Assembly: GCA_000155435.1 (NCBI GenBank)
Contig: DS990261.1
Span: 983,987-1,047,986, forward strand
Reading direction: 5' to 3'
Length of the DNA stretch: 64,000 nucleotides
Origin: Clostridiales bacterium 1_7_47FAA
Lineage (GTDB): Bacteria; Bacillota; Clostridia; Lachnospirales; Lachnospiraceae
Within the stretch, counting starts at the first letter, position 1; each line of letters opens with the position of its first letter. Made by a program: the position numbers and the translations under genes. Under the pieces are notes generated by a model. It saw nothing but the letters and a program-made list of their open reading frames with translations, was not told the DNA's origin and made no database searches. Shown piece by piece: positions 1 through 64,000 of the stretch.

Positions 1-2679
1 GTATTCGAACCCCTTCTGGCGGATGAGGATAACATAGACTTCCGGGGAATCAGGGCAAAACAGATTGAACGTGTAAGGCTTAAGGACATGCTGGAAGAGG
101 ATATTGCCAGCGATGCCATGATGAATAACATACTGGGCGCTGTTGCATTCTACGAGGTATATGACGGGCAGCTGGAGCTGCTGCGGGTAAATGAACAGTA
201 CTGCGCGCTTACAGGCACCAACGCAGTGGAACTGGAGGAACAGAGGAAATCCATCCTTAAGGATACCAGGGAAGAGGACAGGGAGTCTGCCTTTGGCATA
301 TTTACCCAGGCATATGATAATCCGCTGAAAGGGGCGGAAGGGGACCTGCGCCGCAGAAGAGGGGACGGCACCTATATGTGGATGCATCTGCGCGTGTTCT
401 TCCTCAGGGAGCAGGATGGACGGAGGCTGTTTTACGGCGCGGTGTCCGATATTACGGAGCAGCGGCGCCGGGAACAGATGCTGGAGGCCTCCCAGAGGGC
501 CTTATCTGCCGTGGTCCACATCTCTGAGAAGGATGAGTCCTTCATGCAGCTGGCAGAGGATAACCGCCGTGTGGCAGCGTCCATATTTGCACAGATGACG
601 CCAGGCGGCATGATTGGCGGATACTGTGAGGATGGATTCCCGCTGTATTTTGCCAACCATGAGATGGTACGGCTTCTGGGCTATGAGACATTTGATGAAC
701 TGGCGGAAGCAATTGATTATCAGGTGGTCAATACCATCCATCCCGATGACCGGATGCGGGTGGGGAAGGATATCGGACCGGAATATTACGCAGGGCTGGA
801 GTATACCACCACCTACAGGATGCCAAAAAAGGACGGGACCTGGTTCTGGACCCTGGATAAGGGCCGTGTAATCGAGGCAGAGGACGGGAGGCTTGCGATT
901 GTCAGCGCGTGTACGGATATCTCTGAGACCATGGAGGCCCAGCGTCTCCTGCTGGAGAGCAACAGCAGCCTGAAACAGAGGAATGGGGAACTGAATTTCC
1001 TTAACAACGACATGCCGGGGGGATACCACCGCTGTGCCAAGAACAGTGATTTTGATTTCACATACATAAGCAACCGTTTCCTGGAAATATTCGGATATAC
1101 CAGGGAGCAGATTAAGGAACTGTTTGATGACAAATTCATAAATATGGTGCATCCGGATGACAGGGACAAGGTGCAAAGAGGGGTGAACTTCCTTACCAGC
1201 AGCGAAAAACCCTATAATATGGAGTACCGGATGAAGGCAGCCAGGGGATATATCTGGGTCATTGACCAAAGCAGGCACATGATGTATGAGGGAAATGAAT
1301 TCTTCCAGGGAGTGGTCCTGGATGTGACGGAGCTGGTAACCCTGCGGGAGCGTCTTCAGCTGCTTCTGGCCCATGTGCCGGAGGATTTTGTCCTTGTCAG
1401 CTGCCATGACGGAAGGTTTGAACATGAAATCATTGCTGACGGGCTGGCACGGACCATGGGCTATTCCAGGGAAGGGTATCTGGAGTTTCTGGCGGATGGA
1501 GGGTACCTGAAGGAACAGAAGGGGCATGGTTTTGAAAACCTGCTCCGGGAAATCAGGGAAATGTCGGAAAAGGGCAGAAGCTTTGTACATATATCCCCGT
1601 TCCTTCGCAGGGACGGCAAGCGTATGTGGGTTAGGACAGAGGCCATGTCCGTGGAGCGTACGGTAAATGAAACCATCTATCTGTTTAATTACAAGGACGT
1701 GACCGGTATACAGGAGAAGAAACTGGAGCTGGACCTTTTGGGGAGGAAACAGGAATCCATCCTCAGGCTGGCTGATATTAACAGCTGGGAGTGGAATCTC
1801 AGACAGGATACCCTGGTACTGACCAATGTGACGGATTCAAACTTCATGAAGTATTTCTGCAGCAGGAGAAGGGAGGCTGGGAACGTCATACGCGGCCTGT
1901 CCCAATGCCTGGAAACCCTGACATGCATTCCCGGTGAATACAGGCAGGCGATACATGCCTTCAATGAAAAGCTTCGCACGGACCGGAGCGGGGAGACCCT
2001 TGTTTTTGAATTCCCTGTGGCTGCAAAGGACGATTCCATGGTGTGGTTCAGGACAGCGGCCCAGACGCTGGTGGATGAAGACAATACCCCGGTGGTCGTG
2101 GTGGGATATACCACGGATATTACCGAGACCAGGCTGCAAAGCCAGATGCTGACAAGGATGGCCTCCACAGACCCCCTGACCGGGCTTTTAAACCGCCAGT
2201 CCGCCATACCGGCCATACAGGCTTACCTGGCCCAGGGAACACGGAATCCATCATCCCTGATCATGTTTGACCTGGATAATTTTAAGCTGGCCAATGATGT
2301 GTTTGGACACGATTTCGGGGATACCATGATTGTCCAGAATGCAAGAAAGCTGAAAAGTTATTTCCGCAGCGATGACATCGTATGCCGTATTGGAGGGGAT
2401 GAGTTCATCGTCCTGTGCAAGAATATCAGCGAAAAGGATGTGGAGGCAAAGCTGGTCAGGATTGTGGATGAAATGTCCATGACACGCCGCGGGGGAGGAC
2501 GCGATATCGTATTCTCCCTTTCGGCGGGCTATGTCATGGTCCCGGAGCAGGGGACGGATTTCGATGACCTTTACCATAAGGCGGATGTGGCGCTGTTTGC
2601 AGCCAAGATGTGCGGCAAGTGCGCGTTCAGGAAGTATGAGGCTTCCATGAAGAACATCAGGATTGAGCTGGCGGAGTGA
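1..2679 (+). CDS. multi-PAS diguanylate cyclase (5' end outside window)
   Basis: Signalling protein that should make cyclic di-GMP from two GTP. The reading frame is open from base 1, so the gene begins upstream; the ATG at 88 is internal. Numbering from that ATG, about five PAS modules follow one another (roughly residues 12-130, 170-290, 305-425, 435-545 and 570-690), several ending in the usual DITE/DVTE motif. A C-terminal GGDEF domain (about 690-850) follows. The GGDEF motif itself is at 2392-2406, and an RSDD I-site lies five residues before it, so product inhibition is expected. No EAL domain lies downstream. No membrane segment is visible in the part present. Ligands of the PAS modules cannot be told from sequence. 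A GC-rich hairpin without a T-run follows the stop. Confidence 0.93.
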   Translation, partial: VFEPLLADEDNIDFRGIRAKQIERVRLKDMLEEDIASDAMMNNILGAVAFYEVYDGQLELLRVNEQYCALTGTNAVELEEQRKSILKDTREEDRESAFGIFTQAYDNPLKGAEGDLRRRRGDGTYMWMHLRVFFLREQDGRRLFYGAVSDITEQRRREQMLEASQRALSAVVHISEKDESFMQLAEDNRRVAASIFAQMTPGGMIGGYCEDGFPLYFANHEMVRLLGYETFDELAEAIDYQVVNTIHPDDRMRVGKDIGPEYYAGLEYTTTYRMPKKDGTWFWTLDKGRVIEAEDGRLAIVSACTDISETMEAQRLLLESNSSLKQRNGELNFLNNDMPGGYHRCAKNSDFDFTYISNRFLEIFGYTREQIKELFDDKFINMVHPDDRDKVQRGVNFLTSSEKPYNMEYRMKAARGYIWVIDQSRHMMYEGNEFFQGVVLDVTELVTLRERLQLLLAHVPEDFVLVSCHDGRFEHEIIADGLARTMGYSREGYLEFLADGGYLKEQKGHGFENLLREIREMSEKGRSFVHISPFLRRDGKRMWVRTEAMSVERTVNETIYLFNYKDVTGIQEKKLELDLLGRKQESILRLADINSWEWNLRQDTLVLTNVTDSNFMKYFCSRRREAGNVIRGLSQCLETLTCIPGEYRQAIHAFNEKLRTDRSGETLVFEFPVAAKDDSMVWFRTAAQTLVDEDNTPVVVVGYTTDITETRLQSQMLTRMASTDPLTGLLNRQSAIPAIQAYLAQGTRNPSSLIMFDLDNFKLANDVFGHDFGDTMIVQNARKLKSYFRSDDIVCRIGGDEFIVLCKNISEKDVEAKLVRIVDEMSMTRRGGGRDIVFSLSAGYVMVPEQGTDFDDLYHKADVALFAAKMCGKCAFRKYEASMKNIRIELAE

Positions 2680-2805
2680 CGGGGATGGATTTTCAGGGCC
2701 GCCAGACCAGGCGGCAGGAAATGCCATGTGTAGAGACAAAATGTATAATAAATCCAATTGTATATTGTGCATAGTCACGAAAGAAAACAATTATTTAAAA
2801 CCCTA

Positions 2806-2834
2806 TTGACAAAATTGCACATTGTTGAGAGAAT
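2806..2834 (+). promoter_or_regulatory. candidate promoter of the SDR/oxidase/kinase operon
   Basis: TTGACA at 2806-2811, a 17-bp spacer and GAGAAT at 2829-2834. The -35 is perfect and the -10 is weak. Transcription would start near 2841 and read through the hairpin at 2862-2911 before the first gene. Confidence 0.4.
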
Positions 2835-2861
2835 GAATACATAAGTTGTGAGATATCATAG

Positions 2862-2911
2862 AGAGAGGTAACTTAGGCCATAACTATGCGCTTAAAGTCC
2901 CTCTCTTTTTT
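2862..2911 (+). terminator. leader terminator/attenuator before the SDR gene
   Basis: AGAGAGG (2862-2868) pairs with CCTCTCT (2900-2906), with an inner ACTT/AAGT pairing, and a run of six T follows. It lies between the candidate promoter and the first gene, so it is placed as an attenuator rather than an end-of-operon terminator. A GlpP-family antiterminator gene in the same cluster makes controlled read-through plausible (inference). Confidence 0.6.
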
Positions 2912-2978
2912 GTGTATGTTACGCGCGGATGTACATGAGGGTTGAACAAATTATGAATCCATATGAGGAGGAACAGGT

Positions 2979-3761
2979 ATGAGTTATAATATTGAAGATT
3001 TTAATCTGGATTTTTTTTCATTGAAGGGTAAGAATGCGGTTGTCACGGGAGGCAACAGCGGTCTGGGGCAGGCGTTTGCCCTTGCATTAGCTAAGGCAGG
3101 GGCGAATATCCTGGTTGCCAGCTATGCGCTGGATAAGGGAGAAACCCAGAAGATGATTGAGGATACCGGGGTTAAATATGAATTCATCCAGGCAGATATA
3201 TCAAAGCCAGGAATTCCGAAACAGATTGTGGAGAACTGTGTGAACAGCCTGGGCAGTATTGATATCCTGGTAAACTGTGCTGGTATCTGCATCTGCAAGG
3301 ATGTTCTGGATTTCGGCAGGTCCGAGTGGGATCCAATGATAGCCATTAACCTGACAGCGGCATTTGAACTGAGCCATGAGGCGGCCCGTTACATGATTCC
3401 GCAAAAGAGTGGAAAAATCATTAATATCTGTTCCCTGTTTTCCTATTTGGGAGGATTGGGTTCCCCCGCATATGCGGCCATGAAGCATGGATTGTCCGGC
3501 CTTACCAAAGCATATGCTGATGAATTGGGTAAGTACAATATACAGGTTAACGGTATTGCGCCCGGATACTATGCGACGGATATCACGGTTGGGACGAGGA
3601 GCAATCCCGAGACAAATAAGAGGGTCCTGGACCATATTCCGGCCGAGAGATGGGGGGAGAGGCAGGATCTGATGGGGACCATGGTATTTCTTGCCAGCAG
3701 GGCATCAGAGTATGTAAATGGTTCAATGGTAATTGTTGACGGCGGATATATGGTCAGATAG
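2979..3761 (+). CDS. SDR-family NAD(P)-dependent dehydrogenase
   Basis: Cytosolic short-chain dehydrogenase of 260 residues, the usual classical SDR length. It has the cofactor motif TGGNSGLG at residues 23-30, an NCAG motif in the middle, and the catalytic set Ser152, Tyr165 and Lys169 (YAAMK). The C-terminal VDGGYMVR resembles 2-deoxygluconate/gluconate-type dehydrogenases such as KduD. It probably oxidises or reduces a polyol or keto sugar; the substrate is not known. The start is supported by AGGAGG about 10 bases upstream. It is the first gene of a tightly packed operon continuing into an FAD oxidase (11-base gap) and an FGGY kinase, and it sits behind a terminator-like leader hairpin. 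Confidence 0.88.
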   Translation: MSYNIEDFNLDFFSLKGKNAVVTGGNSGLGQAFALALAKAGANILVASYALDKGETQKMIEDTGVKYEFIQADISKPGIPKQIVENCVNSLGSIDILVNCAGICICKDVLDFGRSEWDPMIAINLTAAFELSHEAARYMIPQKSGKIINICSLFSYLGGLGSPAYAAMKHGLSGLTKAYADELGKYNIQVNGIAPGYYATDITVGTRSNPETNKRVLDHIPAERWGERQDLMGTMVFLASRASEYVNGSMVIVDGGYMVR

Positions 3762-3772
3762 GAGATAAGGAC

Positions 3773-5215
3773 ATGGAAAGGCAGACAATCATTGAGGAAC
3801 TGGGAAAAATAGTACCATCAGGATATATGGTAACAGATGAAACCATCTTAAAAGAACACAGTGTGGACCGGTTCCGCAAATTTGAAAAGGTATTCGGCGT
3901 GTATAGCCGTCCGGTTCCCGCGGCGCTGGTGCGTCCCAGGACCCCTCAGGAAACAGCGGATATCATAAGATTCTGTAATGACAACAAGATTGCCGTGATT
4001 CCCCGCACAGGCGGTTCCTCCATTGAAGGCGGTCTGGAGGCGGCTGTCCCTGACAGCATCGTAGTGGATGGAAGCGAGATGGACCAGATCCTTGACATTG
4101 ACACATATAATATGCAGGTCACATGCCAGTGCGGTGTGAACCTGGAGGTGTTGGAAGAAACACTGAGGAAGCTTGGATATACGACCGGTCATTCCCCACA
4201 GTCAAAGCCCTTGGCCCAGATGGGCGGTCTGGTAGCCACTAGGAGTATCGGGCAGTTCTCTACCTTATATGGGGGGATTGAGGACATGCTGGTTGGACTT
4301 GAGATGGTCATGGCAGATGGTACCATTGCCAGAATTAAAAACTGTCCGCGCCGGGCAGCAGGACCGGACATCCGCCATATCCCCATGGGAAGTGAGGGGG
4401 CCCTCTGCTTCATCACGGAAGTAACGGTCAAGATATTTAAGTATATGCCGGAGAATAATAAGTTTTACAGCTGGCTTCTGGATGATATGAAGACAGGATT
4501 CGAAATACTCAGGGAGGTCATGGTACAAGGATATAAACCATCCTTTGCAAGGCTCTATGATTTTGAGGACGGGGAATATTATTTTTCTCATTTCTGTGAA
4601 GGGAAACCAGTGCTTATCTTCATGGTCGAGGGACCAAAGGGCGTGGCGGAGGCCACCGGGACAGCCATAGAAGAGATAGTAACGCATTTCCATACCTATA
4701 AGAAGGTGGACAGCCATTACATAGATACATGGTATGCCGGATTGAACTGGAACGAAGGCAAGGTGGCGGAAGAGTATAAATTAATTGAAAAGACCCACAA
4801 TGTTGGGTTCACAACGGAAATATCGGCTAATTGGAGTAATATCCATGACATATATGAAAATGTCATCATGAGGATTAAAAATGAAATTCCGGACATCACC
4901 ATGGTGGGCGGACATTCATCCCACAGCTACATGAACGGGACCAATCTATACTTTATGTATTATTACAATGTGGTAGACTGTGATGTGACGGAGGAAATCA
5001 CGAAATACCATAACCCGATTAATACAATCATTGTGGAAGAGACACTGAAGCGGGGCGGTTCCATGTGCCACCATCACGGTGTGGGCAAATACAGGGTGCG
5101 GTGGATTAAGCAGGAGCATGGAAGCGCATACCCTGTGCTGAAAAAGCTGAAGGAAGCGCTTGATCCCAACAATATCATGAATCCAGGAACCATCTTTCCC
5201 ATTGAGGATAATTAA
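3773..5215 (+). CDS. FAD-binding oxidase, alkylglycerone-phosphate synthase-like
   Basis: Flavoprotein of 480 residues in the VAO/GlcD superfamily: an N-terminal FAD-binding domain (about 45-220; PRTPQETADIIRF and IPRTGGSSIEGG) and a C-terminal substrate domain ending DPNNIMNPGTIFP. The CHHHGVGKYR stretch with His433-435 is the triple-His signature of alkyldihydroxyacetone-phosphate synthase, rather than of D-lactate or glycolate oxidases. The family either swaps the acyl group of acyl-DHAP for an alkyl group or oxidises a hydroxy acid or polyol phosphate. With a kinase, a dehydrogenase and ETFs around it, oxidation of a phosphorylated glycerol-like compound and passage of electrons to ETF is the likeliest role (inference). 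Second gene of the operon. Confidence 0.8.
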   Translation: MERQTIIEELGKIVPSGYMVTDETILKEHSVDRFRKFEKVFGVYSRPVPAALVRPRTPQETADIIRFCNDNKIAVIPRTGGSSIEGGLEAAVPDSIVVDGSEMDQILDIDTYNMQVTCQCGVNLEVLEETLRKLGYTTGHSPQSKPLAQMGGLVATRSIGQFSTLYGGIEDMLVGLEMVMADGTIARIKNCPRRAAGPDIRHIPMGSEGALCFITEVTVKIFKYMPENNKFYSWLLDDMKTGFEILREVMVQGYKPSFARLYDFEDGEYYFSHFCEGKPVLIFMVEGPKGVAEATGTAIEEIVTHFHTYKKVDSHYIDTWYAGLNWNEGKVAEEYKLIEKTHNVGFTTEISANWSNIHDIYENVIMRIKNEIPDITMVGGHSSHSYMNGTNLYFMYYYNVVDCDVTEEITKYHNPINTIIVEETLKRGGSMCHHHGVGKYRVRWIKQEHGSAYPVLKKLKEALDPNNIMNPGTIFPIEDN

Positions 5216-5231
5216 AGAAAAGAGGAAAGCA

Positions 5232-6665
5232 ATGAAATACATACTTGCAATCGACGGGGGCTCCCAAAGCACCAAGTTAATTATTTTTGATACCCATGGA
5301 AATATTATCTGTGAGGAGAGTGAACCGCTGCGTCCGATGTCGCTTCCAAAGGTGGGATGGGTGGAACACCCGGATGACGATTTGTGGACATCCCTGGTGA
5401 CGGCCAGCCAAAGACTTATGGAGCGGTTTGAGGGTGACCCCAGTGACATTGTGGGGGCAGGCCTGTGCAGCATCCGTTTCGACCGCGTGATATTAAAGAA
5501 AGACGGCACGCTGGCCCAGCCGGCGCTGAGCTGGATGGACTCCAGGGTTTCAGTTCCCTATGTACATGATAATCCGGAGGCAGCGTATGTCACATCCACC
5601 AACGGTTACCTGACCAGAAGGCTGACTGGGGAATGCAGGGATACTGCGGCCACCTATCAGGGACAATGGCCGATTGATACGGATACATGGGAGTGGAGTA
5701 ATGATGGGAAGGTGATGAGCCATTACAATATTCCCAGGGAGATGCTATTTGACCTGGTGATGCCCGGGGAGATACTGGGATATCTGACAGCAGAAGCCGC
5801 GTCAATCCTGCATCTGCCCAAGGGGCTGCCCATTGTGGCTACCAGCAATGATAAGGCGGTGGAATCGCTGGGAACAGGGACCATTGACTATGAAAACGGG
5901 ATGATTTCACTGGGGACTTATATATGCGGCGCGGTTCATGGGGAATCCAACCCCAAAGACTGCAGGAATTACTGGGTGAATTTTGCATGTATGCCTCATA
6001 AGTATCTATATGAGAGCAACGGAATCAGAAGAGGTATGTGGCTTATAAGCTGGTTTAAGGAGCTGCTGGGCGAGGAAGTGCGGATGCATGCCAGGGAACT
6101 GGGCATAGGGCCGGAACAATATCTGGAAACGCTGGCAGCGGATGTGGCGCCGGGAAGCGATGGACTGATGATCATTCCGGAGTGGCTGGCCCCGGCAGGG
6201 CAGCCTTATAAGAAGGGCATCATGCTGGGCTTTGATGTAAGGCATGGGGCAGGGCACATTTACAGGGCAATCATGGAAAGCATAGCCATGACCATGAAAA
6301 ACAGGATGGACGAGATGTGCGCGGAACTGGGAATCACTCTGAAGCAGATAACTGTTTCAGGAGGAGGGTCCAACAGTAACCTTTTCATGCAGATTTTTGC
6401 AGATGTCTTTGGGGTTCCCGCCGTGCGCAATGTGGTAAACGGTGCGGCGGCCGTGGGTGCGGCAATCTGTGTGGCTGTGGCAGCCGGAATATATCCTGAT
6501 TTTGGGACAGCAGCGAAGGAGATGGTAAGGGTGAAGGATATCACAGATCCGATTCCTGCCCATGCAGGGTTATATAAAAAAATAAACGAAGGAATTTATA
6601 GCAGCCTTACGTCAGTGACAGATGGTCTGATGAAGCGGGCATACGACATTTTTGATGGGAATTAA
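5232..6665 (+). CDS. FGGY-family carbohydrate kinase
   Basis: ATP-dependent sugar or polyol kinase of 477 residues. The N-terminal phosphate-binding motif ILAIDGGSQSTK, a middle LSWMDSR, and the C-terminal FGGY signature region with GGGSNSNLFMQIFADVFG are all present. The family includes glycerol, xylulose, gluconate and erythritol kinases, and the exact substrate cannot be read. The ATG at 5232 is preferred because AGAGGAAA precedes it and the conserved domain starts immediately; an in-frame ATG at 5202 would overlap the oxidase gene. It is third in the operon after the SDR and the AGPS-like oxidase. A strong hairpin follows its stop. Confidence 0.88.
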   Translation: MKYILAIDGGSQSTKLIIFDTHGNIICEESEPLRPMSLPKVGWVEHPDDDLWTSLVTASQRLMERFEGDPSDIVGAGLCSIRFDRVILKKDGTLAQPALSWMDSRVSVPYVHDNPEAAYVTSTNGYLTRRLTGECRDTAATYQGQWPIDTDTWEWSNDGKVMSHYNIPREMLFDLVMPGEILGYLTAEAASILHLPKGLPIVATSNDKAVESLGTGTIDYENGMISLGTYICGAVHGESNPKDCRNYWVNFACMPHKYLYESNGIRRGMWLISWFKELLGEEVRMHARELGIGPEQYLETLAADVAPGSDGLMIIPEWLAPAGQPYKKGIMLGFDVRHGAGHIYRAIMESIAMTMKNRMDEMCAELGITLKQITVSGGGSNSNLFMQIFADVFGVPAVRNVVNGAAAVGAAICVAVAAGIYPDFGTAAKEMVRVKDITDPIPAHAGLYKKINEGIYSSLTSVTDGLMKRAYDIFDGN

Positions 6666-6675
6666 TCTGGCGTGG

Positions 6676-6706
6676 AAAAGGCATCGGTGTGGAAACGATG
6701 CCTTTT
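6676..6706 (+). terminator. intra-operon hairpin between kinase and etfB
   Basis: An 11-bp perfect stem, AAAAGGCATCG (6676-6686) with CGATGCCTTTT (6696-6706), and a 9-base loop. The stem ends in four T. It can act as a partial terminator or mRNA-end stabiliser between the oxidase/kinase genes and the ETF genes. Confidence 0.55.
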
Positions 6707-6734
6707 CGCTCGGCAGGGACCGCGGGGTGGGAAA

Positions 6735-7526
6735 ATGAAACTTCTGGGATGTTTTAAGATAGTGCCGGACTTGGAGCAGCTGGCCGAAGAGGAATGGAAG
6801 CCGGATGAACAAGGGATTATTGATACAAGATTTGTCAGGAGGGAATGGAACTGTTATGATGAGAGCCTTCTGGAATTAATGCTCAGGGCCAGGGACCAAT
6901 CTGCCAGGGGGGAGACGTTGGAGGCATTGACCGTAAGCGGTACGCTTCAGGATGGGGTTATTAAGACACTGTATGCCCTGGGGTTCGATAAGGTAATCAG
7001 GGCCGGGACCTATTCCGGGATAGTGTTCTCCCCATATCATACAGCCAGGCTTATCAGCAGCTATTGTAATGCCGGACAGCCGGATTGTCTCATTTTGGGG
7101 GCACAGTCATCTGATGAAGGGAGTGGAATGGTTCCCTATCTTGTGGCAGAGATGCTGGGATGGCCCTGTGTTTCCGGGGTCATGGATTTTGCGCTGGAAC
7201 AGGACCGGGGTATTGTGGCAGAACATATGCAGTTTTCTAAGAAGATGCGCCGCCGCATGAAGGCGCCCTGTGTTCTGGTCGTGGGCAATGTACCGAATAC
7301 TTATCTCAGGATCCCTACCCTGAAAGAACGGCTCGGGGCGTCGGGGCGGAAGGTTGAGGAATGGGGAACGGACCATGTCAAGGAGGAAAAGATGGAACCA
7401 CAGCTTGTTAAGCTTGAGAGGAAGGGACAAAGCCGTGCATCCATACATCTGGATGTGGATGACACAGAAGAATTGGTGCGCAGGCTGTATCTGGAACATA
7501 TAGGCGGGAGGATGATGGACAGTTGA
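6735..7526 (+). CDS. etfB: electron transfer flavoprotein beta subunit (copy 1)
   Basis: EtfB-type subunit of about 263 residues that would pair with the EtfA encoded next to it and carry electrons from a flavin dehydrogenase. It keeps the family frame (N-terminal CFKIVPD, then LLELMLRARD, then LILGAQSSDEGSGMVPYLVAE). The usual AMP/FAD-binding DGDTGQ stretch is replaced by SDEGSGM, so nucleotide binding may differ from standard EtfB. Start at 6735 chosen because GGGGTGGG precedes it and homology begins there; the upstream ATG at 6672 falls on the hairpin. Its end overlaps the TTG start of etfA. Confidence 0.8.
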   Translation: MKLLGCFKIVPDLEQLAEEEWKPDEQGIIDTRFVRREWNCYDESLLELMLRARDQSARGETLEALTVSGTLQDGVIKTLYALGFDKVIRAGTYSGIVFSPYHTARLISSYCNAGQPDCLILGAQSSDEGSGMVPYLVAEMLGWPCVSGVMDFALEQDRGIVAEHMQFSKKMRRRMKAPCVLVVGNVPNTYLRIPTLKERLGASGRKVEEWGTDHVKEEKMEPQLVKLERKGQSRASIHLDVDDTEELVRRLYLEHIGGRMMDS

Positions 7527-8500
7527 CCTGTTATCTGATTTTGAATATGTGGGCAGGGGAATGGGAGCGCCAGTGGGCGGGACTGTGGCAGGCGTATATT
7601 AATATATGCAGCTGCTGCCAAAGCGTCAGGGTAATTGTTTTTTCCGGTCTCTCCCATGAACTTGGGTTTGTCCAGGGACTTAAGGTGGATGGTGCATTGA
7701 TACTGGAAGATGCATTCTATAATCCGGAGAACCTGCTGTCAGAAATTGAAAAAAATAGTAATAGAAATGCCGTTTACATATTCGGATATGGTGATCATTC
7801 ACATGAGATGGCTGTAAGGCTGGCTTTCAGGCTGGGAGGGGATTCCCTGACAGCCGTCAACCGCTTTTGGTTTGAGGGCGGCTGTATTCTTGCCGCAAGA
7901 AATGTTTACTCCAATAATATGGAAGGTACTTTCTGTGTAAAACGTTTTCCGTTCTGTGTAAGTCTCGTCCGCTCAACAGAAAAGACCGCGCCAGGGATTT
8001 CGGGACCGATACCGGATGTCCGGAGAAAAAACATATCAGATAACAGTGGGTATGTGATGGAATACTCAGAAGAGCCGGTTGGAACAGATTGCTCCCTGGA
8101 AGATGCACGGATCCTGATTGCCCTTGGAAGAGGCGTACGGACGAAAGAGGACTATCGTAAGGCGGAGGAACTGGCCAGGATGCTGGGGGCTGGGATTGTG
8201 GCCTCGCGTCCCCTGGTAATGCAGGGGATTGCCCCGCTTGAGAGACTTGTGGGGGCATCCGGCATCATTGCACACCCAAGGCTGTGCATTGCGGCGGGGG
8301 TGTCAGGGGCAGCGGCATTTTACGTGGGAATAGAAAAAAGCGGCTATATCATAGCAATTAACACGGATCCGGATGCATTCATCATGAGCCGGGCGGATGT
8401 GGCGGTTGAGCGGGATTACAGGGAAGTATTTGGGGCGTTAAGAAAATATCTTATAGAGGAGGGAATGCCGGATGATTTTGCAGATGGAGGAAAAATTTGA
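7523..8500 (+). CDS. etfA: electron transfer flavoprotein alpha subunit (copy 1)
   Basis: EtfA-type subunit of 325 residues. The C-terminal half has the FAD-binding fold (LGRGVRTKEDY, ASRPLV, CIAAGVSGAAAF, IAINTDPDAF), though several consensus positions are altered: LVGASG replaces QIGQTG and AFIM replaces APIF. The start is TTG, overlapping the etfB stop as TTGA, with GGGAGG about 12 bases upstream. Its 3' end overlaps the start of the GlcD-type oxidase by 29 bases, so the three genes are translationally coupled as in LctBCD/EtfAB-dehydrogenase operons of acetogens. Confidence 0.8.
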   Translation: MTCYLILNMWAGEWERQWAGLWQAYINICSCCQSVRVIVFSGLSHELGFVQGLKVDGALILEDAFYNPENLLSEIEKNSNRNAVYIFGYGDHSHEMAVRLAFRLGGDSLTAVNRFWFEGGCILAARNVYSNNMEGTFCVKRFPFCVSLVRSTEKTAPGISGPIPDVRRKNISDNSGYVMEYSEEPVGTDCSLEDARILIALGRGVRTKEDYRKAEELARMLGAGIVASRPLVMQGIAPLERLVGASGIIAHPRLCIAAGVSGAAAFYVGIEKSGYIIAINTDPDAFIMSRADVAVERDYREVFGALRKYLIEEGMPDDFADGGKI

Positions 8501-9897
8501 GGATTATCTTCGGGACGAATCTAAGCTCCAGGGGTATGCGGATAGTATCTCATTTCCTTCGAGTGAGGATGATATACGGCAGATCATAGAAGGAAACCGG
8601 GAATCGTGTATTACCATCCAGGGAGGAAGAACCGGGCTTGTAGGGGGGGCGGTCCCTATGGGGGGGCATCTGATGAACCTTTCCAGAATGAACCGTATCT
8701 TGTCTTATGACAGCAGCTGCCAGGATAACGCCATCCTGGTGGCGGAGCCTGGGGTATCACTGATGGAACTCGAACAGGCAATCCGTTGTAACAGCAGGAA
8801 AAGGCCTATGTTCTGGCCCTGTATGCCTACTGAGAAATCTGCAACTGTAGGAGGATGTGTGGCTGCAAACGCCAGGGGGATTTACGGAAACGTGTATGGT
8901 CCGGCAGGGGAATATGTGGAGGAAGTACGCCTGATGCTGTCCAGTGGGGAAATCGTGGAAGCCTCCAGGGACAAGGACAGCCGCCTTTTGGAAGAAATTG
9001 TGGGAAGTGAGGGCATATTGGGGGTTATCACCCGGGTAACGCTGCGTCTGGTACCCAGACCTGCCTGTATATGGGGACTGGCCCTGTTTTTCAGGGAAGA
9101 GGGGATGGGAGCGGCATTTGCGGACGCTATTCCTGCTGATACAGGGAAGGAGGCATTTGTGGCAGCGGCAGAATGGATAGACAGAAGGGGGATTGAACTC
9201 CTTGAGGAGAGGAAAATGTCCATGAGCAGGCTCAGGGACTTCCCGGAAATTGACAGACAGTACAGCTGCGCCGTCCTTCTGGAGCTTCATGCCCAGGATG
9301 AGGAACATATGCTGGAACTGGCTGGACGCCTGATGGAACTGAGCGCCGGATACGGCGCTGACCCGGACTGCACATGGGCCATGGCTGGAGAGCAGGAAGC
9401 ATGTAGGCTGCGTGAGTACAGGCATGGTGTGGCGGAGGCAGTGAATATGAAGGTAGAAGAAAACCATCGCCGGTGCAGCAGGATTGTAAAGCTGTCCTCA
9501 GATATGACCATGGTGGGGGGGATTTTCCGGGATTTTGGGCCAATACCGCGGCCTGCTGGACCAATCAGGCATGGATGGCACAATCTTTGGACATATAATG
9601 AGCCGGGACCTTCATATGAATCTGCTGCCGGTCAATGAGGAAGAATATGGGACAGCCCGGAAAATCCTTGAGGGACTGGCTGGACAGGCCCTGTGCGGCG
9701 GGGGAAGGCCTGTCAGTGAACATGGAGCCGGAAAGATAAAAGCTGGGATGTATGGAGTAATGGAAACCTGGAAACGGATGGTCAGGAAGCAGTCTTTTGA
9801 TCCCGGGGGAATGTGGAACAGAGGGGATGTGGCAAACGATGGACTATGCGGTATGTATCAAACAGGTACCAGCCATATCGGAAGGGGATATGGATGA
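8472..9897 (+). pseudogene. GlcD/LctD-type FAD oxidase, split by a +1 frameshift
   Basis: FAD-linked 2-hydroxyacid dehydrogenase of the kind that works with EtfAB. The first frame (8472-9638) codes the FAD domain (IQGGRTGLVGGAVP, MPTEKSATVGGCVAANARG, VGSEGILGVIT) and most of the substrate domain, then runs into unrelated residues after about 9530. The proper C-terminus (GQYRGLLDQSGM, FGHIMSRDLHMNLLP, SEHGAGKIKAG) continues in the +1 frame from about 9530 to 9897. One extra base is enough to explain this, and a run of seven G at 9515-9521 is the obvious place. It could be a real inactivation, a slippage-prone switch, or a sequencing error. Flanked by etfBA pairs on both sides. The 3' end overlaps the next etfB. 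Confidence 0.82.
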
Positions 9898-10615
9898 GCG
9901 GACAGGTAATCTTATCCGAAGCGGTTTGGGACAGGTGTGCAATCCCTGCGATCTGTCTGCTTTGGAAGCGGGGATACGGATGAAGAGGCAGATGGGGGGG
10001 ACTGTGACCGTGTTTTCCATGGGACCGGATTCAGCCAGGTCCGTGCTTATGGACGGGGTGGCCAGAGGGGCGGACAGGGGGGTCCTCATCTCGGATCCGG
10101 CGTTGTCCGGCGCGGATGTACCGGCAACCGCATATACCCTGGCCCAAGCCATAAAAAGTACAGGACAATATCCCTGCGTGCTCACAGGAAACCATACCAC
10201 GGACGGGGATACAGGATTCGTAGGGGCGGCTTTGGCACAGTGTCTTTCTTATGCGTACCTGTCCGGGGTAAAATCCATAGTAACAATAGAAGAGGATGGG
10301 ATTACCGTGATATGTGAAAGAACAGGATACACACTGCGTATGAAAGCGTTGTTTCCCTGTGTGATTTCCGTGGAGCCCGGTGTGGCGGCACCCGCAATAC
10401 CGACATTTTCAGGCAGGATAAAGGCAGGGAAGATGGACTTTGCAAAGATAGGGGTGACGGATCTGGAAGATACGGATGCAAGCCATTATGGCAGCGCTGG
10501 TTCTGCAACAAAGGTGAAGCGTATATATCCTCCTGTCAGGGAAAAGAAGACGGCTGTGCAGGTGGCTGACGGGGTCACGGCGGCCAGTATGATATGGGAG
10601 AAATTGCATGGATAG
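9839..10615 (+). CDS. etfB: electron transfer flavoprotein beta subunit (copy 2)
   Basis: EtfB of about 258 residues with canonical features: CIKQVPA at the N-terminus, NPCDLSALEAGIRMK, and the nucleotide-binding TTDGDTGFVG. It is therefore closer to standard EtfB than the copy at 6735. Start at 9839 (MDYAVCIKQVPA) fits the family; an upstream in-frame ATG at 9797 lies inside the oxidase gene. It overlaps the disrupted oxidase by 59 bases and the following etfA by 8 bases. Confidence 0.88.
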   Translation: MDYAVCIKQVPAISEGDMDERTGNLIRSGLGQVCNPCDLSALEAGIRMKRQMGGTVTVFSMGPDSARSVLMDGVARGADRGVLISDPALSGADVPATAYTLAQAIKSTGQYPCVLTGNHTTDGDTGFVGAALAQCLSYAYLSGVKSIVTIEEDGITVICERTGYTLRMKALFPCVISVEPGVAAPAIPTFSGRIKAGKMDFAKIGVTDLEDTDASHYGSAGSATKVKRIYPPVREKKTAVQVADGVTAASMIWEKLHG

Positions 10616-11576
10616 GGCGGATGGGAGTGTCAGGGATACCGGAATCCTGGTTTTTTTGGAAATGACTGAGGGCGGGATATGTGATGTGGGCCTGGAGATA
10701 CTCTCCCATGCGGCAGACATGGCGGCCCGGGCGGGGATACCCTTGTATGCCTTCCTGCCCGATAACAGGGAATTGGCCGGATATCCGGTGAGGACCGTAT
10801 ACTGTGCCTCTGAGTCCCTGTGCGATTCGGAGGAGCTTCAGTTTCTGGCGCTGAAAGAGTGTGTGGCGGCATGCCGCCCATCCATCCTTCTGATTGGCAG
10901 CACCTTTCTGGGAAGAAGGCTTGGGGCCCAGCTTGCAGTGGAATTTGGCACCGGGGTCACAGCGGACTGCACTGCCCTAAAGCTGTATGATGGGGAATGT
11001 CTCCTGCAGACAAGGCCTGCTTTTGGCGGAAATGTCATGGCGGACATCATCACGCCAGACAGAAGGCCGCAGATTGCTACCGTGCGGCCGGGAACATATG
11101 AGAAGAAAATGGCGGGCAGTGGGATGCGGGTGCCCAGGATAATCATTCCTATGGTCAGTGCCGGCCGGCGGGAGTGGGTGCTGGAGCGGAAGCGGCCGGA
11201 AAAGGAATGGGGCCTTCAGGAATACCGGACAGTCCTGGCTGTTGGCAGGGGACTTAAGAAGCGGGAGGACATATTGCTATTTCAAAAGCTGGCCGGCTAT
11301 CTGGATGCAGGGCTTGGATGCAGCAGGGCTTTGGTGGAGAAGGGATGGATGTCCCCAAGGCATCAGATTGGCCTGTCGGGAAACTATATACGGCCGGAAG
11401 TGGTCATTACTTTTGGGATTTCAGGCTCTGCGCAGTTTCTGGCCGGTTTGAAATCGCCGAAAATGATGATTGCTGTCAATTCCGATCCCAAGGCTCCCAT
11501 ATTTGACATGGCACACCTGCCGGTCTGCGCCGATTTATATGAAACAGCGGAGGCATTCTGTGGTATGTTTTCATGA
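10608..11576 (+). CDS. etfA: electron transfer flavoprotein alpha subunit (copy 2)
   Basis: EtfA of 322 residues with a well-kept C-terminal FAD site: VGRGLKKRED, CSRALVEKGW, HQIGLSGNYIRP, FGISGSAQFLAG and AVNSDPKAPIF. It forms a heterodimer with the preceding EtfB. With the first pair, this operon codes for two ETFs around one dehydrogenase, one conserved in FAD and AMP motifs and one divergent. No N-terminal ferredoxin-type CxxCxxC cluster is visible, unlike some bifurcating LDH EtfA subunits. Confidence 0.88.
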   Translation: MDRADGSVRDTGILVFLEMTEGGICDVGLEILSHAADMAARAGIPLYAFLPDNRELAGYPVRTVYCASESLCDSEELQFLALKECVAACRPSILLIGSTFLGRRLGAQLAVEFGTGVTADCTALKLYDGECLLQTRPAFGGNVMADIITPDRRPQIATVRPGTYEKKMAGSGMRVPRIIIPMVSAGRREWVLERKRPEKEWGLQEYRTVLAVGRGLKKREDILLFQKLAGYLDAGLGCSRALVEKGWMSPRHQIGLSGNYIRPEVVITFGISGSAQFLAGLKSPKMMIAVNSDPKAPIFDMAHLPVCADLYETAEAFCGMFS

Positions 11577-11589
11577 TTTGTTGTATAAT
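11561..11589 (+). promoter_or_regulatory. weak candidate promoter before glpP
   Basis: TATAAT at 11584-11589 with a poor -35 (TGGTAT) 17 bp upstream. The -10 overlaps the end of etfA, so glpP could be transcribed separately as well as by read-through. Confidence 0.3.
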
Positions 11590-11642
11590 AGAGGTCATCA
11601 ATCAATTTGGTTGAAACATAGGGGAAGGGGATTACTGAAGAT

Positions 11643-12221
11643 ATGGAACAACTGACAAAAGAGATATTCCTGGATATGACGGAGCAGTGCCCGGTCATAC
11701 CCGCAATCAAGAATGACCAATGGCTGTCCGCCTGCAATGAATCGGAATCAGAGATTGTATATCTGATATATGGGAACATATGCAATATCATGGAACATAT
11801 TGATACGTTGAAATCCATGGGGAAATATGTGGTAGTGCATGTCGATCTGATTGAGGGGCTGGCATTAAAGGAAATCAGCGTGGACTTCATTAAAAAGTAT
11901 ACCAAGGCGGATGGCATAATAAGCACGAAACCGGGGCTGATAAAGCGTGCCAATGAACTGGGGATGTTTACGGTACAGCGTTTTTTTATGACAGATGCAC
12001 TGTCATATGCCAATATTGTAAAATATGTGCATAATACCAATCCCGATGTGGTGGAACTGCTTCCGGCAGGGCTGCCCAAGGTAATCCGTTACCTTTTGGA
12101 GGAGATACAGCGCCCGGTGGTGGCCAGCGGCCTGCTTCTGGATAAGAAGGATGTCATAACCGCGCTGGGCGCCGGTGTACATGCGGTATCTACTACCAAC
12201 CGTGAACTGTGGGACTGCTGA
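11643..12221 (+). CDS. glpP: GlpP-family glycerol-3-phosphate-responsive antiterminator
   Basis: Protein of 192 residues, the family's usual length, with a TIM-barrel-like pattern: CPVIPAIKN at the start, YLIYGNICNI, VVVHVDLIEGL, DGIISTKPGLIKRA, VVELLPAGLPKVI, RPVVASGLL and AVSTTNRELW. In Bacillus, GlpP with glycerol-3-phosphate stops premature termination in glp leader RNAs. Here it closes an operon of kinase, oxidase and ETF genes. Terminator-like leaders precede the operon itself (2862-2911), the MFS gene (17331-17380) and the sulfatase operon (17082-17123); these are the candidate targets. That link is inference. Confidence 0.85.
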   Translation: MEQLTKEIFLDMTEQCPVIPAIKNDQWLSACNESESEIVYLIYGNICNIMEHIDTLKSMGKYVVVHVDLIEGLALKEISVDFIKKYTKADGIISTKPGLIKRANELGMFTVQRFFMTDALSYANIVKYVHNTNPDVVELLPAGLPKVIRYLLEEIQRPVVASGLLLDKKDVITALGAGVHAVSTTNRELWDC

Positions 12222-12271
12222 GAAGTGGCAATACACCAGATCGGCAGGGCTTTAGTGGCAGCATTCAATGG

Positions 12272-12318
12272 AAAAAGCAGTGGATTAGGAAAAATCATCC
12301 TGTAATCCACTGCTTTTT
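12272..12318. terminator. bidirectional terminator between glpP and the BCCT gene
   Basis: A perfect 16-bp stem, AAAAAGCAGTGGATTA (12272-12287) with its complement at 12303-12318. A/T runs at both ends suit termination of the converging glpP (+) and BCCT (-) transcripts. Confidence 0.8.
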
Positions 12319-12332
12319 ACGTTCCTATGAAA

Positions 12333-13910
12333 TCATCCGGCATCCTCCATCTGATCATCCTTTGGCAGGCTGCTATCAGGATGACCTTCATTGCCGTCCG
12401 GTCCGCTATCCATTAATGTGGGCCGGGATACCACCTTCATCAGGGATACCATGCACAGGATAAGCAGGAACATGGCTGGAAGGCCGCCAAAGGCGGAAAG
12501 CTGTTTCAGGCCTGCCACGCCCTGGGTATTAATCATGAGAATGGCTATGGAGCCTATCAGGATACCCCATAATATCTTTAACACAGTTGGCGCTTCCGGG
12601 TTTTCCGGATTGGTTCCCTTCCAGCAGAGGCCGGACATGGCATTGATTGTGGAATCTGCCGCCGTGACAAAGGAAATGAATGTAGCAAATACAATAAGCG
12701 GGATTGTAATCTTTCCAAGCGGGATGAAGCCAAGCACCTGGTACAGTACTTTTTCAAACCCCTCGGCCTGAATCAGGACGTACAGATCCTGGACGTTCAG
12801 ATGATAGTAGATTGCGCTGCCGCCGAAGATACCGATCCAGAATACGCAGAACAGGGATGGGACAGCCAGATTGATCTTAATGAAGTCCTTGACCGTGTGG
12901 CCGTAGGATATGCGTCCCAGGAACAGGGCGGTAACCGGAGCCCAGGCCATCCAGTTCCCAAAATAGGAGATGGTCCAGAAGTGGGTCCAGTGTTCCGGAT
13001 CCAGGGTACCGGTAAAAAGATTCCTGGTAAAAAAGTTGTCGGCAAATACACCAAAGGATTCCGTGGTCAGGTTAAGTATATACGCAGTGGGCCCCATGAT
13101 AAAAAGCATGAGGATGATGACCATGAACAGGCGTACATTAAAAGTAGACAGGAAACGGATGCCCTTCATCAGCCCGCTGGCAGAGGAGATGATGAATACA
13201 GTGATGATGACGCAGGCAACCAGGGTCCACAGCGCTGGCCTGCTTGCGATTCCGGTAATATTTGAGACCCCGCCGGAAACACTTAATATGCCGGTGCCAA
13301 GGGAGGATGCCATACCGCAGGCCATGGTGAATAGGCAGATGCTGTCAAGCAGGGAAAGGCATTTCTTTGTGCGCCCCAGTCCAATGGCAGGGGAAATACA
13401 GCCCTGGAAACTATAGGGCTGTTTCATATTGTAATATGCAATGGCGAACATGAGTCCCGGGACACAGTAAATCGCATACGGTGTTATGGTCCAGTGGACA
13501 AACATGGTGGACAGGGAGAACATGGCGGCTTCGTTGGAATTGGGTTCAATACCCAGGAAAGCAGGAGGGGCTGCCAGATGAAAAATCGGTTCAGCCGCAG
13601 CCCAGAGAATCATACCGGCCGCCACGGTGGTACACAGACTTACGGCAAACCATTCCCTTACCCCCAGAAGAGGTTTGGCGTCCCTTCCTCCGATAACCTT
13701 GTTGCCAATAGGAGAAAAATAGACGATGACACAGATGACCACCATTGCCAGGGATGTAAGTGTGAACAGCCAGCCGAAATTGATTTTCACCCATGTGTTG
13801 AGTCCCTGGACAATGCCCAGGAATGCATCTGTCTGGGTAAGGCAGAGGATGACTGCCAGTACCATAAGGATGAATGTTGGAAAGAAAACGGTCTTTCTGA
13901 GTTTTTTCAA
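12333..13910 (-). CDS. BCCT-family (betaine/choline/carnitine) transporter
   Basis: Integral membrane carrier of 525 residues with about 12 membrane segments, in the size range of BCCT proteins. Recognisable family stretches are TTVAAGMILWAAAEPIFHL, HWTITPYAIYCVPGL near the quaternary-ammonium site, and FATFISFVTAADSTINAM. The glycine-rich segment reads AAGMILW rather than GMGIGLM, as in a BCCT subgroup outside BetP/CaiT. Ions and substrate cannot be fixed. It is the last gene of a minus-strand operon behind a choline-sulfatase and an arylsulfatase, so choline-O-sulfate, choline or a related quaternary amine is the likely cargo (inference). A hydrophilic acidic tail follows the last helix. 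Confidence 0.88.
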   Translation of the reverse strand: MKKLRKTVFFPTFILMVLAVILCLTQTDAFLGIVQGLNTWVKINFGWLFTLTSLAMVVICVIVYFSPIGNKVIGGRDAKPLLGVREWFAVSLCTTVAAGMILWAAAEPIFHLAAPPAFLGIEPNSNEAAMFSLSTMFVHWTITPYAIYCVPGLMFAIAYYNMKQPYSFQGCISPAIGLGRTKKCLSLLDSICLFTMACGMASSLGTGILSVSGGVSNITGIASRPALWTLVACVIITVFIISSASGLMKGIRFLSTFNVRLFMVIILMLFIMGPTAYILNLTTESFGVFADNFFTRNLFTGTLDPEHWTHFWTISYFGNWMAWAPVTALFLGRISYGHTVKDFIKINLAVPSLFCVFWIGIFGGSAIYYHLNVQDLYVLIQAEGFEKVLYQVLGFIPLGKITIPLIVFATFISFVTAADSTINAMSGLCWKGTNPENPEAPTVLKILWGILIGSIAILMINTQGVAGLKQLSAFGGLPAMFLLILCMVSLMKVVSRPTLMDSGPDGNEGHPDSSLPKDDQMEDAG

Positions 13911-13946
13911 TGTAACCCCTCCTAACTAAAACAATACGGATATGAT

Positions 13947-15599
13947 TTACAGGACCTGGCCGGAGGCGCTTCTGGGGCGGACCAGGGTGCGTATGTAACG
14001 TCTGCCTCCTGGAAAATCCGGTGTATAATCCCAATCCTCATCAAAGTTGTTATTAGCGCTGTCTATGATGCTCTTTTTCTCATGGGCAGTGGTATAGTAC
14101 TCAATGATATGTTCAGGGTGGAAGCGGTCTGTAATTGATTTTCTCATGCTCTCAACCAGGGACGCATACTGTGGTTCATCAATCAGATCATGCATTTCTG
14201 AAGGATCCTCCCTGAGATTGAACAGCTGGCCCTTGAACTCATGGATATGTATGAGCTTATAACCACCTCTTACCACGGCGTAGCATGGCCAGAAAGTTCC
14301 GTCTGCGTGGAATTCAATGAAAATATCCCTCTCTTTTACGGACTCAGGTTTATTGATATAATCAAAGAGGCTGACGCCGTCGGACGGAAGCCTGCTGGCG
14401 TTAAGTGTTCCCGTGATTTCACGGATGGTCATACCTATATCCATGAGGGAACATGGATCCGTGATGGTGGTGCCGGCATGTTCCTGTCCGGGAAGCCTTA
14501 GGATCATGGGGATTCTTGTGGCCCACTCATGGAAATTACGCTTTTGTATCATGCCGCGGTCAATCAGCATATCCCCATGGTCACTGGTGAACATGATTAC
14601 GGTATTATCCATCAGGCCTTCGTCCTCCAACAGGTTCAGCAGTTCTCCTATCCTGTCGTCCACATAGGTTGCGAGGGCAGCATAGGCACGTCTCGCATTC
14701 TGCAGATGGTACGGGTCTGCAAGGTCAATATCCGTTATGTTTTCATGGGCATTGATCCAGATATCCTGTATGTTCTGGGGACAAGCCTCAATTTCTTCCC
14801 TGGAAGGCGCATCCATCTCCATGTCCTTGTACAGGTCCCAATATTTTTTGGGAGGCATGAACGGGTCGTGTGGGTTGTGGGTGGATACCACAAGGCAGAA
14901 TGGTTCGTGCGCATTCTCCTTTCCAATCCCATAAGCATTAGGTTTGCCAGGATAGGATGGGGAATCCGGATCCCAGTAAAAGTTGCCGTGTATGTATTCC
15001 TTTGCACGGAAAAATGTCTCATCATCATAGTTCACATAGAGGTTGGATTCTGTTGGGAAACACAGGTCCCCGCTGTAATGGACTGCGTGTGAAGGATATT
15101 TTGGGGGCGGCGCATCCGGGGATTTTGGCTTGCCGAACCAATCCTCAGGATAATGGGCCTTATGTCCTTTGGACGGGTCACCTTCATCCGCAAAGGAGGG
15201 TTTGGGGACAGGATACCAGTTAAAGGAACCGGGGTATATATCTGTCGTCAGTCTGCGGTTGAAGCCATGAAGCTGGTCAGGCCCAAGAAAATGCATCTTA
15301 CCGCTCAGTACCGTATCATAACCGGCCAGTTTGGCATAATGGGCAAAGGTTGGCTCGTCACTGGCAAAGGGTGATGCATTGTCATAACAGTCCAGCTCAC
15401 TGCAAAGGCGGCTGGTCATCATGGATGCCCGGGCCGGGGCGCACAAAGGGCATGAGGTGTATGCGTTCTCAAAACGGATTCCTTCCCGGCACAGACGGTC
15501 CAGGTTAGGAGTCATGACCTGTTTGTTGCCATAGGCTCCGGTCATGAAGGGTGTGAGCTGATCAGCCATGATTAACAGTATATTATATCTTTTATCCAT
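13947..15599 (-). CDS. betC: choline-sulfatase-like sulfatase
   Basis: Sulfatase of 550 residues that should release sulfate, probably from choline-O-sulfate. The catalytic CxPxR is Cys53-Ala-Pro-Ala-Arg57, with Cys53 to be oxidised to formylglycine. The stretch LSGKMHFLGPDQLHGF followed by TTDIYP is characteristic of BetC choline-sulfatases. FTSDHGDML carries metal ligands, and the C-terminal GGRRYIRTLVRPR resembles the BetC tail. No signal peptide is seen, so the enzyme is cytoplasmic and the substrate must be imported, which fits the BCCT gene 36 bases downstream. It is longer than typical BetC (about 500-510). No formylglycine-generating radical SAM gene is in the window. Confidence 0.85.
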   Translation of the reverse strand: MDKRYNILLIMADQLTPFMTGAYGNKQVMTPNLDRLCREGIRFENAYTSCPLCAPARASMMTSRLCSELDCYDNASPFASDEPTFAHYAKLAGYDTVLSGKMHFLGPDQLHGFNRRLTTDIYPGSFNWYPVPKPSFADEGDPSKGHKAHYPEDWFGKPKSPDAPPPKYPSHAVHYSGDLCFPTESNLYVNYDDETFFRAKEYIHGNFYWDPDSPSYPGKPNAYGIGKENAHEPFCLVVSTHNPHDPFMPPKKYWDLYKDMEMDAPSREEIEACPQNIQDIWINAHENITDIDLADPYHLQNARRAYAALATYVDDRIGELLNLLEDEGLMDNTVIMFTSDHGDMLIDRGMIQKRNFHEWATRIPMILRLPGQEHAGTTITDPCSLMDIGMTIREITGTLNASRLPSDGVSLFDYINKPESVKERDIFIEFHADGTFWPCYAVVRGGYKLIHIHEFKGQLFNLREDPSEMHDLIDEPQYASLVESMRKSITDRFHPEHIIEYYTTAHEKKSIIDSANNNFDEDWDYTPDFPGGRRYIRTLVRPRSASGQVL

Positions 15600-15626
15600 A
15601 ACTCCCTCCCATGTGTTAAGTGAATA

Positions 15627-17039
15627 TCATTCATAGTCATAGGTGGCCTGCATCACGGCACAGCATCCGTTGGGATCCAGCTGCCCGTCAGCCTTAGGGG
15701 CATCCGTCCAGTATGCTTCCAGATCCCTCCGCCAGGTGAGGGCCTTTTCTTCCAGTTCTTTGGCCAGTTCAGGCATTTCTTCCACCAGGTTGTGTTCTTC
15801 GCCCATGTCCTGGGATAGGTCGGAGAGCCAGACCTCATGCTTTGTCTCTGTTTTCGGGTCCAGGGGGAGACTCCATCCATCCCTCAGGAAGCCATTGATG
15901 ACAAGCTTGTAATTGCCGCGTCTGACTGCGGTCTGCTGGCCCATTTCCCAGTACAGGCAGTCCTTGTCACGCCTGGCGCCAATGGTCATTACAGGAAGGA
16001 TATCGCATCCGCTGATTTCATAATCAGAAGCATTGCCTCCGGCTGCATTGATGAAGGTTGGGAATATATCGGTACCCATGCACGGTTCGCTGATGACCTG
16101 ACCGGCAGGAACCATGGCAGGCCAGCTAAAGATGGCCGGTACCCGTATGCCTCCGTCAAAAAGACTGAATTTATGCCCTTTTAATCCGCCTGTTGATCCG
16201 CCATAGTAGTAGTCTTTCCTCTCATCTAGCCAGTTCCTGGATTCCTTGGACGGCCCATTGTCACTCTGGAAATAAATGATTGTGTCATTGAAGATGCCCC
16301 GGCGTTTCAGATAGTTCATGATTTCGCCAACCCCGTCATCCACCGCACTGAGCATGGCGGCCATGATCTGCCTGTCTTCTGGAAGGTGTTTAAAACGTTC
16401 CAGATATTTATAGGGGGCATGCATCGGGTAATGAGGCGCATTGAATGCACAGTAAAGGGCGAACGGCATGTCCTTCTCCACCTGCTCCCGGATGAATTCC
16501 AAGCCCTTCCTTGCAAATAATTCGGTGGAATATTCCCCTGTATACTTTAAGCAGCGCTCATCATTTTCCCATAAATCATGATTGGGGTTGATGCCAGGAT
16601 GGGAATTGGCTTCCGTGTAGTGAATATGTGAGAAATAATCATTCACACCAGAAAGAAAGCCGCAGAAATAGTCGAATCCCATATGGGTGGGTCGGCATTC
16701 CGGCACGGCTCCCAGATGCCATTTACCGACCATTCCGGTAGTATAGCCAAGATCCTTTAATGCACTTGCAAAGGTCGGTATTCCTGGATTCAGGCCGGTG
16801 GTTGTCTTAATCCCGCCAAGAATTGAGCGGACACCTGTCATGTAGGGATAACGGCCGGTCAGCAGGCAGGCCCTGGATGGGGAACATACAGCGCTTCCGG
16901 CATAAAAATCAGTGAATCTTGCCCCTCCGGCAGCCAATATATCCAGATTGGGTGTGCATACATCGGTGGAGCCCATACAGGATAAATCTCCATAACCCTG
17001 GTCGTCTGTCAGGAATACAATAATATTTGGTTTTTTCAT
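15627..17039 (-). CDS. arylsulfatase-family sulfatase
   Basis: Sulfatase of about 470 residues. The N-terminal metal ligands are in FLTDDQGYGD. The catalytic motif is Cys52-Ser-Pro-Ser-Arg56, followed by ACLLTGRYP, and GKWHLG and SDNGPS are also present. No signal peptide, so cytoplasmic. Start at 17039 chosen because AAGGTGA precedes it and MKKPNIIVF begins the fold; an in-frame ATG at 17120 lies inside the leader hairpin. First gene of the minus-strand operon with the choline-sulfatase (27-base gap) and BCCT carrier. Substrate unknown; the A/S family includes glycan and small-molecule sulfatases. Confidence 0.88.
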   Translation of the reverse strand: MKKPNIIVFLTDDQGYGDLSCMGSTDVCTPNLDILAAGGARFTDFYAGSAVCSPSRACLLTGRYPYMTGVRSILGGIKTTTGLNPGIPTFASALKDLGYTTGMVGKWHLGAVPECRPTHMGFDYFCGFLSGVNDYFSHIHYTEANSHPGINPNHDLWENDERCLKYTGEYSTELFARKGLEFIREQVEKDMPFALYCAFNAPHYPMHAPYKYLERFKHLPEDRQIMAAMLSAVDDGVGEIMNYLKRRGIFNDTIIYFQSDNGPSKESRNWLDERKDYYYGGSTGGLKGHKFSLFDGGIRVPAIFSWPAMVPAGQVISEPCMGTDIFPTFINAAGGNASDYEISGCDILPVMTIGARRDKDCLYWEMGQQTAVRRGNYKLVINGFLRDGWSLPLDPKTETKHEVWLSDLSQDMGEEHNLVEEMPELAKELEEKALTWRRDLEAYWTDAPKADGQLDPNGCCAVMQATYDYE

Positions 17040-17081
17040 AATCGTCTCACCTTTCTGAATGGGTTGGTTTGATGCCATAAC

Positions 17082-17123
17082 AAAAAAAGAATGATGTGCC
17101 CGTCTCAACGGCACAACCATTCT
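17082..17123 (-). terminator. leader terminator/attenuator of the sulfatase operon
   Basis: On the minus strand GAATG and TGTGCC pair with GGCACA and CATTC around a mismatch, and seven T follow (A-run 17082-17088 on +). It lies between the promoter at 17158-17186 and the sulfatase start, so transcription must pass it. Confidence 0.6.
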
Positions 17124-17139
17124 CTTATACTCTGCTGGC

Positions 17140-17153
17140 TTATAGCGCTATAA
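17140..17153. promoter_or_regulatory. perfect palindromic operator at sulfatase-operon start
   Basis: TTATAGCGCTATAA, a 14-bp perfect palindrome with a central CG. It lies just downstream of the minus-strand -10 box, over the expected transcription start. A central CpG is typical of LacI-family operators; no LacI gene is nearby. Confidence 0.45.
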
Positions 17154-17157
17154 AGTT

Positions 17158-17186
17158 ATCATAGGATATTTGTCAGATGTTGTCAA
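17158..17186 (-). promoter_or_regulatory. promoter of the sulfatase/BCCT operon
   Basis: On the minus strand TTGACA (17186-17181), a 17-bp spacer and TATGAT (17163-17158). Near-consensus sigma-A type. Confidence 0.65.
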
Positions 17187-17275
17187 TATGATGACTATAA
17201 AAAAAGTTCTTTTAAGCAGTATAGACAAAAACACACACTATTTATTGACAATTATCACGAAGAGAAAAATGCACA

Positions 17276-17304
17276 TTGACAAATGGAAAACGCTAGTGTA
17301 GAAT
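17276..17304 (+). promoter_or_regulatory. promoter of the MFS transporter gene
   Basis: TTGACA (17276-17281), a 17-bp spacer and TAGAAT (17299-17304). It drives a leader of about 210 bases containing the hairpin at 17331-17380. A TGCACATTG string overlaps it, as also near the promoter at 2806. Confidence 0.65.
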
Positions 17305-17330
17305 GAGCCCATAGGTACTAAGAGATTCTA

Positions 17331-17380
17331 GAGGAAGGTATTTACCTGATTTGTGTTGGGTAATTCTTTCCTCTTTTTTT
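17331..17380 (+). terminator. leader terminator/attenuator of the MFS gene
   Basis: GAGGAA (17331-17336) pairs with TTCCTC (17368-17373), with an inner TTACC/GGTAA pairing, and seven T follow. It resembles the leader at 2862-2911 in layout: a purine-rich left arm running into AGGTA, and a T-run ending in G. Confidence 0.6.
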
Positions 17381-17524
17381 GCGTTGTTTTTATAAATACG
17401 CAGGGCAGAATCAGACACTCCTTATGTAAAAGTCCGTACCGGTGCGGGGTTTCATAGGGTACCGGTACCTGTGAAAAAGGGGAAGGGAAACAGAAAGATT
17501 ATATGATGAGGAGGGCATTTTCAA

Positions 17525-18787
17525 ATGAAACAAAAATGGACGTTGAAGCGGGTAATCCAGTTCTGCTGTCTGTGTGGGGCAGGCCTGATGTATTATGTTC
17601 CTTATGGATTCAGCATTTATTATGATACCTTTATCGAAGCATTTGGGGTGAGCAACGCACAGCTTGGGGCGATTCAGAGTGCATATACCATGGTGTCCAT
17701 GTTTACGTATTTTTTTGGCGGATTGGTTGCGGATAAGTTCTCAGCCAGAAAGCTGCTGGTATTCTCCTATGTGGGGACTGCCGCGCTTACTTTCTGGTTC
17801 GGTATGTTCCCTGCCTATGCGGTTGCCCTGCTGATTATGGGGCTGATGGGCTTCATTAACACGGTTACCTTCTATTCAGCCATGATGAAGGGGGTCCGTA
17901 TCTTTGCGGGAGAAGGTAATGAAGGCATGGGAATGGGATGGCAGGAAGCGTTCCGATGCCTGGTGGCCTCCGGTGCTTCCATCCTGGCCATGTTCTTATT
18001 CAGTCAGTCCGCTGATGATATAACCGGACTGCGCAATGTAATCTGGCTGTTTGCGGCAGCCATCCTGGCAATCGGTATCCTCAGTTTCATTTTCCTTGAA
18101 AGGGATGTGGTAACCCAGGATGCGGACCACAATCTTATGAATAACCTTAGGATCTGTTTTAAGGACGTAAACATATGGCTGATTTCGTTGATAGTAGCCT
18201 GTCTGTATATGTCCAATGTGGCAATCCGGTTCATGACCCCGTTTGCAACCAGTATTTTTGGGATTACTGTTTTAATGGGAGCTGTTTTGGGCAATTTCCG
18301 CGAGTATATGCGTCCTTTTGGCGCATTTGCCGCAGGTTCCCTGTCAACCAGGGTTGGAATCACAAAGGCCATGTTCATTTTCTCAGCCATATTCTGTGTC
18401 CTGAATTACGGACTGGCATTCATGCCCCAGTCCAAGAGTCTGGTATATGTAATATTCATTATGGCTGCGGTTGGATGGATTGTGCTGGGCGCTATGAGAG
18501 GCCTGTATTTTGCGCCCATTGGGGAGGCAAATATATCCATGGCCATAACCGGGACCGCAGTGGGGATTATTGCCACCATAGGATATATTCCGGATGCGGT
18601 CATGCCCATGGTGTACGGTAAAATCATAGACTCCTTCCCGCCGGAACGGGCGTACCCCATAATATTTACAATCGCCGGGACCAGCATCCTGCTGGGGCTT
18701 GTGCTGATGCTTGTGTTCATGAAGAGAAATAAAAAGAGCACAGCGGCGCTGATGGAAAAGAAACGCCGGGAGGCCACTGGTTCCTGA
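17525..18787 (+). CDS. MFS transporter
   Basis: Membrane carrier of 420 residues with about 12 hydrophobic segments in two halves joined by a hydrophilic stretch near residues 195-215. The first cytoplasmic loop has a recognisable MFS motif (GGLVADKFSARK). The C-terminus is a short lysine-rich tail. The start is supported by GAGGAGGG about 10 bases upstream. The gene diverges from the sulfatase operon and has its own promoter and leader hairpin, so it probably imports a substrate of the same pathway; which one cannot be told. Confidence 0.85.
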   Translation: MKQKWTLKRVIQFCCLCGAGLMYYVPYGFSIYYDTFIEAFGVSNAQLGAIQSAYTMVSMFTYFFGGLVADKFSARKLLVFSYVGTAALTFWFGMFPAYAVALLIMGLMGFINTVTFYSAMMKGVRIFAGEGNEGMGMGWQEAFRCLVASGASILAMFLFSQSADDITGLRNVIWLFAAAILAIGILSFIFLERDVVTQDADHNLMNNLRICFKDVNIWLISLIVACLYMSNVAIRFMTPFATSIFGITVLMGAVLGNFREYMRPFGAFAAGSLSTRVGITKAMFIFSAIFCVLNYGLAFMPQSKSLVYVIFIMAAVGWIVLGAMRGLYFAPIGEANISMAITGTAVGIIATIGYIPDAVMPMVYGKIIDSFPPERAYPIIFTIAGTSILLGLVLMLVFMKRNKKSTAALMEKKRREATGS

Positions 18788-18831
18788 TAATTTCATACCA
18801 GCCGCTTGAATGGCTGCTGTCCATCCTTTGT

Positions 18832-18870
18832 GGTGGTAGTTCCTGGCTTCAGGGAACTATCACCTTTTTT
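18832..18870 (+). terminator. terminator after the MFS gene
   Basis: GGTGGTAGTTCC (18832-18843) pairs with GGAACTATCACC (18853-18864) with one G-U pair, followed by six T. Confidence 0.88.
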
Positions 18871-18889
18871 GGATTATGGCACAGATGAA

Positions 18890-19100
18890 TATTAGGCCTA
18901 ATAAAGACTTGCCACATTTTGTGAATGGGCAAGGGAATATTAGGTCTAATTTTACGCTTTTAAAAGTAAGACACAAATAAAATAGTTCTTACTATTGTGA
19001 TATGTGCATAATATTAGACCTAAAAATTAATAAGTATTGCACATAGACACAACGGCAATTAATTTATATAATAAATGCATGAAACAAATTAGACCTAATA
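18890..19100. promoter_or_regulatory. four-copy palindromic operator array before the TRAP operon
   Basis: Copies at 18890-18903 (TATTAGGCCTAATA, perfect), 18938-18951 (TATTAGGTCTAATT), 19012-19025 (TATTAGACCTAAAA) and 19087-19100 (AATTAGACCTAATA). Consensus WATTAGRYCTAATW. Centres are 48, 74 and 75 bp apart. One copy lies just upstream of the -35 and one overlaps the start of transcription, the layout of a repressor that loops DNA. The FCD-type GntR protein at the end of the operon is the natural candidate. Confidence 0.75.
19044..19072 (+). promoter_or_regulatory. promoter of the TRAP/dehydratase operon
   Basis: TAGACA (19044-19049), a 17-bp spacer and TATAAT (19067-19072). Start expected near 19079, just before the fourth operator copy. 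Confidence 0.65.
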
Positions 19101-19155
19101 TTATCAAACAACATGGGTCGGGGAATCAACACCGAAAAAGCAAAGGAGAATCATT

Positions 19156-20256
19156 ATGAAATCAAGAAAAATCATGGCGTTACTTTGTTGTACCGTACTG
19201 GCAGCCGGTCTGACCGGATGCGGCGGTTCAGGGACATCCTCCCAGGTTACATCCGTAGCCGGACAGGAAGCGGCAGGGACCTCAGAGGCGGCAGGACAGA
19301 AAAGTGAAGGGGCCGCGGCTTCATCAGATGCAGCCTCGCAGGATGACAAGACCTTTAACATCGACCTGGCCACGGCCTATGCGTCCGATGGTCCGGCCGG
19401 AATGGCCCTTCTACAGTTTGTGGCAGATGTGGCGGAGCAGTCCGGCGGCACCATCAACATCAGCCTTTTTGCAGATGGGACCCTGGGAAGCGCTTCCGAC
19501 AACTATTCCTCCGTGGCCAGCGGGGACCTGGACATGGCCATGACCGGACTGGAGGGACTGGATCTTTACGCACCTGAATACACCTTCCTGGACTGCCCAT
19601 TCCTCATTAAGGACGAAGACCACCTGAAAGCCCTGCTGGACAGCGGGATTGGTGATAAACTGAAAGAACGCTATGAAGAAAATGGTTTCGTGACCCTGGG
19701 CTGGCACCAGAGGGATGTCCGTGAACTGGCTTCCAACAAGGAAGTGAAGTCCCCTGCCGATGTAGCCGGATTAAAACTCCGTCTTCCAGGCATGACCGTG
19801 TACGTGGATACATGGAGCGCGCTGAATGTAAGTTCCACCACGGTTGCCATGAGTGAACTTTATACGGCCCTGCAGACCAAGGTGGCAGAGGCCTGCGAGG
19901 GCGGCTATGAGCAGATGGATACCCTGAAGCTTTATGAGGTGCAGAAGAATATTGCTGAGACAGACCATGTATATGAGTTTGTGGGACTGTTCATCAACAA
20001 GGACCTGTACGATTCCATGAGCGACAGCCAGAGGCAGGTATTGAATGACTGTGCGGCTAAGGACCTGGCCTATGCGGACCAGCTGGCCAAGGAAAACAGG
20101 GAGCAGTACAAGAAGGACTGCCTGGACGGAGGCATGACGTTAGTGGATGTGGACCGTGATGCATTCCGCGATGCCCTGACGGATTATTACAAGCAGCAGT
20201 TTGAGACAAAATGGACTGTATCTACATATGACGAGGTCATGAGCTACGCAAAATAA
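19156..20256 (+). CDS. dctP: TRAP transporter substrate-binding lipoprotein DctP
   Basis: Extracellular solute-binding protein of 366 residues for a sodium-driven TRAP importer. The N-terminal lipoprotein signal ends in LTGC (Cys22), followed by a Gly/Ser/Ala-rich linker. The DctP fold is shown by WHQRDVRELASNKEVKSP, GLKLRLPG and MSELYTALQTKVAEACEGG. The arginine of KLRLPG is the conserved residue that binds the substrate carboxylate, so an organic or sugar acid is expected. First gene of an operon with dctQ, dctM, an acid-sugar dehydratase and a GntR regulator, behind the four-copy operator. Confidence 0.93.
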   Translation: MKSRKIMALLCCTVLAAGLTGCGGSGTSSQVTSVAGQEAAGTSEAAGQKSEGAAASSDAASQDDKTFNIDLATAYASDGPAGMALLQFVADVAEQSGGTINISLFADGTLGSASDNYSSVASGDLDMAMTGLEGLDLYAPEYTFLDCPFLIKDEDHLKALLDSGIGDKLKERYEENGFVTLGWHQRDVRELASNKEVKSPADVAGLKLRLPGMTVYVDTWSALNVSSTTVAMSELYTALQTKVAEACEGGYEQMDTLKLYEVQKNIAETDHVYEFVGLFINKDLYDSMSDSQRQVLNDCAAKDLAYADQLAKENREQYKKDCLDGGMTLVDVDRDAFRDALTDYYKQQFETKWTVSTYDEVMSYAK

Positions 20257-20333
20257 CAGGACAATCCGGCCGGGGCAGCGGGCAGTATTTTGGCCCTGTT
20301 ACCCGGCTGGTTTCATCAAGGAGGTCTTCCCGC

Positions 20334-20876
20334 ATGTTCAAAAAAATCGCACACTGTTATCTTAAAATAGTGGAAACCGTCTGTGTATTCCTTCTGCTTT
20401 TAATCCTGGCCTGCATGTGTATCCAGATTTCCTGCCGTCTGCTTACCATTGGACAGAATTTTACAGAGGAGCTTTCAAGGCTGAGCTTCAGTCTCCTTAT
20501 CTTCCTTGGGGCGCCGCTGGCGCTGACGGAGGGAGCGGATATTGCTGTTGATATGGTTGTGAATATGCTTCCCCAGGCAGCACAGAGGATCATCAGCATC
20601 CTGGTCAGTGTCCTCACAGCGGTCTTCAGCGTATTCTGTATCCGCAGCCTGATTACATTTACAGGAAGCAACCAGGGCGTCACCGCTGTTTCCATGACAT
20701 GGATTAAAATGAACTGGCTTTACTATGCGTTCATGTTTTCCTTTGGCTGCATGCTGGTTGTCTCCATCATAAAAGCAGGCGCCGCCATCCTTGGAAAACC
20801 CCAGACCATGGATATTAACGCAGAAGCAAAAGAAAAGGCTTTGCAGGAAGAAAAGGAGGTTGACCTGGGCATATGA
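20334..20876 (+). CDS. dctQ: TRAP transporter small membrane subunit DctQ
   Basis: Four-helix membrane subunit of 180 residues, the usual DctQ size, with the conserved N-terminal half (EELSRLSFSLLIFLGAPLAL) and an acidic cytoplasmic tail. It links DctP docking to the DctM channel. An ATGA overlap with dctM indicates coupled translation. Confidence 0.9.
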   Translation: MFKKIAHCYLKIVETVCVFLLLLILACMCIQISCRLLTIGQNFTEELSRLSFSLLIFLGAPLALTEGADIAVDMVVNMLPQAAQRIISILVSVLTAVFSVFCIRSLITFTGSNQGVTAVSMTWIKMNWLYYAFMFSFGCMLVVSIIKAGAAILGKPQTMDINAEAKEKALQEEKEVDLGI

Positions 20877-22165
20877 AACTTATTATAATTGTAATCCTGA
20901 TCTGCATGCTGGCCCTGTTCCTGTTAAAGGTCCCGGTATATATCAGCATGGCCCTTACCGGCTGTGCTTTGATGATGGCTACCACCGGAATGAAGTGGAG
21001 TATACTAAGCCAATATCTGTATACAGGTACCAACTCATTCACCCTGCTGGCAATCCCCCTGTTCCTTCTGGCCGCCAAGCTGATGAATACGGGCGGGATA
21101 ACGAGGAAGCTGTTTGCGTTCTGTATGAAGGTGGTGGGCTGGCTTCCGGGAGGCCTGGGCCATGTGAATATCCTGTCCAGCGTGATTTTTGCCGGGATGT
21201 CCGGCACCGCCGTGTCGGATGCCGGCGGGCTGGGGGCCATCGAAATCAGGGCCATGAATGAAAATGGATTCGACAATGACTTTTCATGCTGTGTAACAGC
21301 CGCTTCCTCCACGCTGGGTCCGATCATACCCCCAAGCATCCCCCTGGTGGTATATGCCACCGTGTCCGGCGCATCCGTTGGGGCTTTGTTCATGGCTGGA
21401 ATCGTACCTGGCATTGTAATGGCATTCATCATGATGGTGGTCGTCACCATCTATGCGGTCAGGCGTCATTATCCCAGGACCAAATTCCCCACTGCCAGGG
21501 AGTTTTTCCACGCGCTGAGGGAAGGTATCCTTCCGCTCATGGCCCCCTTCATCCTGCTGGTGGGCATCTACGGCGGCGTGTTCACCCCCACCGAAAGCGC
21601 TGCCATCGTGGTGCTTTACAGCCTTGTGCTGGATGTATTCGTTTACCGTGAACTGACCATGAAGAAATTCATCGCCATCCTGCGGGAGACCGTAAGGGAT
21701 TCCCTCACCATTGCCCTGATCATAGCAGGCGCCACCTTCTTTGGCTATGTGGCGACCAGGGCCAAGATCCCGCAGATGATACTGGCTTCCATGACCAGCA
21801 TCGTGTCCAATAAGTTCACGCTGTTAATCATCATCAACGTGTTCCTGCTGATCATCGGCTGCTTTCTGGAGACTGCGTCGGCCATTACCATTGTGGTTCC
21901 GCTGATTCTTCCGCTTCTGGCTGCCTATGACATCAACCTGACCCAGTTTGGCATTGTCATGGTGCTGAACCTGATGATCGGGCTTCTGACTCCTCCGTTT
22001 GGGTTGGTCCTTTTTGTCATCAGCAAGATTGGCCATATTTCCATCGGAAGGTTTTCCAAAGCCCTGGTGCCGTGGCTGGGCGCCCTTCTGGCAGCCCTGT
22101 TGCTGGTTACCTTTGTCCCCCAGTTAAGCCTGTGGTTCCCCACCCTGTTGGGGATGAGCGTGTGA
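20873..22165 (+). CDS. dctM: TRAP transporter large permease DctM
   Basis: Transport channel of 430 residues with about 12 membrane segments. Family motifs include MSGTAVSDAGGLGAIEI, GPIIPPSIPLVVYA and GGVFTPTESAA. It moves the substrate with sodium ions. Start overlaps the dctQ stop. Confidence 0.93.
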   Translation: MKLIIIVILICMLALFLLKVPVYISMALTGCALMMATTGMKWSILSQYLYTGTNSFTLLAIPLFLLAAKLMNTGGITRKLFAFCMKVVGWLPGGLGHVNILSSVIFAGMSGTAVSDAGGLGAIEIRAMNENGFDNDFSCCVTAASSTLGPIIPPSIPLVVYATVSGASVGALFMAGIVPGIVMAFIMMVVVTIYAVRRHYPRTKFPTAREFFHALREGILPLMAPFILLVGIYGGVFTPTESAAIVVLYSLVLDVFVYRELTMKKFIAILRETVRDSLTIALIIAGATFFGYVATRAKIPQMILASMTSIVSNKFTLLIIINVFLLIIGCFLETASAITIVVPLILPLLAAYDINLTQFGIVMVLNLMIGLLTPPFGLVLFVISKIGHISIGRFSKALVPWLGALLAALLLVTFVPQLSLWFPTLLGMSV

Positions 22166-22225
22166 TGATGGCTCTCCGGGATGTGTTTTGATATTGTATC
22201 TATTAAGAAAGAAGAGGAAATTACC

Positions 22226-23398
22226 ATGAAAATCACAGCAGTAAAAGGAATCCCCCTGGGCTGTACCTGTTCCCCCATCAGTGACGCCCTGTCAACCTCT
22301 GCTGCCAGACAGGCGCTTCTTGTGAGGATAGAGACTGACTCCGGATATTACGGAATCGGTGAGGCATTTACATACGGGGCCCCGCTGGCTGTCATGAAGT
22401 ACATTGTGGAAATGCAGCTGGCCCCCATCCTGGTTGACCAGGACCCGGCGCGGATTGAATTGCATTGGAACACCATGTACTGGCGCACCATTGCCCATGG
22501 CCGCAGAAGCATGGTAATGGGAGCAATCAGCGGTATTGACATTGCACTCTGGGATCTGTTGGGAAAAATCTGCCATATGCCTGTGTATAAGCTTCTGGGC
22601 GCGTGTTCGGATACGGTACCGTCCTATGCCAGCGGAGGTTTTTATGCACCGGGTAAAGGGATTGACGGGCTGAGGGCAGAACTTGAGGGATATATGGAAA
22701 AAGGCTATCAGGATGCCAAAATCAAGATTGGGCGCAACCTGGACCGTCCCGGTTCCCCGCTTCGCTACATGGCGAACCAGGAATACAGCGTGACCGTGGA
22801 AGAGGATATCAGGCGCATGGAGACAGCCAGGGAGATCCTTGGGCCGGGCCGCCTGATTGTGGATACCAATGCGTCCTGGGATTCCTATACGGCCATCCAG
22901 GCCGGGCCGGAGCTGCACCGCCTGGGTGTGTGCTGGCTGGAGGAGCCAGTTCCCTTTGAGGACCTGGAGGGGATGCAGCGGATTTCCAGGGAGCTGCCTG
23001 ACATACTGGTGGCGGGCTGTGAGACACAGCAGGGGCTGAAGAATTTTGAAACCATGGTGCGCATGGATGCGGTTGATATCCTGCAGCCCGACATCGGCTG
23101 GGCGGGAGGATTCACGGAGTGCCGCAAGATCGGCGCCATGGGGGAGGCAGCCGGACGGAAGGTTTCCCTCCACTGCTTTGGTTCCGCCGTGCTGTTTGGG
23201 GCCAGCCTGCACCTGGCGGCATCCATGGCCAATACGGAAATGATGGAATCCGAGGAGAATCCCAATCCTCTGAAGACAGACATTGTCAAAGAGCCGTTCC
23301 AGGCAGACCGCCATATGAACTTTTACGTCCCCCAGGGGGATGGTTTGGGGGTTGAGCTGGACTGGACGAAATTGGAAAAATATATTATAATGATGTAA
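22226..23398 (+). CDS. enolase-superfamily (mandelate racemase subgroup) acid-sugar dehydratase
   Basis: Enzyme of 390 residues with the capping domain first and a TIM barrel second. The catalytic Lys-x-Lys is K165/K167 (AKIKIG). Metal ligands are D213 (VDTNASW), E239 (LEEP) and E266 (GCETQQ), and the general acid-base His is H316 (SLHCFG). This set marks the mandelate racemase subgroup, whose members mostly dehydrate aldonic or aldaric acids. With a TRAP importer for carboxylates upstream, import and dehydration of a sugar acid is the likely role; the sugar is not known. Start at 22226 chosen over an in-frame ATG at 22181 because AGAGGAAA precedes it and homology begins there. Confidence 0.9.
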   Translation: MKITAVKGIPLGCTCSPISDALSTSAARQALLVRIETDSGYYGIGEAFTYGAPLAVMKYIVEMQLAPILVDQDPARIELHWNTMYWRTIAHGRRSMVMGAISGIDIALWDLLGKICHMPVYKLLGACSDTVPSYASGGFYAPGKGIDGLRAELEGYMEKGYQDAKIKIGRNLDRPGSPLRYMANQEYSVTVEEDIRRMETAREILGPGRLIVDTNASWDSYTAIQAGPELHRLGVCWLEEPVPFEDLEGMQRISRELPDILVAGCETQQGLKNFETMVRMDAVDILQPDIGWAGGFTECRKIGAMGEAAGRKVSLHCFGSAVLFGASLHLAASMANTEMMESEENPNPLKTDIVKEPFQADRHMNFYVPQGDGLGVELDWTKLEKYIIMM

Positions 23399-23452
23399 AA
23401 TAACTGGAATTAAGATTCAATAAGGTCCAGTGCTGCAGGGGAGAGTTGCCAC

Positions 23453-24136
23453 ATGGGAAAGAGGCATGAAGGACCTGAGCTGCTTGCGGATGAGGTGGCA
23501 CAGAAAATCAGGGCAAAGATTCAGAATCAACAATATCAGCCAGGGGACCGCCTTACCGTACGTCTGCTCTGCGAGGAATTCGGGACCAGCGAGACCCCGG
23601 TCAAACAGGCGCTTAACCAGCTGGTCGCAACGGGCCTTGTGGTATCCATACCAAAGTGCGGCATGAAGGTGCGGACCTTTAACTTCCAGGACATGAAGGA
23701 CAACTGGGAGGCGCGCCTGATGATAGAGCAGTTCTGCGCCGTGCCTGCAGTGGAGCGCGTACGCCATGACGAGGATTTTGTAAAGCATATCCAGGACATA
23801 CTGGATATCTCCAACCGCGAATACGGCAAGTGCATTGCGGATTTTACAAAAGAGAACTTCAACCTCCTCACCGAGCATGACCGCATGCTGCACACGGAAC
23901 TGGTCAGATGCAGCCGCAACCAGCAGATCATGAATATGTACAACAGCCTGAATGCCCACTCCTGCATGTTCGCAGGATATGGCTGCCACACCCCGGAGAC
24001 CCTGCGCCAGGTACAGAACCAGCACACGGAGATAGTGGACCAGCTGCTGCTGTGTGATGTGGATGGACTGAGGAAGGCGCTGGAATCCCACATTTACAGT
24101 ACGGTCCAGATTTACAGGTCGGCTTGGAAGGAATAG
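23453..24136 (+). CDS. GntR-family regulator, FCD (FadR-type) domain
   Basis: Transcription factor of 227 residues. The winged helix is at residues 10-75 (DEVAQKIRAKIQNQQYQPGDRL; GTSETPVKQALNQLVATGLV). The helical FCD ligand domain (about 85-220) carries metal-ligand positions such as EHDRMLHTEL and the final ESHIYSTVQIY. It is last in the TRAP/dehydratase operon and probably controls it through the ATTAGRYCTAAT copies, releasing DNA when a pathway acid binds (inference). RBS GGGGAGAG lies upstream. Confidence 0.9.
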   Translation: MGKRHEGPELLADEVAQKIRAKIQNQQYQPGDRLTVRLLCEEFGTSETPVKQALNQLVATGLVVSIPKCGMKVRTFNFQDMKDNWEARLMIEQFCAVPAVERVRHDEDFVKHIQDILDISNREYGKCIADFTKENFNLLTEHDRMLHTELVRCSRNQQIMNMYNSLNAHSCMFAGYGCHTPETLRQVQNQHTEIVDQLLLCDVDGLRKALESHIYSTVQIYRSAWKE

Positions 24137-24212
24137 GCTTCCGGGTAAAGATGGTGAAAGGTGATTCCTGTAAGAAATGATGAAAGGAATTACCATGGAA
24201 AGATGTCATAAA

Positions 24213-24266
24213 ACAGACAGGAAGACAGGAACCCACCGTCCGGCGGATTCCTGTCTTCCTGTCTGT
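24213..24266. terminator. long hairpin between convergent gntR and PTS genes
   Basis: A perfect 19-bp stem (24213-24231 with 24248-24266) whose loop can pair further. On the minus strand TTTTAT follows it, so it best ends the PTS transcript; for the + strand the T-run is weak. Confidence 0.75.
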
Positions 24267-24300
24267 TCATATCCCTGCCGGACGGCAGTGGTTCCTATTT

Positions 24301-25323
24301 CTAAAGGTCCAGCTTCAAATCCCCTTCTTTAATCCATCCCATCTTCCTTAAAATCTCACCAAAGATAAAAGTAAGGACTGCAGGAAGCACAAAGCACACC
24401 ATAAGGATTCCAATCCACATACTGGAACCGCCTCCCATGGCCGTATAGATCCCGATGGGGCCTACCAGGCCGCAGGTGCCCATGCCTGAACCGGCAGGGA
24501 TGTTCTGGAGACGGAAGACCATGGTGGCAATGGGTCCGGTTATCATGGATGCCAGTGTGGGAGGTATCCAGATGCGCGGGTTCAGGACGATGTTGCCCAT
24601 CTGAAGCATGCTGGTGCCAAGCCCCTGAGCCATCAGTCCGCCAATCTTATTCTCCCGGTAGCTCATGACTGCGAAGCCGATCATCTGGGCACAGCAGCCC
24701 GCCGTGGCAGCGCCCCCCGCAAGTCCGTCCAGGGAAAGGGCGATGCAGATGGCCGCGCTGCTGATGGGGAGGGTGAGGGCAATGCCGATAAGGGCTGAAA
24801 CCAGGATACCCATGATGAAGGGCTGCATTTCCGTGGCGGTCTTGACCAGGTTGCCGAACCAGTCCATGAATCCGGCCACCCCGGGACCTACAAACTGGGC
24901 AATGAGCACGCCGGAGATGATGGTGACGCCGGGAGTCACGATGATGTCCAGGCGGGTCTCCTTGGATACAATCTTGCCAAGCTCCGCCGCCACGATGGTG
25001 GCCACCAGGGCGCCTACGGGGCCGCCCAGGGTGTTGCCGGCGATTCCCACGGTGGCTGCGGAGAACAGTACCAGCTGCGGTGCCTTTAAGGCATGGGCAA
25101 TGGCGATTCCCAGCGCAGCGCCTGTGGCGCTTTTGGCATAGTCTGCAATCACGTTGAAGATTTCAATACCGAACTGCTGGCCCAGGGTACCGAAGATGGT
25201 CCCGATGAGCAGGGATGCAAAAAGGCCGAAGGCCATGGCTCCCAGCGCATCAATCAGATAGGTCTGTACGGTGATGTTCACATTTTTTCGTTTCAGAAAC
25301 TCCTTGACACTCGTCGATTTCAT
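24301..25323 (-). CDS. PTS sugar transporter subunit IIC, PfoR-like (PTS_EIIC_2)
   Basis: Membrane protein of about 340 residues with nine to ten hydrophobic segments, rich in Gly/Ala. GIAGNTLGGPVGALVA, VTPGVTIISGVLIAQF, LPISSAAICIALSLDGLAGG and IPAGSGMGTCGLVGPIG are typical of the EIIC_2 family that includes Clostridium perfringens PfoR. No IIA or IIB gene is adjacent, so cargo or sensory role stays open. Start at 25323 preferred: GAGGGAG is nine bases upstream, while the ATG at 25329 is too close. A hairpin leader and a promoter precede it. Confidence 0.82.
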   Translation of the reverse strand: MKSTSVKEFLKRKNVNITVQTYLIDALGAMAFGLFASLLIGTIFGTLGQQFGIEIFNVIADYAKSATGAALGIAIAHALKAPQLVLFSAATVGIAGNTLGGPVGALVATIVAAELGKIVSKETRLDIIVTPGVTIISGVLIAQFVGPGVAGFMDWFGNLVKTATEMQPFIMGILVSALIGIALTLPISSAAICIALSLDGLAGGAATAGCCAQMIGFAVMSYRENKIGGLMAQGLGTSMLQMGNIVLNPRIWIPPTLASMITGPIATMVFRLQNIPAGSGMGTCGLVGPIGIYTAMGGGSSMWIGILMVCFVLPAVLTFIFGEILRKMGWIKEGDLKLDL

Positions 25324-25354
25324 ACTCATACGCTCCCTCTTTTAGCGGTTTCGG

Positions 25355-25378
25355 AAAAACACACCCTAAGGTGTTTTT
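25355..25378 (-). promoter_or_regulatory. leader hairpin of the PTS IIC gene
   Basis: AAAAACAC (25355-25362) pairs with GTGTTTTT (25371-25378). On the minus strand it sits between promoter and start codon and ends in five T, so it can attenuate transcription. Confidence 0.45.
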
Positions 25379-25398
25379 CAACCATGCTTTAGTTAGGG

Positions 25399-25426
25399 AT
25401 TTTATCATAGTTTTATAAAAATGCAA
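25399..25426 (-). promoter_or_regulatory. promoter of the PTS IIC gene
   Basis: On the minus strand TTGCAT (25426-25421), a 16-bp spacer and TAAAAT (25404-25399). Confidence 0.55.
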
Positions 25427-25470
25427 GTTATTTCGATTAGAATACACTAGATTGTGAAAATATTAACATA

Positions 25471-25499
25471 TTGCAAATTTATAGGCAGTGGGATATAAT
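25471..25499 (+). promoter_or_regulatory. promoter of the PAP2/metallo-hydrolase operon
   Basis: TTGCAA (25471-25476), a 17-bp spacer and TATAAT (25494-25499), giving a short leader. Confidence 0.65.
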
Positions 25500-25537
25500 G
25501 GTACGAACAGGGGACATTATTTTTAGAACTGCATTGC

Positions 25538-26110
25538 ATGAGCTTCAGCGGTCAGAGAGAGGTGGACAAAATCGAATTCCGTTTTTTATATTTACTGCAG
25601 GAGCTGCACACTCCGCTGGTTGATGGGCTTATGACCTTCATCACATCCCTGGGGGACCATGGCATATTCTGGCTGTTGCTGGCCGCCGTGCTTTTTGCGG
25701 TCCCAAGGACCAGGATGATGGGCGGGTGCATGCTGGTATCCATCGGTATCGGTTTCCTTCTGGGGAATGTGGCCCTTAAGAACATGGCTGCCAGACAGCG
25801 TCCCTGCTGGCTGGATCCGTCGGTACAGCTGCTGGTCCAGGTTCCCCGGGATTTTTCATTTCCATCCGGGCATTCCATGGTTAGTTTTGAAGGGGCGGTT
25901 ACTGTTTTCATGTTTAACAGGAAGTGGGGGATACCGGCCCTGATGCTGGCTGTGCTGATTGCATTTTCCAGGCTGTATCTGTTTGTGCATTTCCCCACGG
26001 ATGTGCTGGCGGGAGCGGCGTTGGGGACCGTGATTGCCTGGTGTGTGGCCAGGACGGCAAAAAGGCGGCGCTTAAATGATCCTCCCCGGACAATGACAGA
26101 AAAATCGTGA
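25538..26110 (+). CDS. PAP2-family phosphatase
   Basis: Membrane phosphatase of 190 residues with the full PAP2 triad: KNMAARQRP (K-x6-RP), PSGHSM, and SRLYLFVHFPTD (SR-x5-H-x3-D). Five to six hydrophobic segments place it in the cytoplasmic membrane, acting on a lipid phosphate such as undecaprenyl pyrophosphate or phosphatidate. The ATG at 25538 has no clear ribosome site; an in-frame GTG at 25562 (VDKIEF) is an alternative start. It overlaps the next gene by four bases (GTGA). Confidence 0.9.
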   Translation: MSFSGQREVDKIEFRFLYLLQELHTPLVDGLMTFITSLGDHGIFWLLLAAVLFAVPRTRMMGGCMLVSIGIGFLLGNVALKNMAARQRPCWLDPSVQLLVQVPRDFSFPSGHSMVSFEGAVTVFMFNRKWGIPALMLAVLIAFSRLYLFVHFPTDVLAGAALGTVIAWCVARTAKRRRLNDPPRTMTEKS

Positions 26111-27156
26111 CAGAAAGACAGGTGGCAGATATGTTGGAACGCGCACCGGGTATCTATGAAGTGGTGCTTCACAGCAATCAGAAAAGCATTGATGAGATAA
26201 AGATTTTCCTCATTCCCGGCAGGGAAGGGGAGCGCAGCCTGATGGTGGATGCCGGTTTCAGGAAAAGGCAGTGCCTGGAAACCATGGAGGAAGCCATGGG
26301 AAGCCTTGGGATTACGTATGATAAGCTGGATATTTTCCTGACCCACAAGCACCATGACCACTGCGGGCTGGCCAGCGTCTATGCGGAGCGGGGGGCCAGG
26401 CTGTTCATGAACCCCCAGGAAGACAGGCATTGCTATGACTGCCTGTACTATAACCACAGCCATGGTTCGAAAGAGGACCAGCCAGAGGTGCTGAGGGCCG
26501 TGGGCGTGACAGAGGAAGGGACTCCCGAGGTCTGGAACATGTTCATGGAAGTGAACCGGCGGGTCAGCGAGCACAAGGGCTGGGAATTTGAAATCCCGGG
26601 ATTTTCCTATACGCCTGTGAAGGCGGGGCAGATCCTTTCCTATGGAGGATATGATTTTGAGGCAGTGCCCCTTAAGGGACATACCTTCGGGCAGCTGGGG
26701 CTTTATGAAAAGAACCGCAGGATACTGTTCTGCGCGGACCAGGTCATTGACGGGATTGTCCCCATTGTGGGTACCACCTACCCGGATGAGCACCTGCTGA
26801 TGGGGTATTTTGAATCTCTGGAGCATTTTAAGCATGAGTATGCGGACTGCCTGGTGCTGCCGGCCCATAAGCTTCCGGTGGCGGATGTGAAGCGGGTGGT
26901 GAACCGGATTGTATTCGCCTATCTTGACAAGACGGACCTGATTAAGCATATCCTGGACCATGGCCATCACAGGATGACCACCAAGGAGGTGGCGTGCCTG
27001 GCTTACGGCATGGAGTCCGTGCCAAGGGATGAGGCGGAGTTCATCAAGCTTAAGATGGTGATCAGTAAGACATTTTCCTGTCTCGAATACCTGTATGACA
27101 CGGACTTCGCCATCCGTTCCAAGGAGGATGGGATTTATTACTGGGAATCCCCGTAG
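26107..27156 (+). CDS. metallo-beta-lactamase-fold hydrolase
   Basis: Hydrolase of 349 residues with the zinc motif HKHHDH (THKHHDHCGLAS), the second-half ligands KGHTFGQLGLY and FCADQVIDG, and LPAHKLPV. The C-terminal 90 residues look like a small helical domain common in this MBL subgroup (glyoxalase II / RNase Z-like). Substrate unknown. GTG start inside the PAP2 stop (GTGA) shows coupled translation. Confidence 0.85.
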   Translation: MTERQVADMLERAPGIYEVVLHSNQKSIDEIKIFLIPGREGERSLMVDAGFRKRQCLETMEEAMGSLGITYDKLDIFLTHKHHDHCGLASVYAERGARLFMNPQEDRHCYDCLYYNHSHGSKEDQPEVLRAVGVTEEGTPEVWNMFMEVNRRVSEHKGWEFEIPGFSYTPVKAGQILSYGGYDFEAVPLKGHTFGQLGLYEKNRRILFCADQVIDGIVPIVGTTYPDEHLLMGYFESLEHFKHEYADCLVLPAHKLPVADVKRVVNRIVFAYLDKTDLIKHILDHGHHRMTTKEVACLAYGMESVPRDEAEFIKLKMVISKTFSCLEYLYDTDFAIRSKEDGIYYWESP

Positions 27157-27169
27157 GCGCCTTTGTTCA

Positions 27170-27345
27170 ACAAATATTAGAAAGGATTCTCCCATCCTCT
27201 AAGGTGGTGAGATGAATTGCCAAAAACAAACTTAACGGCAGTGGTGGGCGGAGAGTAATCGGTATCCCCCACTGCCATGAGGTCAACCACGCATCTACGT
27301 AGGATGCAGTCGCACTTCGACAATATACCGGGCGTGGATTGAAAC
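27170..27345 (+). mobile_element. remnant of a TnpB (IS200/IS605-type) right end with guide-RNA-like scaffold
   Basis: No protein is coded here. The first part (about 27178-27220) has a degenerate hairpin, TCTCCCATCC with GGTGGTGAGA, like the one that follows tnpB genes. Next is GGCAGTGG paired with CCACTGCC, and the segment ends in GGCGTGGATTGAAAC at 27331-27345, which resembles the conserved end of a CRISPR-type or TnpB guide scaffold. There is no tnpB gene and no second repeat. Assignment rests on resemblance only. Confidence 0.4.
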
Positions 27346-27354
27346 AAAAAGTGC

Positions 27355-27382
27355 TTGCATATTTCACCATATGGTGTATAGT
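27355..27382 (+). promoter_or_regulatory. folT promoter with palindrome in the spacer
   Basis: TTGCAT (27355-27360), a 16-bp spacer and TATAGT (27377-27382). The spacer contains CACCATATGGTG (27365-27376), a perfect 12-bp palindrome that could be an operator. Confidence 0.55.
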
Positions 27383-27424
27383 ATAGTAAGTGCCGTGTTG
27401 AACGGCATAATAAAATATTGAAAA

Positions 27425-27527
27425 GCAGAGTAGGCATATGTGCGTTAAGTGCCGGCTGAACAGGGAGTTGTCAGCTGGACGAAAGGAACCTTCGGTTTCC
27501 TGCGGTACATAAGCCGCATCCCGCTGC
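27425..27527 (+). ncRNA. tetrahydrofolate (THF) riboswitch
   Basis: The closing stem GCAG (27425-27428) pairs with CTGC (27524-27527). Inside are the conserved GAGTAG, GCGTTAAGTGCC, ACGAAAGGAACC and CGGTACAT...GCCGCATCCCGC segments of the THF aptamer in the right order. A terminator follows and the next gene is folT, so the RNA should turn off folate uptake when THF is ample. Confidence 0.88.
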
Positions 27528-27542
27528 ATACAGAGATGATGG

Positions 27543-27585
27543 AGCGGCCTGACTGCGCGGATTTTCCGTGCAGGGCCGCTTTTTG
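27543..27585 (+). terminator. expression-platform terminator of the THF riboswitch
   Basis: AGCGGCC (27543-27549) pairs with GGCCGCT (27574-27580), with an inner CTGC-CGG/CCG-GCAG stem, then five T. It precedes folT by about 100 bases. Confidence 0.85.
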
Positions 27586-27686
27586 TGCCTTCCATGGATG
27601 CACCGCCGTGCGCGGGGCAGCCCAATGGCAATACCTGGCATGCTCTCCGTCTGTAGTACGAGAAATCTGCAAAGGAGGTAATTGCC

Positions 27687-28253
27687 ATGAAACGATTCAA
27701 TGAAACATTCACAAGTTCTTTCCGGGAACTGAAGCAGGTGAGGACCATCACGGTCTGTGCCATGCTGGCAGCCATCGGTGTGATCCTGGGCTCCCTGACC
27801 ATCTACATAACAGATACGGTCAGGGTAGGCTTTTCCGGCATCCCCAACATGCTGGCCGCCTATCTGTTCGGCCCTGTGGCCGGAGGCGTGTTTGCCGGCG
27901 CCCTGGATATCCTCAAGTACCTGGTAAAACCAATGGGGCCATTCATGCCGGCCCTGACCCTGATCGTGGCGTTAAAGGGCCTGCTGTATGGATGCGCGTT
28001 TTACAAAAAGCCCATCAGCTTCTGGCGGGTACTGGCAATCCAGCTGGTGGTTGCCATTGTCTGTAACCTGCTTTTAAACACATGGGCGCTTTCCCTGTTA
28101 TACGGAAAGGCATTCATGGCAATGCTGATACCGCGTATCATGAGGAACCTGATCATGTGGCCCATCGATTCCCTGATCTTCTTCAATGTGGCAAAGATAC
28201 TGGAGGTGACAGGGGTGTTCCGTGCCCTGGGCAGGAGCAGGGCTGCCGCATAA
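27687..28253 (+). CDS. folT: ECF transporter S component for folate
   Basis: Membrane substrate-binding subunit of 188 residues with five to six helices. MLAAIGVILGSLTIYI, VRVGFSGIPNMLAAYLFGPVAGG and LDILKYLVKP are the folate-type S-component signatures. It joins the shared EcfAAT module encoded elsewhere to import folate. The AAAGGAGG ribosome site lies nine bases upstream. The THF riboswitch leader independently supports the substrate. Confidence 0.92.
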   Translation: MKRFNETFTSSFRELKQVRTITVCAMLAAIGVILGSLTIYITDTVRVGFSGIPNMLAAYLFGPVAGGVFAGALDILKYLVKPMGPFMPALTLIVALKGLLYGCAFYKKPISFWRVLAIQLVVAIVCNLLLNTWALSLLYGKAFMAMLIPRIMRNLIMWPIDSLIFFNVAKILEVTGVFRALGRSRAAA

Positions 28254-28298
28254 AAGTTATTTTATTAACGGATGAAAAATTTAACAATATCCAGGAAT

Positions 28299-28350
28299 GG
28301 GAAAATGCCTCCGGCGGACCTGTAAAATGGTCTGCCGGAGGCATTTTCCC
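28299..28350 (+). terminator. terminator-like long hairpin after folT
   Basis: A 22-bp stem with one G-U pair, 28299-28320 with 28329-28350, and an 8-base loop. No T-run follows, so it may stabilise the mRNA end as much as terminate. Confidence 0.65.
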
Positions 28351-28461
28351 GTATAAAGGCCCAGGGCAGGGCCGTGGGCAGCAATTGGAATATCATGGGA
28401 AATTCCCCGTGATACCGTTAATTTTGCGTCAAGCTGTTCTGCAAAAAGTACACCATCGCTC

Positions 28462-28490
28462 TTGCAGCCGTCCTAAGGCCGTGCTATGAT
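28462..28490 (+). promoter_or_regulatory. promoter of the gltD-like gene
   Basis: TTGCAG (28462-28467), a 17-bp spacer and TATGAT (28485-28490). Confidence 0.6.
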
Positions 28491-28557
28491 GGGTCTGCAA
28501 AAAACGGAATGAAGAGAAAACATATGACCATGTTTCAAAATGAGGAGGAAACATACC

Positions 28558-29775
28558 ATGGCAGTTCATGTAATTGACGAAGCAGATAGATGCCTTCAAT
28601 GTAAAAAACCGATGTGCCAGCAGGGATGCCCCATCCATACGCCGATCCCGGCCATGATCAAGGCCCTTAAGGAAGGCGGCCTTGAGGATGCGGGAGCCAT
28701 GCTGTTTGCCAATAATCCCATGTCCCTTGTGTGTTCCCTTGTGTGCAACCATGAGCGCCAGTGCGAAGGACACTGCGTCCTGGGGAGGAAAGGGCAGCCG
28801 GTTCATGTGAGCAGCATTGAGAACTATATATCGGATACATGCCTGGAGAGGATTAAGATAGACTGCGCTCCTAAGAACGGGAAAAAGGTGGCTGTTATCG
28901 GGGCAGGTCCCGCAGGCATCACCATTGCAATCATGCTGACCCAGAGGGGCTACAGCGTGACCATATTTGATTCCAGGGACAAGATCGGGGGCGTGCTCCA
29001 GTACGGCATACCGGAATTCAGGCTCCCCAAGTCCATCCTGGACCGTTATAAGAAGAAGCTTCTGTCCATTGGCATTAAGATCAGGCCCAACACCACCATC
29101 GGCGGTGCACTGGAGATTAAGGACCTGTTCCGCGACGGATACAAGAGTATTTTCATCGGCACAGGGGTGTGGCGTCCAAAGACCCTTGGGGTTAAGGGGG
29201 AGTCCCTGGGCAATGTCCATTTTGCCATTGATTACCTGGCGAACCCGGATGCATATGATCTGGGGGATAAGGTGGCAATCATCGGCGTGGGCAATTCCGC
29301 CATGGACGTGGCCCGCACCGTGATCCGGAAAGGTTCCCGTCATGTGACCCTGTACGCCAGGGGCAGGCACTCTGACGCCAGCCTCCACGAGACACAGTAT
29401 GCAATGCTTGACGGGGCAAAGTTTGAATTCTGCAAGGGGATTGTGGAAATCAATGATGACGGTCCGGTGTTTAAGGACGTATTCTATGATGAGGAGGGCA
29501 ATATCACCGGGTATTCAGAGGATACGGAACAGGTTCACGTGGATTCGGTTGTCATCTCCATCAGCCAGGGGCCAAAGAGCAAGCTGGTCAACACAACGGA
29601 CGGCCTGAAGGCCACCAGGAACGGCCTGCTTCAGACCTCGGAGAATGGCGCCACCACGGTGGAAGGGATATTTGCCTCCGGCGACGTGGTCCTGGGCGCC
29701 AAGACCGTGGTGGAGGCAGTGGCATATTCAAAGACCGTGGTGGATGCCATGGATGAATATATGAAGGATAAATAA
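28558..29775 (+). CDS. GltD-like NAD(P)H flavoprotein with FeS clusters
   Basis: Protein of 405 residues related to the small subunit of glutamate synthase. The N-terminal part binds iron-sulfur clusters (CLQCKKPMCQQGCP and CSLVCNHERQCEGHC). An FAD site follows (VAVIGAGPAGI, about residue 108), and then an NAD(P) site (VAIIGVGNSAMDVAR). The C-terminal IFASGDVVLGAKTVVEAV is the usual FAD-closing motif. No large GltB subunit is adjacent, so it may serve another oxidoreductase. Start at 28558 has GAGGAGGAA upstream; an in-frame ATG at 28540 has none. Confidence 0.85.
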   Translation: MAVHVIDEADRCLQCKKPMCQQGCPIHTPIPAMIKALKEGGLEDAGAMLFANNPMSLVCSLVCNHERQCEGHCVLGRKGQPVHVSSIENYISDTCLERIKIDCAPKNGKKVAVIGAGPAGITIAIMLTQRGYSVTIFDSRDKIGGVLQYGIPEFRLPKSILDRYKKKLLSIGIKIRPNTTIGGALEIKDLFRDGYKSIFIGTGVWRPKTLGVKGESLGNVHFAIDYLANPDAYDLGDKVAIIGVGNSAMDVARTVIRKGSRHVTLYARGRHSDASLHETQYAMLDGAKFEFCKGIVEINDDGPVFKDVFYDEEGNITGYSEDTEQVHVDSVVISISQGPKSKLVNTTDGLKATRNGLLQTSENGATTVEGIFASGDVVLGAKTVVEAVAYSKTVVDAMDEYMKDK

Positions 29776-29844
29776 CCGTCCGGCGGCATGGGATTTTCCC
29801 GTCATACACGGTTTGGCTGGCTGCGTGCCTGCCGGATATGAAAG

Positions 29845-29888
29845 AGCAGATACCGTTCCCTTTTGGGAATCAGGTACCTGCTTTTTTT
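29845..29888 (+). terminator. terminator after the gltD-like gene
   Basis: AGCAGATACC (29845-29854) pairs with GGTACCTGCT (29873-29882) with one mismatch, an inner GTTCCC/GGGAAT stem, then seven T. Confidence 0.85.
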
Positions 29889-29922
29889 CCGTGTCTCATT
29901 CTGCATATTGGATCCCGCGACA

Positions 29923-30645
29923 TCACTTCCTTGTGAATTCCAGATGATAATATTCCGGCAGGATATAAAACTTATACCTTGCAAAGGGCCTGCCAGCCTT
30001 GTTGGAATATATGGATTCAATCAGGATGAGAGGCGTGCCCACAGGGGTTTTAAGAAACTCCACCTCCATCTCATTGGCATAGATAAGCTTGATGGTCAGT
30101 GTTTCCTTGGCCGCATGGCAGAACACGGTTTCCAGCACCGTGGTCCTGATGGAATCCTGATTCGCTGTATTCAGATCCAGGTCAGGGAAAAAAGCGGCTG
30201 GAATCTGGGTAAAGGTATAGCCCAATATTGTTTCCTCTGATTTGTATACGCAGTTGCAGGCCAGCACGATATCGTTTTTGGAAAGCTCCAGCTTATTGCG
30301 GGCGATGTCGGTGGGGGAACCGTAGTTGTAGCTGAGGATGGTTTCCGTCACATGGCATTTCTTAGGGGACATCATCAGATTGGTAATCGGCTCCTCTGCC
30401 GTGGCCTTGGAACGCGGGGGCACAAAGGTGCCTTTGCCCTGGGACTTGATGATCAGGCCGTCCTCGTTCAGGATGGCAAGGGCCTGGCGCAGGGTATTCC
30501 TGCTGACGCCGTAGGTTTCAGACAGCGCTGTCTCGCCCGGAAGATAGGTTTCCGGGGGATAGACCCCGTTCATGATATCCGTATATAAAGAATTATAAAC
30601 GCCCAGGTAGGTGGGCATTGTCTCACTGCGTAAATTAGTCTTCAT
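29923..30645 (-). CDS. GntR-family regulator, UTRA domain (HutC type)
   Basis: Transcription factor of 240 residues. Winged helix at residues 14-78 (YNSLYTDIMNGVYPPETYLPGE; YGVSRNTLRQALAILNEDGLI), then a UTRA ligand domain (about 95-235). UTRA regulators usually sense a sugar phosphate or small metabolite. It diverges from the acetyltransferase/SAM-hydrolase genes and is probably their regulator as well as its own: a palindrome covers its own start of transcription and related repeats sit at the other promoter. RBS AAAGGAG is 8 bases upstream. Confidence 0.88.
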   Translation of the reverse strand: MKTNLRSETMPTYLGVYNSLYTDIMNGVYPPETYLPGETALSETYGVSRNTLRQALAILNEDGLIIKSQGKGTFVPPRSKATAEEPITNLMMSPKKCHVTETILSYNYGSPTDIARNKLELSKNDIVLACNCVYKSEETILGYTFTQIPAAFFPDLDLNTANQDSIRTTVLETVFCHAAKETLTIKLIYANEMEVEFLKTPVGTPLILIESIYSNKAGRPFARYKFYILPEYYHLEFTRK

Positions 30646-30697
30646 CTTAGTCTCCTTTTAGCCTCCATCCAGTACTCCGTCCGGCCAGAAACCATCA

Positions 30698-30745
30698 CAT
30701 GTTGTTCAACATGTTTATATTAACATATTTTTCTTTAAACTTCAA
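30698..30745 (-). promoter_or_regulatory. promoter and operator of the UTRA regulator gene
   Basis: On the minus strand TTGAAG (30745-30740), a 17-bp spacer and TAATAT (30722-30717). The palindrome CATGTTGTTCAACATG (30698-30713) lies immediately downstream over the start of transcription, consistent with autorepression. Confidence 0.6.
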
Positions 30746-30910
30746 TGTAAATATCCAATCTGTCTCCTTTGTGATTTAAGATACAATTATATCTCTCCGG
30801 GATGAAACAGAATATATATGGGGAAATAGACACATTTTGTAAGATGTGCATAAAAATGAGACATAATACTTGTGTAAATTAATGAAAAGAATATTTTTGC
30901 CGTTCTTTTA

Positions 30911-30967
30911 TTGACTTTAAGAAAAACTGGTGATAAGCTTTAAACAAGTTAAACATGTTAAACAAGT
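30911..30967 (+). promoter_or_regulatory. candidate promoter with three 9-bp operator-like repeats
   Basis: TTGACT (30911-30916), a 17-bp spacer and TAAGCT (30934-30939). Immediately downstream are AAACAAGTT, AAACATGTT and AAACAAGTG in tandem (30942-30968). The middle unit shares AACATGTT with the palindrome at 30698-30713, so the same regulator may bind both. Confidence 0.45.
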
Positions 30968-30995
30968 GAATGGAAAGCGATTGAGGGAAGCAGGA

Positions 30996-31835
30996 ATGAT
31001 AAGAAAATGCAGTGACAAGGATTACCATGTGCTGATGCGCTATCTGCAACAGGAACCGGTGTACCACACATTCATCATAGCCGATATCACAAGATACGGG
31101 TTTGATAAGGATTACCAGACCGTGTACATGCAGGAGGCAAAGGAAGGGTGCTGCGGCATTTTCCTCAGGTACTATAATAATTTCATAGTGGCGGGGGATG
31201 CCGGAGCCATTGATTACCGGGAAGCAGGTTCGCTGGTCACCGGTGGGATTACCACGGTTATGGGACGGGCGGAGCTGGTAAGCCGCATATGTTCCGGTCT
31301 GGACCGGGATTATGAATATGGACAGAAGGTGCTGTACACTTATGAAGGGAAGGCGGGGACGGCAAATCCCATAGAAGAGCCCACAGAAGAATCCACAGAA
31401 GAATCACCCACAGAGGAGCTTCCCACAGAGGAACCGCCCGCCGTCCGGCCCGCCGGTCTTGACGATGTGGACCGGATTTATGATTTCCTTATGGGAATCC
31501 CTCAGCTAAGGCCGCTGTACACCCAGAAGGCCATGATTGAGAACCGTATCCGCAGCGGTGAGGGGATTCATGTCATCATGGAAAAGGATGGGAAGATCAT
31601 AGCCCATGGTAACAGCGCGGCCAGTGCGGACCTGACGGTGATGCTGGGAGGAATCGGGGTCAGTCCGGAATACCGCAGGAAAGGATATGCGTCCAGGATC
31701 ATGGAAGGGCTGTGCAGGGAGATTCAGAAGGGGAAACGCACCCCATGCATTTTTGCAGGGGACGAGGCGTCGAAAGCCCTGTGTGAAAAAGCAGGGTTTG
31801 TGGAATATGGAAGCTGGGGAACGGCCCAGTTCTAA
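30996..31835 (+). CDS. two-domain protein with C-terminal GNAT acetyltransferase
   Basis: Protein of about 279 residues. The N-terminal half (1-120) is a degenerate GNAT-like fold without a clear acetyl-CoA motif. A Glu/Pro/Thr linker made of repeats (IEEP, TEES, TEESP, TEELP, TEEPP; DNA 31371-31440) joins it to a C-terminal GNAT domain with the acetyl-CoA loop GIGVSPEYRRKGYAS. Substrate unknown. Start at 30996 has GAGGGA seven bases upstream; an in-frame ATG at 30930 lies over the promoter. First gene of the rightward operon. Confidence 0.75.
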   Translation: MIRKCSDKDYHVLMRYLQQEPVYHTFIIADITRYGFDKDYQTVYMQEAKEGCCGIFLRYYNNFIVAGDAGAIDYREAGSLVTGGITTVMGRAELVSRICSGLDRDYEYGQKVLYTYEGKAGTANPIEEPTEESTEESPTEELPTEEPPAVRPAGLDDVDRIYDFLMGIPQLRPLYTQKAMIENRIRSGEGIHVIMEKDGKIIAHGNSAASADLTVMLGGIGVSPEYRRKGYASRIMEGLCREIQKGKRTPCIFAGDEASKALCEKAGFVEYGSWGTAQF

Positions 31836-31866
31836 GAATCATACAAAATGGAGGGGAACCATACAT

Positions 31867-33276
31867 ATGAACAACAGACATTTATCCATCAAGGAAATTC
31901 TAGGTTATACGGTAGGATCCATCGGGGATTCCACCTGTTACAACTTCGTACTGTCATTTTTCTCATTTTTCATGATTACGGTGGCGGGGGTAAGCCCGGT
32001 CATCGCCGGGGCCATCATATCCATTGCCATTGCCTGGGACGCTGTCACGGACCCGGTTATCGGATACATGGTGGACCATTCAAAAAGCAGGAAGGGGAAG
32101 CGCAGGCCCTACATATTCAGATCCCTGATTCCCATGGGGGCGTCAATCATCTTCATGTTCATGAACGTGAACCTGCCCCAGACACAGAAAAACATATATT
32201 TCCTGGTCCTTGTCCTGGTATTCTGGACCGCCTATACCGCGTTTAATATACCGTACTATTCATTTGGTTCGGTGCTCACGGACATTGACAGCGAGCGGGT
32301 GAAGGTATCCGCCTTCCGGGAAGTCCTGGGCTATGTGGGGATATTCTGTGCAAGCTCGGTCCCCACCTTCCTGGTGGGCTGCCTGCTGAAAAAGGGCTTC
32401 GGCGACTCCCAGGCATGGCTTGCCGCCGCCGTGGTCTCCGCCGCCATCACGGTTGTCTCCATCCTTATCATGTGGAGATGCACCAAGGGAAAGGAACCCA
32501 TTGAGGAAAATGTGGACGTGCCCTCCATGCACGCCAGGGACTTCTTCCGGGAAATGTGGAGCCTTATGAAAATGCGGCCTTACCTTCTGGTCATTGCCTG
32601 CGCCCTGTTCACCAATGTCTACCTTACGCTGTTTAACTCAAACCTGCTGTACTACGTCACCTTTAACATGGGGATGGGCGAGACCCAGGCTTCCGCCATG
32701 TTTACGGCCATGAATATCGTATCCATTGCATTTATCCCATTCATCACCAAGGCTGTGGCCGTATTCACTAAGACCGGGGTGTTCGTGGCATGCACCATGT
32801 TCAGCGGAATCGTGATGATCCTGGCTAAATTCGTGGATATAAACAGCGTGGTGTCAGGCTGCATATACGTGGCCCTGGTGGGAGTGGGCACATGCGCCTA
32901 CTGGATGTGCGTATTTAACTTTTTATATGATGTCATTGACTATGACGAGTTTAAAAATGGTAAGAAGCGGGACGGCATCATCATGTCCTATTACTCCTTC
33001 CTGTTAAAGCTTGGGGGCGCGGTTGCAGCCGGGATACAGGGAATCCTGCTTCAGAAAAGCGGGTTCGACGCGACGCTGGCAGTCCAGCCTGAGGGCGTAA
33101 GGAGCATGATAAGCTCCCTGTTCACGGTCCTGCCCGGCATCTGCATGGTCCTTGCAAGCCTGGCAATCATCATCACACCGTTAAAGGACAGGAAGATGGA
33201 AGCCCTGAGGGCATCCCTGGAAAAAAAGAGAAATGGTGAAGAATATCCCATCGGGGAGTTCGAATCAATTCTATAG
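31867..33276 (+). CDS. GPH-family (glycoside-pentoside-hexuronide) cation symporter
   Basis: Membrane carrier of 469 residues with about 12 helices. The N-terminal ILGYTVGSIGDST and the loop IAWDAVTDPVIGYMVDHSKSR followed by GKRRPYI are typical of MelB/GPH transporters, as is the central FNIPYYSFGSVLTDI. Start at 31867 has GGAGGGGAA upstream and matches the family N-terminus. It sits between the acetyltransferase and two SAM-hydrolase genes, so a nucleoside or glycoside feeding that pathway is a plausible cargo (inference). Confidence 0.87.
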   Translation: MNNRHLSIKEILGYTVGSIGDSTCYNFVLSFFSFFMITVAGVSPVIAGAIISIAIAWDAVTDPVIGYMVDHSKSRKGKRRPYIFRSLIPMGASIIFMFMNVNLPQTQKNIYFLVLVLVFWTAYTAFNIPYYSFGSVLTDIDSERVKVSAFREVLGYVGIFCASSVPTFLVGCLLKKGFGDSQAWLAAAVVSAAITVVSILIMWRCTKGKEPIEENVDVPSMHARDFFREMWSLMKMRPYLLVIACALFTNVYLTLFNSNLLYYVTFNMGMGETQASAMFTAMNIVSIAFIPFITKAVAVFTKTGVFVACTMFSGIVMILAKFVDINSVVSGCIYVALVGVGTCAYWMCVFNFLYDVIDYDEFKNGKKRDGIIMSYYSFLLKLGGAVAAGIQGILLQKSGFDATLAVQPEGVRSMISSLFTVLPGICMVLASLAIIITPLKDRKMEALRASLEKKRNGEEYPIGEFESIL

Positions 33277-33314
33277 ATACTGCAGTAAGACAAATAAAAT
33301 GGAGGAATCAAGTT

Positions 33315-34172
33315 ATGAAAACAAAACCAGCAATTGTAATGCAGACCGATTTTACCAAAGACATATCCGTGTGTACCATGCAGGGCGTATGCATGATGGT
33401 GGACCCGGAGCTGAGGGTATTTGACAGCACCCACGATATCAGGAGCTTTGACACCTACCAGGCTTCCACATCCCTTAGCTTTGTGGTGGATTTCTGGCCT
33501 GCGGGAACCGTATTCGTATCCGTGGTTGACCCGGGGGTTGGCACCGGCAGGAGGGCCTGTGTGGCCAGGCTGAAAAACGGCAGCTATGTGGTGACGCCGG
33601 ATAATGGAAGCCTGACGCATTTAAAGAAGTTTTTCGGCATAGAGGAAGTGCGTGTCATAGACGAGACAAGGAACCGTCTCCAGAAGACAAAGAAGTGCCA
33701 TATATTCCACGGCAGGGACCTGTTCGCATACTGCGGCGCCAGGCTGGCCGCAGGAGTCATCACCTACGGGGAGGTGGGGGAGAGCTACCCGGTTGAGGAA
33801 ATCGTGGAACATGAGATCATCCCGTACCAGGCAGACGGAGGCAGGATATCCGGCATGATAGATGCCATTGACTATCACTTCGGACTTATCTGCACCAACA
33901 TACCGGCAGATGTATTTGAGGAAAATGGAATCAGCTTCGGCGATATGCTCCATGTGGCAATCCGTAACAGGAACAGGCAGGAACCTGTGTTTGAGGGAAA
34001 TGTAGCGTATGTGCCATCCTTCGGGTCGGTGGAAAAGGGGGAACCGCTGCTGATGACCAGCGAGACACTGCAGATACAGATAGCCACGAATTGTGTCAAC
34101 ATGGCTGAAGCATATGATATACATGAAGGTCCGGACTGGACCATGGAGATTGAGAAGGAGGTAAAGGCATGA
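33315..34172 (+). CDS. SAM hydroxide adenosyltransferase (SAM hydrolase), copy 1
   Basis: Protein of 285 residues in the SAM_HAT (formerly DUF62) family, related to fluorinase and chlorinase. Members split S-adenosylmethionine with water to adenosine and methionine. The triad is present as Asp72 and Arg79 (VVDPGVGTGRR) and His132 (FHGRDLFAY). TPDNGSLT and GESYPVEEI are further family stretches. It overlaps the second copy by ATGA, and adenosine deaminase lies downstream, so the adenosine can be removed. Which of the two copies is the active hydrolase cannot be told. Confidence 0.88.
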   Translation: MKTKPAIVMQTDFTKDISVCTMQGVCMMVDPELRVFDSTHDIRSFDTYQASTSLSFVVDFWPAGTVFVSVVDPGVGTGRRACVARLKNGSYVVTPDNGSLTHLKKFFGIEEVRVIDETRNRLQKTKKCHIFHGRDLFAYCGARLAAGVITYGEVGESYPVEEIVEHEIIPYQADGGRISGMIDAIDYHFGLICTNIPADVFEENGISFGDMLHVAIRNRNRQEPVFEGNVAYVPSFGSVEKGEPLLMTSETLQIQIATNCVNMAEAYDIHEGPDWTMEIEKEVKA

Positions 34173-35005
34173 AACCGATTATTGTAATGCAGTCTGATTT
34201 TGGAACGGACTCAGGTTTAGTTGCATCCATGCACGGAATGTGCAGGATTGTGGACAGGGAACTGGAGGTGGAGGATATCACCCACGCACTGCCTGCATTT
34301 GACGTAAAGGCTGCGTCCTATTGTTTACAGTATACCGTGCCATATTGGCCGGAAGGGACCGTGTTCGTGTCCGTGGTTGACCCGGGTGTGGGTACCAGCC
34401 GCAAGGCGTCCGTGGCCAGGCTTAAAAATGGAAGCTATGTTGTGACCCCGGACAACGGGACCCTTACATATCTCCAGGATATGATAGGAATCACGCAGAT
34501 ACGGGAGATTGACGGACAGAAAAACCGCTACAATAATACCAGGGATGTGCACACCTTCCATGGCAGGGATCTGTTTGCATATTGCGCGGCAAAGCTGGCC
34601 TCCGGCCTGATTACCTATGAGGAGGTAGGGGAATCCTATCCCGTGGAGGAAATCGTGCGCCATGAGGTATATGGGGCTGAGGTTTCAGACAAGTACGTGA
34701 AGGCGTGCATCCAGAGCTACGACCCGTTTGGAAGCGCGGAATTATCCGTGCTGAACGTGGATTTTGCGAAGACCGGTTTTAAGCATGGGGACATGACAGA
34801 TATAACCATTACCTGTGAGGGAGAGGAAGTGTTCCATGAGCGGGTTCCCTATGAGCGTTCCTTTGGATATGTGCCAGTAGGGTCCAACCTTATCTTCAAT
34901 GACCTGGCTTCCTTTGTGACCATTGGCTGCAATCAGGGATACTTTGCCAGGAGATATGGGCTGGATGGGGAAAAAGAATATGTGGTGGAAATCAGGGAAG
35001 CCTGA
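34169..35005 (+). CDS. SAM hydroxide adenosyltransferase (SAM hydrolase), copy 2
   Basis: Tandem paralogue of the preceding gene, 278 residues, with the same triad at Asp71, Arg78 and His131 and nearly identical core segments (VTPDNGTLTYL, FHGRDLFAYCAAKLASG, GESYPVEEIV). The two differ mostly in the C-terminal domain, which forms part of the active site between subunits, so hetero-oligomers or different substrates are possible. The stop codon lies inside the left arm of a 160-bp palindrome. Confidence 0.88.
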   Translation: MKPIIVMQSDFGTDSGLVASMHGMCRIVDRELEVEDITHALPAFDVKAASYCLQYTVPYWPEGTVFVSVVDPGVGTSRKASVARLKNGSYVVTPDNGTLTYLQDMIGITQIREIDGQKNRYNNTRDVHTFHGRDLFAYCAAKLASGLITYEEVGESYPVEEIVRHEVYGAEVSDKYVKACIQSYDPFGSAELSVLNVDFAKTGFKHGDMTDITITCEGEEVFHERVPYERSFGYVPVGSNLIFNDLASFVTIGCNQGYFARRYGLDGEKEYVVEIREA

Positions 35006-35163
35006 GCGCGTTTGAAAATTGCTTTCCGTCAGCTGTGCGTCCCGCTTTGTGGGAGATTTGGCCCAAATGAGCGCGGCGTAGCGGGCTACGTTAAGTGAAT
35101 TTGGGCCAAATATACCGCGAAGTGGGGCGTGCAGATGGCGGGAATGAATTTTCAAACACGCTC
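35004..35163. repeat. 160-bp near-perfect palindromic element
   Basis: The two halves, 35004-35083 and 35084-35163, are reverse complements over their whole length without gaps. They start GAGCGCGTTTGAAAATT and end AATTTTCAAACACGCTC, and each contains ATTTGGCCCAAAT. Differences between the arms are mostly transitions that keep G-U pairing in RNA. The tip is GTAGC-GG-GCTAC. It is likely a MITE-like or REP-like hairpin element. It lies inside the SAM-hydrolase/adenosine-deaminase gap and overlaps the upstream stop codon. Confidence 0.8.
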
Positions 35164-35197
35164 TGACATGCAGCCATAAGGGAAGAGAGGGGAAGAT

Positions 35198-36196
35198 ATG
35201 TGGATTGACAGCATACCGAAGGTGGAGCTGCACTGTCACCTGGACGGTTCCATTCCGGCCGATGTATTATTGCAGCTGTGCAGGAAGGGAATGGTCAGGG
35301 TTCCGCAAGCACGGGAGGATTTCCTGAAGCTGGTCCGGGCGGATGAGGAGTGCGGGAGCCTGGCCGATTATTTAAAATCATTTGAGATTCCCCTCAGGTG
35401 CCTGAAATCAGAGGAGGCGTTCTACCAGGCGGCCTATCATACCGCCTGCGCCGCCTCCGGGGAAAATGTCAGGTATATGGAGATACGCTTTGCCCCCCTT
35501 CTGTCAGCTTCGGACGCATTGCCTGCCCAGGCAGTGATTGAGGCGGTGGCAGCGGGATTATCCAGGGCAAGGACTGAAACCGGGATTATCTGCGCCATCC
35601 TGCTGTGCGGGATGCGGCAGTTTACGGATGAGATGAACCTTAAGAACCTGGAACTGGCGAAGGCGTATCTGGGAAAGGGGGTGGCCGGGGTGGATTTGGC
35701 GGGGGATGAGGCGGCTTATCCCAACGAGCTGTTCCGGGAGTATTTTGCCAGGGCAGGAGAGGCGGGCATACCATTCACCATCCATTCAGGGGAATGCGGC
35801 AGGGCCCGCAATATTGAACTGGCTGTGGAATACGGCGCTGCCAGGGTGGGCCACGGCATTGCCATGAGAGGCAATCCCAGGCTTCAGGAACTGTGCCGTG
35901 AGAAGCATGTGGGGGTCGAGATGTGTCCAAAGAGCAACCTACAGACCGGGGCGGTTGCCGGGATAGGGGAATATCCCCTGCGGGAGTTCCTGGACAATGG
36001 CCTCCTGGTGTCCCTTAACACGGATAACCGCACCGTGACGGGAACCACGGTTTCACAGGAACTGGGGCTGATGGAGGAACATTTCAGGTTGACAAAGGAG
36101 GAGGGGAAGGCTGTCATGAAGAATGCCATACGGACTTCCTTTGCGGACCAGTGGACAAAAGAGAAGATAGCCAGGGAGATAGATTCATGGGAGTGA
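35198..36196 (+). CDS. add: adenosine deaminase
   Basis: Enzyme of 332 residues converting adenosine to inosine and ammonia. Zinc ligands His12 and His14 (LHCHLDGS), the catalytic HSGE (FTIHSGECG), ARVGHGI, CPKSNLQTG and the final metal-binding NTDNRTVTGT are all present in order. No signal peptide, so cytoplasmic. It follows two genes that release adenosine from SAM. Its 3' end overlaps the next gene by ten bases. Confidence 0.93.
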   Translation: MWIDSIPKVELHCHLDGSIPADVLLQLCRKGMVRVPQAREDFLKLVRADEECGSLADYLKSFEIPLRCLKSEEAFYQAAYHTACAASGENVRYMEIRFAPLLSASDALPAQAVIEAVAAGLSRARTETGIICAILLCGMRQFTDEMNLKNLELAKAYLGKGVAGVDLAGDEAAYPNELFREYFARAGEAGIPFTIHSGECGRARNIELAVEYGAARVGHGIAMRGNPRLQELCREKHVGVEMCPKSNLQTGAVAGIGEYPLREFLDNGLLVSLNTDNRTVTGTTVSQELGLMEEHFRLTKEEGKAVMKNAIRTSFADQWTKEKIAREIDSWE

Positions 36197-36774
36197 CAGG
36201 GAAAAGCCTTTGGGATGTCAGGGACAGCAGTCCCATCAGGGAAATGCTGGAGTTCAATGCAGGATTTGCCGGAAGCGGCGCAGCCCTGTCTTACCAGTCA
36301 GATAAAAGGCCCAGGAAAAAAGTGGCTGTCCTGACCTGCATGGACACCCGACTGACCGCCCTCCTGCCCGCCGCCCTGGGACTTAAGGGCGGGGATGTGA
36401 AAATGATAAAAAATGCAGGCGGTTTAATCCTCAACCCCCTGGACAGCACGGTGCGCAGCCTGCTGATTGCAGTGCTGGAGCTGGGCGTTGAGGAAATCAT
36501 GGTAATCGGCCATACGGACTGCGGCGTGCAGGGCATGGATGAGCGGACCGTGGTATCACATATGGTGGAACGGGGCATTTCCCGCAGGGCTGTCCTGGAT
36601 ATGAAGGCACAGGGCCTGGACTTCCATCAGTGGTTTACCGGATTTGAAAATCCGCAGGACTCTGTGCGGGATAGCGTTAAACTGCTCAGGAACCATCCGC
36701 TGATGCCGGAGGACGTGGCCATATATGGTTTTGTGATGGATATTGGAAGCGGGGAGTTAAAGAGGGCGGTTTGA
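36187..36774 (+). CDS. beta-class carbonic anhydrase
   Basis: Enzyme of 195 residues hydrating carbon dioxide to bicarbonate. Zinc ligands are Cys51, His109 and Cys112 (LTCMDTR and GHTDCG), with the catalytic Asp53-Arg55 dyad. The short form fits the bacterial type II/clade of small beta-CAs. The ATG at 36187 overlaps the end of add, so it belongs to the same operon; a link to purine or SAM metabolism is not obvious. Confidence 0.88.
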   Translation: MGVTGKSLWDVRDSSPIREMLEFNAGFAGSGAALSYQSDKRPRKKVAVLTCMDTRLTALLPAALGLKGGDVKMIKNAGGLILNPLDSTVRSLLIAVLELGVEEIMVIGHTDCGVQGMDERTVVSHMVERGISRRAVLDMKAQGLDFHQWFTGFENPQDSVRDSVKLLRNHPLMPEDVAIYGFVMDIGSGELKRAV

Positions 36775-36785
36775 TTCAGGTAAAC

Positions 36786-38156
36786 CTACCCCATTGTCCT
36801 CCTAAGCTTCCGGAAGGATATTATGAACAGCGTAACCGTGGTACATACCGCAATGGTATCCGCGATGGGCTCTGACAGGAAAACAGCAAACACCTTGTTC
36901 TCAAAAAGCCCGGGCAGCACATAGATAAGCGGGATCAGCAGGATGACCTTTCTCAGCAGGGCCAGGAACAGGGAGGTCTTGCTGTCGCCCAGGGCGATGA
37001 AGGTCTGCTGGCAGGCCAGCTGGGCGCCGAAGAGCAGGGCGGCCGCCATATAGACATGGATGGACCAGGTACTGAAGGCGGTCAGGGCAGCGTCCTTTGT
37101 AAAGATGGAGATGAACACCCCCGGTGCGAACATGCTGACAGCCCACAGCACGGTGGAATAACACATACATGTGGCCAGCAGGATCCAGAAGGTGCGGCTG
37201 ACCCGGTCTATCTTCCTTGCGCCGTAGTTGAAGCTGATGATGGGCTGCGCGCCCTGGGTCAGGCCCTGGAGGGGAAGGAGGGAGAACTGCATCACGCTTC
37301 CCATGATGGTCATGGCGCCCACGGCCACGTCCCCGCCGTATTTTAACAGCGAGGTATTAAAGCAGATGTTCAGGATGCTTTCCGTGAACTGCATGACAAA
37401 TGGGGCCGCGCCCAGTGCGATGGCAGGCATCAGGATATCTGCCCTGGGCCTCATATAACAGGGGCGTATCTTTAAGTAGCTTTTACCGGACAGGAGGAAC
37501 AGCACCACCCAGGTGGCGGAGATGCCCTGGGAGATAATGGTTGCCAGGGCCGCGCCCCGTACCCCCATGTGCAGCCCGAACATCAGGATTGGGTCCAGGA
37601 TGATGTTGCAGACAGCGCCGATGAGCACGGTAAGCATGCCTGTCTTTGCATATCCCTGGGCATTGATGAATGCGTTAAGCCCAAGGGCCAGCTGCACGAA
37701 GATGGTTCCCAGGGAATAAATCTGCATGTAGGCCCAGCCATATTCGATGGTATTGCCGCTGGCGCCGAACATCAGCAGGATGCTCCTGCCAAAGGTCAGG
37801 AAGAATACAGTGAGCACAAGGGCCACCGCAATCAGGGCAGTGGTACAGTTGCCCAGGATGTTCTCAGCCTCCTCCTTCCTGCCCTTCCCAAGCATGATGG
37901 ACGCCCTTGGCGCTCCGCCCATGCTCACCAGGGCGGCAAAGGCCGAGATGGCCATGATGACCGGGAATGTGACACCCACACCGGTCAGGGCGCTGGCGCC
38001 CACGCCGGGCAGGTGGCCGATGTACATGCGGTCCACCATGTTATATAAAACATTGATGATCTGGGCAGTGATGGCAGGAACAGCCAGCTTAAACAGCAGC
38101 CGTCCCACGCTTCCTGAACCCAGGTCTATTTCTTTTGCTTCTTTTGCAGAACCCAT
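36786..38156 (-). CDS. MATE-family efflux transporter
   Basis: Membrane exporter of 456 residues with 12 helices in two halves. The N-terminal GRLLFKLAVPAITAQIINVLYNMVDRMYIGH and the central QGLTQGAQPIISFNYGA are typical of MATE proteins. It exchanges cations for drugs or metabolites. RBS AAAGGA lies about 10 bases upstream. It converges on the carbonic anhydrase gene with an 11-base gap and no clear terminator. Confidence 0.92.
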   Translation of the reverse strand: MGSAKEAKEIDLGSGSVGRLLFKLAVPAITAQIINVLYNMVDRMYIGHLPGVGASALTGVGVTFPVIMAISAFAALVSMGGAPRASIMLGKGRKEEAENILGNCTTALIAVALVLTVFFLTFGRSILLMFGASGNTIEYGWAYMQIYSLGTIFVQLALGLNAFINAQGYAKTGMLTVLIGAVCNIILDPILMFGLHMGVRGAALATIISQGISATWVVLFLLSGKSYLKIRPCYMRPRADILMPAIALGAAPFVMQFTESILNICFNTSLLKYGGDVAVGAMTIMGSVMQFSLLPLQGLTQGAQPIISFNYGARKIDRVSRTFWILLATCMCYSTVLWAVSMFAPGVFISIFTKDAALTAFSTWSIHVYMAAALLFGAQLACQQTFIALGDSKTSLFLALLRKVILLIPLIYVLPGLFENKVFAVFLSEPIADTIAVCTTVTLFIISFRKLRRTMG

Positions 38157-38346
38157 AAAAATTCAATCCTTTCCATATATAAATATCCGAATGTCTAAAA
38201 AACAGCCGTTTAATAAATATATATCCAAACCAGAAGAAAGTCAATAACGGTACTTCCGCAAATGTTTCCATACTGCTATAATGGTAACAGCCTCTTGACA
38301 GGAGCGCGTGTTTTCGGGAAAACGGGGCGGAAAGGAAGGACAGGAC

Positions 38347-39138
38347 ATGGTTAAGGCGATATTTTTTGACATAGACGGTACGCTGAGAGGATTTAATCAA
38401 AAAGGGATTTCAGAGGATACCAGACATGCCCTTGACAGGGCAAGGAATGCGGGGATACGGCTGTTCATTGCGACGGGCCGCCATTTCCTGGAGGTGGAAT
38501 CGGAGAACCTGCTGGAGGGACTGGCATTTGACGCGTATATTACCCTGAACGGCCAGTACTGCTATGAAGGAACCCCTGGCCGTCCGGTCATCTATAAGAA
38601 CCCTATCCCCCGCAGCCAGATTGCCATCCTTCTTAAGATATTGGAAGGGACACCATTCCCCTGTCTGTTCATGGAAGCGGAAAACTGGTATCTGAACTAC
38701 GTGGATGAGCGTGTGATTCGGGTGCAGGATGGGATCGGAACCAGGATTCCTCCGGTGGGGGATGTAAGGCAGGCCCTGGAACATGATATATACCAGGTAA
38801 TCCCCTATCTTAATGAAAGGGAAGCCGTCAGGCTGGCAGCCTTCCTGCCGGAATGCGGGTATACGGTGTGGCATGACGGGGAAGGCGTGGATTTAACCCC
38901 CAAGGGCGGAGGCAAATGCTCAGGCATCCGGGAAGTGATTGCCCGGTACGGGATTGAACCTGAGGAAATGGCGGCCATTGGGGACGGGAATAACGATGCG
39001 TCCATGCTTGCATACGCAGGCATTGGTATCGCCATGGGCAATGGGACCAGAAAGGCCCTTGAGGCCGCGGATCATATCACTGGCAATGTGTGGGAAGGCG
39101 GTCTGGCCCAGGCAATCGATTATCTGCTGTCACAATAA
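38347..39138 (+). CDS. Cof-type HAD-IIB phosphatase
   Basis: Cytosolic phosphatase of 263 residues. Catalytic Asp8 and Asp10 in FFDIDGTL, motif II in IATGRH, a C2-type cap in the middle, and the metal-binding GDGNNDASML followed by GIAMGNG. Members remove phosphate from sugar phosphates, pyridoxal phosphate or FMN. Start at 38347 has AGGAAGGA upstream; an in-frame ATG at 38308 has no site. A TATAAT box (38277-38282) with a weak -35 lies upstream, divergent from the MATE gene. Confidence 0.9.
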   Translation: MVKAIFFDIDGTLRGFNQKGISEDTRHALDRARNAGIRLFIATGRHFLEVESENLLEGLAFDAYITLNGQYCYEGTPGRPVIYKNPIPRSQIAILLKILEGTPFPCLFMEAENWYLNYVDERVIRVQDGIGTRIPPVGDVRQALEHDIYQVIPYLNEREAVRLAAFLPECGYTVWHDGEGVDLTPKGGGKCSGIREVIARYGIEPEEMAAIGDGNNDASMLAYAGIGIAMGNGTRKALEAADHITGNVWEGGLAQAIDYLLSQ

Positions 39139-39149
39139 AACAGTCCATT

Positions 39150-39176
39150 GGAGGAGGGAGTGCACCCCCTCCTTTT
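39150..39176 (+). terminator. terminator after the HAD phosphatase gene
   Basis: GGAGGAGGG (39150-39158) pairs with CCCCCTCC (39165-39172) with a bulge, followed by TTTTCTT. Confidence 0.75.
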
Positions 39177-39190
39177 CTTATGGTAGTGAT

Positions 39191-39262
39191 TACCCTTACG
39201 GAAGCGGCTGCCCTTACAGAAATGATTGCCCTTACGGAAGCGGCTGCCCTTTACGGAAGCGG
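39191..39262. repeat. four 18-bp tandem repeats
   Basis: Units begin at 39191, 39209, 39227 and 39245. Unit 3 is TGCCCTTACGGAAGCGGC; unit 2 is the most diverged and unit 4 has one inserted T. The array overlaps the last four codons of the MOP flippase gene on the minus strand and otherwise does not code. Confidence 0.85.
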
Positions 39263-40810
39263 TTTCCTTTTATGGAACAGCAGAAGCAGCCCCATATAGC
39301 AGAGGCACAGGAACAGGATATTCACTGCTGTCTCGACAAAGAGCGGCAGGCTGCCAAGGGAGGCTGCCACGCAGGAGAATGCCAGGTACATCCCAATGGA
39401 TATGAGAAGGAGGATGACCGGTTTCACAATCATGTTGGCCGTGTCCCAGTGGAAAGGGACCTGCCGTTTCACTGCCAGGAAACTCATAAGCGCCAGGGCC
39501 AGCTCGCTGGCCAGCATCCCCCAGAGATAACCCTGGATCCCGAACCTTGGAATGGCAAAAAGCACAAAAGCCAGCCGTATGACCATGGCCCAGACATTCT
39601 GGAAAAACGTGACCGAGGTTTTCCCAAGTCCGTTTAAGATGCTTCCCATGGTGGTGGCCAGATACATGAACGGGCACAGCCATGAGAGGATGGTGATGAA
39701 GGTGCCTGCATTCTGGTCATGGAACACGCCCACGCCCAGCTGGTTACCGAATAGGGTGAAGATGCCGATGCACAGGACCCCCATGTAGCAGCTGTAGCGC
39801 AGGGACATGGAAATCATGGAGGAGATACGTCCCTCGTTGCCGTCCGCCTGGGCCTGGGCAACCGTTGGAAGCAGCAGGACAGCCATGGAATTGGTGATGG
39901 CGGAGGGGAACAGGATGAACGGCAGGGCCATGCTGGTGAGCACGCCGTATATGGACAGGGCCTCTGAGTTGGTAAGGCCGGAACTCATCAGCTTGTTGGG
40001 AATCCAGATTGCCTCGGCGCTGCCAAGGACATTGAGTATCAGCCGGTTGCCCATCAGTGGAAGGGCCAGGGCCATCAGTGGGGCGGCTGTTTCACGGAAG
40101 GAGAGGGGGATTGCCTTCCTTATTTTATTACCCTCCGTTCCGGCAGGCGGGAAGAATCCAAGGCAGAATACGGTAAATGCAGCCGAAGCCATTTCACCGA
40201 TTAAATGACCGTATACCGCAAGGCTGACCGTGATCTCACGTCCTGAATCCAGCCAAACGCCGGCCATAAGGAACACGGCACCCATGCGGATGACCTGTTC
40301 CGCCACCTGGGAGAACGCGGGCACCCTGGCCTTCTGCATGCCATAATAATAACCGTTGATACAGGCGTGGAGGGCTGCAAAGGGCACGGACACGGCCATC
40401 ACGGGCAGGTAAGGGGCGCACCTTGGTTCTAACAGGAACTTTTCCGCTAGGAAACCGGCGTTGCCGTAAATGCCCCAGGCCAGGAGGAATGACATGCCCA
40501 TGGCAATGACCAGGCCTGTCTTGAACACGGCCTTGCCCCGGGCCTGGTTGGCGGCCACGTACTGGGACAGCGCGGTCTGGATGGAGCCTGCGCACACCGC
40601 GAAGCAGATGCTGAATATGGGATGTACCATATTGTAAATACCCAGCCCCTCTGCGCCAATGGTCCGGGACATGAATATACGGTAAAAAAATCCCAGGATA
40701 CGGCATATGAACCCCGTTGAGGTGAGGAGCAGTGTTCCTGTAATGAATGCCAGCTTCCGTGGGGAGAGGCGTTTGGATATGTTTGAAGATGGTGTTAAGG
40801 ACTCCTTCAT
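39251..40810 (-). CDS. MOP-superfamily polysaccharide/lipid flippase (SpoVB-like)
   Basis: Membrane protein of 519 residues with about 14 helices. The N-terminal GTLLLTSTGFICRILGFFYRIFMSRTIGAEGLGIYNM is characteristic of the MATE-like PST/SpoVB/MurJ-type flippases that move lipid-linked sugars across the membrane. LPTVAQAQADGN and the SILNGLGKTSVTF segment also fit. Role in spore cortex, capsule or peptidoglycan cannot be separated. Its stop codon lies in a tandem repeat array. Confidence 0.87.
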   Translation of the reverse strand: MKESLTPSSNISKRLSPRKLAFITGTLLLTSTGFICRILGFFYRIFMSRTIGAEGLGIYNMVHPIFSICFAVCAGSIQTALSQYVAANQARGKAVFKTGLVIAMGMSFLLAWGIYGNAGFLAEKFLLEPRCAPYLPVMAVSVPFAALHACINGYYYGMQKARVPAFSQVAEQVIRMGAVFLMAGVWLDSGREITVSLAVYGHLIGEMASAAFTVFCLGFFPPAGTEGNKIRKAIPLSFRETAAPLMALALPLMGNRLILNVLGSAEAIWIPNKLMSSGLTNSEALSIYGVLTSMALPFILFPSAITNSMAVLLLPTVAQAQADGNEGRISSMISMSLRYSCYMGVLCIGIFTLFGNQLGVGVFHDQNAGTFITILSWLCPFMYLATTMGSILNGLGKTSVTFFQNVWAMVIRLAFVLFAIPRFGIQGYLWGMLASELALALMSFLAVKRQVPFHWDTANMIVKPVILLLISIGMYLAFSCVAASLGSLPLFVETAVNILFLCLCYMGLLLLFHKRKPLP

Positions 40811-40999
40811 GAGAACTCCGGGAAATGGGAATTATTAAAAGTATATTGGGAGCGGGCGGGTTTTATGACATTCCAGGCCCCCTTCCCGGTACATTAAGAA
40901 ATCATAAGGACAGCATAAGAAAAGCATAAGGATAGCTAAAAAGGGCACGCCGCAGCATTAAGATACCATAAAAATAGTGTTAAAATATTGTTAATAATA

Positions 41000-41059
41000 G
41001 CCTGTTAAAATTTCTTAACAGGCATATTTTTTGTGCATAATATATAAAAAAGATAAAAT
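41000..41059 (+). promoter_or_regulatory. hairpin-T run and candidate promoter before dctQM
   Basis: This is the main content of the 384-base gap 40811-41194. GCCTGTTAA (41000-41008) pairs with TTAACAGGC (41015-41023), then six T (41027-41032). Overlapping its end, TTGTGC (41031-41036), a 17-bp spacer and TAAAAT (41054-41059) form a candidate promoter. TGACTTAGTCA, a short palindrome, lies at about 41128-41138. The rest is AT-rich without genes. Confidence 0.45.
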
Positions 41060-41194
41060 TTTACTAAAATTCACAAAAACTTACGGTAGGAGAGTCCCGC
41101 CATCTCCTTTATAATATTTTTATAATGACTTAGTCAGTAAGAGCTCGCTGCGGTCAGGTTTCTTAATGCCATCATCAAAAGAAGGGAGAGTGCC

Positions 41195-41716
41195 ATGTCA
41201 TCTCTGTTTCAAACCATTGACAAGATCAAACCTGTATATGACAGGACCTATGCATTCGTCATGTTCCTGTGCAAACTGCTCCTCACCGTGGATATCCTCA
41301 TCACCTGTATGGCGGTTGCCGGACGTTACATACCGTTTATCCCGGACCCGGCCTGGAGTGAGGAGGTTGTGCTGACCTGTATGGCCTATATGGCAGTGCT
41401 GTCAGCCGCCCTGGCCATCCGCAGGAATGCCCATATCCGCATGACTGCCTTTGACACCTATCTGCCAAAGCAGGTGGTGCGGGCCCTGGATATCCTCTCG
41501 GACGCAGCTGTCCTTGTGCTTGCCGTCATCATGATTACCGTGGGCTGGAAGTATGCAAAGGGCATTGGCTCCAAGGGCTTCTATGTGAGCATGCCCTGGC
41601 TGTCCAGGTTCTGGATGTATTTCCCGGTTCCCCTGGCAGGCGTGGCGATGCTGATATTTGAGCTGGAAGCCCTGTATAACCACATAAAAGCAATCTGCAC
41701 CAGAGAGGAGGAATGA
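41195..41716 (+). CDS. dctQ: TRAP transporter small membrane subunit DctQ
   Basis: Four-helix protein of 173 residues with the family stretch AGRYIPFIPDPAWSEEVVLTCMAYMAVLSAALAIRRNAHIRM, where RYI and WSEE are the conserved positions. It couples to the DctM encoded four bases downstream. No dctP solute-binding gene is adjacent, unlike the TRAP system at 19-22 kb. Confidence 0.9.
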   Translation: MSSLFQTIDKIKPVYDRTYAFVMFLCKLLLTVDILITCMAVAGRYIPFIPDPAWSEEVVLTCMAYMAVLSAALAIRRNAHIRMTAFDTYLPKQVVRALDILSDAAVLVLAVIMITVGWKYAKGIGSKGFYVSMPWLSRFWMYFPVPLAGVAMLIFELEALYNHIKAICTREEE

Positions 41717-41720
41717 TCAT

Positions 41721-43013
41721 ATGGGCGGTGGGAATACTGCAATCCTGATTTTACTTGCAAGCTTTTTTGCCATGATATTACTGAGGTTCCCCATTGCGTA
41801 CGCAGTGGCCCTTTCCTCTGTGCTCTGCCTGCTCTACCAGGGCCTTCCCCTGGCAGCCATCTGCCAGCAGATGGTGAAGGGAATCAGCTCCTTCAGCCTG
41901 ATGGCGGTGCCGTTTTTCATTGTAATGGGCTGTCTCATGGGCTCGGGAGGCATCTCTGAGAAACTCATAGCCCTGGCCGATGCCTGTGTCGGATGGATGC
42001 GGGGCGGCATGGCCATGGTGAATATTGTGGCATCCTATTTCTTTGGAGGGATTTCCGGTTCCGCTGCGGCGGACACGGCCTCCATCGGTTCCATCCTGAT
42101 TCCCATGATGGTGGAACAGGGCTATGACGATGACTTTTCAACTGCGGTCACCATCACCTCCTCCTGTGAGGGGCTTCTGGTGCCTCCCAGCCACAATATG
42201 GTCATCTATGCAACCACGGCCGGAGGCGTTTCCGTGGGAAGCCTGTTCCTGGCAGGGTACATACCGGGCGCGCTGCTGGCGGTTTCCCTAATGATAGGTT
42301 CCTATATCATTTCCGTGAAGCGCAATTATCCAAAGGGCGACCCGTTCAGCATTTCCAACCTTTTAAAACAGCTGAGTGTGTCCTTCTGGGCCCTGGCGGC
42401 CGTGCTGATTGTGGTGGTAGGCGTGGTGGGCGGCGTGTTCACTGCAACTGAGTCGGCTGCCATTGCGGTCATCTACAGCCTGGTTGTCAGCGTGTTCATC
42501 TACCGGGGACTTGACTGGAAAGGCGTGTGGCGGGTCATGGGAGAGTGTGTGGACACACTGTCCATTGTGCTGATCCTCATCGCGACCTCCAGTATATTCG
42601 GTTACTGCCTGACCCGTCTTCATGTGCCGGTGATGGCTGCAGGCGCCATAACAGGTTTTACCAACAACCCCATCATCCTGGCCCTGCTGCTGAACCTGAT
42701 CCTGCTGATTCTTGGCTGCATCATGGACATGGCCCCCATCATACTGATAGCCACGCCGATCCTGCTGCCCATTGCCACCTCCATCGGACTTGACCCGGTC
42801 CAGTTCGGCATCATGGTAGTGTTAAACTGCGGCATCGGCCTTCTGACCCCTCCGGTGGGTGCCGTGCTCTTCATCGGCTCCGCCGTCTCCAAGGTGCCCA
42901 TGGAGCGGGTGGTGAAGGCCACCCTGCCGTTTTACCTGTGCATGGTCATCACCTTGCTGCTTATTACGTTCATCCCGGCCATCAGCCTTTGGCTGCCCCA
43001 GGTGCTGGGCTAG
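41721..43013 (+). CDS. dctM: TRAP transporter large permease DctM
   Basis: Permease of 430 residues with about 12 helices. FGGISGSAAADTASIGSILIP, VPPSHNMVIYATTAGG and GGVFTATESAAIAVIY are family motifs. It should import an organic or sugar acid with sodium. It is followed by a terminator, and the next genes are a two-component system and an ABC importer. The partner DctP must be elsewhere in the genome. Confidence 0.92.
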   Translation: MGGGNTAILILLASFFAMILLRFPIAYAVALSSVLCLLYQGLPLAAICQQMVKGISSFSLMAVPFFIVMGCLMGSGGISEKLIALADACVGWMRGGMAMVNIVASYFFGGISGSAAADTASIGSILIPMMVEQGYDDDFSTAVTITSSCEGLLVPPSHNMVIYATTAGGVSVGSLFLAGYIPGALLAVSLMIGSYIISVKRNYPKGDPFSISNLLKQLSVSFWALAAVLIVVVGVVGGVFTATESAAIAVIYSLVVSVFIYRGLDWKGVWRVMGECVDTLSIVLILIATSSIFGYCLTRLHVPVMAAGAITGFTNNPIILALLLNLILLILGCIMDMAPIILIATPILLPIATSIGLDPVQFGIMVVLNCGIGLLTPPVGAVLFIGSAVSKVPMERVVKATLPFYLCMVITLLLITFIPAISLWLPQVLG

Positions 43014-43035
43014 GACTACAATCATAATCATACTT

Positions 43036-43066
43036 GAGGGCTGTCCCGGCAGGGCAGCTCTTTTTT
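43036..43066 (+). terminator. terminator after dctM
   Basis: GAG-GCTGTCC pairs with GGGCAGC-TC with one bulged G, followed by six T (43061-43066). Confidence 0.8.
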
Positions 43067-43073
43067 CAGTTGT

Positions 43074-43101
43074 TTGCAAGAAACAGGGCGCATGGTATAA
43101 T
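43074..43101 (+). promoter_or_regulatory. promoter of the sensor kinase gene
   Basis: TTGCAA (43074-43079), a 16-bp spacer and TATAAT (43096-43101). Confidence 0.65.
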
Positions 43102-43145
43102 AGAGAGAAGCCCATCGCAATGGGACAGGCGTACGGGAGGTAGTC

Positions 43146-44963
43146 ATGAAGGAACTCATATGGGGAAAAACGCTGCGCTCGCGGCTGATACGGTACAATT
43201 TTTTCATTATCTGCGTCATTGCCATATTTGTCAGTGTGTGCACTTACATAACGGCCAGCCGCAAGACGCTGGAGGTGGCCAAGAACTCGCTGCAGCACCA
43301 GGTGGAGGGGGTATCCTACCGCTACCAGCTGGCCTACGAGGAAATGATTAACATCGTGCTCAACTGCACGGAGCGTGGGACCTTCAACCTGGGGGAAGTG
43401 GGCAGGCAGACAACGCCTGCGGCCAGGAAGAAGGGACTGGATTATGCGGAGCGCATCAAGGATTACTGTGCAATCACGGAGTACGGGGACTATATTGTGA
43501 AGCTGTCCGTCTTTGACGACAGGGGGAGCCTTGTGCAGACAGGCACCTCCTTTGGAAGCACGGAGGATGCCAGGGAAATATTAAAAGGCGGCTGGCTGGA
43601 GGACGAGCTGTTAAAAACAATGGACAGCTATGAGCTGGACCTGGTGCCCAACCCGTTTTTCCAGCATGAGGGAAATGTGCTCCCCATTGCCAGGACCCTG
43701 GGCAGCAGCGCCGCGCCCGGGGGCTGGGTGGTGTTAAGCCTTTCCACCCAGCTGTTCCAGGATATGCTGGAGGATGCGGGCGGCGGCCAGGAAGCCGTGG
43801 TGGTGACCGGGGACGGCAAGCGGGTGGCTTCCCTCTACGAGCCGGAGGAACACAGGGAGGAGAATGACAGGATCATCCGGAGCCTTCTGGACTCCGGGAA
43901 GGATAAGGGGCTTCTTGAGATGAAGGTCCACGGGAAGCAGAGCCTGGTGGCCTTTGAGAAATACCAGCGCAGCGGTATCCTGGTATATGAGAACCTGGCC
44001 CTGGACAGCCTGACCAGCGACCGCCTTATGATCATCCAGACCGTCATCATCATGTTCGCGGCCTGCCTGATATTCGGGTTCATCCTGTCCGTGCTCATCA
44101 CCAACCAGATTAAGAAGCCCATTGACCGCCTGGTCAGGCACATCGGGGATGTGGCGGCCGGGGACTTTACAAGGGATCCTGATATTGAGGGCGAGGACGA
44201 AATCGGGACCGTGGGCAAGGTGGTCAATGACATGTCCCAGCAGATTGACGGACTGATGGCGGAACGGCTGGAGAATGAAAAGGAAAAGGGCGTGCTGGAA
44301 CTGAAAATGCTTCAGGCACAGATTAATCCCCATTTCCTCTACAACACCCTGGATTCCATCCGCTGGATTGCCGTCATCCAGAAAAACAGCGGCATTGTGA
44401 AGATGGTGACCGCCCTTTCCGGCCTGTTAAAGAACATGGCTAAAGGCTTTGACGAGAAGGTCACCCTTCAGCGGGAACTGGATTTCCTGAACGATTATGT
44501 GACCATTGAAAAGGTGAAATATGTGGAGCTGTTCGACCTGGAGGTAAAGGTGGACAATCCGAAGCTTCTGAACGCCATGGTAATCAAGCTGACCCTTCAG
44601 CCCCTTGTGGAAAATGCCATCTTCAACGGCATAGAGCCGAACGGCAAACACGGCACCATCCTGATCCACGCGTATGAGGAAAAAGGATGCCTGCTGATCC
44701 AGGTAAGGGATGACGGCAGGGGGATACCGAAGGAGAAGCTTGCCGCCATCCTTGACAACACGGAAAAGGTCAAGGGCAATACCATGAGCGGGATCGGCCT
44801 TCCCAATGTGGAGCGCCGCATCAAGCTGAATTACGGGGAGCAGTACGGCCTCACCATTGAGAGCGAAGAGGGGAAATATACGGAAATCACTGTTAAAATA
44901 CCCCTGGAATATGATACAATCGTGGGGCGGGGGGATGGAACCGATGAAAAAGATAAGGGGTAA
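43146..44963 (+). CDS. YesM-type sensor histidine kinase
   Basis: Membrane kinase of 605 residues. One helix near residues 18-38, an extracellular dCache-like sensing domain to about 295, a second helix at about 298-318, a HAMP linker to 375, then the HisKA-like His_kinase motif with phosphorylated His396 in QINPHFLYNTLDSI and an HATPase domain (N box LVENAIFNGI, G boxes DDGRGI and GIGLPNV). The family reports extracellular sugars to AraC-type response regulators. The partner gene starts six bases later. GGGAGG upstream supports the start. Confidence 0.92.
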   Translation: MKELIWGKTLRSRLIRYNFFIICVIAIFVSVCTYITASRKTLEVAKNSLQHQVEGVSYRYQLAYEEMINIVLNCTERGTFNLGEVGRQTTPAARKKGLDYAERIKDYCAITEYGDYIVKLSVFDDRGSLVQTGTSFGSTEDAREILKGGWLEDELLKTMDSYELDLVPNPFFQHEGNVLPIARTLGSSAAPGGWVVLSLSTQLFQDMLEDAGGGQEAVVVTGDGKRVASLYEPEEHREENDRIIRSLLDSGKDKGLLEMKVHGKQSLVAFEKYQRSGILVYENLALDSLTSDRLMIIQTVIIMFAACLIFGFILSVLITNQIKKPIDRLVRHIGDVAAGDFTRDPDIEGEDEIGTVGKVVNDMSQQIDGLMAERLENEKEKGVLELKMLQAQINPHFLYNTLDSIRWIAVIQKNSGIVKMVTALSGLLKNMAKGFDEKVTLQRELDFLNDYVTIEKVKYVELFDLEVKVDNPKLLNAMVIKLTLQPLVENAIFNGIEPNGKHGTILIHAYEEKGCLLIQVRDDGRGIPKEKLAAILDNTEKVKGNTMSGIGLPNVERRIKLNYGEQYGLTIESEEGKYTEITVKIPLEYDTIVGRGDGTDEKDKG

Positions 44964-44969
44964 TGAGAT

Positions 44970-46700
44970 ATGTACCGTGTGATGATAGTTGATGATGAAC
45001 CGTTGATCCTGGCCGGGATTGCATCCCTGCTGAACTGGGAGGAGCACGGCTGTACCGTGGGGGCCAGGTGCGCCAACGGCCAGCAGGCCCTCAGGCAGAT
45101 GGAGGAACAGAAGCCGGATATCGTTATAACGGATATCAAGATGCCGGGCATGGACGGGATTGAGCTGATGAAGCAGGTCAAGGACAAGGGATGGGACGAT
45201 GTCATCTTCATCCTGCTGACCAACCTGGAAGAGTTCAGCCTGGCCCGCCAGGCCATGAGCCTTGGGGCAGTGGAATATTTGGTGAAGATGGAACTGACAG
45301 AGGATAAGCTGGCTGACAGCCTGAAGGCGGCCGTGGCCCGGCGTGAAATGAAACGCAAGGCAGAGGCGGCCGATACCGTCATGGCCCGGTCGGAGGAGGA
45401 CATACTGAAAGAGTATATAGAGGGACTTCTCATCGGGCGAGGGGAGATGGTCAATGGGGATGGTACGGGGATAGGACGCGATGTGGATATCCGGGCCGAT
45501 GTGGATACCTGGGGTAATGCAGATACCCGGGCGGATGCAGATACCCGGGTCAATGCAGATACCCGGGCCGATGCAGACCGGACGGCTTCTGGTACCATCC
45601 CTGTATTCCGGGAACCAATCATGGCCATCATCAGTTTCAACTATGGTTATGAGGGATTTTCCTCTGATTTCACAAGGGAGGACCAGAAGAAGGTAATCTC
45701 CTTTGCGGAAAATATCATCGGGCAGATGGTAAAAGGTTATTTTGACCACAGCTGCCTGGTGCGCAGGGAACTGATCAGCCTGGTGCTGGTGGTTTCGGCA
45801 GAGGGCATGCCGGATTACAGGGAGCAGATGCGAAGCCTTGGGGAGAAAATCATTTCCGTGGTAAAGGACTACTTCGAAGTGTCCGTGTCCGTACATGTCA
45901 GCACCAGGAAGGAAAGCCTTGAGGACTTTGGCGAGCTTCTGTATGAGGCCATGAGCGCGGCCAACCATTATTTTTACTGCTTTGCTGACCCGGTTGTGTT
46001 TTATTCGGCTGAGTGTGAGACAAGCGCCAGACATACGGCAAGCTTCCATATCGGATTCCTGAAAAAGGATTTGTCCCAGGCCGTTGCCATGAATGACAGC
46101 GCCGCCCTGGAAGGGATACTGGACCAGGTGGTATGCCTGTTAAAGGAAAATAACCCCTCCAGGCAGCAGGCCGTGAACGCCTGTGCAAATCTGTATTTTT
46201 TCCTGGCCTCCTTTTTTGAGGAAGGGGAGGAAGAGGATTTTCCCTATGAGGTCAATATCATGGAAAAACTGGGGAGGCTTGGGACCCTGGGCCAGATCAT
46301 ACAGTGGATTAACTGGTTTAAGGCAGCCGTTTCCTCCATTTTAGAACGCCGCAGGGACACGCGGGTGGATAAGATTGCGGAGATGGTGCGGGAATATGTG
46401 ATGGAGCACTATAAAGAGCGCATAACCCTGGGCCAGGTAGCGGAAGCTCTGAACATCAGCCAGGGATATTTAAGCACTGCCTTTAAGAAACAGTCCGGGG
46501 AATCATTTACCAGCTATGTGTCCGCCATTAAGATAGAAAAAGCCAAGGAGCTGATAGAAGGCCATCAGTATATGATGTATGAGATATCGGACCTGCTGGG
46601 CTTTGACACGCCCTTTTATTTCAGCAAGGTATTCAAGAAAGTCGCGGGGATTTCGCCGAAGGAGTACGAGGCCCAGTGCCTGAAGCAGAAAAAATTATAA
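44970..46700 (+). CDS. YesN-type response regulator with AraC DNA-binding domain
   Basis: Regulator of 576 residues. Receiver domain 1-125 with Asp55 as phosphorylation site (ITDIKMPG) and Asp8-Asp9. A middle region of about 300 residues contains a six-unit repeat (residues 171-205, units such as NADTRA and DADTRV). The C-terminal AraC domain (about 475-570) has two helix-turn-helix motifs (LGQVAEALNISQGYLSTAFK; YEISDLLGFDTPFYFSKVF). It should activate the adjacent ABC importer and lyase genes when the kinase senses a sugar. The repeat replaces a normally unremarkable linker and is probably surface-exposed. Confidence 0.92.
   Translation: MYRVMIVDDEPLILAGIASLLNWEEHGCTVGARCANGQQALRQMEEQKPDIVITDIKMPGMDGIELMKQVKDKGWDDVIFILLTNLEEFSLARQAMSLGAVEYLVKMELTEDKLADSLKAAVARREMKRKAEAADTVMARSEEDILKEYIEGLLIGRGEMVNGDGTGIGRDVDIRADVDTWGNADTRADADTRVNADTRADADRTASGTIPVFREPIMAIISFNYGYEGFSSDFTREDQKKVISFAENIIGQMVKGYFDHSCLVRRELISLVLVVSAEGMPDYREQMRSLGEKIISVVKDYFEVSVSVHVSTRKESLEDFGELLYEAMSAANHYFYCFADPVVFYSAECETSARHTASFHIGFLKKDLSQAVAMNDSAALEGILDQVVCLLKENNPSRQQAVNACANLYFFLASFFEEGEEEDFPYEVNIMEKLGRLGTLGQIIQWINWFKAAVSSILERRRDTRVDKIAEMVREYVMEHYKERITLGQVAEALNISQGYLSTAFKKQSGESFTSYVSAIKIEKAKELIEGHQYMMYEISDLLGFDTPFYFSKVFKKVAGISPKEYEAQCLKQKKL
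45480..45587 (+). repeat. in-frame 18-bp tandem repeat inside the response regulator
   Basis: Six units at 45480, 45498, 45516, 45534, 45552 and 45570. The best-conserved read NATGCAGATACCCGGGYN; the last is truncated by divergence. They encode DVDIRA, DVDTWG, NADTRA and similar hexapeptides, without disturbing the reading frame. Confidence 0.9.
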
Positions 46701-46705
46701 AAACA

Positions 46706-46800
46706 TGAAAATTTTACATGTAAAAATCATGCCCACCTGAAAATTTTGCAAAAAGTATGTTGAGGGTGGATTCGGTTCATAAAACCTTTCTGGTATGATT
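46706..46800 (+). promoter_or_regulatory. candidate activator-dependent promoter of the ABC importer
   Basis: TATGAT at 46795-46800 has only a poor -35 (TTCGGT, 46772-46777), as expected when an AraC-type activator is needed. Upstream are two similar boxes, TGAAAATTTT (46706-46715) and TGAAAAATTTT (46738-46748), about three helical turns apart, that could bind the adjacent YesN-type regulator. Confidence 0.45.
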
Positions 46801-46842
46801 ATATCAAGATTTGAAATAACAAATTTTAAGGAGGGTTTTATT

Positions 46843-48195
46843 ATGAAATTAAAAAAGACAGTGGCACTGGCATTGGTAACAGCCATGACAGCAACCATGG
46901 CAGCTGGATGCGGCGGATCATCATCGGATAAGGGCGCTGCACCGGATACCACGGCGGCAGGAAGCGAGGCAGCGGACAGCAAGGAGACAAAGGCGCCTGA
47001 AACCGGCACAGGGGAGAAGCAGAAGCTGACCGTGTCTGTCTGGGACAATGACGCTACCCCGCAGTTCACTTCCGTTACAAAGGCATTTAATGAGAAATAT
47101 CCGGACGTGGAGGTTGAGTTCATTGACGCCCCGTCTGATGAATATAACAACAAGGTAACGGTCATGCTGGCTGGCGGCGATTCTGACCCGGATGTCATAT
47201 TCGTAAAGGATACAGAGAACCAGGTAACCATGAAGGATAAGGGACAGATCATGAACCTGGATGAATATATTGCAAAGGACGGCATTGACCTTGGGATGTA
47301 TAACGGGGTTGCGGACCAGTTAAAGATGGACGGCAGCAGCTATACGCTTCCATTCCGTAAGGACTGGTACATGCTGTACTACAACAAGGATTTATTTGAC
47401 AAGGCAGGTGTGGAATACCCATCCGCTGACATGACATGGGATGAGTATGAGGAACTGGCTAAGAAGATGACAAGCGGCGAGGGAAGCAGCAAGGTATACG
47501 GAACACACAACCACATATGGCAGGCCCTGGTTTCCAACTGGGCTGTACAGGATGGGAAGAATACCCTTATGAGCGAGGACTACAGCTTCTTAAAGCCATA
47601 CTATGAGCAGGCTTTAAGGATGCAGGACGAAGGTGTACTGCAGAGCTATGCCAACTTAAAGACAGGCGGCATCCACTACATCAGTGTATTTGAGCAGCAG
47701 CAGTGTGCAATGCTTCCCATGGGTTCATGGTTCATCGGGACCCTGATCCAGGATAAGGATGCAGGCAAGTTTGACTTTAACTGGGGCGTTACAGCCATTC
47801 CCCATCCGGCTGACACCAAGGCCGGTGCAACCGTTGGTTCCACCACACCGGTTGCAATCAATGCAAAATCCGATGTGCCTGACCTGGCATGGGAGTATGT
47901 GAAGTTCGTCACCGGCGAAGAGGGCGGGGAAGTCCTGGCCGACAACGGTATCTTCCCGGCAGCAGAGTCCGAGGCCATCAGCAGCAGGCTGGCCGCAATC
48001 CCAGGATTCCCTGAGGACAGCCAGGATGCGCTCAAGACCACCAGCTGGGTCCTGGACCGTCCGCTGGATGCCAAGATGGCAGCCGTAAGGAAGGTTCTGG
48101 AAGAAGAGCATGACCTGATCATGATTGGCGAGGAAGATGTGGATACCGGTATTGCCAACATGAACCAGAGGGCCCAGGAGGCAAGGGAAGACTAA
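46843..48195 (+). CDS. ABC sugar transporter substrate-binding lipoprotein
   Basis: Family 1 solute-binding protein of 450 residues. Lipoprotein signal ending AAGC (Cys23), a Gly/Ser/Thr-rich linker, then the sugar-binding fold: KLTVSVWDNDATPQFTSV, RKDWYMLYYNKDLFDKAGVEYP, and LPMGSWFIG near the C-terminal lobe. With a heparinase-like lyase and GH88 downstream, unsaturated uronic oligosaccharides are the likely ligand (inference). Start at 46843 has AAGGAGGG upstream. A terminator hairpin separates it from the permease genes, so more binding protein than permease can be made. Confidence 0.92.
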   Translation: MKLKKTVALALVTAMTATMAAGCGGSSSDKGAAPDTTAAGSEAADSKETKAPETGTGEKQKLTVSVWDNDATPQFTSVTKAFNEKYPDVEVEFIDAPSDEYNNKVTVMLAGGDSDPDVIFVKDTENQVTMKDKGQIMNLDEYIAKDGIDLGMYNGVADQLKMDGSSYTLPFRKDWYMLYYNKDLFDKAGVEYPSADMTWDEYEELAKKMTSGEGSSKVYGTHNHIWQALVSNWAVQDGKNTLMSEDYSFLKPYYEQALRMQDEGVLQSYANLKTGGIHYISVFEQQQCAMLPMGSWFIGTLIQDKDAGKFDFNWGVTAIPHPADTKAGATVGSTTPVAINAKSDVPDLAWEYVKFVTGEEGGEVLADNGIFPAAESEAISSRLAAIPGFPEDSQDALKTTSWVLDRPLDAKMAAVRKVLEEEHDLIMIGEEDVDTGIANMNQRAQEARED

Positions 48196-48213
48196 GGATT
48201 CACGGGATAAAAC

Positions 48214-48297
48214 AAAGAGCGTCTGATTATTCAAACACGCCCTGGTTTAAGGGCGTGGCACGCGCTGACGTGCTGACGGAGGTTGGACGCTCTTTTT
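48214..48297 (+). terminator. partial terminator between binding-protein and permease genes
   Basis: AAAGAGCGTC (48214-48223) pairs with GACGCTCTTT (48286-48295), followed by T to 48297. Two inner hairpins (CACGCCC/GGGCGTG and GCACG/CGTGC) form a multi-branched structure. Confidence 0.75.
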
Positions 48298-48333
48298 GTG
48301 CCTTAAAATAAGTGTGTAAGCGTGTTTGAATAA
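48227..48333. repeat. 107-bp element with 14-bp perfect terminal inverted repeats
   Basis: TTATTCAAACACGC (48227-48240) and GCGTGTTTGAATAA (48320-48333) are exact reverse complements. They share TCAAACACGC with the ends of the 160-bp palindrome at 35004-35163, suggesting a related MITE-like family. The left repeat lies inside the terminator structure, so the two foldings compete. Confidence 0.6.
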
Positions 48334-48344
48334 GGGATATGGTG

Positions 48345-49244
48345 ATGGAAATGACAGGAAAACAGAAAAAAGCATTGAAGAGGAACGCCATTGGCTACTC
48401 TTTCATACTTCCGAATTTTATCGGATATTTTATCTTTATATTTGTTCCGGTAATTCTGACCTTTGTATTATGTGTGATGAAGTGGGACGGCTCCAGCGCG
48501 CCCATGGAATTTGTAGGGCTTAAGAATTTCGTGAAGCTGTTCCATGACAGCGGCTTTCGGATTTCAGTCAGCAACACCCTCTTTTATGCGGTCTTTACCG
48601 TTCCCCTTACCATGGTGGCGGCCCTTCTGATTGCAGTGCTGCTGAATTCCAAGATTAAGGGAATCGTGGTTTACCGTACCGCGTTCTTCTTCCCCTATGT
48701 TGCCTCGCTGGTGGCGGTGGGCGCTGTCTGGAACATGCTGTTCCAGCCTGAGTTCGGCCCGGTTAATGAATTCCTCAAGTTCGTCGGCGTTGCCAATCCG
48801 CCTAAGTGGTGCGCGTCCACGGACTGGGCCATGATTGTCATCATCATTGTCAGCGTGTGGAAGTACATGGGGTATTACATGGTGGTGTACCTGGCCGCCC
48901 TTCAGGGCATTTCCCAGGACCTGTACGAGGCAGCCAGCATTGACGGGGCCACCGGCTTTAAGAAATTCCGCTATATCACCATTCCCATGCTTAAACCCAC
49001 CACCTTCTTTGTCATCATCATGATGACCATCCAGTGCTTCAAGGTATTTGACCTGATTTACGTCATGACGGGGGGCGGCCCGGGACGTTCCACCAATGTG
49101 CTGGTGAACCATATCTACAACGCGGCCTTTGTGGACTTCAAGTTCGGATATGCAAGCGCAAGCGCCCTGGTGCTCTTTGCCATTGTGCTGGTGGTGACCC
49201 TGGTACAGTTCCAGGGTGAGAAGAAGTTTACGGATTACGTATAG
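48345..49244 (+). CDS. ABC sugar transporter permease (MalF type)
   Basis: Membrane permease of 299 residues with six helices. The coupling motif EAASIDGATGFKKFRYITIPMLKP is well kept (EAA-loop, about residue 190). It forms the channel with the next permease; the ATPase is probably a shared MsmK-type subunit encoded elsewhere, as no ATPase gene is here. ATG at 48345 is preferred over 48339 because AAGGG is then eight bases upstream. Confidence 0.9.
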   Translation: MEMTGKQKKALKRNAIGYSFILPNFIGYFIFIFVPVILTFVLCVMKWDGSSAPMEFVGLKNFVKLFHDSGFRISVSNTLFYAVFTVPLTMVAALLIAVLLNSKIKGIVVYRTAFFFPYVASLVAVGAVWNMLFQPEFGPVNEFLKFVGVANPPKWCASTDWAMIVIIIVSVWKYMGYYMVVYLAALQGISQDLYEAASIDGATGFKKFRYITIPMLKPTTFFVIIMMTIQCFKVFDLIYVMTGGGPGRSTNVLVNHIYNAAFVDFKFGYASASALVLFAIVLVVTLVQFQGEKKFTDYV

Positions 49245-49255
49245 GAGGCAGGAAG

Positions 49256-50083
49256 ATGGAGACAAGAACATTACATAGCAAAGTTATAATCTATACACTG
49301 CTGACCGTACTGGCAGTCCTGGTGGTGGTTCCCTTTTTCTGGATGCTTCTGGCTTCGGTCAAAACCAGCAACGAGGTGTTCAGCATTCCCATGCGGCTGT
49401 TCCCCAAAGAGTTCCAGTGGGGCAATTACCAGACAATCTGGGATAAGATTCCCCTCCTGACCTTTTTCAAGAACACATTCAAGATTGCGGTCCTGACAAC
49501 GCTTTTACAGGTATTTACCAGCTGTTTTGCGGCTTACGGCTTTTCAAAGGTGGAATTTAAGGGAAGGGATATCCTGTTCCTGATATCCGTGACCACCTTT
49601 GCAGTGCCTTGGCAGGCATATATGGTGCCTCAGTTTGCGCTGATTTCCAGGATGGGCCTTACGGACTCCCATCTGGGACTTATCCTGATGCAGGCATTTT
49701 CAGGGTTCGGCGTGTTCCTGATCCGCCAGTTCATGATCGGCGTTCCCAATGAACTGCTGGAGGCTGCCAGGATTGACGGGCTTTCCGAGTACGGCATATT
49801 CGCAAAGGTTGCCCTGCCCCTTGTGAAACCTGGTATTGCAACCCTGGTCATCTTTACTTTTGTAAATATATGGAATGACTTTATGGGACCGCTGATTTAT
49901 TTAAACAGCACCAGATTAAAGACCATCCAGCTGGGCATCAGGATGTTCATTTCCCAGTATGGCGCGGACTATGCGCTTATCATGGCGGCTTCGGTGTGCT
50001 CCCTGATTCCGGTCCTTGTTGTGTTCATGGTCTGCCAGAAATGGTTTGTGGAAGGAATCACGGCTGGAGGCGTAAAGGGCTGA
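49256..50083 (+). CDS. ABC sugar transporter permease (MalG type)
   Basis: Membrane permease of 275 residues with six helices and the EAA motif LLEAARIDGLSEYGIFAKVALPLVKPG. Second channel subunit of the importer. The stop codon overlaps the start of the lyase gene (TGATG), so transport and degradation genes are coupled. Confidence 0.92.
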   Translation: METRTLHSKVIIYTLLTVLAVLVVVPFFWMLLASVKTSNEVFSIPMRLFPKEFQWGNYQTIWDKIPLLTFFKNTFKIAVLTTLLQVFTSCFAAYGFSKVEFKGRDILFLISVTTFAVPWQAYMVPQFALISRMGLTDSHLGLILMQAFSGFGVFLIRQFMIGVPNELLEAARIDGLSEYGIFAKVALPLVKPGIATLVIFTFVNIWNDFMGPLIYLNSTRLKTIQLGIRMFISQYGADYALIMAASVCSLIPVLVVFMVCQKWFVEGITAGGVKG

Positions 50084-52347
50084 TGGAGAAGGAAATGGAT
50101 GAAAGGATAGCCATGGATGGAAGGACAGCCATGGATGGAAGGGCGGTCATGGATGGAAAGACGGCCATGGATGGAAAGACGGCCGTATACGGAGCCATAT
50201 CCGATGACTGGAAGTGGTGCAGCGAGTACTGCCAAAATTACTGGCCCGAGGAATGCGCCCATATCCTGCGGATTGCGGATGATGCGGTAAGGCAGAGGTT
50301 CGTGTTCGACCTGCCCTGGGACATGGAGCAGACCGTCAGGGCAGTGGAGTTCGGCGGAAATACGGGCGGGATTGACTGGCAATACATGCCGGACGGGGAT
50401 CCGGAATTCATCTACCAGTTTAACCGCCACCGTTACTGGATCTGTCTGGGCCAGGCCTATGCCATGACGGGGGATGAACGGTATGCGGAATGCTTTGCCA
50501 GCCAGATGGTTTCCTGGGTAGAGAAGAATCCCATCACGGAAGAGACAAAAAGGACCACATGGCGCAGCATCGAGGCTGGAATCCGGGGAGAGAACTGGGT
50601 GAAGGCCATGGAATACTTTAAGGACAGCCGGACCGTGACAGATGGGATAAAGGCCGTGTTCAGGAAGGGCCTATGGGAACATGGGAATTATCTCATGAAC
50701 CACCGGACGCCCTTCAGCGACAAGAGCAACTGGGGCGTGCTGGAAAGCCATGGACTGTTCTGCATCGGTGCCGCGCTTTTGCGGGAGTCCGGGCAGCCGG
50801 GACAGTCCGCACAGGAGGGACGGTCCGTACAGCCTGGACAGCCCATGCAGACGGAGCATCCCATCCAGCCATACAGCCCCGGTGAAGCCGCCCTCTATGT
50901 GGAGGAATCCCTGAAGCGCCTGGTGCGCCAACTGTCCATCCAGGTCATGGATGACGGGGTCCAGTGGGAACAGTCCCCTATGTATCACAACGAGGTCCTG
51001 CGCTGCGTGCTGGAGGTCCTGCGCATGGCACGCCTCCACGGCATCCGCGTGCCGGACATCCTGAAGGACAAGGCACGGGCCATGGCCCATGCGGACCTGG
51101 CCTGGATGAAACCGGACCATACCCAGCCCTGTAATGGGGACAGTGACAGGACGGACCTGAGGGATGTGTTCACACCCGCCGCATTCTTACTGAAGGACAA
51201 ACACCTGCGGTATGCCGGATATGGACGTCTTGACTTTGAAAGCGTGTGGGAACTGGGGCCGGAGGCCGCCATGGAATATGAAAGCATGAAGTCTAAGGAA
51301 CCGGAGCAGCTTTTTTCCGTCATGGAACACAGCGGGAACTGGTGCCTGCGCTCCGGCTGGCATGGGGACAGCGACTACCTGCATTTCAAGTGCGGTTCCC
51401 TGGGCGGCGGACACGGACATTTTGACAAGCTTCACATCGACCTGTCCGTCCACGGGGAGGATGTGCTCATTGATTCCGGCAGATACACCTATGTGGACGG
51501 GGGCCTGCGGCGGCAGCTCAAATCCTCCTGCGCCCATAATGTCCCGGTGGTGGACTGGCAGGAATACACACAGTGCACCGGCTCCTGGGATGTAAAGGGG
51601 ACGGCCTGCGCCACGGGACAGCAGTGGTGCAGGAAGGGGGAATTTACCTTCCTTCAGGGAACCCACCTGGGATACCTGCCCGCTGGAGTCCTGGTGAACC
51701 GCCGGATTATTTCCATCGGCACCAGGATCCATGTTATCGTGGACGGGTTCTATGGACAGGGAACCCATGTGTGCAGCCAGATTTTCCATCTGAACCCGGC
51801 TGGAACCACGGAAATTAAGGGGAATACCTTCCTTTATCATGGAAGGGCTGCCGAGGCCGTGTTTACCGTGCTCACCCCCGGCGCTGCCCTGGAACTTGAG
51901 GATACCCCGGTTTCCTTCCATTACAACCAACTGGAACAGGGACCATGCGTCAGCATTTCCAGGGAAAACAGACTGTTTACTTCCATGGTGACCGTTATTA
52001 CAGGTTACGGCGGGGAAGATGGGGAACGGTGCGACATCCGGCGCGTGCCTGTCATTGCCCCGGTTACCGGGCGCCAGCTTGGGGACGGGGAGGCGGAGGC
52101 GGTCCGCATCCGGGAAGGAGGACATTCCTGGCTGGTGGTCATCAACCACGGGGAGACAGGGGCTGACAGCGAATACATCGGCGCTGACGGCTGCTACGGC
52201 CTGGGGCGCGTGATGGCCTGCGATGAAGCGGGATATGGGGAACCGGCCCAGGGGACGTATATCCCAGGAACCCCAGGAACTTCAGGAATCCCGGGAACTT
52301 CAGGAACCCCAGGGACCGCCCCGCTGATGACCGTGCTTCAATGGTAG
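50083..52347 (+). CDS. heparinase II/III-type polysaccharide lyase
   Basis: Enzyme of 754 residues with an N-terminal alpha/alpha toroid (about 40-380) and a C-terminal heparinase II/III beta-sandwich domain. The signature is SLGGGHGHFDKLHIDLSVHG followed by DSGRYTY, with the catalytic His/Tyr region. Family members cut uronic-acid glycosaminoglycans or alginate by elimination. No signal peptide, so it acts on imported oligosaccharides. Three repeat tracts interrupt it: residues 5-34 (MDGKTA-type units), about 237-266 (QPGQPM-type) and a PGT-rich tract near residue 727-745. Start at 50083 overlaps the permease stop and has GGAGG upstream. Exact PL family not assigned. Confidence 0.82.
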   Translation: MEKEMDERIAMDGRTAMDGRAVMDGKTAMDGKTAVYGAISDDWKWCSEYCQNYWPEECAHILRIADDAVRQRFVFDLPWDMEQTVRAVEFGGNTGGIDWQYMPDGDPEFIYQFNRHRYWICLGQAYAMTGDERYAECFASQMVSWVEKNPITEETKRTTWRSIEAGIRGENWVKAMEYFKDSRTVTDGIKAVFRKGLWEHGNYLMNHRTPFSDKSNWGVLESHGLFCIGAALLRESGQPGQSAQEGRSVQPGQPMQTEHPIQPYSPGEAALYVEESLKRLVRQLSIQVMDDGVQWEQSPMYHNEVLRCVLEVLRMARLHGIRVPDILKDKARAMAHADLAWMKPDHTQPCNGDSDRTDLRDVFTPAAFLLKDKHLRYAGYGRLDFESVWELGPEAAMEYESMKSKEPEQLFSVMEHSGNWCLRSGWHGDSDYLHFKCGSLGGGHGHFDKLHIDLSVHGEDVLIDSGRYTYVDGGLRRQLKSSCAHNVPVVDWQEYTQCTGSWDVKGTACATGQQWCRKGEFTFLQGTHLGYLPAGVLVNRRIISIGTRIHVIVDGFYGQGTHVCSQIFHLNPAGTTEIKGNTFLYHGRAAEAVFTVLTPGAALELEDTPVSFHYNQLEQGPCVSISRENRLFTSMVTVITGYGGEDGERCDIRRVPVIAPVTGRQLGDGEAEAVRIREGGHSWLVVINHGETGADSEYIGADGCYGLGRVMACDEAGYGEPAQGTYIPGTPGTSGIPGTSGTPGTAPLMTVLQW
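50095..50184 (+). repeat. five in-frame 18-bp repeats at the lyase N-terminus
   Basis: Units at 50095, 50113, 50131, 50149 and 50167, like ATGGATGGAAAGACGGCC. Each encodes MDxxxx and carries its own in-frame ATG, preceded by a purine-rich stretch from the unit before. Confidence 0.92.
50791..50880 (+). repeat. degenerate in-frame 18-bp repeats inside the lyase
   Basis: About five hexapeptide units such as QEGRSV, QPGQPM and QTEHPI between two helices of the toroid domain. The sequence is unrelated to the repeat at 50095. Confidence 0.75.
52261..52317 (+). repeat. in-frame 9-bp repeats near the lyase C-terminus
   Basis: Units of CCAGGAACC/TCAGGAACC type, encoding PGT, SGI and SGT tripeptides in a collagen-like tract just before the stop. 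Confidence 0.85.
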
Positions 52348-52388
52348 GACGCACAATGGAACCATAAGGATCATGATGAGGAGCGATT

Positions 52389-53567
52389 ATGCAGACAAAA
52401 TCCAGTTTACTGACATATAAGACCATAAGCAATCAGGAGGCCGGGGAGTACCTTGCAAAGGCAGTGGACCTGGTGAGGGGGAACCTGGACCAATTTACGG
52501 ACCGCTTTCCATACTCTAACAGCGAAGGAGGATTTTACCAGCCAGGTGATAACCGGGAGTGGACCACAGGGTTCTGGACCGGGGAAATATGGCTGGCCTA
52601 CGAGATGACCGGGGAGCAGGTATTCAGGGAAGCCGGAGCCGTCCAGGTGGAATCCTTCCTGGACAGGATTGAAAAAAGAATAGACACGGACAATCACGAC
52701 ATGGGCTTTTTATACACCCCGTCCTGCGTGGCAGCCTACCGTCTGACAGGCAGCAGGACAGCAAAAAAGGCAGCCCTGCTGGCGGCGGATAACCTGCTGG
52801 AGCGTTTCCAGGAAAAGGGACAGTTCTTCCAGGCGTGGGGGGAACTGGGAGCCAGGGACAATTACAGGCTGATCATTGACTGCCTGCTGAACATGCCCCT
52901 GTTATTCTGGGCCAGCGAGGTCACCGGGGACATGGTTTACCGGGAAAAGGCAATCGCCCATATACGGACGGCCGTGGGCTGCGTCATCCGCCCGGACCGT
53001 TCCACCTATCACACGTATTTCTTTGACCCTGATACAGGGAAACCCTTAAAGGGCGTGACCCATCAGGGCAACCGGGACGGCTCTGCCTGGAGCCGGGGAC
53101 AGGCATGGGGGATTTACGGCTGCGCACTCAGTTACCGCGTGGAACACGACCCGAGATATATGGAAATGTTCCGGGATGTGACTGATTATTTCCTGGAACA
53201 CCTGCCCTCGGACCTGATTCCGTACTGGGACTTTGACTTTGACGACCCCAGTGGGGAACCAAGGGATTCCTCCTCCGCGGCCATTGCCGCCTGTGGAATG
53301 CTTGAGATGGCAAAATACATGGAAGGACAGGAGGCGTCCTATTATACGGATATGGCCAGACGCCTGGTAAAGGCCCTCTGCAGCAGGTGCGCGGTAAAGA
53401 GCAGGAAGGAGTCCAACGGCCTGCTCCTCCATGGCACCTATGCCAGGGACAGCGCGGGCAATCCCTGTTCCAACCGGGGCGTGGATGAATGCAACACATG
53501 GGGGGATTATTTTTACATGGAAGCCCTGGTGAGGCTGGTAAAGGACTGGGAGCCATACTGGTATTAA
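52389..53567 (+). CDS. ugl: GH88 unsaturated glucuronyl hydrolase
   Basis: Cytosolic enzyme of 392 residues that removes the unsaturated uronic residue left by polysaccharide lyases. The (alpha/alpha)6 barrel pattern is clear, with catalytic Asp in NHDMGF and the second conserved Asp in LIIDCLLNMP; THQGNRDGSAWSRGQAWGIYG and DSSSAAIAACGMLEM also match the family. GAGGAG precedes the ATG. It completes the pathway begun by the lyase in the preceding gene. Confidence 0.92.
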   Translation: MQTKSSLLTYKTISNQEAGEYLAKAVDLVRGNLDQFTDRFPYSNSEGGFYQPGDNREWTTGFWTGEIWLAYEMTGEQVFREAGAVQVESFLDRIEKRIDTDNHDMGFLYTPSCVAAYRLTGSRTAKKAALLAADNLLERFQEKGQFFQAWGELGARDNYRLIIDCLLNMPLLFWASEVTGDMVYREKAIAHIRTAVGCVIRPDRSTYHTYFFDPDTGKPLKGVTHQGNRDGSAWSRGQAWGIYGCALSYRVEHDPRYMEMFRDVTDYFLEHLPSDLIPYWDFDFDDPSGEPRDSSSAAIAACGMLEMAKYMEGQEASYYTDMARRLVKALCSRCAVKSRKESNGLLLHGTYARDSAGNPCSNRGVDECNTWGDYFYMEALVRLVKDWEPYWY

Positions 53568-53596
53568 GGCGGGCGGGTTTTTTGACATCCGCGGTA

Positions 53597-53672
53597 TTGA
53601 CCGTCCGGATACATCGGGTTTATCATAGGAGTGTACACTGCCTGCAGTCAGGGGCTGCGCCGTGTACGCTCC
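53597..53672 (+). promoter_or_regulatory. promoter and leader hairpin of the WG-repeat gene
   Basis: TTGACC (53597-53602), an 18-bp spacer and TATCAT (53621-53626). GGAGTGTACAC (53628-53638) pairs with GTGTACGCTCC (53662-53672) with one G-U pair; no T-run follows. Confidence 0.45.
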
Positions 53673-53717
53673 TAATTGTATTTGTAATGGCATGTTTGGG
53701 GACAGGGGGACAGGCAG

Positions 53718-55343
53718 ATGAGAAAACTTCTGTTTGTGTTTTTTTTGCTTGCGGGATTGGAACTGGTTGCCGCAGCAGGGATATTTGTGACATCCGGTAT
53801 CTATAATGATAGCAGCCATCCGGCCGCCGGGCAGGGGAACCGGTATGGGGATTACCAGGGGACGGTGGAAGGGGAGATTTACATTTACAAGGACCATGAC
53901 CCGCGTTTCCACATAATCACGGACCCGGTACTGACCGACAATCCGGTGTCATATTCAGGAGGACTGGTCATACTGGAGCGGGACGGTCTGTATGGATACG
54001 CTGATTTTGAAGGAAACCGTGTCACGGACATACAATATGAAAACGCAGGCCGGTTCAGCGAAGGGCTGTCAGACGTTAAGAAGGATGGGAAATACGGTTT
54101 CATAGATGCATCCGGCCGCGAAATCATCCCTGTGATCTATGACCAGGTATCCCCGTTTGAAAACGGATATGCCGCAGTCAGGCTGGATGGCAAAAGAGGC
54201 GTGATTGACAGGAACGGCGGCATTGCGGTGCCCATTGAGCACACTCATCTGTTTACCGGTCATGATGACATTGCGCTTACCGGAGCCAATATAAAGACAG
54301 GCGAAGGGAAAGGGGATTACAGGACCATATACGGATTTGTCAATTACAGGGAAGGAACCCAGGTCCCTTACCAGTACCAATCCATAAGCAATCTTTCAGA
54401 CGGGTATTACAGTGTCAGCAAAGGGGCGGGATATGCCCTGATGGACCCTCTTGGCAGGGAAGTGACGGAGCCGGTCTATGACTGGATTGGAAGCGTCAGC
54501 GGCCGGATTGCCGCGGCCTGTCTGGATGGCAGATGCGGCTACATCGACCTGGAGGGAAGGGAGATGGTGCCCTTTGGATACGATGCAGCATTTTTATTCT
54601 GCTATGGCCGGGGGTCGGTTTCAAAGGATGGGAAATGGGGATATGTGGACAGGAACGGCCGTGAGGTCATTCCACTGTCCTATGATTTTGCATCCAATTT
54701 CCAGAATGGGCTGGCAGTGGTCATCAAAGACGGCAGATACGGCCTGATTGACACCAATGGAAAACCGCGGATCCCAATCCAATATGACTGGGTCAGCGCG
54801 CTGGGGGAGGATGGTGTCATTACCGTCATGAAGGACGGCCGTTTCGGGTTCGTGGATGCGAAGGGAAATGAAATCGCTCCTGCCATATATGATCATGTCT
54901 ATGACTTTAACGGCGGCTATGCAAAGGTGGAGCTGGGGGGAAAGACCGGATACATGGACCGGCGGGGAAGGCTTGTAACCCCCGCTGCCTACGATGACCC
55001 GGATGGGGATAAAAACAGTGGGACGAGTAATTTCTACCTTCAGCGGGACATTGGCGGGGATATGATAGAGGTGCCCCTTCTGCCGGATGTGAATGTCCGT
55101 GTAAAGAAGGCGGACAGCTCCTTCACCGGCTGGTATCACAAAGGCTGGCAGGTCACTGGGTTCTATGACAATGACGGCAGGAAGCTGGCAAGCCCTGGAG
55201 ACGGATATGAGGTGTATATCCTTCCTCCCAGGGACGTATCCTATACCTATACAGGGTGTTATGGAAAAGCAATGATGTTCTGTTATAAGAATGGGGACAG
55301 ATACGGCCTGTTCTGCGTAGCGGATACGGACGGTCCGGAATAG
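53718..55343 (+). CDS. WG-repeat surface protein
   Basis: Protein of 541 residues. An N-terminal hydrophobic segment (residues 3-25) is a signal peptide or anchor. From about 85 to 430 there are some nine WG-type beta repeats (for example GLYGYADFEGN, GKYGFIDASGREIIPVIYD, GKWGYVDRNGREVIPLSYD). The last 110 residues are non-repeat. Function of WG repeats is not established; extracellular binding is likely. The gene stands alone between the lyase island and iscS. Confidence 0.85.
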   Translation: MRKLLFVFFLLAGLELVAAAGIFVTSGIYNDSSHPAAGQGNRYGDYQGTVEGEIYIYKDHDPRFHIITDPVLTDNPVSYSGGLVILERDGLYGYADFEGNRVTDIQYENAGRFSEGLSDVKKDGKYGFIDASGREIIPVIYDQVSPFENGYAAVRLDGKRGVIDRNGGIAVPIEHTHLFTGHDDIALTGANIKTGEGKGDYRTIYGFVNYREGTQVPYQYQSISNLSDGYYSVSKGAGYALMDPLGREVTEPVYDWIGSVSGRIAAACLDGRCGYIDLEGREMVPFGYDAAFLFCYGRGSVSKDGKWGYVDRNGREVIPLSYDFASNFQNGLAVVIKDGRYGLIDTNGKPRIPIQYDWVSALGEDGVITVMKDGRFGFVDAKGNEIAPAIYDHVYDFNGGYAKVELGGKTGYMDRRGRLVTPAAYDDPDGDKNSGTSNFYLQRDIGGDMIEVPLLPDVNVRVKKADSSFTGWYHKGWQVTGFYDNDGRKLASPGDGYEVYILPPRDVSYTYTGCYGKAMMFCYKNGDRYGLFCVADTDGPE

Positions 55344-55403
55344 GGCATCCGGGGTGGATATTGTCACTGTTTTGCATATAATAACAGTACCAGACAAAAT
55401 ATA

Positions 55404-55442
55404 AGTATTCCTATTGAAATTGTAGGAATACTATGATATAGT
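55404..55442 (+). promoter_or_regulatory. iscS operon promoter with palindromic operator
   Basis: TTGAAA (55414-55419), a 17-bp spacer and TATAGT (55437-55442). AGTATTCCTA (55404-55413) and TAGGAATACT (55423-55432) form a 29-bp palindrome that flanks the -35 box, resembling operators of Rrf2-family (IscR/CymR) regulators. Confidence 0.65.
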
Positions 55443-55497
55443 AGGAAGCGTAGATGAAGCTTTTAACTTTAGGACTACAGAAAGGCGGATTTTTAAT

Positions 55498-56694
55498 ATG
55501 AAACAGTTGATTTATCTTGATAATGCGGCCACCACCAAGACAAGGCCGGAAGTGGTTGAGGCCATGCTCCCGTATTTCACGGAGTTTTATGGCAATCCTT
55601 CCTCGGTCTATGATTTTTCCACAGAGAGTAAGAAAGCGGTGAACCATGCAAGGGAGACCATTGCCCGGGCATTGGGGGCAAAGACCAATGAAATATATTT
55701 TACGGCAGGCGGCAGCGAGTCCGATAACTGGGCCCTGACAGCAACTGCGGAAGCCTATGCTTCAAAGGGAAAACATATCATCACCACCAAGATTGAACAC
55801 CATGCAATCCTCCACACCTGCCAGTATCTGGAGAAGAGGGGATACGAGGTCACCTATCTGGATGTGGATGAGAACGGAGTGGTCAAGCTGGACGAACTTA
55901 AGAAGGCAATCCGGCCGGACACCATCCTGATTTCCATCATGTTTGCCAACAATGAGATCGGGACCATTGAGCCGATTAAGGAAATCGGCGCAATCGCAAA
56001 AGAACACGGCATCCTTTTCCACACAGATGCGGTACAGGCCTTTGCCCATGTGCCCATCCAGGTGGATGAATATAATATTGACATGCTCAGCTCCAGCGGC
56101 CATAAGTTAAACGGGCCAAAGGGAATCGGATTCCTCTATATCCGCACAGGCGTGAAAATCCGCTCCTTTATACACGGCGGCGCACAGGAGCGCAAGCGCC
56201 GCGCGGGCACGGAAAATGTCCCTGGCATCGTGGGCTACGGCAAAGCGGTTGAGATTGCCATGAATAATATGGAAGAGCGCACAAAGAAGGAAACGGAACT
56301 CAGGGATTACCTGATGGACCGGGTCATGGACGAGGTGCCGTTTACCAGGATTAACGGCTCACGCACCAGCCGCCTTCCTAATAATGTGAACTTTGCCTTC
56401 CAGTTCATTGAGGGCGAATCACTTTTGATTAAACTGGACATGGCCGGAATCTGCGGTTCCAGCGGTTCTGCCTGTACGTCAGGTTCCCTGGACCCGTCCC
56501 ATGTGCTGCTGGCCATCGGCCTGCCCCATGAGATTGCCCATGGTTCCCTGCGCCTGACGCTGAGCGAGGAAAACACAAAGGAAGAAATGGATTACGTGGT
56601 GGAGCAGATTAAGGAGGTAGTGGCTTACCTGCGCAGCATGTCACCCTTATACGAAGACTATATGAAGCATAACAAACACAACAAACAAAATTAA
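55498..56694 (+). CDS. iscS: cysteine desulfurase
   Basis: PLP enzyme of 398 residues that takes sulfur from cysteine for Fe-S clusters and thio-tRNA. PLP-binding Lys203 (SSSGHKLNGPKG), the active-site Cys326 (SSGSACTSGS), and the N-terminal YLDNAATT all match the NifS/IscS group. The C-terminal KHNKHNKQN tail is unusual and hydrophilic. First gene of an operon with iscU and mnmA, so it feeds both cluster assembly and 2-thiouridine. No iscR precedes it, but a palindrome at its promoter suggests Rrf2-type control. Confidence 0.95.
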   Translation: MKQLIYLDNAATTKTRPEVVEAMLPYFTEFYGNPSSVYDFSTESKKAVNHARETIARALGAKTNEIYFTAGGSESDNWALTATAEAYASKGKHIITTKIEHHAILHTCQYLEKRGYEVTYLDVDENGVVKLDELKKAIRPDTILISIMFANNEIGTIEPIKEIGAIAKEHGILFHTDAVQAFAHVPIQVDEYNIDMLSSSGHKLNGPKGIGFLYIRTGVKIRSFIHGGAQERKRRAGTENVPGIVGYGKAVEIAMNNMEERTKKETELRDYLMDRVMDEVPFTRINGSRTSRLPNNVNFAFQFIEGESLLIKLDMAGICGSSGSACTSGSLDPSHVLLAIGLPHEIAHGSLRLTLSEENTKEEMDYVVEQIKEVVAYLRSMSPLYEDYMKHNKHNKQN

Positions 56695-56721
56695 GACAGA
56701 AATCCATCAGGAGGAAAACAG

Positions 56722-57159
56722 ATGTACACCGATAAAGTAATGGACCATTTTGAGCACCCAAGGAATGTGGGTGAATTAGAGAACCCCAGCGGCATGGGAA
56801 CCGTAGGCAATCCCAAATGCGGCGATATCATGAGGATTTATCTGGACATTGACGAGAACCAGATCATAAGGGATGTAAAGTTTAAGACCTTTGGCTGCGG
56901 CGCTGCCGTTGCCACCAGCAGCATGGCAACCGAGCTTGTGAAAGGCAAATCCGTACAGGAAGCCATGGCAGTGACCAACAAAGCAGTGATGGAAGCACTT
57001 GACGGACTGCCGCCTGTTAAGGTACACTGTTCATTACTGGCAGAGGAGGCCATCCACGCCGCCCTCTGGGATTATGCACAGAAAAACGGTATTACCATTG
57101 AAGGACTGGAGAAGCCCAAGGATAATATTGAGGAAGAGGAAGAAGAGGAAGACTATTGA
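56722..57159 (+). CDS. iscU: iron-sulfur cluster scaffold protein
   Basis: IscU/NifU N-terminal-type scaffold of 145 residues with cluster ligands Cys33, Cys59 and Cys103 and Asp35 ([21 protein letters not shown]). Receives sulfur from IscS. The C-terminal run of seven Glu is not part of the fold; its codons (GAGGAAGAGG-type) provide the ribosome-binding sequence for the TTG start of mnmA, which overlaps the stop as TTGA. Confidence 0.93.
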
Positions 57160-58232
57160 GTAAGAAGGTTGTAGTAGGCATGTCCGGAGGAGTTGACTCC
57201 TCCGTGGCTGCCTGGCTTTTAAAACAGCAGGGATACGATGTCATTGGCGTGACCATGCAGATATGGCAGGATGAGGATACGGATGTCCAGGAGGCAGAAG
57301 GGGGTTGCTGCGGCTTAAGCGCTGTGGATGATGCCCGCAGGGTTGCCATGGACCTCGGTATCCCTTATTATGTAATGAATTTTAAGGAAGAGTTCCGGAC
57401 GAACGTGATGGACTATTTTGTGGGCGAATACGTGGCTGGAAGGACCCCCAACCCGTGTATTGCCTGTAACCGCTATGTGAAGTGGGAATCGCTGCTGCGC
57501 CGCAGCATGGCAATCGGGGCGGATTACATCGCAACCGGGCATTATGCGCAGATCTGCCAGCTTCCAAGCGGAAGATATGCCCTTAAGACCTCGGTGACAG
57601 CACAAAAGGACCAGACCTATGCACTGTATAACCTGACCCAGGAGCAGCTGGCCCGAACGCTGATGCCTGTGGGAAGCTACCACAAGGACGAGATCCGCAG
57701 GATGGCGGAGGACATAGGCCTGCAGGTGGCCCACAAGCCGGACAGCCAGGAAATCTGTTTCATACCGGACCACGACCATGCCCGCTTCATAGAAGCGTAT
57801 ACCGGGATGCAGGTCCCTGAGGGGAATTTTGTCGACCTGGAGGGCAATGTGCTTGGAAAACACAAGGGGATTTCCCATTACACCATAGGCCAGAGGAAAG
57901 GGCTGAACCTGTCCATGGGACATCCCGTGTTCGTGGTGGAGATACGGCCTGAGACCAATGAGGTGGTTATCGGGGAAGGGAAAGATGTATTTACAAATGT
58001 CCTCTGCTGCGATAAACTGAACTGGATGGCAATAGACGGCCTGCATGGGGAATCCATGGAGGTCACTGCCAAAATCAGATACAGCCACAAGGGTTCCCCG
58101 TGCACCATCCGTGAAATTGGCCGCGGTTTGGTGGAGTGCAGGTTCCATGAACCGGTCAGGGCAGCCACGCCGGGACAGGCCGTGGTGTTCTATGACGGGG
58201 ACTACGTGGCGGGCGGAGGTACGATTTTATGA
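57156..58232 (+). CDS. mnmA: tRNA 2-thiouridine(34) synthase
   Basis: Thiolase of 358 residues that adds sulfur to U34 of tRNA-Glu, -Gln and -Lys. P-loop SGGVDSS (residues 10-16), nucleophile Cys101 (NPCIAC), and the second catalytic Cys201 (SQEICFIPD) are present, with [14 protein letters not shown] and the C-terminal beta-barrel domain. Start is TTG. Its stop overlaps the amidase start (ATGA). Confidence 0.95.
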
Positions 58233-59575
58233 GATTGCAGATAAAAAGATATGGGGCCGCGGCCCTGGCAGGAATCATGGCAGGCAGCCTGGCGCTGACA
58301 GGCTGCGGCAGTTATGCGTCAAGCAGTGAACTGAGGCAGCAGGCGGAAGCCTCCCTTTTGGACCAGGCGGACAGCGGGAGCGGGTCCGGCCAGGGCATCC
58401 AGGTGGAACCGGACAGCGGGACGGCGGACAGTGGGACACCGGACAATCCGGGAACACGGGATGGCCGGGGGACGCCGGACGGCCAGGATGACCGGACCGG
58501 AGGGCCGTCAGCTGAAACCATCCGTGTGGAGACCGGGCTTACAACCGCCCCCATGCCTGAATTTGAGTCCGTGAAGGACGATGTATATGTCAAGACAGAG
58601 GATGGGGGAAGCGTCCGTCTGCGCTCATCCTGCGACACGGGCAGCGATGCCAACATCGTGACATACGCCAGTTCCGGCACCAGGCTTACACGTACCGGAA
58701 AGGGAAGTGAATGGACCAGGATTGATTACAACGGTACCCCGGCCTACATATCATCTGCATATATCACCACGGACGTGCCGGAGACAACGGCTGCACCGGC
58801 TGGCGGCGTGTGTGTGGACAGCGGGGAAGTGACGCTGAACCCGTCCTGGAAGTATGCGGAGTTCTCCAAAATCAACACAGGGGCTGCCGTCCTGTACCGT
58901 TCAGAGGCAGGGACCAGGAAGAACATCACAATCTGCGTCAACGCGGGCCATGGCACCAAGGGCGGTTCATCCGTGAAGACCCTGTGCCATCCCGACGGCA
59001 CGCCCAAGGTAACAGGCGGCACCACTGGCGCAGGCGCCACATCCGCGGCAGCCGTGTCCGGCGGCATGACCTTTGCGGACGGCACGGCGGAGAGCAAGGT
59101 AACCCTTGCCATGGCCAGGATCTTGAAGGATAAGCTTCTGGCGGCAGGCTATGATGTGCTGATGATACGTGAAAATGATGACGTCCAGCTGGATAACGTG
59201 GCAAGGACCGTGATTGCCAACAATGCCAGCGACTGCCACATTGCCCTTCACTGGGATTCCACCACCAGCAACAAGGGGGCATTTTACATGAGCGTGCCCA
59301 ATGTGGAGTCCTACAGGAACATGGAGCCGGTCAAATCCCACTGGCAGCAGCACAATGCGCTGGGGGAAAGCCTGGTGGCAGGCCTGAAAGGCGCCGGGGT
59401 AAAGATTTTCTCAGGCGGTTCCATGGCCATGGACCTGACCCAGACCTCCTATTCCACTGTCCCGTCCGTGGATATCGAGCTGGGGGATAAGGCATCCGAC
59501 CATTCACAGGCAACCCTGAACACGCTGGCAGACGGCCTGCTGGCCGGAATCAACCAGTATTTTGGGCAATCATAG
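58229..59575 (+). CDS. SH3b-containing N-acetylmuramoyl-L-alanine amidase lipoprotein
   Basis: Lipoprotein of 448 residues: lipobox LTGC (Cys29), a Gly/Asp/Pro/Thr-rich repeat linker (residues about 61-92), a bacterial SH3 domain (about 112-185) and an Amidase_3 catalytic domain (about 230-445). Zinc and catalytic residues appear in VNAGHG, the later Glu-rich part of the fold, HWDST and VDIELGD. It cleaves the amide between muramic acid and the stem peptide. Translational coupling to mnmA is by overlap only; no functional link is known. Confidence 0.88.
58409..58500 (+). repeat. degenerate in-frame 18-bp repeats in the amidase linker
   Basis: About five hexapeptide units, [18 protein letters not shown] and GRGTPD among them, between the lipid anchor and the SH3 domain. 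Confidence 0.75.
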
Positions 59576-59709
59576 GATACTGCACATAAAAGCCTTGTTT
59601 GTTTATTAACATTTTCTTACATAACCCTTCTTATAATAGACAAAATCTGAAAACTGCATTACAATGGGTATAACAGTTTAATTATTGTCAATATAAGGAG
59701 GGACTTTTT

Positions 59710-60516
59710 ATGAAATGTATGAAACGCCTGCTGGCTGTTATCCTTGGCGCAGCGCTTCTCTGCCCTATGACCGCGTATGCCGGCCAGACAGAGGAAGCCA
59801 AGACATTGTATGACCAGGTACAGGAGAAGAGCAATGCCATCACGGACATGAATGCTTTTTATGATTTCAAGATTAAGCTTGGCGGTTCCATGATGGAGAA
59901 TGCAGGTCTTACCGACACAGACATGCGGCTGGAGATGAATGTCAAGATGAACCATCTGACGGAGCCGGCCCTGATGCGCTACATGGCTTACTGCAGGATG
60001 ACCGACCAGGATGGCAGCCAGATGACTTATTCCATGTACTATCTGGACGGATATATGTATATGGATATGCTGGGACAGAAGATTAAGATGCCCATGGCCA
60101 TGGGTGACATGATGCAGCAGAGCATGGCCAGCGCCAATGCCTTTGATGTCCCCACGGATATCATTAAGGATATGAACCTGTGGGATGAAGGCGAGAACAA
60201 GGTAATCGGATTTACCATTGATGACAACCGGATGAATGAATTCCTTCAGACCGTATTAAGCTCCACCGGACTTACGGGAATGGTGGACGGAACCAGCATG
60301 AGCCTTCATAACATGAAGGGCGAGTATGTTGTGGATCCAAACGGCAATCTGATTAAGATGCGCCTTAAGATGGATATGTCCATGACCATGGACGGCGAGA
60401 CCATGACCATGAGCATGGACGGCGATGTGGGTATTGCGGATCCCGGCCAGCCAGTGGATGTTCCGGTTCCCAATGTTGCCGAGTACACCGATATAACGGC
60501 AGCAGCCAACCAGTAA
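59710..60516 (+). CDS. secreted methionine-rich protein (DUF6612-like)
   Basis: Protein of 268 residues with an N-terminal signal peptide (cleavage after AYA, about residue 21). The body has the pattern of DUF6612/LolA-like clostridial secreted proteins: paired short strands (MRLEMNVKMNHLTEP, MTYSMYYLDGYMYMDMLG, KMRLKMDMSMTM) and unusually many Met. No lipobox. Function unknown. AAGGAGGG precedes the ATG. The family assignment is tentative. Confidence 0.7.
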   Translation: MKCMKRLLAVILGAALLCPMTAYAGQTEEAKTLYDQVQEKSNAITDMNAFYDFKIKLGGSMMENAGLTDTDMRLEMNVKMNHLTEPALMRYMAYCRMTDQDGSQMTYSMYYLDGYMYMDMLGQKIKMPMAMGDMMQQSMASANAFDVPTDIIKDMNLWDEGENKVIGFTIDDNRMNEFLQTVLSSTGLTGMVDGTSMSLHNMKGEYVVDPNGNLIKMRLKMDMSMTMDGETMTMSMDGDVGIADPGQPVDVPVPNVAEYTDITAAANQ

Positions 60517-60550
60517 TACCGGCCAGTTATAAAAAAGAGTAAAAAAGTTA

Positions 60551-60608
60551 TGCCAGCTACTACACAAAACACGAAATTTAGTGTATAATGCAGTAGTTGG
60601 CATTTTTT
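60551..60608 (+). terminator. terminator overlapping the tRNA-Ser promoter
   Basis: TGCCAGCTACTACA (60551-60564) pairs with TGCAGTAGTTGGCA (60589-60602) through G-U or A-C changes, then six T. The loop contains TATAAT (60584-60589), with TACACA 17 bp upstream (60561-60566) as -35, which would be the tRNA promoter. Confidence 0.7.
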
Positions 60609-60697
60609 GGAGGAGTACCCAAGTGGCTGAAGGGTCTGGCTTCGAACACCAGTAGGTCGGTAGCACCGGCGCGAGGGTTCAAATCCCTCCTCCTCCG
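60609..60697 (+). tRNA. tRNA-Ser(CGA)
   Basis: A cloverleaf of 89 bases. The acceptor GGAGGAG pairs with CTCCTCC, with discriminator G97. A long variable arm with CGGT/ACCG marks a serine tRNA. The anticodon loop is TTCGAAC, so the anticodon is CGA. The T arm is GAGGG-TTCAAAT-CCCTC. The anticodon stem has a C31-A39 mismatch. CCA is not encoded. Starts directly after the T-run of the upstream terminator. Confidence 0.93.
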
Positions 60698-60780
60698 TTT
60701 GAAACGCCCGGCGCGGGTATGGGCATCCATTCCTGCTAAGCGTACTTTAGACCGTCAGTTCATGGATTGGCGGTATTTTC

Positions 60781-60951
60781 ATGTCTGAAACCAAGGTGTT
60801 CGTGTCCGAAACTCAGGTTTTCATATCTGAACCCCAGGTGTTCGTGTCCGAAACTCAGGTTTTCATGTCCACTGACCCCGGTTCCGGGGGATTTTCAAAA
60901 ATATCCAAATTAAATGGGACTTTTTCCGGCATTTTACAGTCTAATAGATAG
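60781..60951 (+). CDS. possible 56-residue repeat peptide
   Basis: ATG at 60781 opens a frame of 56 codons. Its first half is 7-residue repeats (SETKVFV, SETQVFI, SEPQVFV, SETQVFM) from a 21-bp DNA repeat. The alternating polar/hydrophobic pattern would suit beta strands. No good ribosome site is seen, so it may be untranslated repeat DNA. Confidence 0.3.
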   Translation: MSETKVFVSETQVFISEPQVFVSETQVFMSTDPGSGGFSKISKLNGTFSGILQSNR

Positions 60952-60999
60952 AAGCATGGAAAACATGTGACTGTACGTACAGAAAAGAGAGGAACAGCA

Positions 61000-61131
61000 A
61001 TGGAAAACTTAATAAAGAAAGTAAAATTGCGGGATGCGGATGTTTTTACAGAGCTGATGCAGCAGCAGATGCAGAACATGTACAAAACAGACCGGGCTGT
61101 TTTATACAATGAGGAGGATGTGCCGGAGATT
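61000..61131 (+). pseudogene. N-terminal fragment of an ECF-type sigma factor
   Basis: ATG at 61000 begins MENLIKKVKLRDADVFTEL, followed by MQNMYKTDRAVLYNEED, which matches the start of region 2 of ECF sigma factors. After about residue 43 the similarity ends and the open frame runs on through unrelated sequence to 61278. Probably a decayed copy. Confidence 0.6.
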
Positions 61132-61178
61132 CCATCCCGGGATAAGGACAGATGCTGTATATGTACAGCCCTGATGAA

Positions 61179-61343
61179 TCAGGACTGCATGCCGCGCTGG
61201 GGGCATTCTTCCGGTATGGAAGGGGTTGCGTTATCAGCTCCCGGAAGGTCAATCTCCGGTATGTCCCCATCTCCATAGGTGCTGCTGTTCCGGCCCGGAA
61301 GTTCCATTGGTTCCATAGGTCTTTGGGTCTGTCCTGCATCCAT
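61179..61343 (-). CDS. possible 54-residue acidic proline-rich protein
   Basis: A minus-strand frame starting six bases after the stop of the next small gene, with AAAGGGTG about eight bases upstream. Rich in Pro, Glu and Met, with no recognised family. Spacing and ribosome site favour a real small gene; length and composition leave doubt. Confidence 0.35.
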   Translation of the reverse strand: MDAGQTQRPMEPMELPGRNSSTYGDGDIPEIDLPGADNATPSIPEECPQRGMQS

Positions 61344-61349
61344 GTTCCA

Positions 61350-61541
61350 TCACCCTTTCGTAAACATGTTCTCCACATAGTTGCGCATTTCCTGGCGGCT
61401 TTCAATGGTCCTGGCTCCATCCACAATCCGCTCCTGTTCCGGTTTGCTCAGTCCGGCAAAGCGGTTCAGGGCATCGGAGTGCATGGCCAGTTCCATGGTA
61501 AAGCCGATGGGCAGTTCATCGTTGTTAATCTTATTTATCAT
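61350..61541 (-). CDS. conserved small protein (hypothetical)
   Basis: Sixty-three residues beginning MINKINNDELPIGFTMEL and containing ALNRFAGLSKPEQERIVDGA, with a helical pattern and ending MFTKG. Similar short proteins are common in Lachnospiraceae (from memory); function unknown. GAGGTG six bases before the ATG at 61541 decides the start over earlier GTG/ATG codons at 61550 and 61547. Confidence 0.65.
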   Translation of the reverse strand: MINKINNDELPIGFTMELAMHSDALNRFAGLSKPEQERIVDGARTIESRQEMRNYVENMFTKG

Positions 61542-61641
61542 GTTCATCACCTCACGGTTAGTATGGAACCGGGACAGTAAAAATATGCGCGTACATTATA
61601 ATATGAATTCCTGTTTTCAAATACGACCCAGTGCATGACAG

Positions 61642-61671
61642 AAAGCCGTGACCACATACAGTCACGGCTTT
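61642..61671. terminator. terminator downstream of rsiV
   Basis: AAAGCCGTGAC (61642-61652) pairs perfectly with GTCACGGCTTT (61661-61671), 8-base loop. The T-run is short in both directions. Confidence 0.65.
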
Positions 61672-61732
61672 ATCAGGGTTTTCCTTATCAGGATTTATTT
61701 TCCTTATAAGAATTTACTTTTCTTTTGATGAT

Positions 61733-62620
61733 TTAAAATGTTCCGGTTACCGAAGCAGGGATCGTGAAATCAACCGCCCCCATATAACCGGGAGCCACCT
61801 CATATTCTGCAAATGCTATCACAAGCTCGCCCCTGTCATTGAAATAGTAGCTCTCGTCTCCCGTCAGACCCTTGAAGTCATCCTCCGGCATCTCGGAATT
61901 GTAGAAATAAATGATATTGTCGTCAGCCGCCATCTGGTCGGTCATCTGCTGTTTGATGTTATTGCTGACAGCCTCCAGCATACCCGGCTTATCCTTAAGA
62001 AGTTCCTTGAGGGGGATTACACTGCCTGTGGATTTATCAATGGTAAATATCTTTACAAACTGGGTGCCGCTGGCCATGGTAAGGGTGGTGTCAATCCGGA
62101 TGCACAGGTAGCGGTCCGTGTCGGTGACCACCTTGTAGCTGGAATCCAGTCCATAATGCCCCTGTCCGTTATCCTTGGCAACCTCCTCCTCATACATGGC
62201 AATCAGCTCATTGGCATAATCCTCAATGGACTTGTTGGCAGGGACCTGAGTGTCCTGTCCATTGTCCAGGGTGACCTGGGGGACCTTTATGTCTGCCTGT
62301 AGGTTTCCGCGGCTGTCCTCAAAGGTGCGGAAGGTAACCACTTTGGCGATGGAACCGATGAGGGGAATCTGTTCCATTGCATTGGCAGTGGTGGGGTTTA
62401 AATTGGCAAGTAGTGTTATGGTCAGCATGGCTGCAACGGCTGCGCCGCCTGTCTTCTTAAAAGATTTCATGATAATCACGCCTTTCTGTTCTTTTTTTGC
62501 CTGGGCAATGCCTGCTTTCATGCGCTGCCTGGCTTCTTCCGGTACGGGGATGTGTTCATATTCCTGCTTTAACATATCAATCTGTTTCGATTCGTCCTGT
62601 TTTAAATGTTCCTGCTTCAT
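61733..62620 (-). CDS. rsiV: RsiV-type anti-sigma factor
   Basis: Membrane anti-sigma protein of about 295 residues. The N-terminal 50 residues are cytoplasmic (VPEEARQRMKAGIAQAKKEQKG), one helix follows (AAVAAMLTITLLANL), and the extracellular part has the DUF4163/DUF3298 domains known from RsiV, which binds lysozyme in Bacillus and Clostridioides. It would hold SigV inactive until lysozyme triggers its cleavage. Start at 62620 is preferred because AGGAG is then eight bases upstream; the ATG at 62626 is too close. Confidence 0.85.
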   Translation of the reverse strand: MKQEHLKQDESKQIDMLKQEYEHIPVPEEARQRMKAGIAQAKKEQKGVIIMKSFKKTGGAAVAAMLTITLLANLNPTTANAMEQIPLIGSIAKVVTFRTFEDSRGNLQADIKVPQVTLDNGQDTQVPANKSIEDYANELIAMYEEEVAKDNGQGHYGLDSSYKVVTDTDRYLCIRIDTTLTMASGTQFVKIFTIDKSTGSVIPLKELLKDKPGMLEAVSNNIKQQMTDQMAADDNIIYFYNSEMPEDDFKGLTGDESYYFNDRGELVIAFAEYEVAPGYMGAVDFTIPASVTGTF

Positions 62621-62635
62621 GGACATGGCTCCTTT

Positions 62636-63139
62636 CTAAGACTTATCCGGTATTTCCCTGTAATGTTCTGCCTCCAGGTTCAGTCTGAGTTTTTTTAAGG
62701 ACCTGTATAATCTGGCTTTTACTGTGTTTAAATTGTCGCCTACAATATCCGCAATATCCTCCAACTTTAAATCTTCAAAGTACCGCAGCAGGATTATGGT
62801 CCTGCTCTTGTCATCCAGCTGGTTTAATACAGTCCGCAGCTCCAGGTCCCGGTACTGGTCCTCCACCGGTATCTCCGGCAGTTCCTCTGTGGTTGTTTCC
62901 TTCTTTTTCCTGCGCAGCATATCCAGGGCGGTGTTGACTACAATCCTGTAAATCCATGTGGACAGGTAGTCTTTATTCCTGACCTTTCTGCAGTCCCTGA
63001 TTGCCCGGTAGGCGCTTTCCTGGACCACATCCAGGGCATCATCTTCATTGCGCATATAGCTATATGCAAGGCGGTAATAACGCTCATAGTTATCAGTGAG
63101 GATCTGTTCCGTCTCCGCCGTATTGTTCTGAAAGCCCAT
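62636..63139 (-). CDS. sigV: ECF sigma factor, SigV-like
   Basis: Sigma factor of 167 residues. Region 2 at about 18-85 (YYRLAYSYMRNEDDALDVVQESAYRAI; LSTWIYRIVVNTALDMLRR), region 4 at about 105-160 (LDDKSRTIILLRYFEDLKLEDIADI; NTVKARLYRSLKKLR). It lies 15 bases before its anti-sigma gene. Start at 63139 has AGGAGG nine bases upstream, better than the ATG at 63148. An ECF-type promoter upstream suggests it activates itself. Confidence 0.9.
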   Translation of the reverse strand: MGFQNNTAETEQILTDNYERYYRLAYSYMRNEDDALDVVQESAYRAIRDCRKVRNKDYLSTWIYRIVVNTALDMLRRKKKETTTEELPEIPVEDQYRDLELRTVLNQLDDKSRTIILLRYFEDLKLEDIADIVGDNLNTVKARLYRSLKKLRLNLEAEHYREIPDKS

Positions 63140-63175
63140 GCAATGCATCCTCCTTTCATTTGGTTCTGTCTGTTA

Positions 63176-63202
63176 GACGTTTGAGGATTCTGTAAAGTTG
63201 CA
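63176..63202 (-). promoter_or_regulatory. ECF-type promoter of sigV-rsiV
   Basis: On the minus strand TGCAAC (63202-63197), a 17-bp spacer and CGTC (63179-63176), close to the SigV/SigM-group consensus. It fits autoregulation. Confidence 0.6.
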
Positions 63203-63213
63203 TCCATTTAAAC

Positions 63214-63241
63214 ATTTTATCGTAAGAAATCAGAAATGCAA
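63214..63241 (-). promoter_or_regulatory. second, sigma-A-type promoter of sigV-rsiV
   Basis: On the minus strand TTGCAT (63241-63236), a 16-bp spacer and TAAAAT (63219-63214), giving a basal transcript. Confidence 0.45.
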
Positions 63242-63247
63242 CATTCA

Positions 63248-63276
63248 TTGTAATTTAATGTGAAAAATGCTATATT
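63248..63276 (+). promoter_or_regulatory. promoter of the repeat-rich gene
   Basis: TTGTAA (63248-63253), a 17-bp spacer and TATATT (63271-63276), divergent from sigV. Confidence 0.5.
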
Positions 63277-63309
63277 GTTAAAAGGAATCTTATGAAAGGT
63301 GTACGGTAG

Positions 63310-64000
63310 ATGAGGGAAGATTATACAAAGGATATGGATTTAAATAAGGAAATGGAAGATATCCGCCAGGTACCCCTGGAGCCGGGGAACAGGACTGCTT
63401 CGGGAAAGGAAAGACCCAGGGAAAGGCCGGTCGGCGCTTCTTATACAGGCGGGACGCCGGCGCGGCGCAGCAGCGCGGGCGGTATGGATGAAGGCCCGGG
63501 CGGCATGCCAGGACGGCGCAGCAGCACGGGCGGTATGGATGAAGGAATGGGCCGTGTGCCGGGACGGCGCAGCAGCGCGGGCAGTACGGATGAAGGTCAG
63601 GGCGGCGTGTCAGGACGGCGCAGCAGCGCGGGCAGTATGGATGAAGGTCTGGGCCGTGTGCCGCGCCAGCGCAGCAGTGTGAATGTCACGGATGGCAGCG
63701 GGGCACAGGCTGGAACCCAGGGACATGGACGTTCCAGGGCAAAAGGCGGCAGGGGAGCAGAGGAGGTCCGCTCCAGGCAGGGAAGACCGGCCCCGGCAGG
63801 GGAAGCGGGCAGGAGACGGGAACCAGGGCTGACGGAAACCAGGACGCCCAAATCCAGGAATCAGCGGACCGGACAGCCGCCGCTTGAATCCGCGCTGCGT
63901 GAAGTCACGCTCCACCCGGTTGACGGGCCAGGGGAATCCTACCCGCATCCGGCAGGAAAGGCAGCCCGGGGCAGCGGTGGCAGAAGGAAAGGTGTTCCTT
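63310..64000 (+). CDS. Gly/Arg/Ser-rich repeat protein (3' end outside window)
   Basis: The frame from ATG 63310 stays open to the window end, 230 codons. AAAGGTG lies eight bases upstream. The visible part is hydrophilic and basic with no membrane segment: a 48-residue lead-in, then about five 17-residue repeats (PGRRSSAGSTDEGQGGV type), then a Arg/Gly/Pro-rich stretch. It looks like the disordered cytoplasmic tail of a larger, perhaps membrane, protein. Function cannot be given. Confidence 0.7.
   Translation, partial: MREDYTKDMDLNKEMEDIRQVPLEPGNRTASGKERPRERPVGASYTGGTPARRSSAGGMDEGPGGMPGRRSSTGGMDEGMGRVPGRRSSAGSTDEGQGGVSGRRSSAGSMDEGLGRVPRQRSSVNVTDGSGAQAGTQGHGRSRAKGGRGAEEVRSRQGRPAPAGEAGRRREPGLTETRTPKSRNQRTGQPPLESALREVTLHPVDGPGESYPHPAGKAARGSGGRRKGVP
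63457..63711 (+). repeat. five in-frame 51-bp tandem repeats
   Basis: Units begin at 63457, 63508, 63559, 63610 and 63661, each holding a CGGCGCAGCAGC core (RRSS) and GATGAAGG (DEG). The last unit decays after its first half. Confidence 0.88.

Follow-up and report, generated by a model that had tools for sequence, protein, structure and literature searches.

Short tandem repeats in genes of Clostridiales bacterium 1_7_47FAA probably reflect general tandem duplication filtered by the reading frame

The window considered here, the whole stretch of 64,000 nucleotides analysed from Clostridiales bacterium 1_7_47FAA (genome G000, placed near Enterocloster citroniae, G003), contains numerous short tandem arrays within genes, and raises the question of whether they stem from a process making 18-bp repeats, from the spread of one element, or from something more general. 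An earlier note had listed nine arrays in about 33 kb (31371..63711), and all nine were recovered at the same places by Tandem Repeats Finder, far above chance, with an 18-bp period in five of them as had been claimed (the array at 52261 can also be read as 9 bp). Seven of the nine lie within genes called by a hexamer gene finder, and all seven of these have periods that are multiples of three; the description of the arrays as lying inside ordinary genes stands for these seven, but the array at 39193 is mostly behind a stop codon and that at 60776 is intergenic. Three further intergenic arrays absent from the earlier list (40895, 40969, and 61679) were detected, none with a period that is a multiple of three (Table 1). 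With head-to-tail units and periods of 9-102 bp, the nine arrays correspond to intragenic minisatellites or VNTR-type repeats, and not to phase-variable contingency loci with units of 1-6 bp, the in-gene arrays being frame-keeping.

Table 1. Tandem arrays of the window and their genomic context.
Array	Position	Strand	Context
12 bp x 3.1 (Tandem Repeats Finder)	31369..31405	+	GNAT acetyltransferase gene 30930-31835
18 bp x ~4	39193..39277	-	3' end of Polysacc_synt/MatE gene 39251-40810
18 bp x 5.1 (also 36 x 2.6)	45486..45577	+	response regulator, between domains
18 bp x 5.0, MDGRTA-like	50095..50184	+	N terminus of heparinase II/III-like lyase
18 bp x 3.1	50786..50841	+	heparinase II/III-like lyase, loop splitting the Hepar_II_III_N match
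9 x 6.1 / 18 x 2.7, proline-glycine-rich	52261..52317	+	close to lyase C terminus
15 bp x 2.5	58408..58445	+	SH3_3/Amidase_3 protein, N-terminal side of SH3_3
21 x 4.4 / 42 x 2.2	60776..60870	none	intergenic, behind tRNA-Ser 60608-60698
51 x 4.2 / 102 x 2.2	63456..63677	+	Amidase_2 protein, N-terminal part
11/22 bp at 40895 and 25 bp at 40969	40895..41018	none	intergenic, score >=50
19 bp x 2.2	61679..61722	none	intergenic, score >=50

The concentration of arrays in this stretch is not particular to it. The 33-kb stretch holds 12 arrays versus 5.3 expected (post hoc p 0.008), and none scoring at least 50 was found in the 31 kb that precede it. Over the complete window the count is 12 (score at least 50) versus 10.3 expected from the contig, and 19 of 1207 sliding 33-kb windows of the contig show an equal or higher density, which rules out a local hot spot. 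Across 1.24 Mb of the same contig (C106:1-1,240,000, about 19% of the genome), 199 arrays were detected, compared with 11 in a single equally long sequence from an order-5 Markov model; counting only arrays wholly within genes, there were 100 in the real genes, whereas three rounds of codon shuffling left 6, 5, and 2. Such arrays are carried by 82 of the 968 genes called in the contig. Over this 1.24 Mb, the nine arrays of the window are thus a sample of a genome-wide state, and while the kind of feature is already known, its density is notable.

The most consistent property of these arrays is their relation to the reading frame. The frame keeping reported by the earlier note inside clear genes, which is that of VNTR-type repeats, extends from the window (7/7) to the contig, where 93 of 100 in-gene periods are multiples of three versus 19 of 70 intergenic ones (p 6.7e-20), and to the sampled relatives, with 56/61 in genes versus 15/36 between them (p 1.3e-7). 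Expressed as density, arrays with multiple-of-three periods are as frequent in genes (8.9 per 100 kb) as between them (9.9 per 100 kb; p 0.60). Other periods occur at 0.67 per 100 kb in genes versus 26.7 between them, a 40-fold in-gene depletion (p 3.6e-34), to be read with the point that gene calling relied on a home-made finder scoring hexamers in open frames, under which a frame-breaking array may itself shift a broken gene to the edge or intergenic class. The gene and intergenic counts exclude 29 edge arrays (10 of them multiples of three). The pattern was stable at scores of 50, 60, and 80, with or without a copy minimum and with two methods of choosing the period; over those settings the largest ratio between the two multiple-of-three densities was 1.3.

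Within proteins, the arrays are found mostly away from known domains. Where the protein has a Pfam match over the cut-off, the array falls outside the domains in 24 of 29 cases (a count based on best stretches), compared with about 10.7 expected, so that the placement in linkers and termini proposed earlier holds for the majority and fails for the array at 50786, which occupies a loop inside Hepar_II_III_N. Examples are the GNAT gene, with its array at residues 147-159 and its GNAT domain at 196-294, and the response regulator, in which the array (residues 173-202) falls between the REC domain (4-115) and the AraC-type HTH (479-568). In the SH3_3/Amidase_3 protein the N terminus ahead of the array resembles, by eye, a lipoprotein signal, and the linker preceding EIIA holds an array in each of three PTS transporters, different from one to the next. 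In L056:10793-12160, the first 135 residues gave no Pfam match. Array residues are enriched in G, Q, T, A, S, E, and P and depleted in L, I, and F. According to a review, coding repeats are poor in some hydrophobic residues, prokaryotic ones are rich in S, G, A, and P, and coding repeats generally avoid frameshifts (PMC3899988); the present analysis adds a baseline from non-coding arrays of the same contig, in which the multiple-of-three density is equal.

Comparison with relatives was possible for eight of the nine window arrays, and the same array was found in none of the relatives compared. The flippase (Polysacc_synt/MatE) locus is the most informative, as the first unit of its array is formed by the final codons and stop of the gene itself, with the remaining copies lying behind that stop; the unit is present once in citroniae, which supports birth in place. 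In that alignment, which leaves out rows G011, G005, and G008 (three of six relatives' rows being valid), neither G004 nor G012 has an array. In the response regulator, the 30 array residues are replaced in G002, G011, and G012 by 5, 14, and 21 residues, with at most five identical in tblastn. For the lyase, its start read as ATG 50083, tblastn shows G002 with 18 residues in place of the N-terminal array, two of them identical, and G011 has a shorter and different N terminus. The 19 residues of the array at 50786 correspond to none in G012, 1 in G010, 14 in G011 (1 identical), and 15 in G002 (6 identical), and the C-terminal array (52261) is absent from G011, G002, G010, and more distant aligned homologues. 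Linkers orthologous to the SH3_3/Amidase_3 array have at most 5 of 13 residues in common with it (tblastn). Behind the same tRNA-Ser, citroniae, G011, clostridioforme, and G004 have different sequence and lack the 60776 array. The Amidase_2 gene (63310-64623) extends past the window end, and its citroniae orthologue carries two other arrays in its N-terminal part (18 x 3.7 and 24 x 3.2). For the GNAT array, 16 other genus genomes gave a single weak partial match (30%), so that it was not polarised. The frame-based alignments omit G012 for the response regulator, G012 and G005 for the lyase, and G003, G004, G016, and G002 for the amidase; the tblastn comparison covers these three again, its 48 lines representing fewer than 48 genomes as some occur twice. 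Outside the window, two of six in-gene arrays matched in relatives were well conserved (10/10 and 11/14 residues), and therefore not all arrays are young.

These observations bear on the suggestion that the arrays are selected functional repeats whose variable copy number tunes enzymes and regulators. Array-bearing genes do include regulators, cell-wall enzymes, and PTS transporters, and there is precedent in E. coli tolA, likewise an in-frame coding tandem repeat, for which a strain-variable copy number that alters stress tolerance is reported (PMC3477136). However, the equal density of frame-keeping arrays in and between genes makes overall positive selection unnecessary, and the compared relatives do not share the arrays of the window, leaving tuning as an unlikely general explanation.

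The 18-bp period itself calls for separate consideration, as the earlier note had envisaged a process that repeatedly creates 18-bp repeats. A dedicated maker of this kind would account for the five window arrays and for the 25 of 100 in-gene contig arrays that share this period, the commonest single value. It is nevertheless very improbable, because intergenic DNA has 18 bp in only 2 of 70 arrays and peaks instead at 14 bp (11/70) and 16 bp (10/70). The relatives, in turn, favour 15 over 18 bp in genes (19 versus 11 of 61), with 18 bp in 3/36 intergenic arrays, and perfect non-coding duplications range over 10-18 bp. Among multiple-of-three periods only, the share of 18 bp in genes (25/93) does not differ significantly from that between genes (2/19; p 0.15). 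The scan of period and codon phase that had been proposed, run on 1.24 Mb, thus bore out an excess of frame-keeping periods in genes and not one of 18 bp in intergenic DNA; of the envisaged process, repeated independent creation survives and 18-bp specificity does not. A point against the general reading given below is that 18 bp is the commonest of the 93 frame-keeping in-gene periods of the contig. Regarding size, perfect non-coding duplications spread across 10-18 bp and then drop, and near-perfect ones fall off gradually from 10 bp. A sharp ceiling for all arrays was rejected, since 18 of 70 intergenic periods (and 42 of 100 in-gene ones) exceed 20 bp and the drop is limited to perfect duplications.

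The units were also compared with each other, using 28 of the 29 period-18 arrays (one was left out for a consensus of another length). Their mean best rotation identity over 378 pairs was 0.515, close to the 0.483-0.490 of five shuffles, largely in agreement with the earlier statement that the units are unrelated; among the best eight of the 378 pairs, two exceeded the shuffled maximum of 0.722. These two pairs (0.889, from arrays less than 1 kb apart, and 0.778), together with a 71% match of the 50095 array at C106:125620, are what a single mobile or dispersed repeat element could claim in its favour, but the near-shuffled similarity of the 28 units is not that of a dispersed family, and the flippase array begins with the end of its own gene, so that spread of one element is hardly credible. 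Repeated independent birth of arrays from unrelated local sequence is supported instead.

As to how such births occur, perfect two-copy duplications were pooled from C106 and the relatives, and 24 of the 65 show at least three bases of extra match, of the kind that slippage at short direct repeats may leave. Blunt duplication at equal base frequencies would give 3.3, an excess to which decayed third copies possibly contribute. Staggered-break duplication by Ku-dependent end joining, which needs no pre-existing repeat and would suit the other 41 duplications with 0-2 bases of extra match, is the least likely source, as a search that was positive in the Bacillus subtilis control gave no Ku match in G000 and a match in one genus genome out of 17. 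A missing RecJ or MutS was likewise discarded as a cause, both genes being over the cut-off in G000. With these two proteins present and Ku absent, the density is not explained by any repair defect examined. The recJ gene of G000 forms a single open frame (605 codons) whose linker is longer, and no array scoring at least 30 was found in it apart from two-copy 9-mers.

Taken together, the arrays are probably the outcome of general, sequence-unspecific short tandem duplication, with the reading frame and the tolerance of the protein acting as filters and 18 bp as one of the allowed sizes. Head-to-tail copies, usually of 10-20 bp, would arise anywhere in the genome, most likely by slipped-strand mispairing during replication, and further copies may be added later to the initial duplications. 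Selection would purge nearly all frame-breaking arrays from genes, which we infer to be the origin of the frame bias, and frame-keeping arrays would persist where their residues are tolerated, in linkers, tails, behind signal peptides, and in some loops, most of them presumably being neutral. The 18-bp class would then be one frame-keeping size surviving the filter.

Comparable in-gene arrays in many genes have been described in Legionella pneumophila, where 7 of 26 intragenic tandem repeats are reported to vary between strains (PMC2639597). Those 26 were kept of 95 in one genome with other software and criteria, compared with 100 in 1.24 Mb here, and many belonged to TPR proteins or to other proteins of known repeat type, whereas the present units are shorter and mostly outside known domains. 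Among the open-licence papers listed for Enterocloster or Lachnospiraceae, no title referred to such arrays. If the density observed here holds genome-wide, one genome would provide hundreds of arrays with a built-in intergenic baseline, by which the spectrum of repeat birth could be separated from reading-frame selection. From the equal frame-keeping density in the two compartments it would follow that genes tolerate frame-keeping inserts almost as readily as intergenic DNA does, mostly at linkers, which is relevant to protein engineering and to the reading of strain-typing repeats. It also advises caution, as a striking period such as 18 may stem from the filter and not from the maker. More tentatively, Enterocloster and some other Lachnospiraceae might possess an unusually active short duplication, its fresh perfect products rarely exceeding about 18-20 bp, that continually seeds tolerant linkers proteome-wide; if this were true, these bacteria would offer a natural setting in which to study how protein repeats originate out of unique sequence.

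Tandem Repeats Finder (TRF) recovered all nine arrays that the earlier note had described in the window and bore out a period of 18 bp in five of them. A simple hexamer gene finder placed seven within genes, one across a gene end and one between genes; the seven in-gene arrays keep the frame, as had been claimed, with a period that is a multiple of three in every case. Three additional intergenic arrays with a score of at least 50 have periods that are not multiples of three. The three arrays of the heparinase-like lyase gene are mutually unrelated, and two or three arrays occur in 14 of the 82 array-bearing genes of C106, the contig that carries the window. At the N terminus of the lyase, every 18-bp unit contains an AAGGA-like purine stretch, about 5 bases and an in-frame ATG; judged by eye, this array could supply several start sites for one protein.

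Coordinates of the arrays and related features
Feature	Location	Host or region
Array	window 31369	GNAT gene
Array	window 39193	flippase (Polysacc_synt/MatE) gene end
Array	window 45486	response regulator
Arrays	window 50095, 50786, 52261	heparinase-like lyase
Array	window 58408	SH3_3/Amidase_3 protein
Array	window 60776	behind tRNA-Ser
Array	window 63456	Amidase_2 protein
Extra arrays	window 40895, 40969, 61679	intergenic
Lyase gene	window 49996-52347	
18-bp units	window 50083-50184	lyase N terminus
PTS transporters	L011:8028-10277, L044:11074-13038, L043:5090-7096	array before EIIA
24-bp and 18-bp arrays, citroniae	L235:5375-5597	same Amidase_2 region as the 51-bp array of the window's species

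The window arrays are above chance, and their abundance is not local to the window. C106 belongs to a 6.55-Mb draft genome with an estimated contamination of 4.56%, of which the sample covered about 19% (1,240,000 bases, 8,640 of them N). It held 199 arrays with a score of at least 50, or 16.0 per 100 kb, versus 11 arrays in one order-5 Markov control of the same size; on contig C107, a further 80 kb gave 11.2 per 100 kb. The nearest relatives in the named collection, by MnmA identity, were [Clostridium] citroniae WAL-17108 (90%; now Enterocloster citroniae, Lachnospiraceae) and Clostridium sp. 1001271st1_H5 (88%), followed by a MAG and clostridioforme AGR2157 (87%) and asparagiforme (83%). 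In relatives' samples, picked by position and in part around orthologues of window genes, the same measure gave 12.5 per 100 kb in citroniae (240 kb), 10.0 in G004 (220 kb), 8.9 in G011 (280 kb), 6.0 in asparagiforme (420 kb) and 10.2 in G005 and G012 jointly (39 kb, 4 arrays). Across 80 mnmA loci from many genera the density was 6.7 (98 arrays in 1.45 Mb), and in 250 kb of E. coli MG1655 it was 2.4. Three loci from other Lachnospiraceae MAGs (L108, L121 and L135), each of only 7-16 kb, reached 56.5, 58.4 and 44.2. The array-bearing genes of C106 lie on the + strand in 74 of 82 cases versus 785 of all 968 called genes (p 0.027).

Periods that are multiples of three accounted for 93/100 in-gene versus 19/70 intergenic arrays in the C106 sample (p 6.7e-20; 29 edge arrays, 10 with such a period, excluded) and for 56/61 versus 15/36 in the sampled relatives (p 1.3e-7), while three codon-shuffled gene sets yielded 6, 5 and 2 in-gene arrays. 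The density of multiple-of-three arrays was similar in genes and intergenic DNA (8.9 and 9.9 per 100 kb, p 0.60), and that of other periods was 0.67 versus 26.7 (p 3.6e-34), although a frame-breaking array can drop its own surroundings from the gene class because genes were defined via open frames. This pattern held at scores of 50, 60 and 80, whether or not at least 2.8 copies were required, and under two period-choice methods; the two multiple-of-three densities differed at most by a ratio of 1.3 (4.0 versus 5.2), with intergenic counts as low as 6. On a plain reading, genes reject frame-breaking arrays and are about as tolerant of frame-keeping ones as intergenic DNA is. We infer, as is customary, that selection causes the frame bias.

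The earlier note also considered the 18-bp units unrelated and the arrays inside clear genes confined to linkers or termini, and both statements hold in large part. Among 28 units of 18 bp, mean similarity was near the shuffled level (0.515 versus 0.483-0.490), but 2 of 378 pairs exceeded the shuffled maximum. The GNAT gene had a weak match in only 1 of 16 other genus genomes, and therefore eight of the nine window arrays could be compared with relatives. At the flippase site, among the three usable of six relatives, the unit with the last codons and stop is single-copy in citroniae, and no array was found in G004 or G012. The response-regulator linker has 30 residues here versus 5, 14 and 21 in G002, G011 and G012; the three lyase inserts are absent or different among aligned relatives, and orthologous SH3_3/Amidase_3 linkers share at most 5 of 13 residues. 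The tRNA-Ser gene that precedes the intergenic array is followed by different DNA in citroniae, G011, clostridioforme and G004, and the array region had no match in any fetched relative at E 1e-3. In the Amidase_2 region, the citroniae orthologue, the sole comparison, carries two other arrays (18 x 3.7 and 24 x 3.2). Outside the window, six in-gene arrays in four genes had matches, putatively orthologous, in fetched relatives: two are strongly conserved (10/10 and 11/14 residues), one long array is partly so (53/179 identical) and three are weakly so (5/9, 5/22 and 4/13). Since some of these are conserved, not every array is young, and some two-copy arrays may be no duplications at all.

Placement was assessed for 29 arrays whose host proteins, 24 in all, scored above the Pfam cut-off, considering best stretches only: five window proteins and 19 of 30 drawn at random from 62 eligible of 76 genes, the other 11, which lacked such a match, being uninformative. 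Twenty-four arrays lay outside domains, two inside and two partly inside, and the lyase array at 50786, which departs from the claim, lies in a loop that separates two stretches of a single domain. If placed at random, about 18.3 of the 29 would overlap a domain. Array residues are enriched in G, Q, T, A, S, E and P and depleted in L, I and F. Three PTS transporters of C106 carry arrays with differing units, all in the linker preceding EIIA. Copy number might tune the response regulator or the lyase, as the earlier note suggested.

In-frame coding repeats with units divisible by three are well documented, as in Legionella (PMC2639597) and tolA (PMC3477136), and this kind of array is already known; open-licence papers on the genus or family, judged by title, offered nothing about such arrays. 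Strand slippage and recombination are presented as the two standard models for tandem repeats in a review (PMC3899988). Among perfect two-copy duplications, 24 of 65 had at least three bases of extra match versus 3.3 expected for blunt joins with equal base use, to which decayed third copies may contribute; slippage as the maker of the arrays has limited support. Ku was not found in the window's genome, RecJ and MutS both were, and these three provided no cause for the high density. Near its linker, where the window's species is longer, recJ is split over at least two frames in L281 (citroniae) and L282 (G009), which could reflect sequencing error or a broken gene.

A process creating specifically 18-bp repeats, as the earlier note proposed, is not borne out. 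Period 18 was found in 25/100 in-gene versus 2/70 intergenic arrays of C106 (p 6.8e-5), and among multiple-of-three periods in 25/93 versus 2/19 (p 0.15). Intergenic arrays there favor periods 14 (11 arrays), 16 (10), 15 (7) and 17 (5), with 18 of 70 above 20, and in genes of the sampled relatives period 15 (19/61) exceeds 18 (11/61). Perfect non-coding duplications in C106 numbered 5, 3, 4, 2, 3, 5, 4, 5 and 3 at periods 10 to 18 and 1, 0, 0 and 1 at 19 to 22; pooled with the relatives, they were 43 at 10-18, 3 at 19-27 and 2 at 28-60. With 10% mismatch allowed, the non-coding counts for periods 12 to 20 fall gradually (12, 6, 7, 7, 7, 4, 1, 2 and 2). The drop above 18 is confined to perfect copies. 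Taken together, these periods show that the maker produces a wide spread, of which the reading frame leaves 12, 15, 18, 21, 24 and so on.
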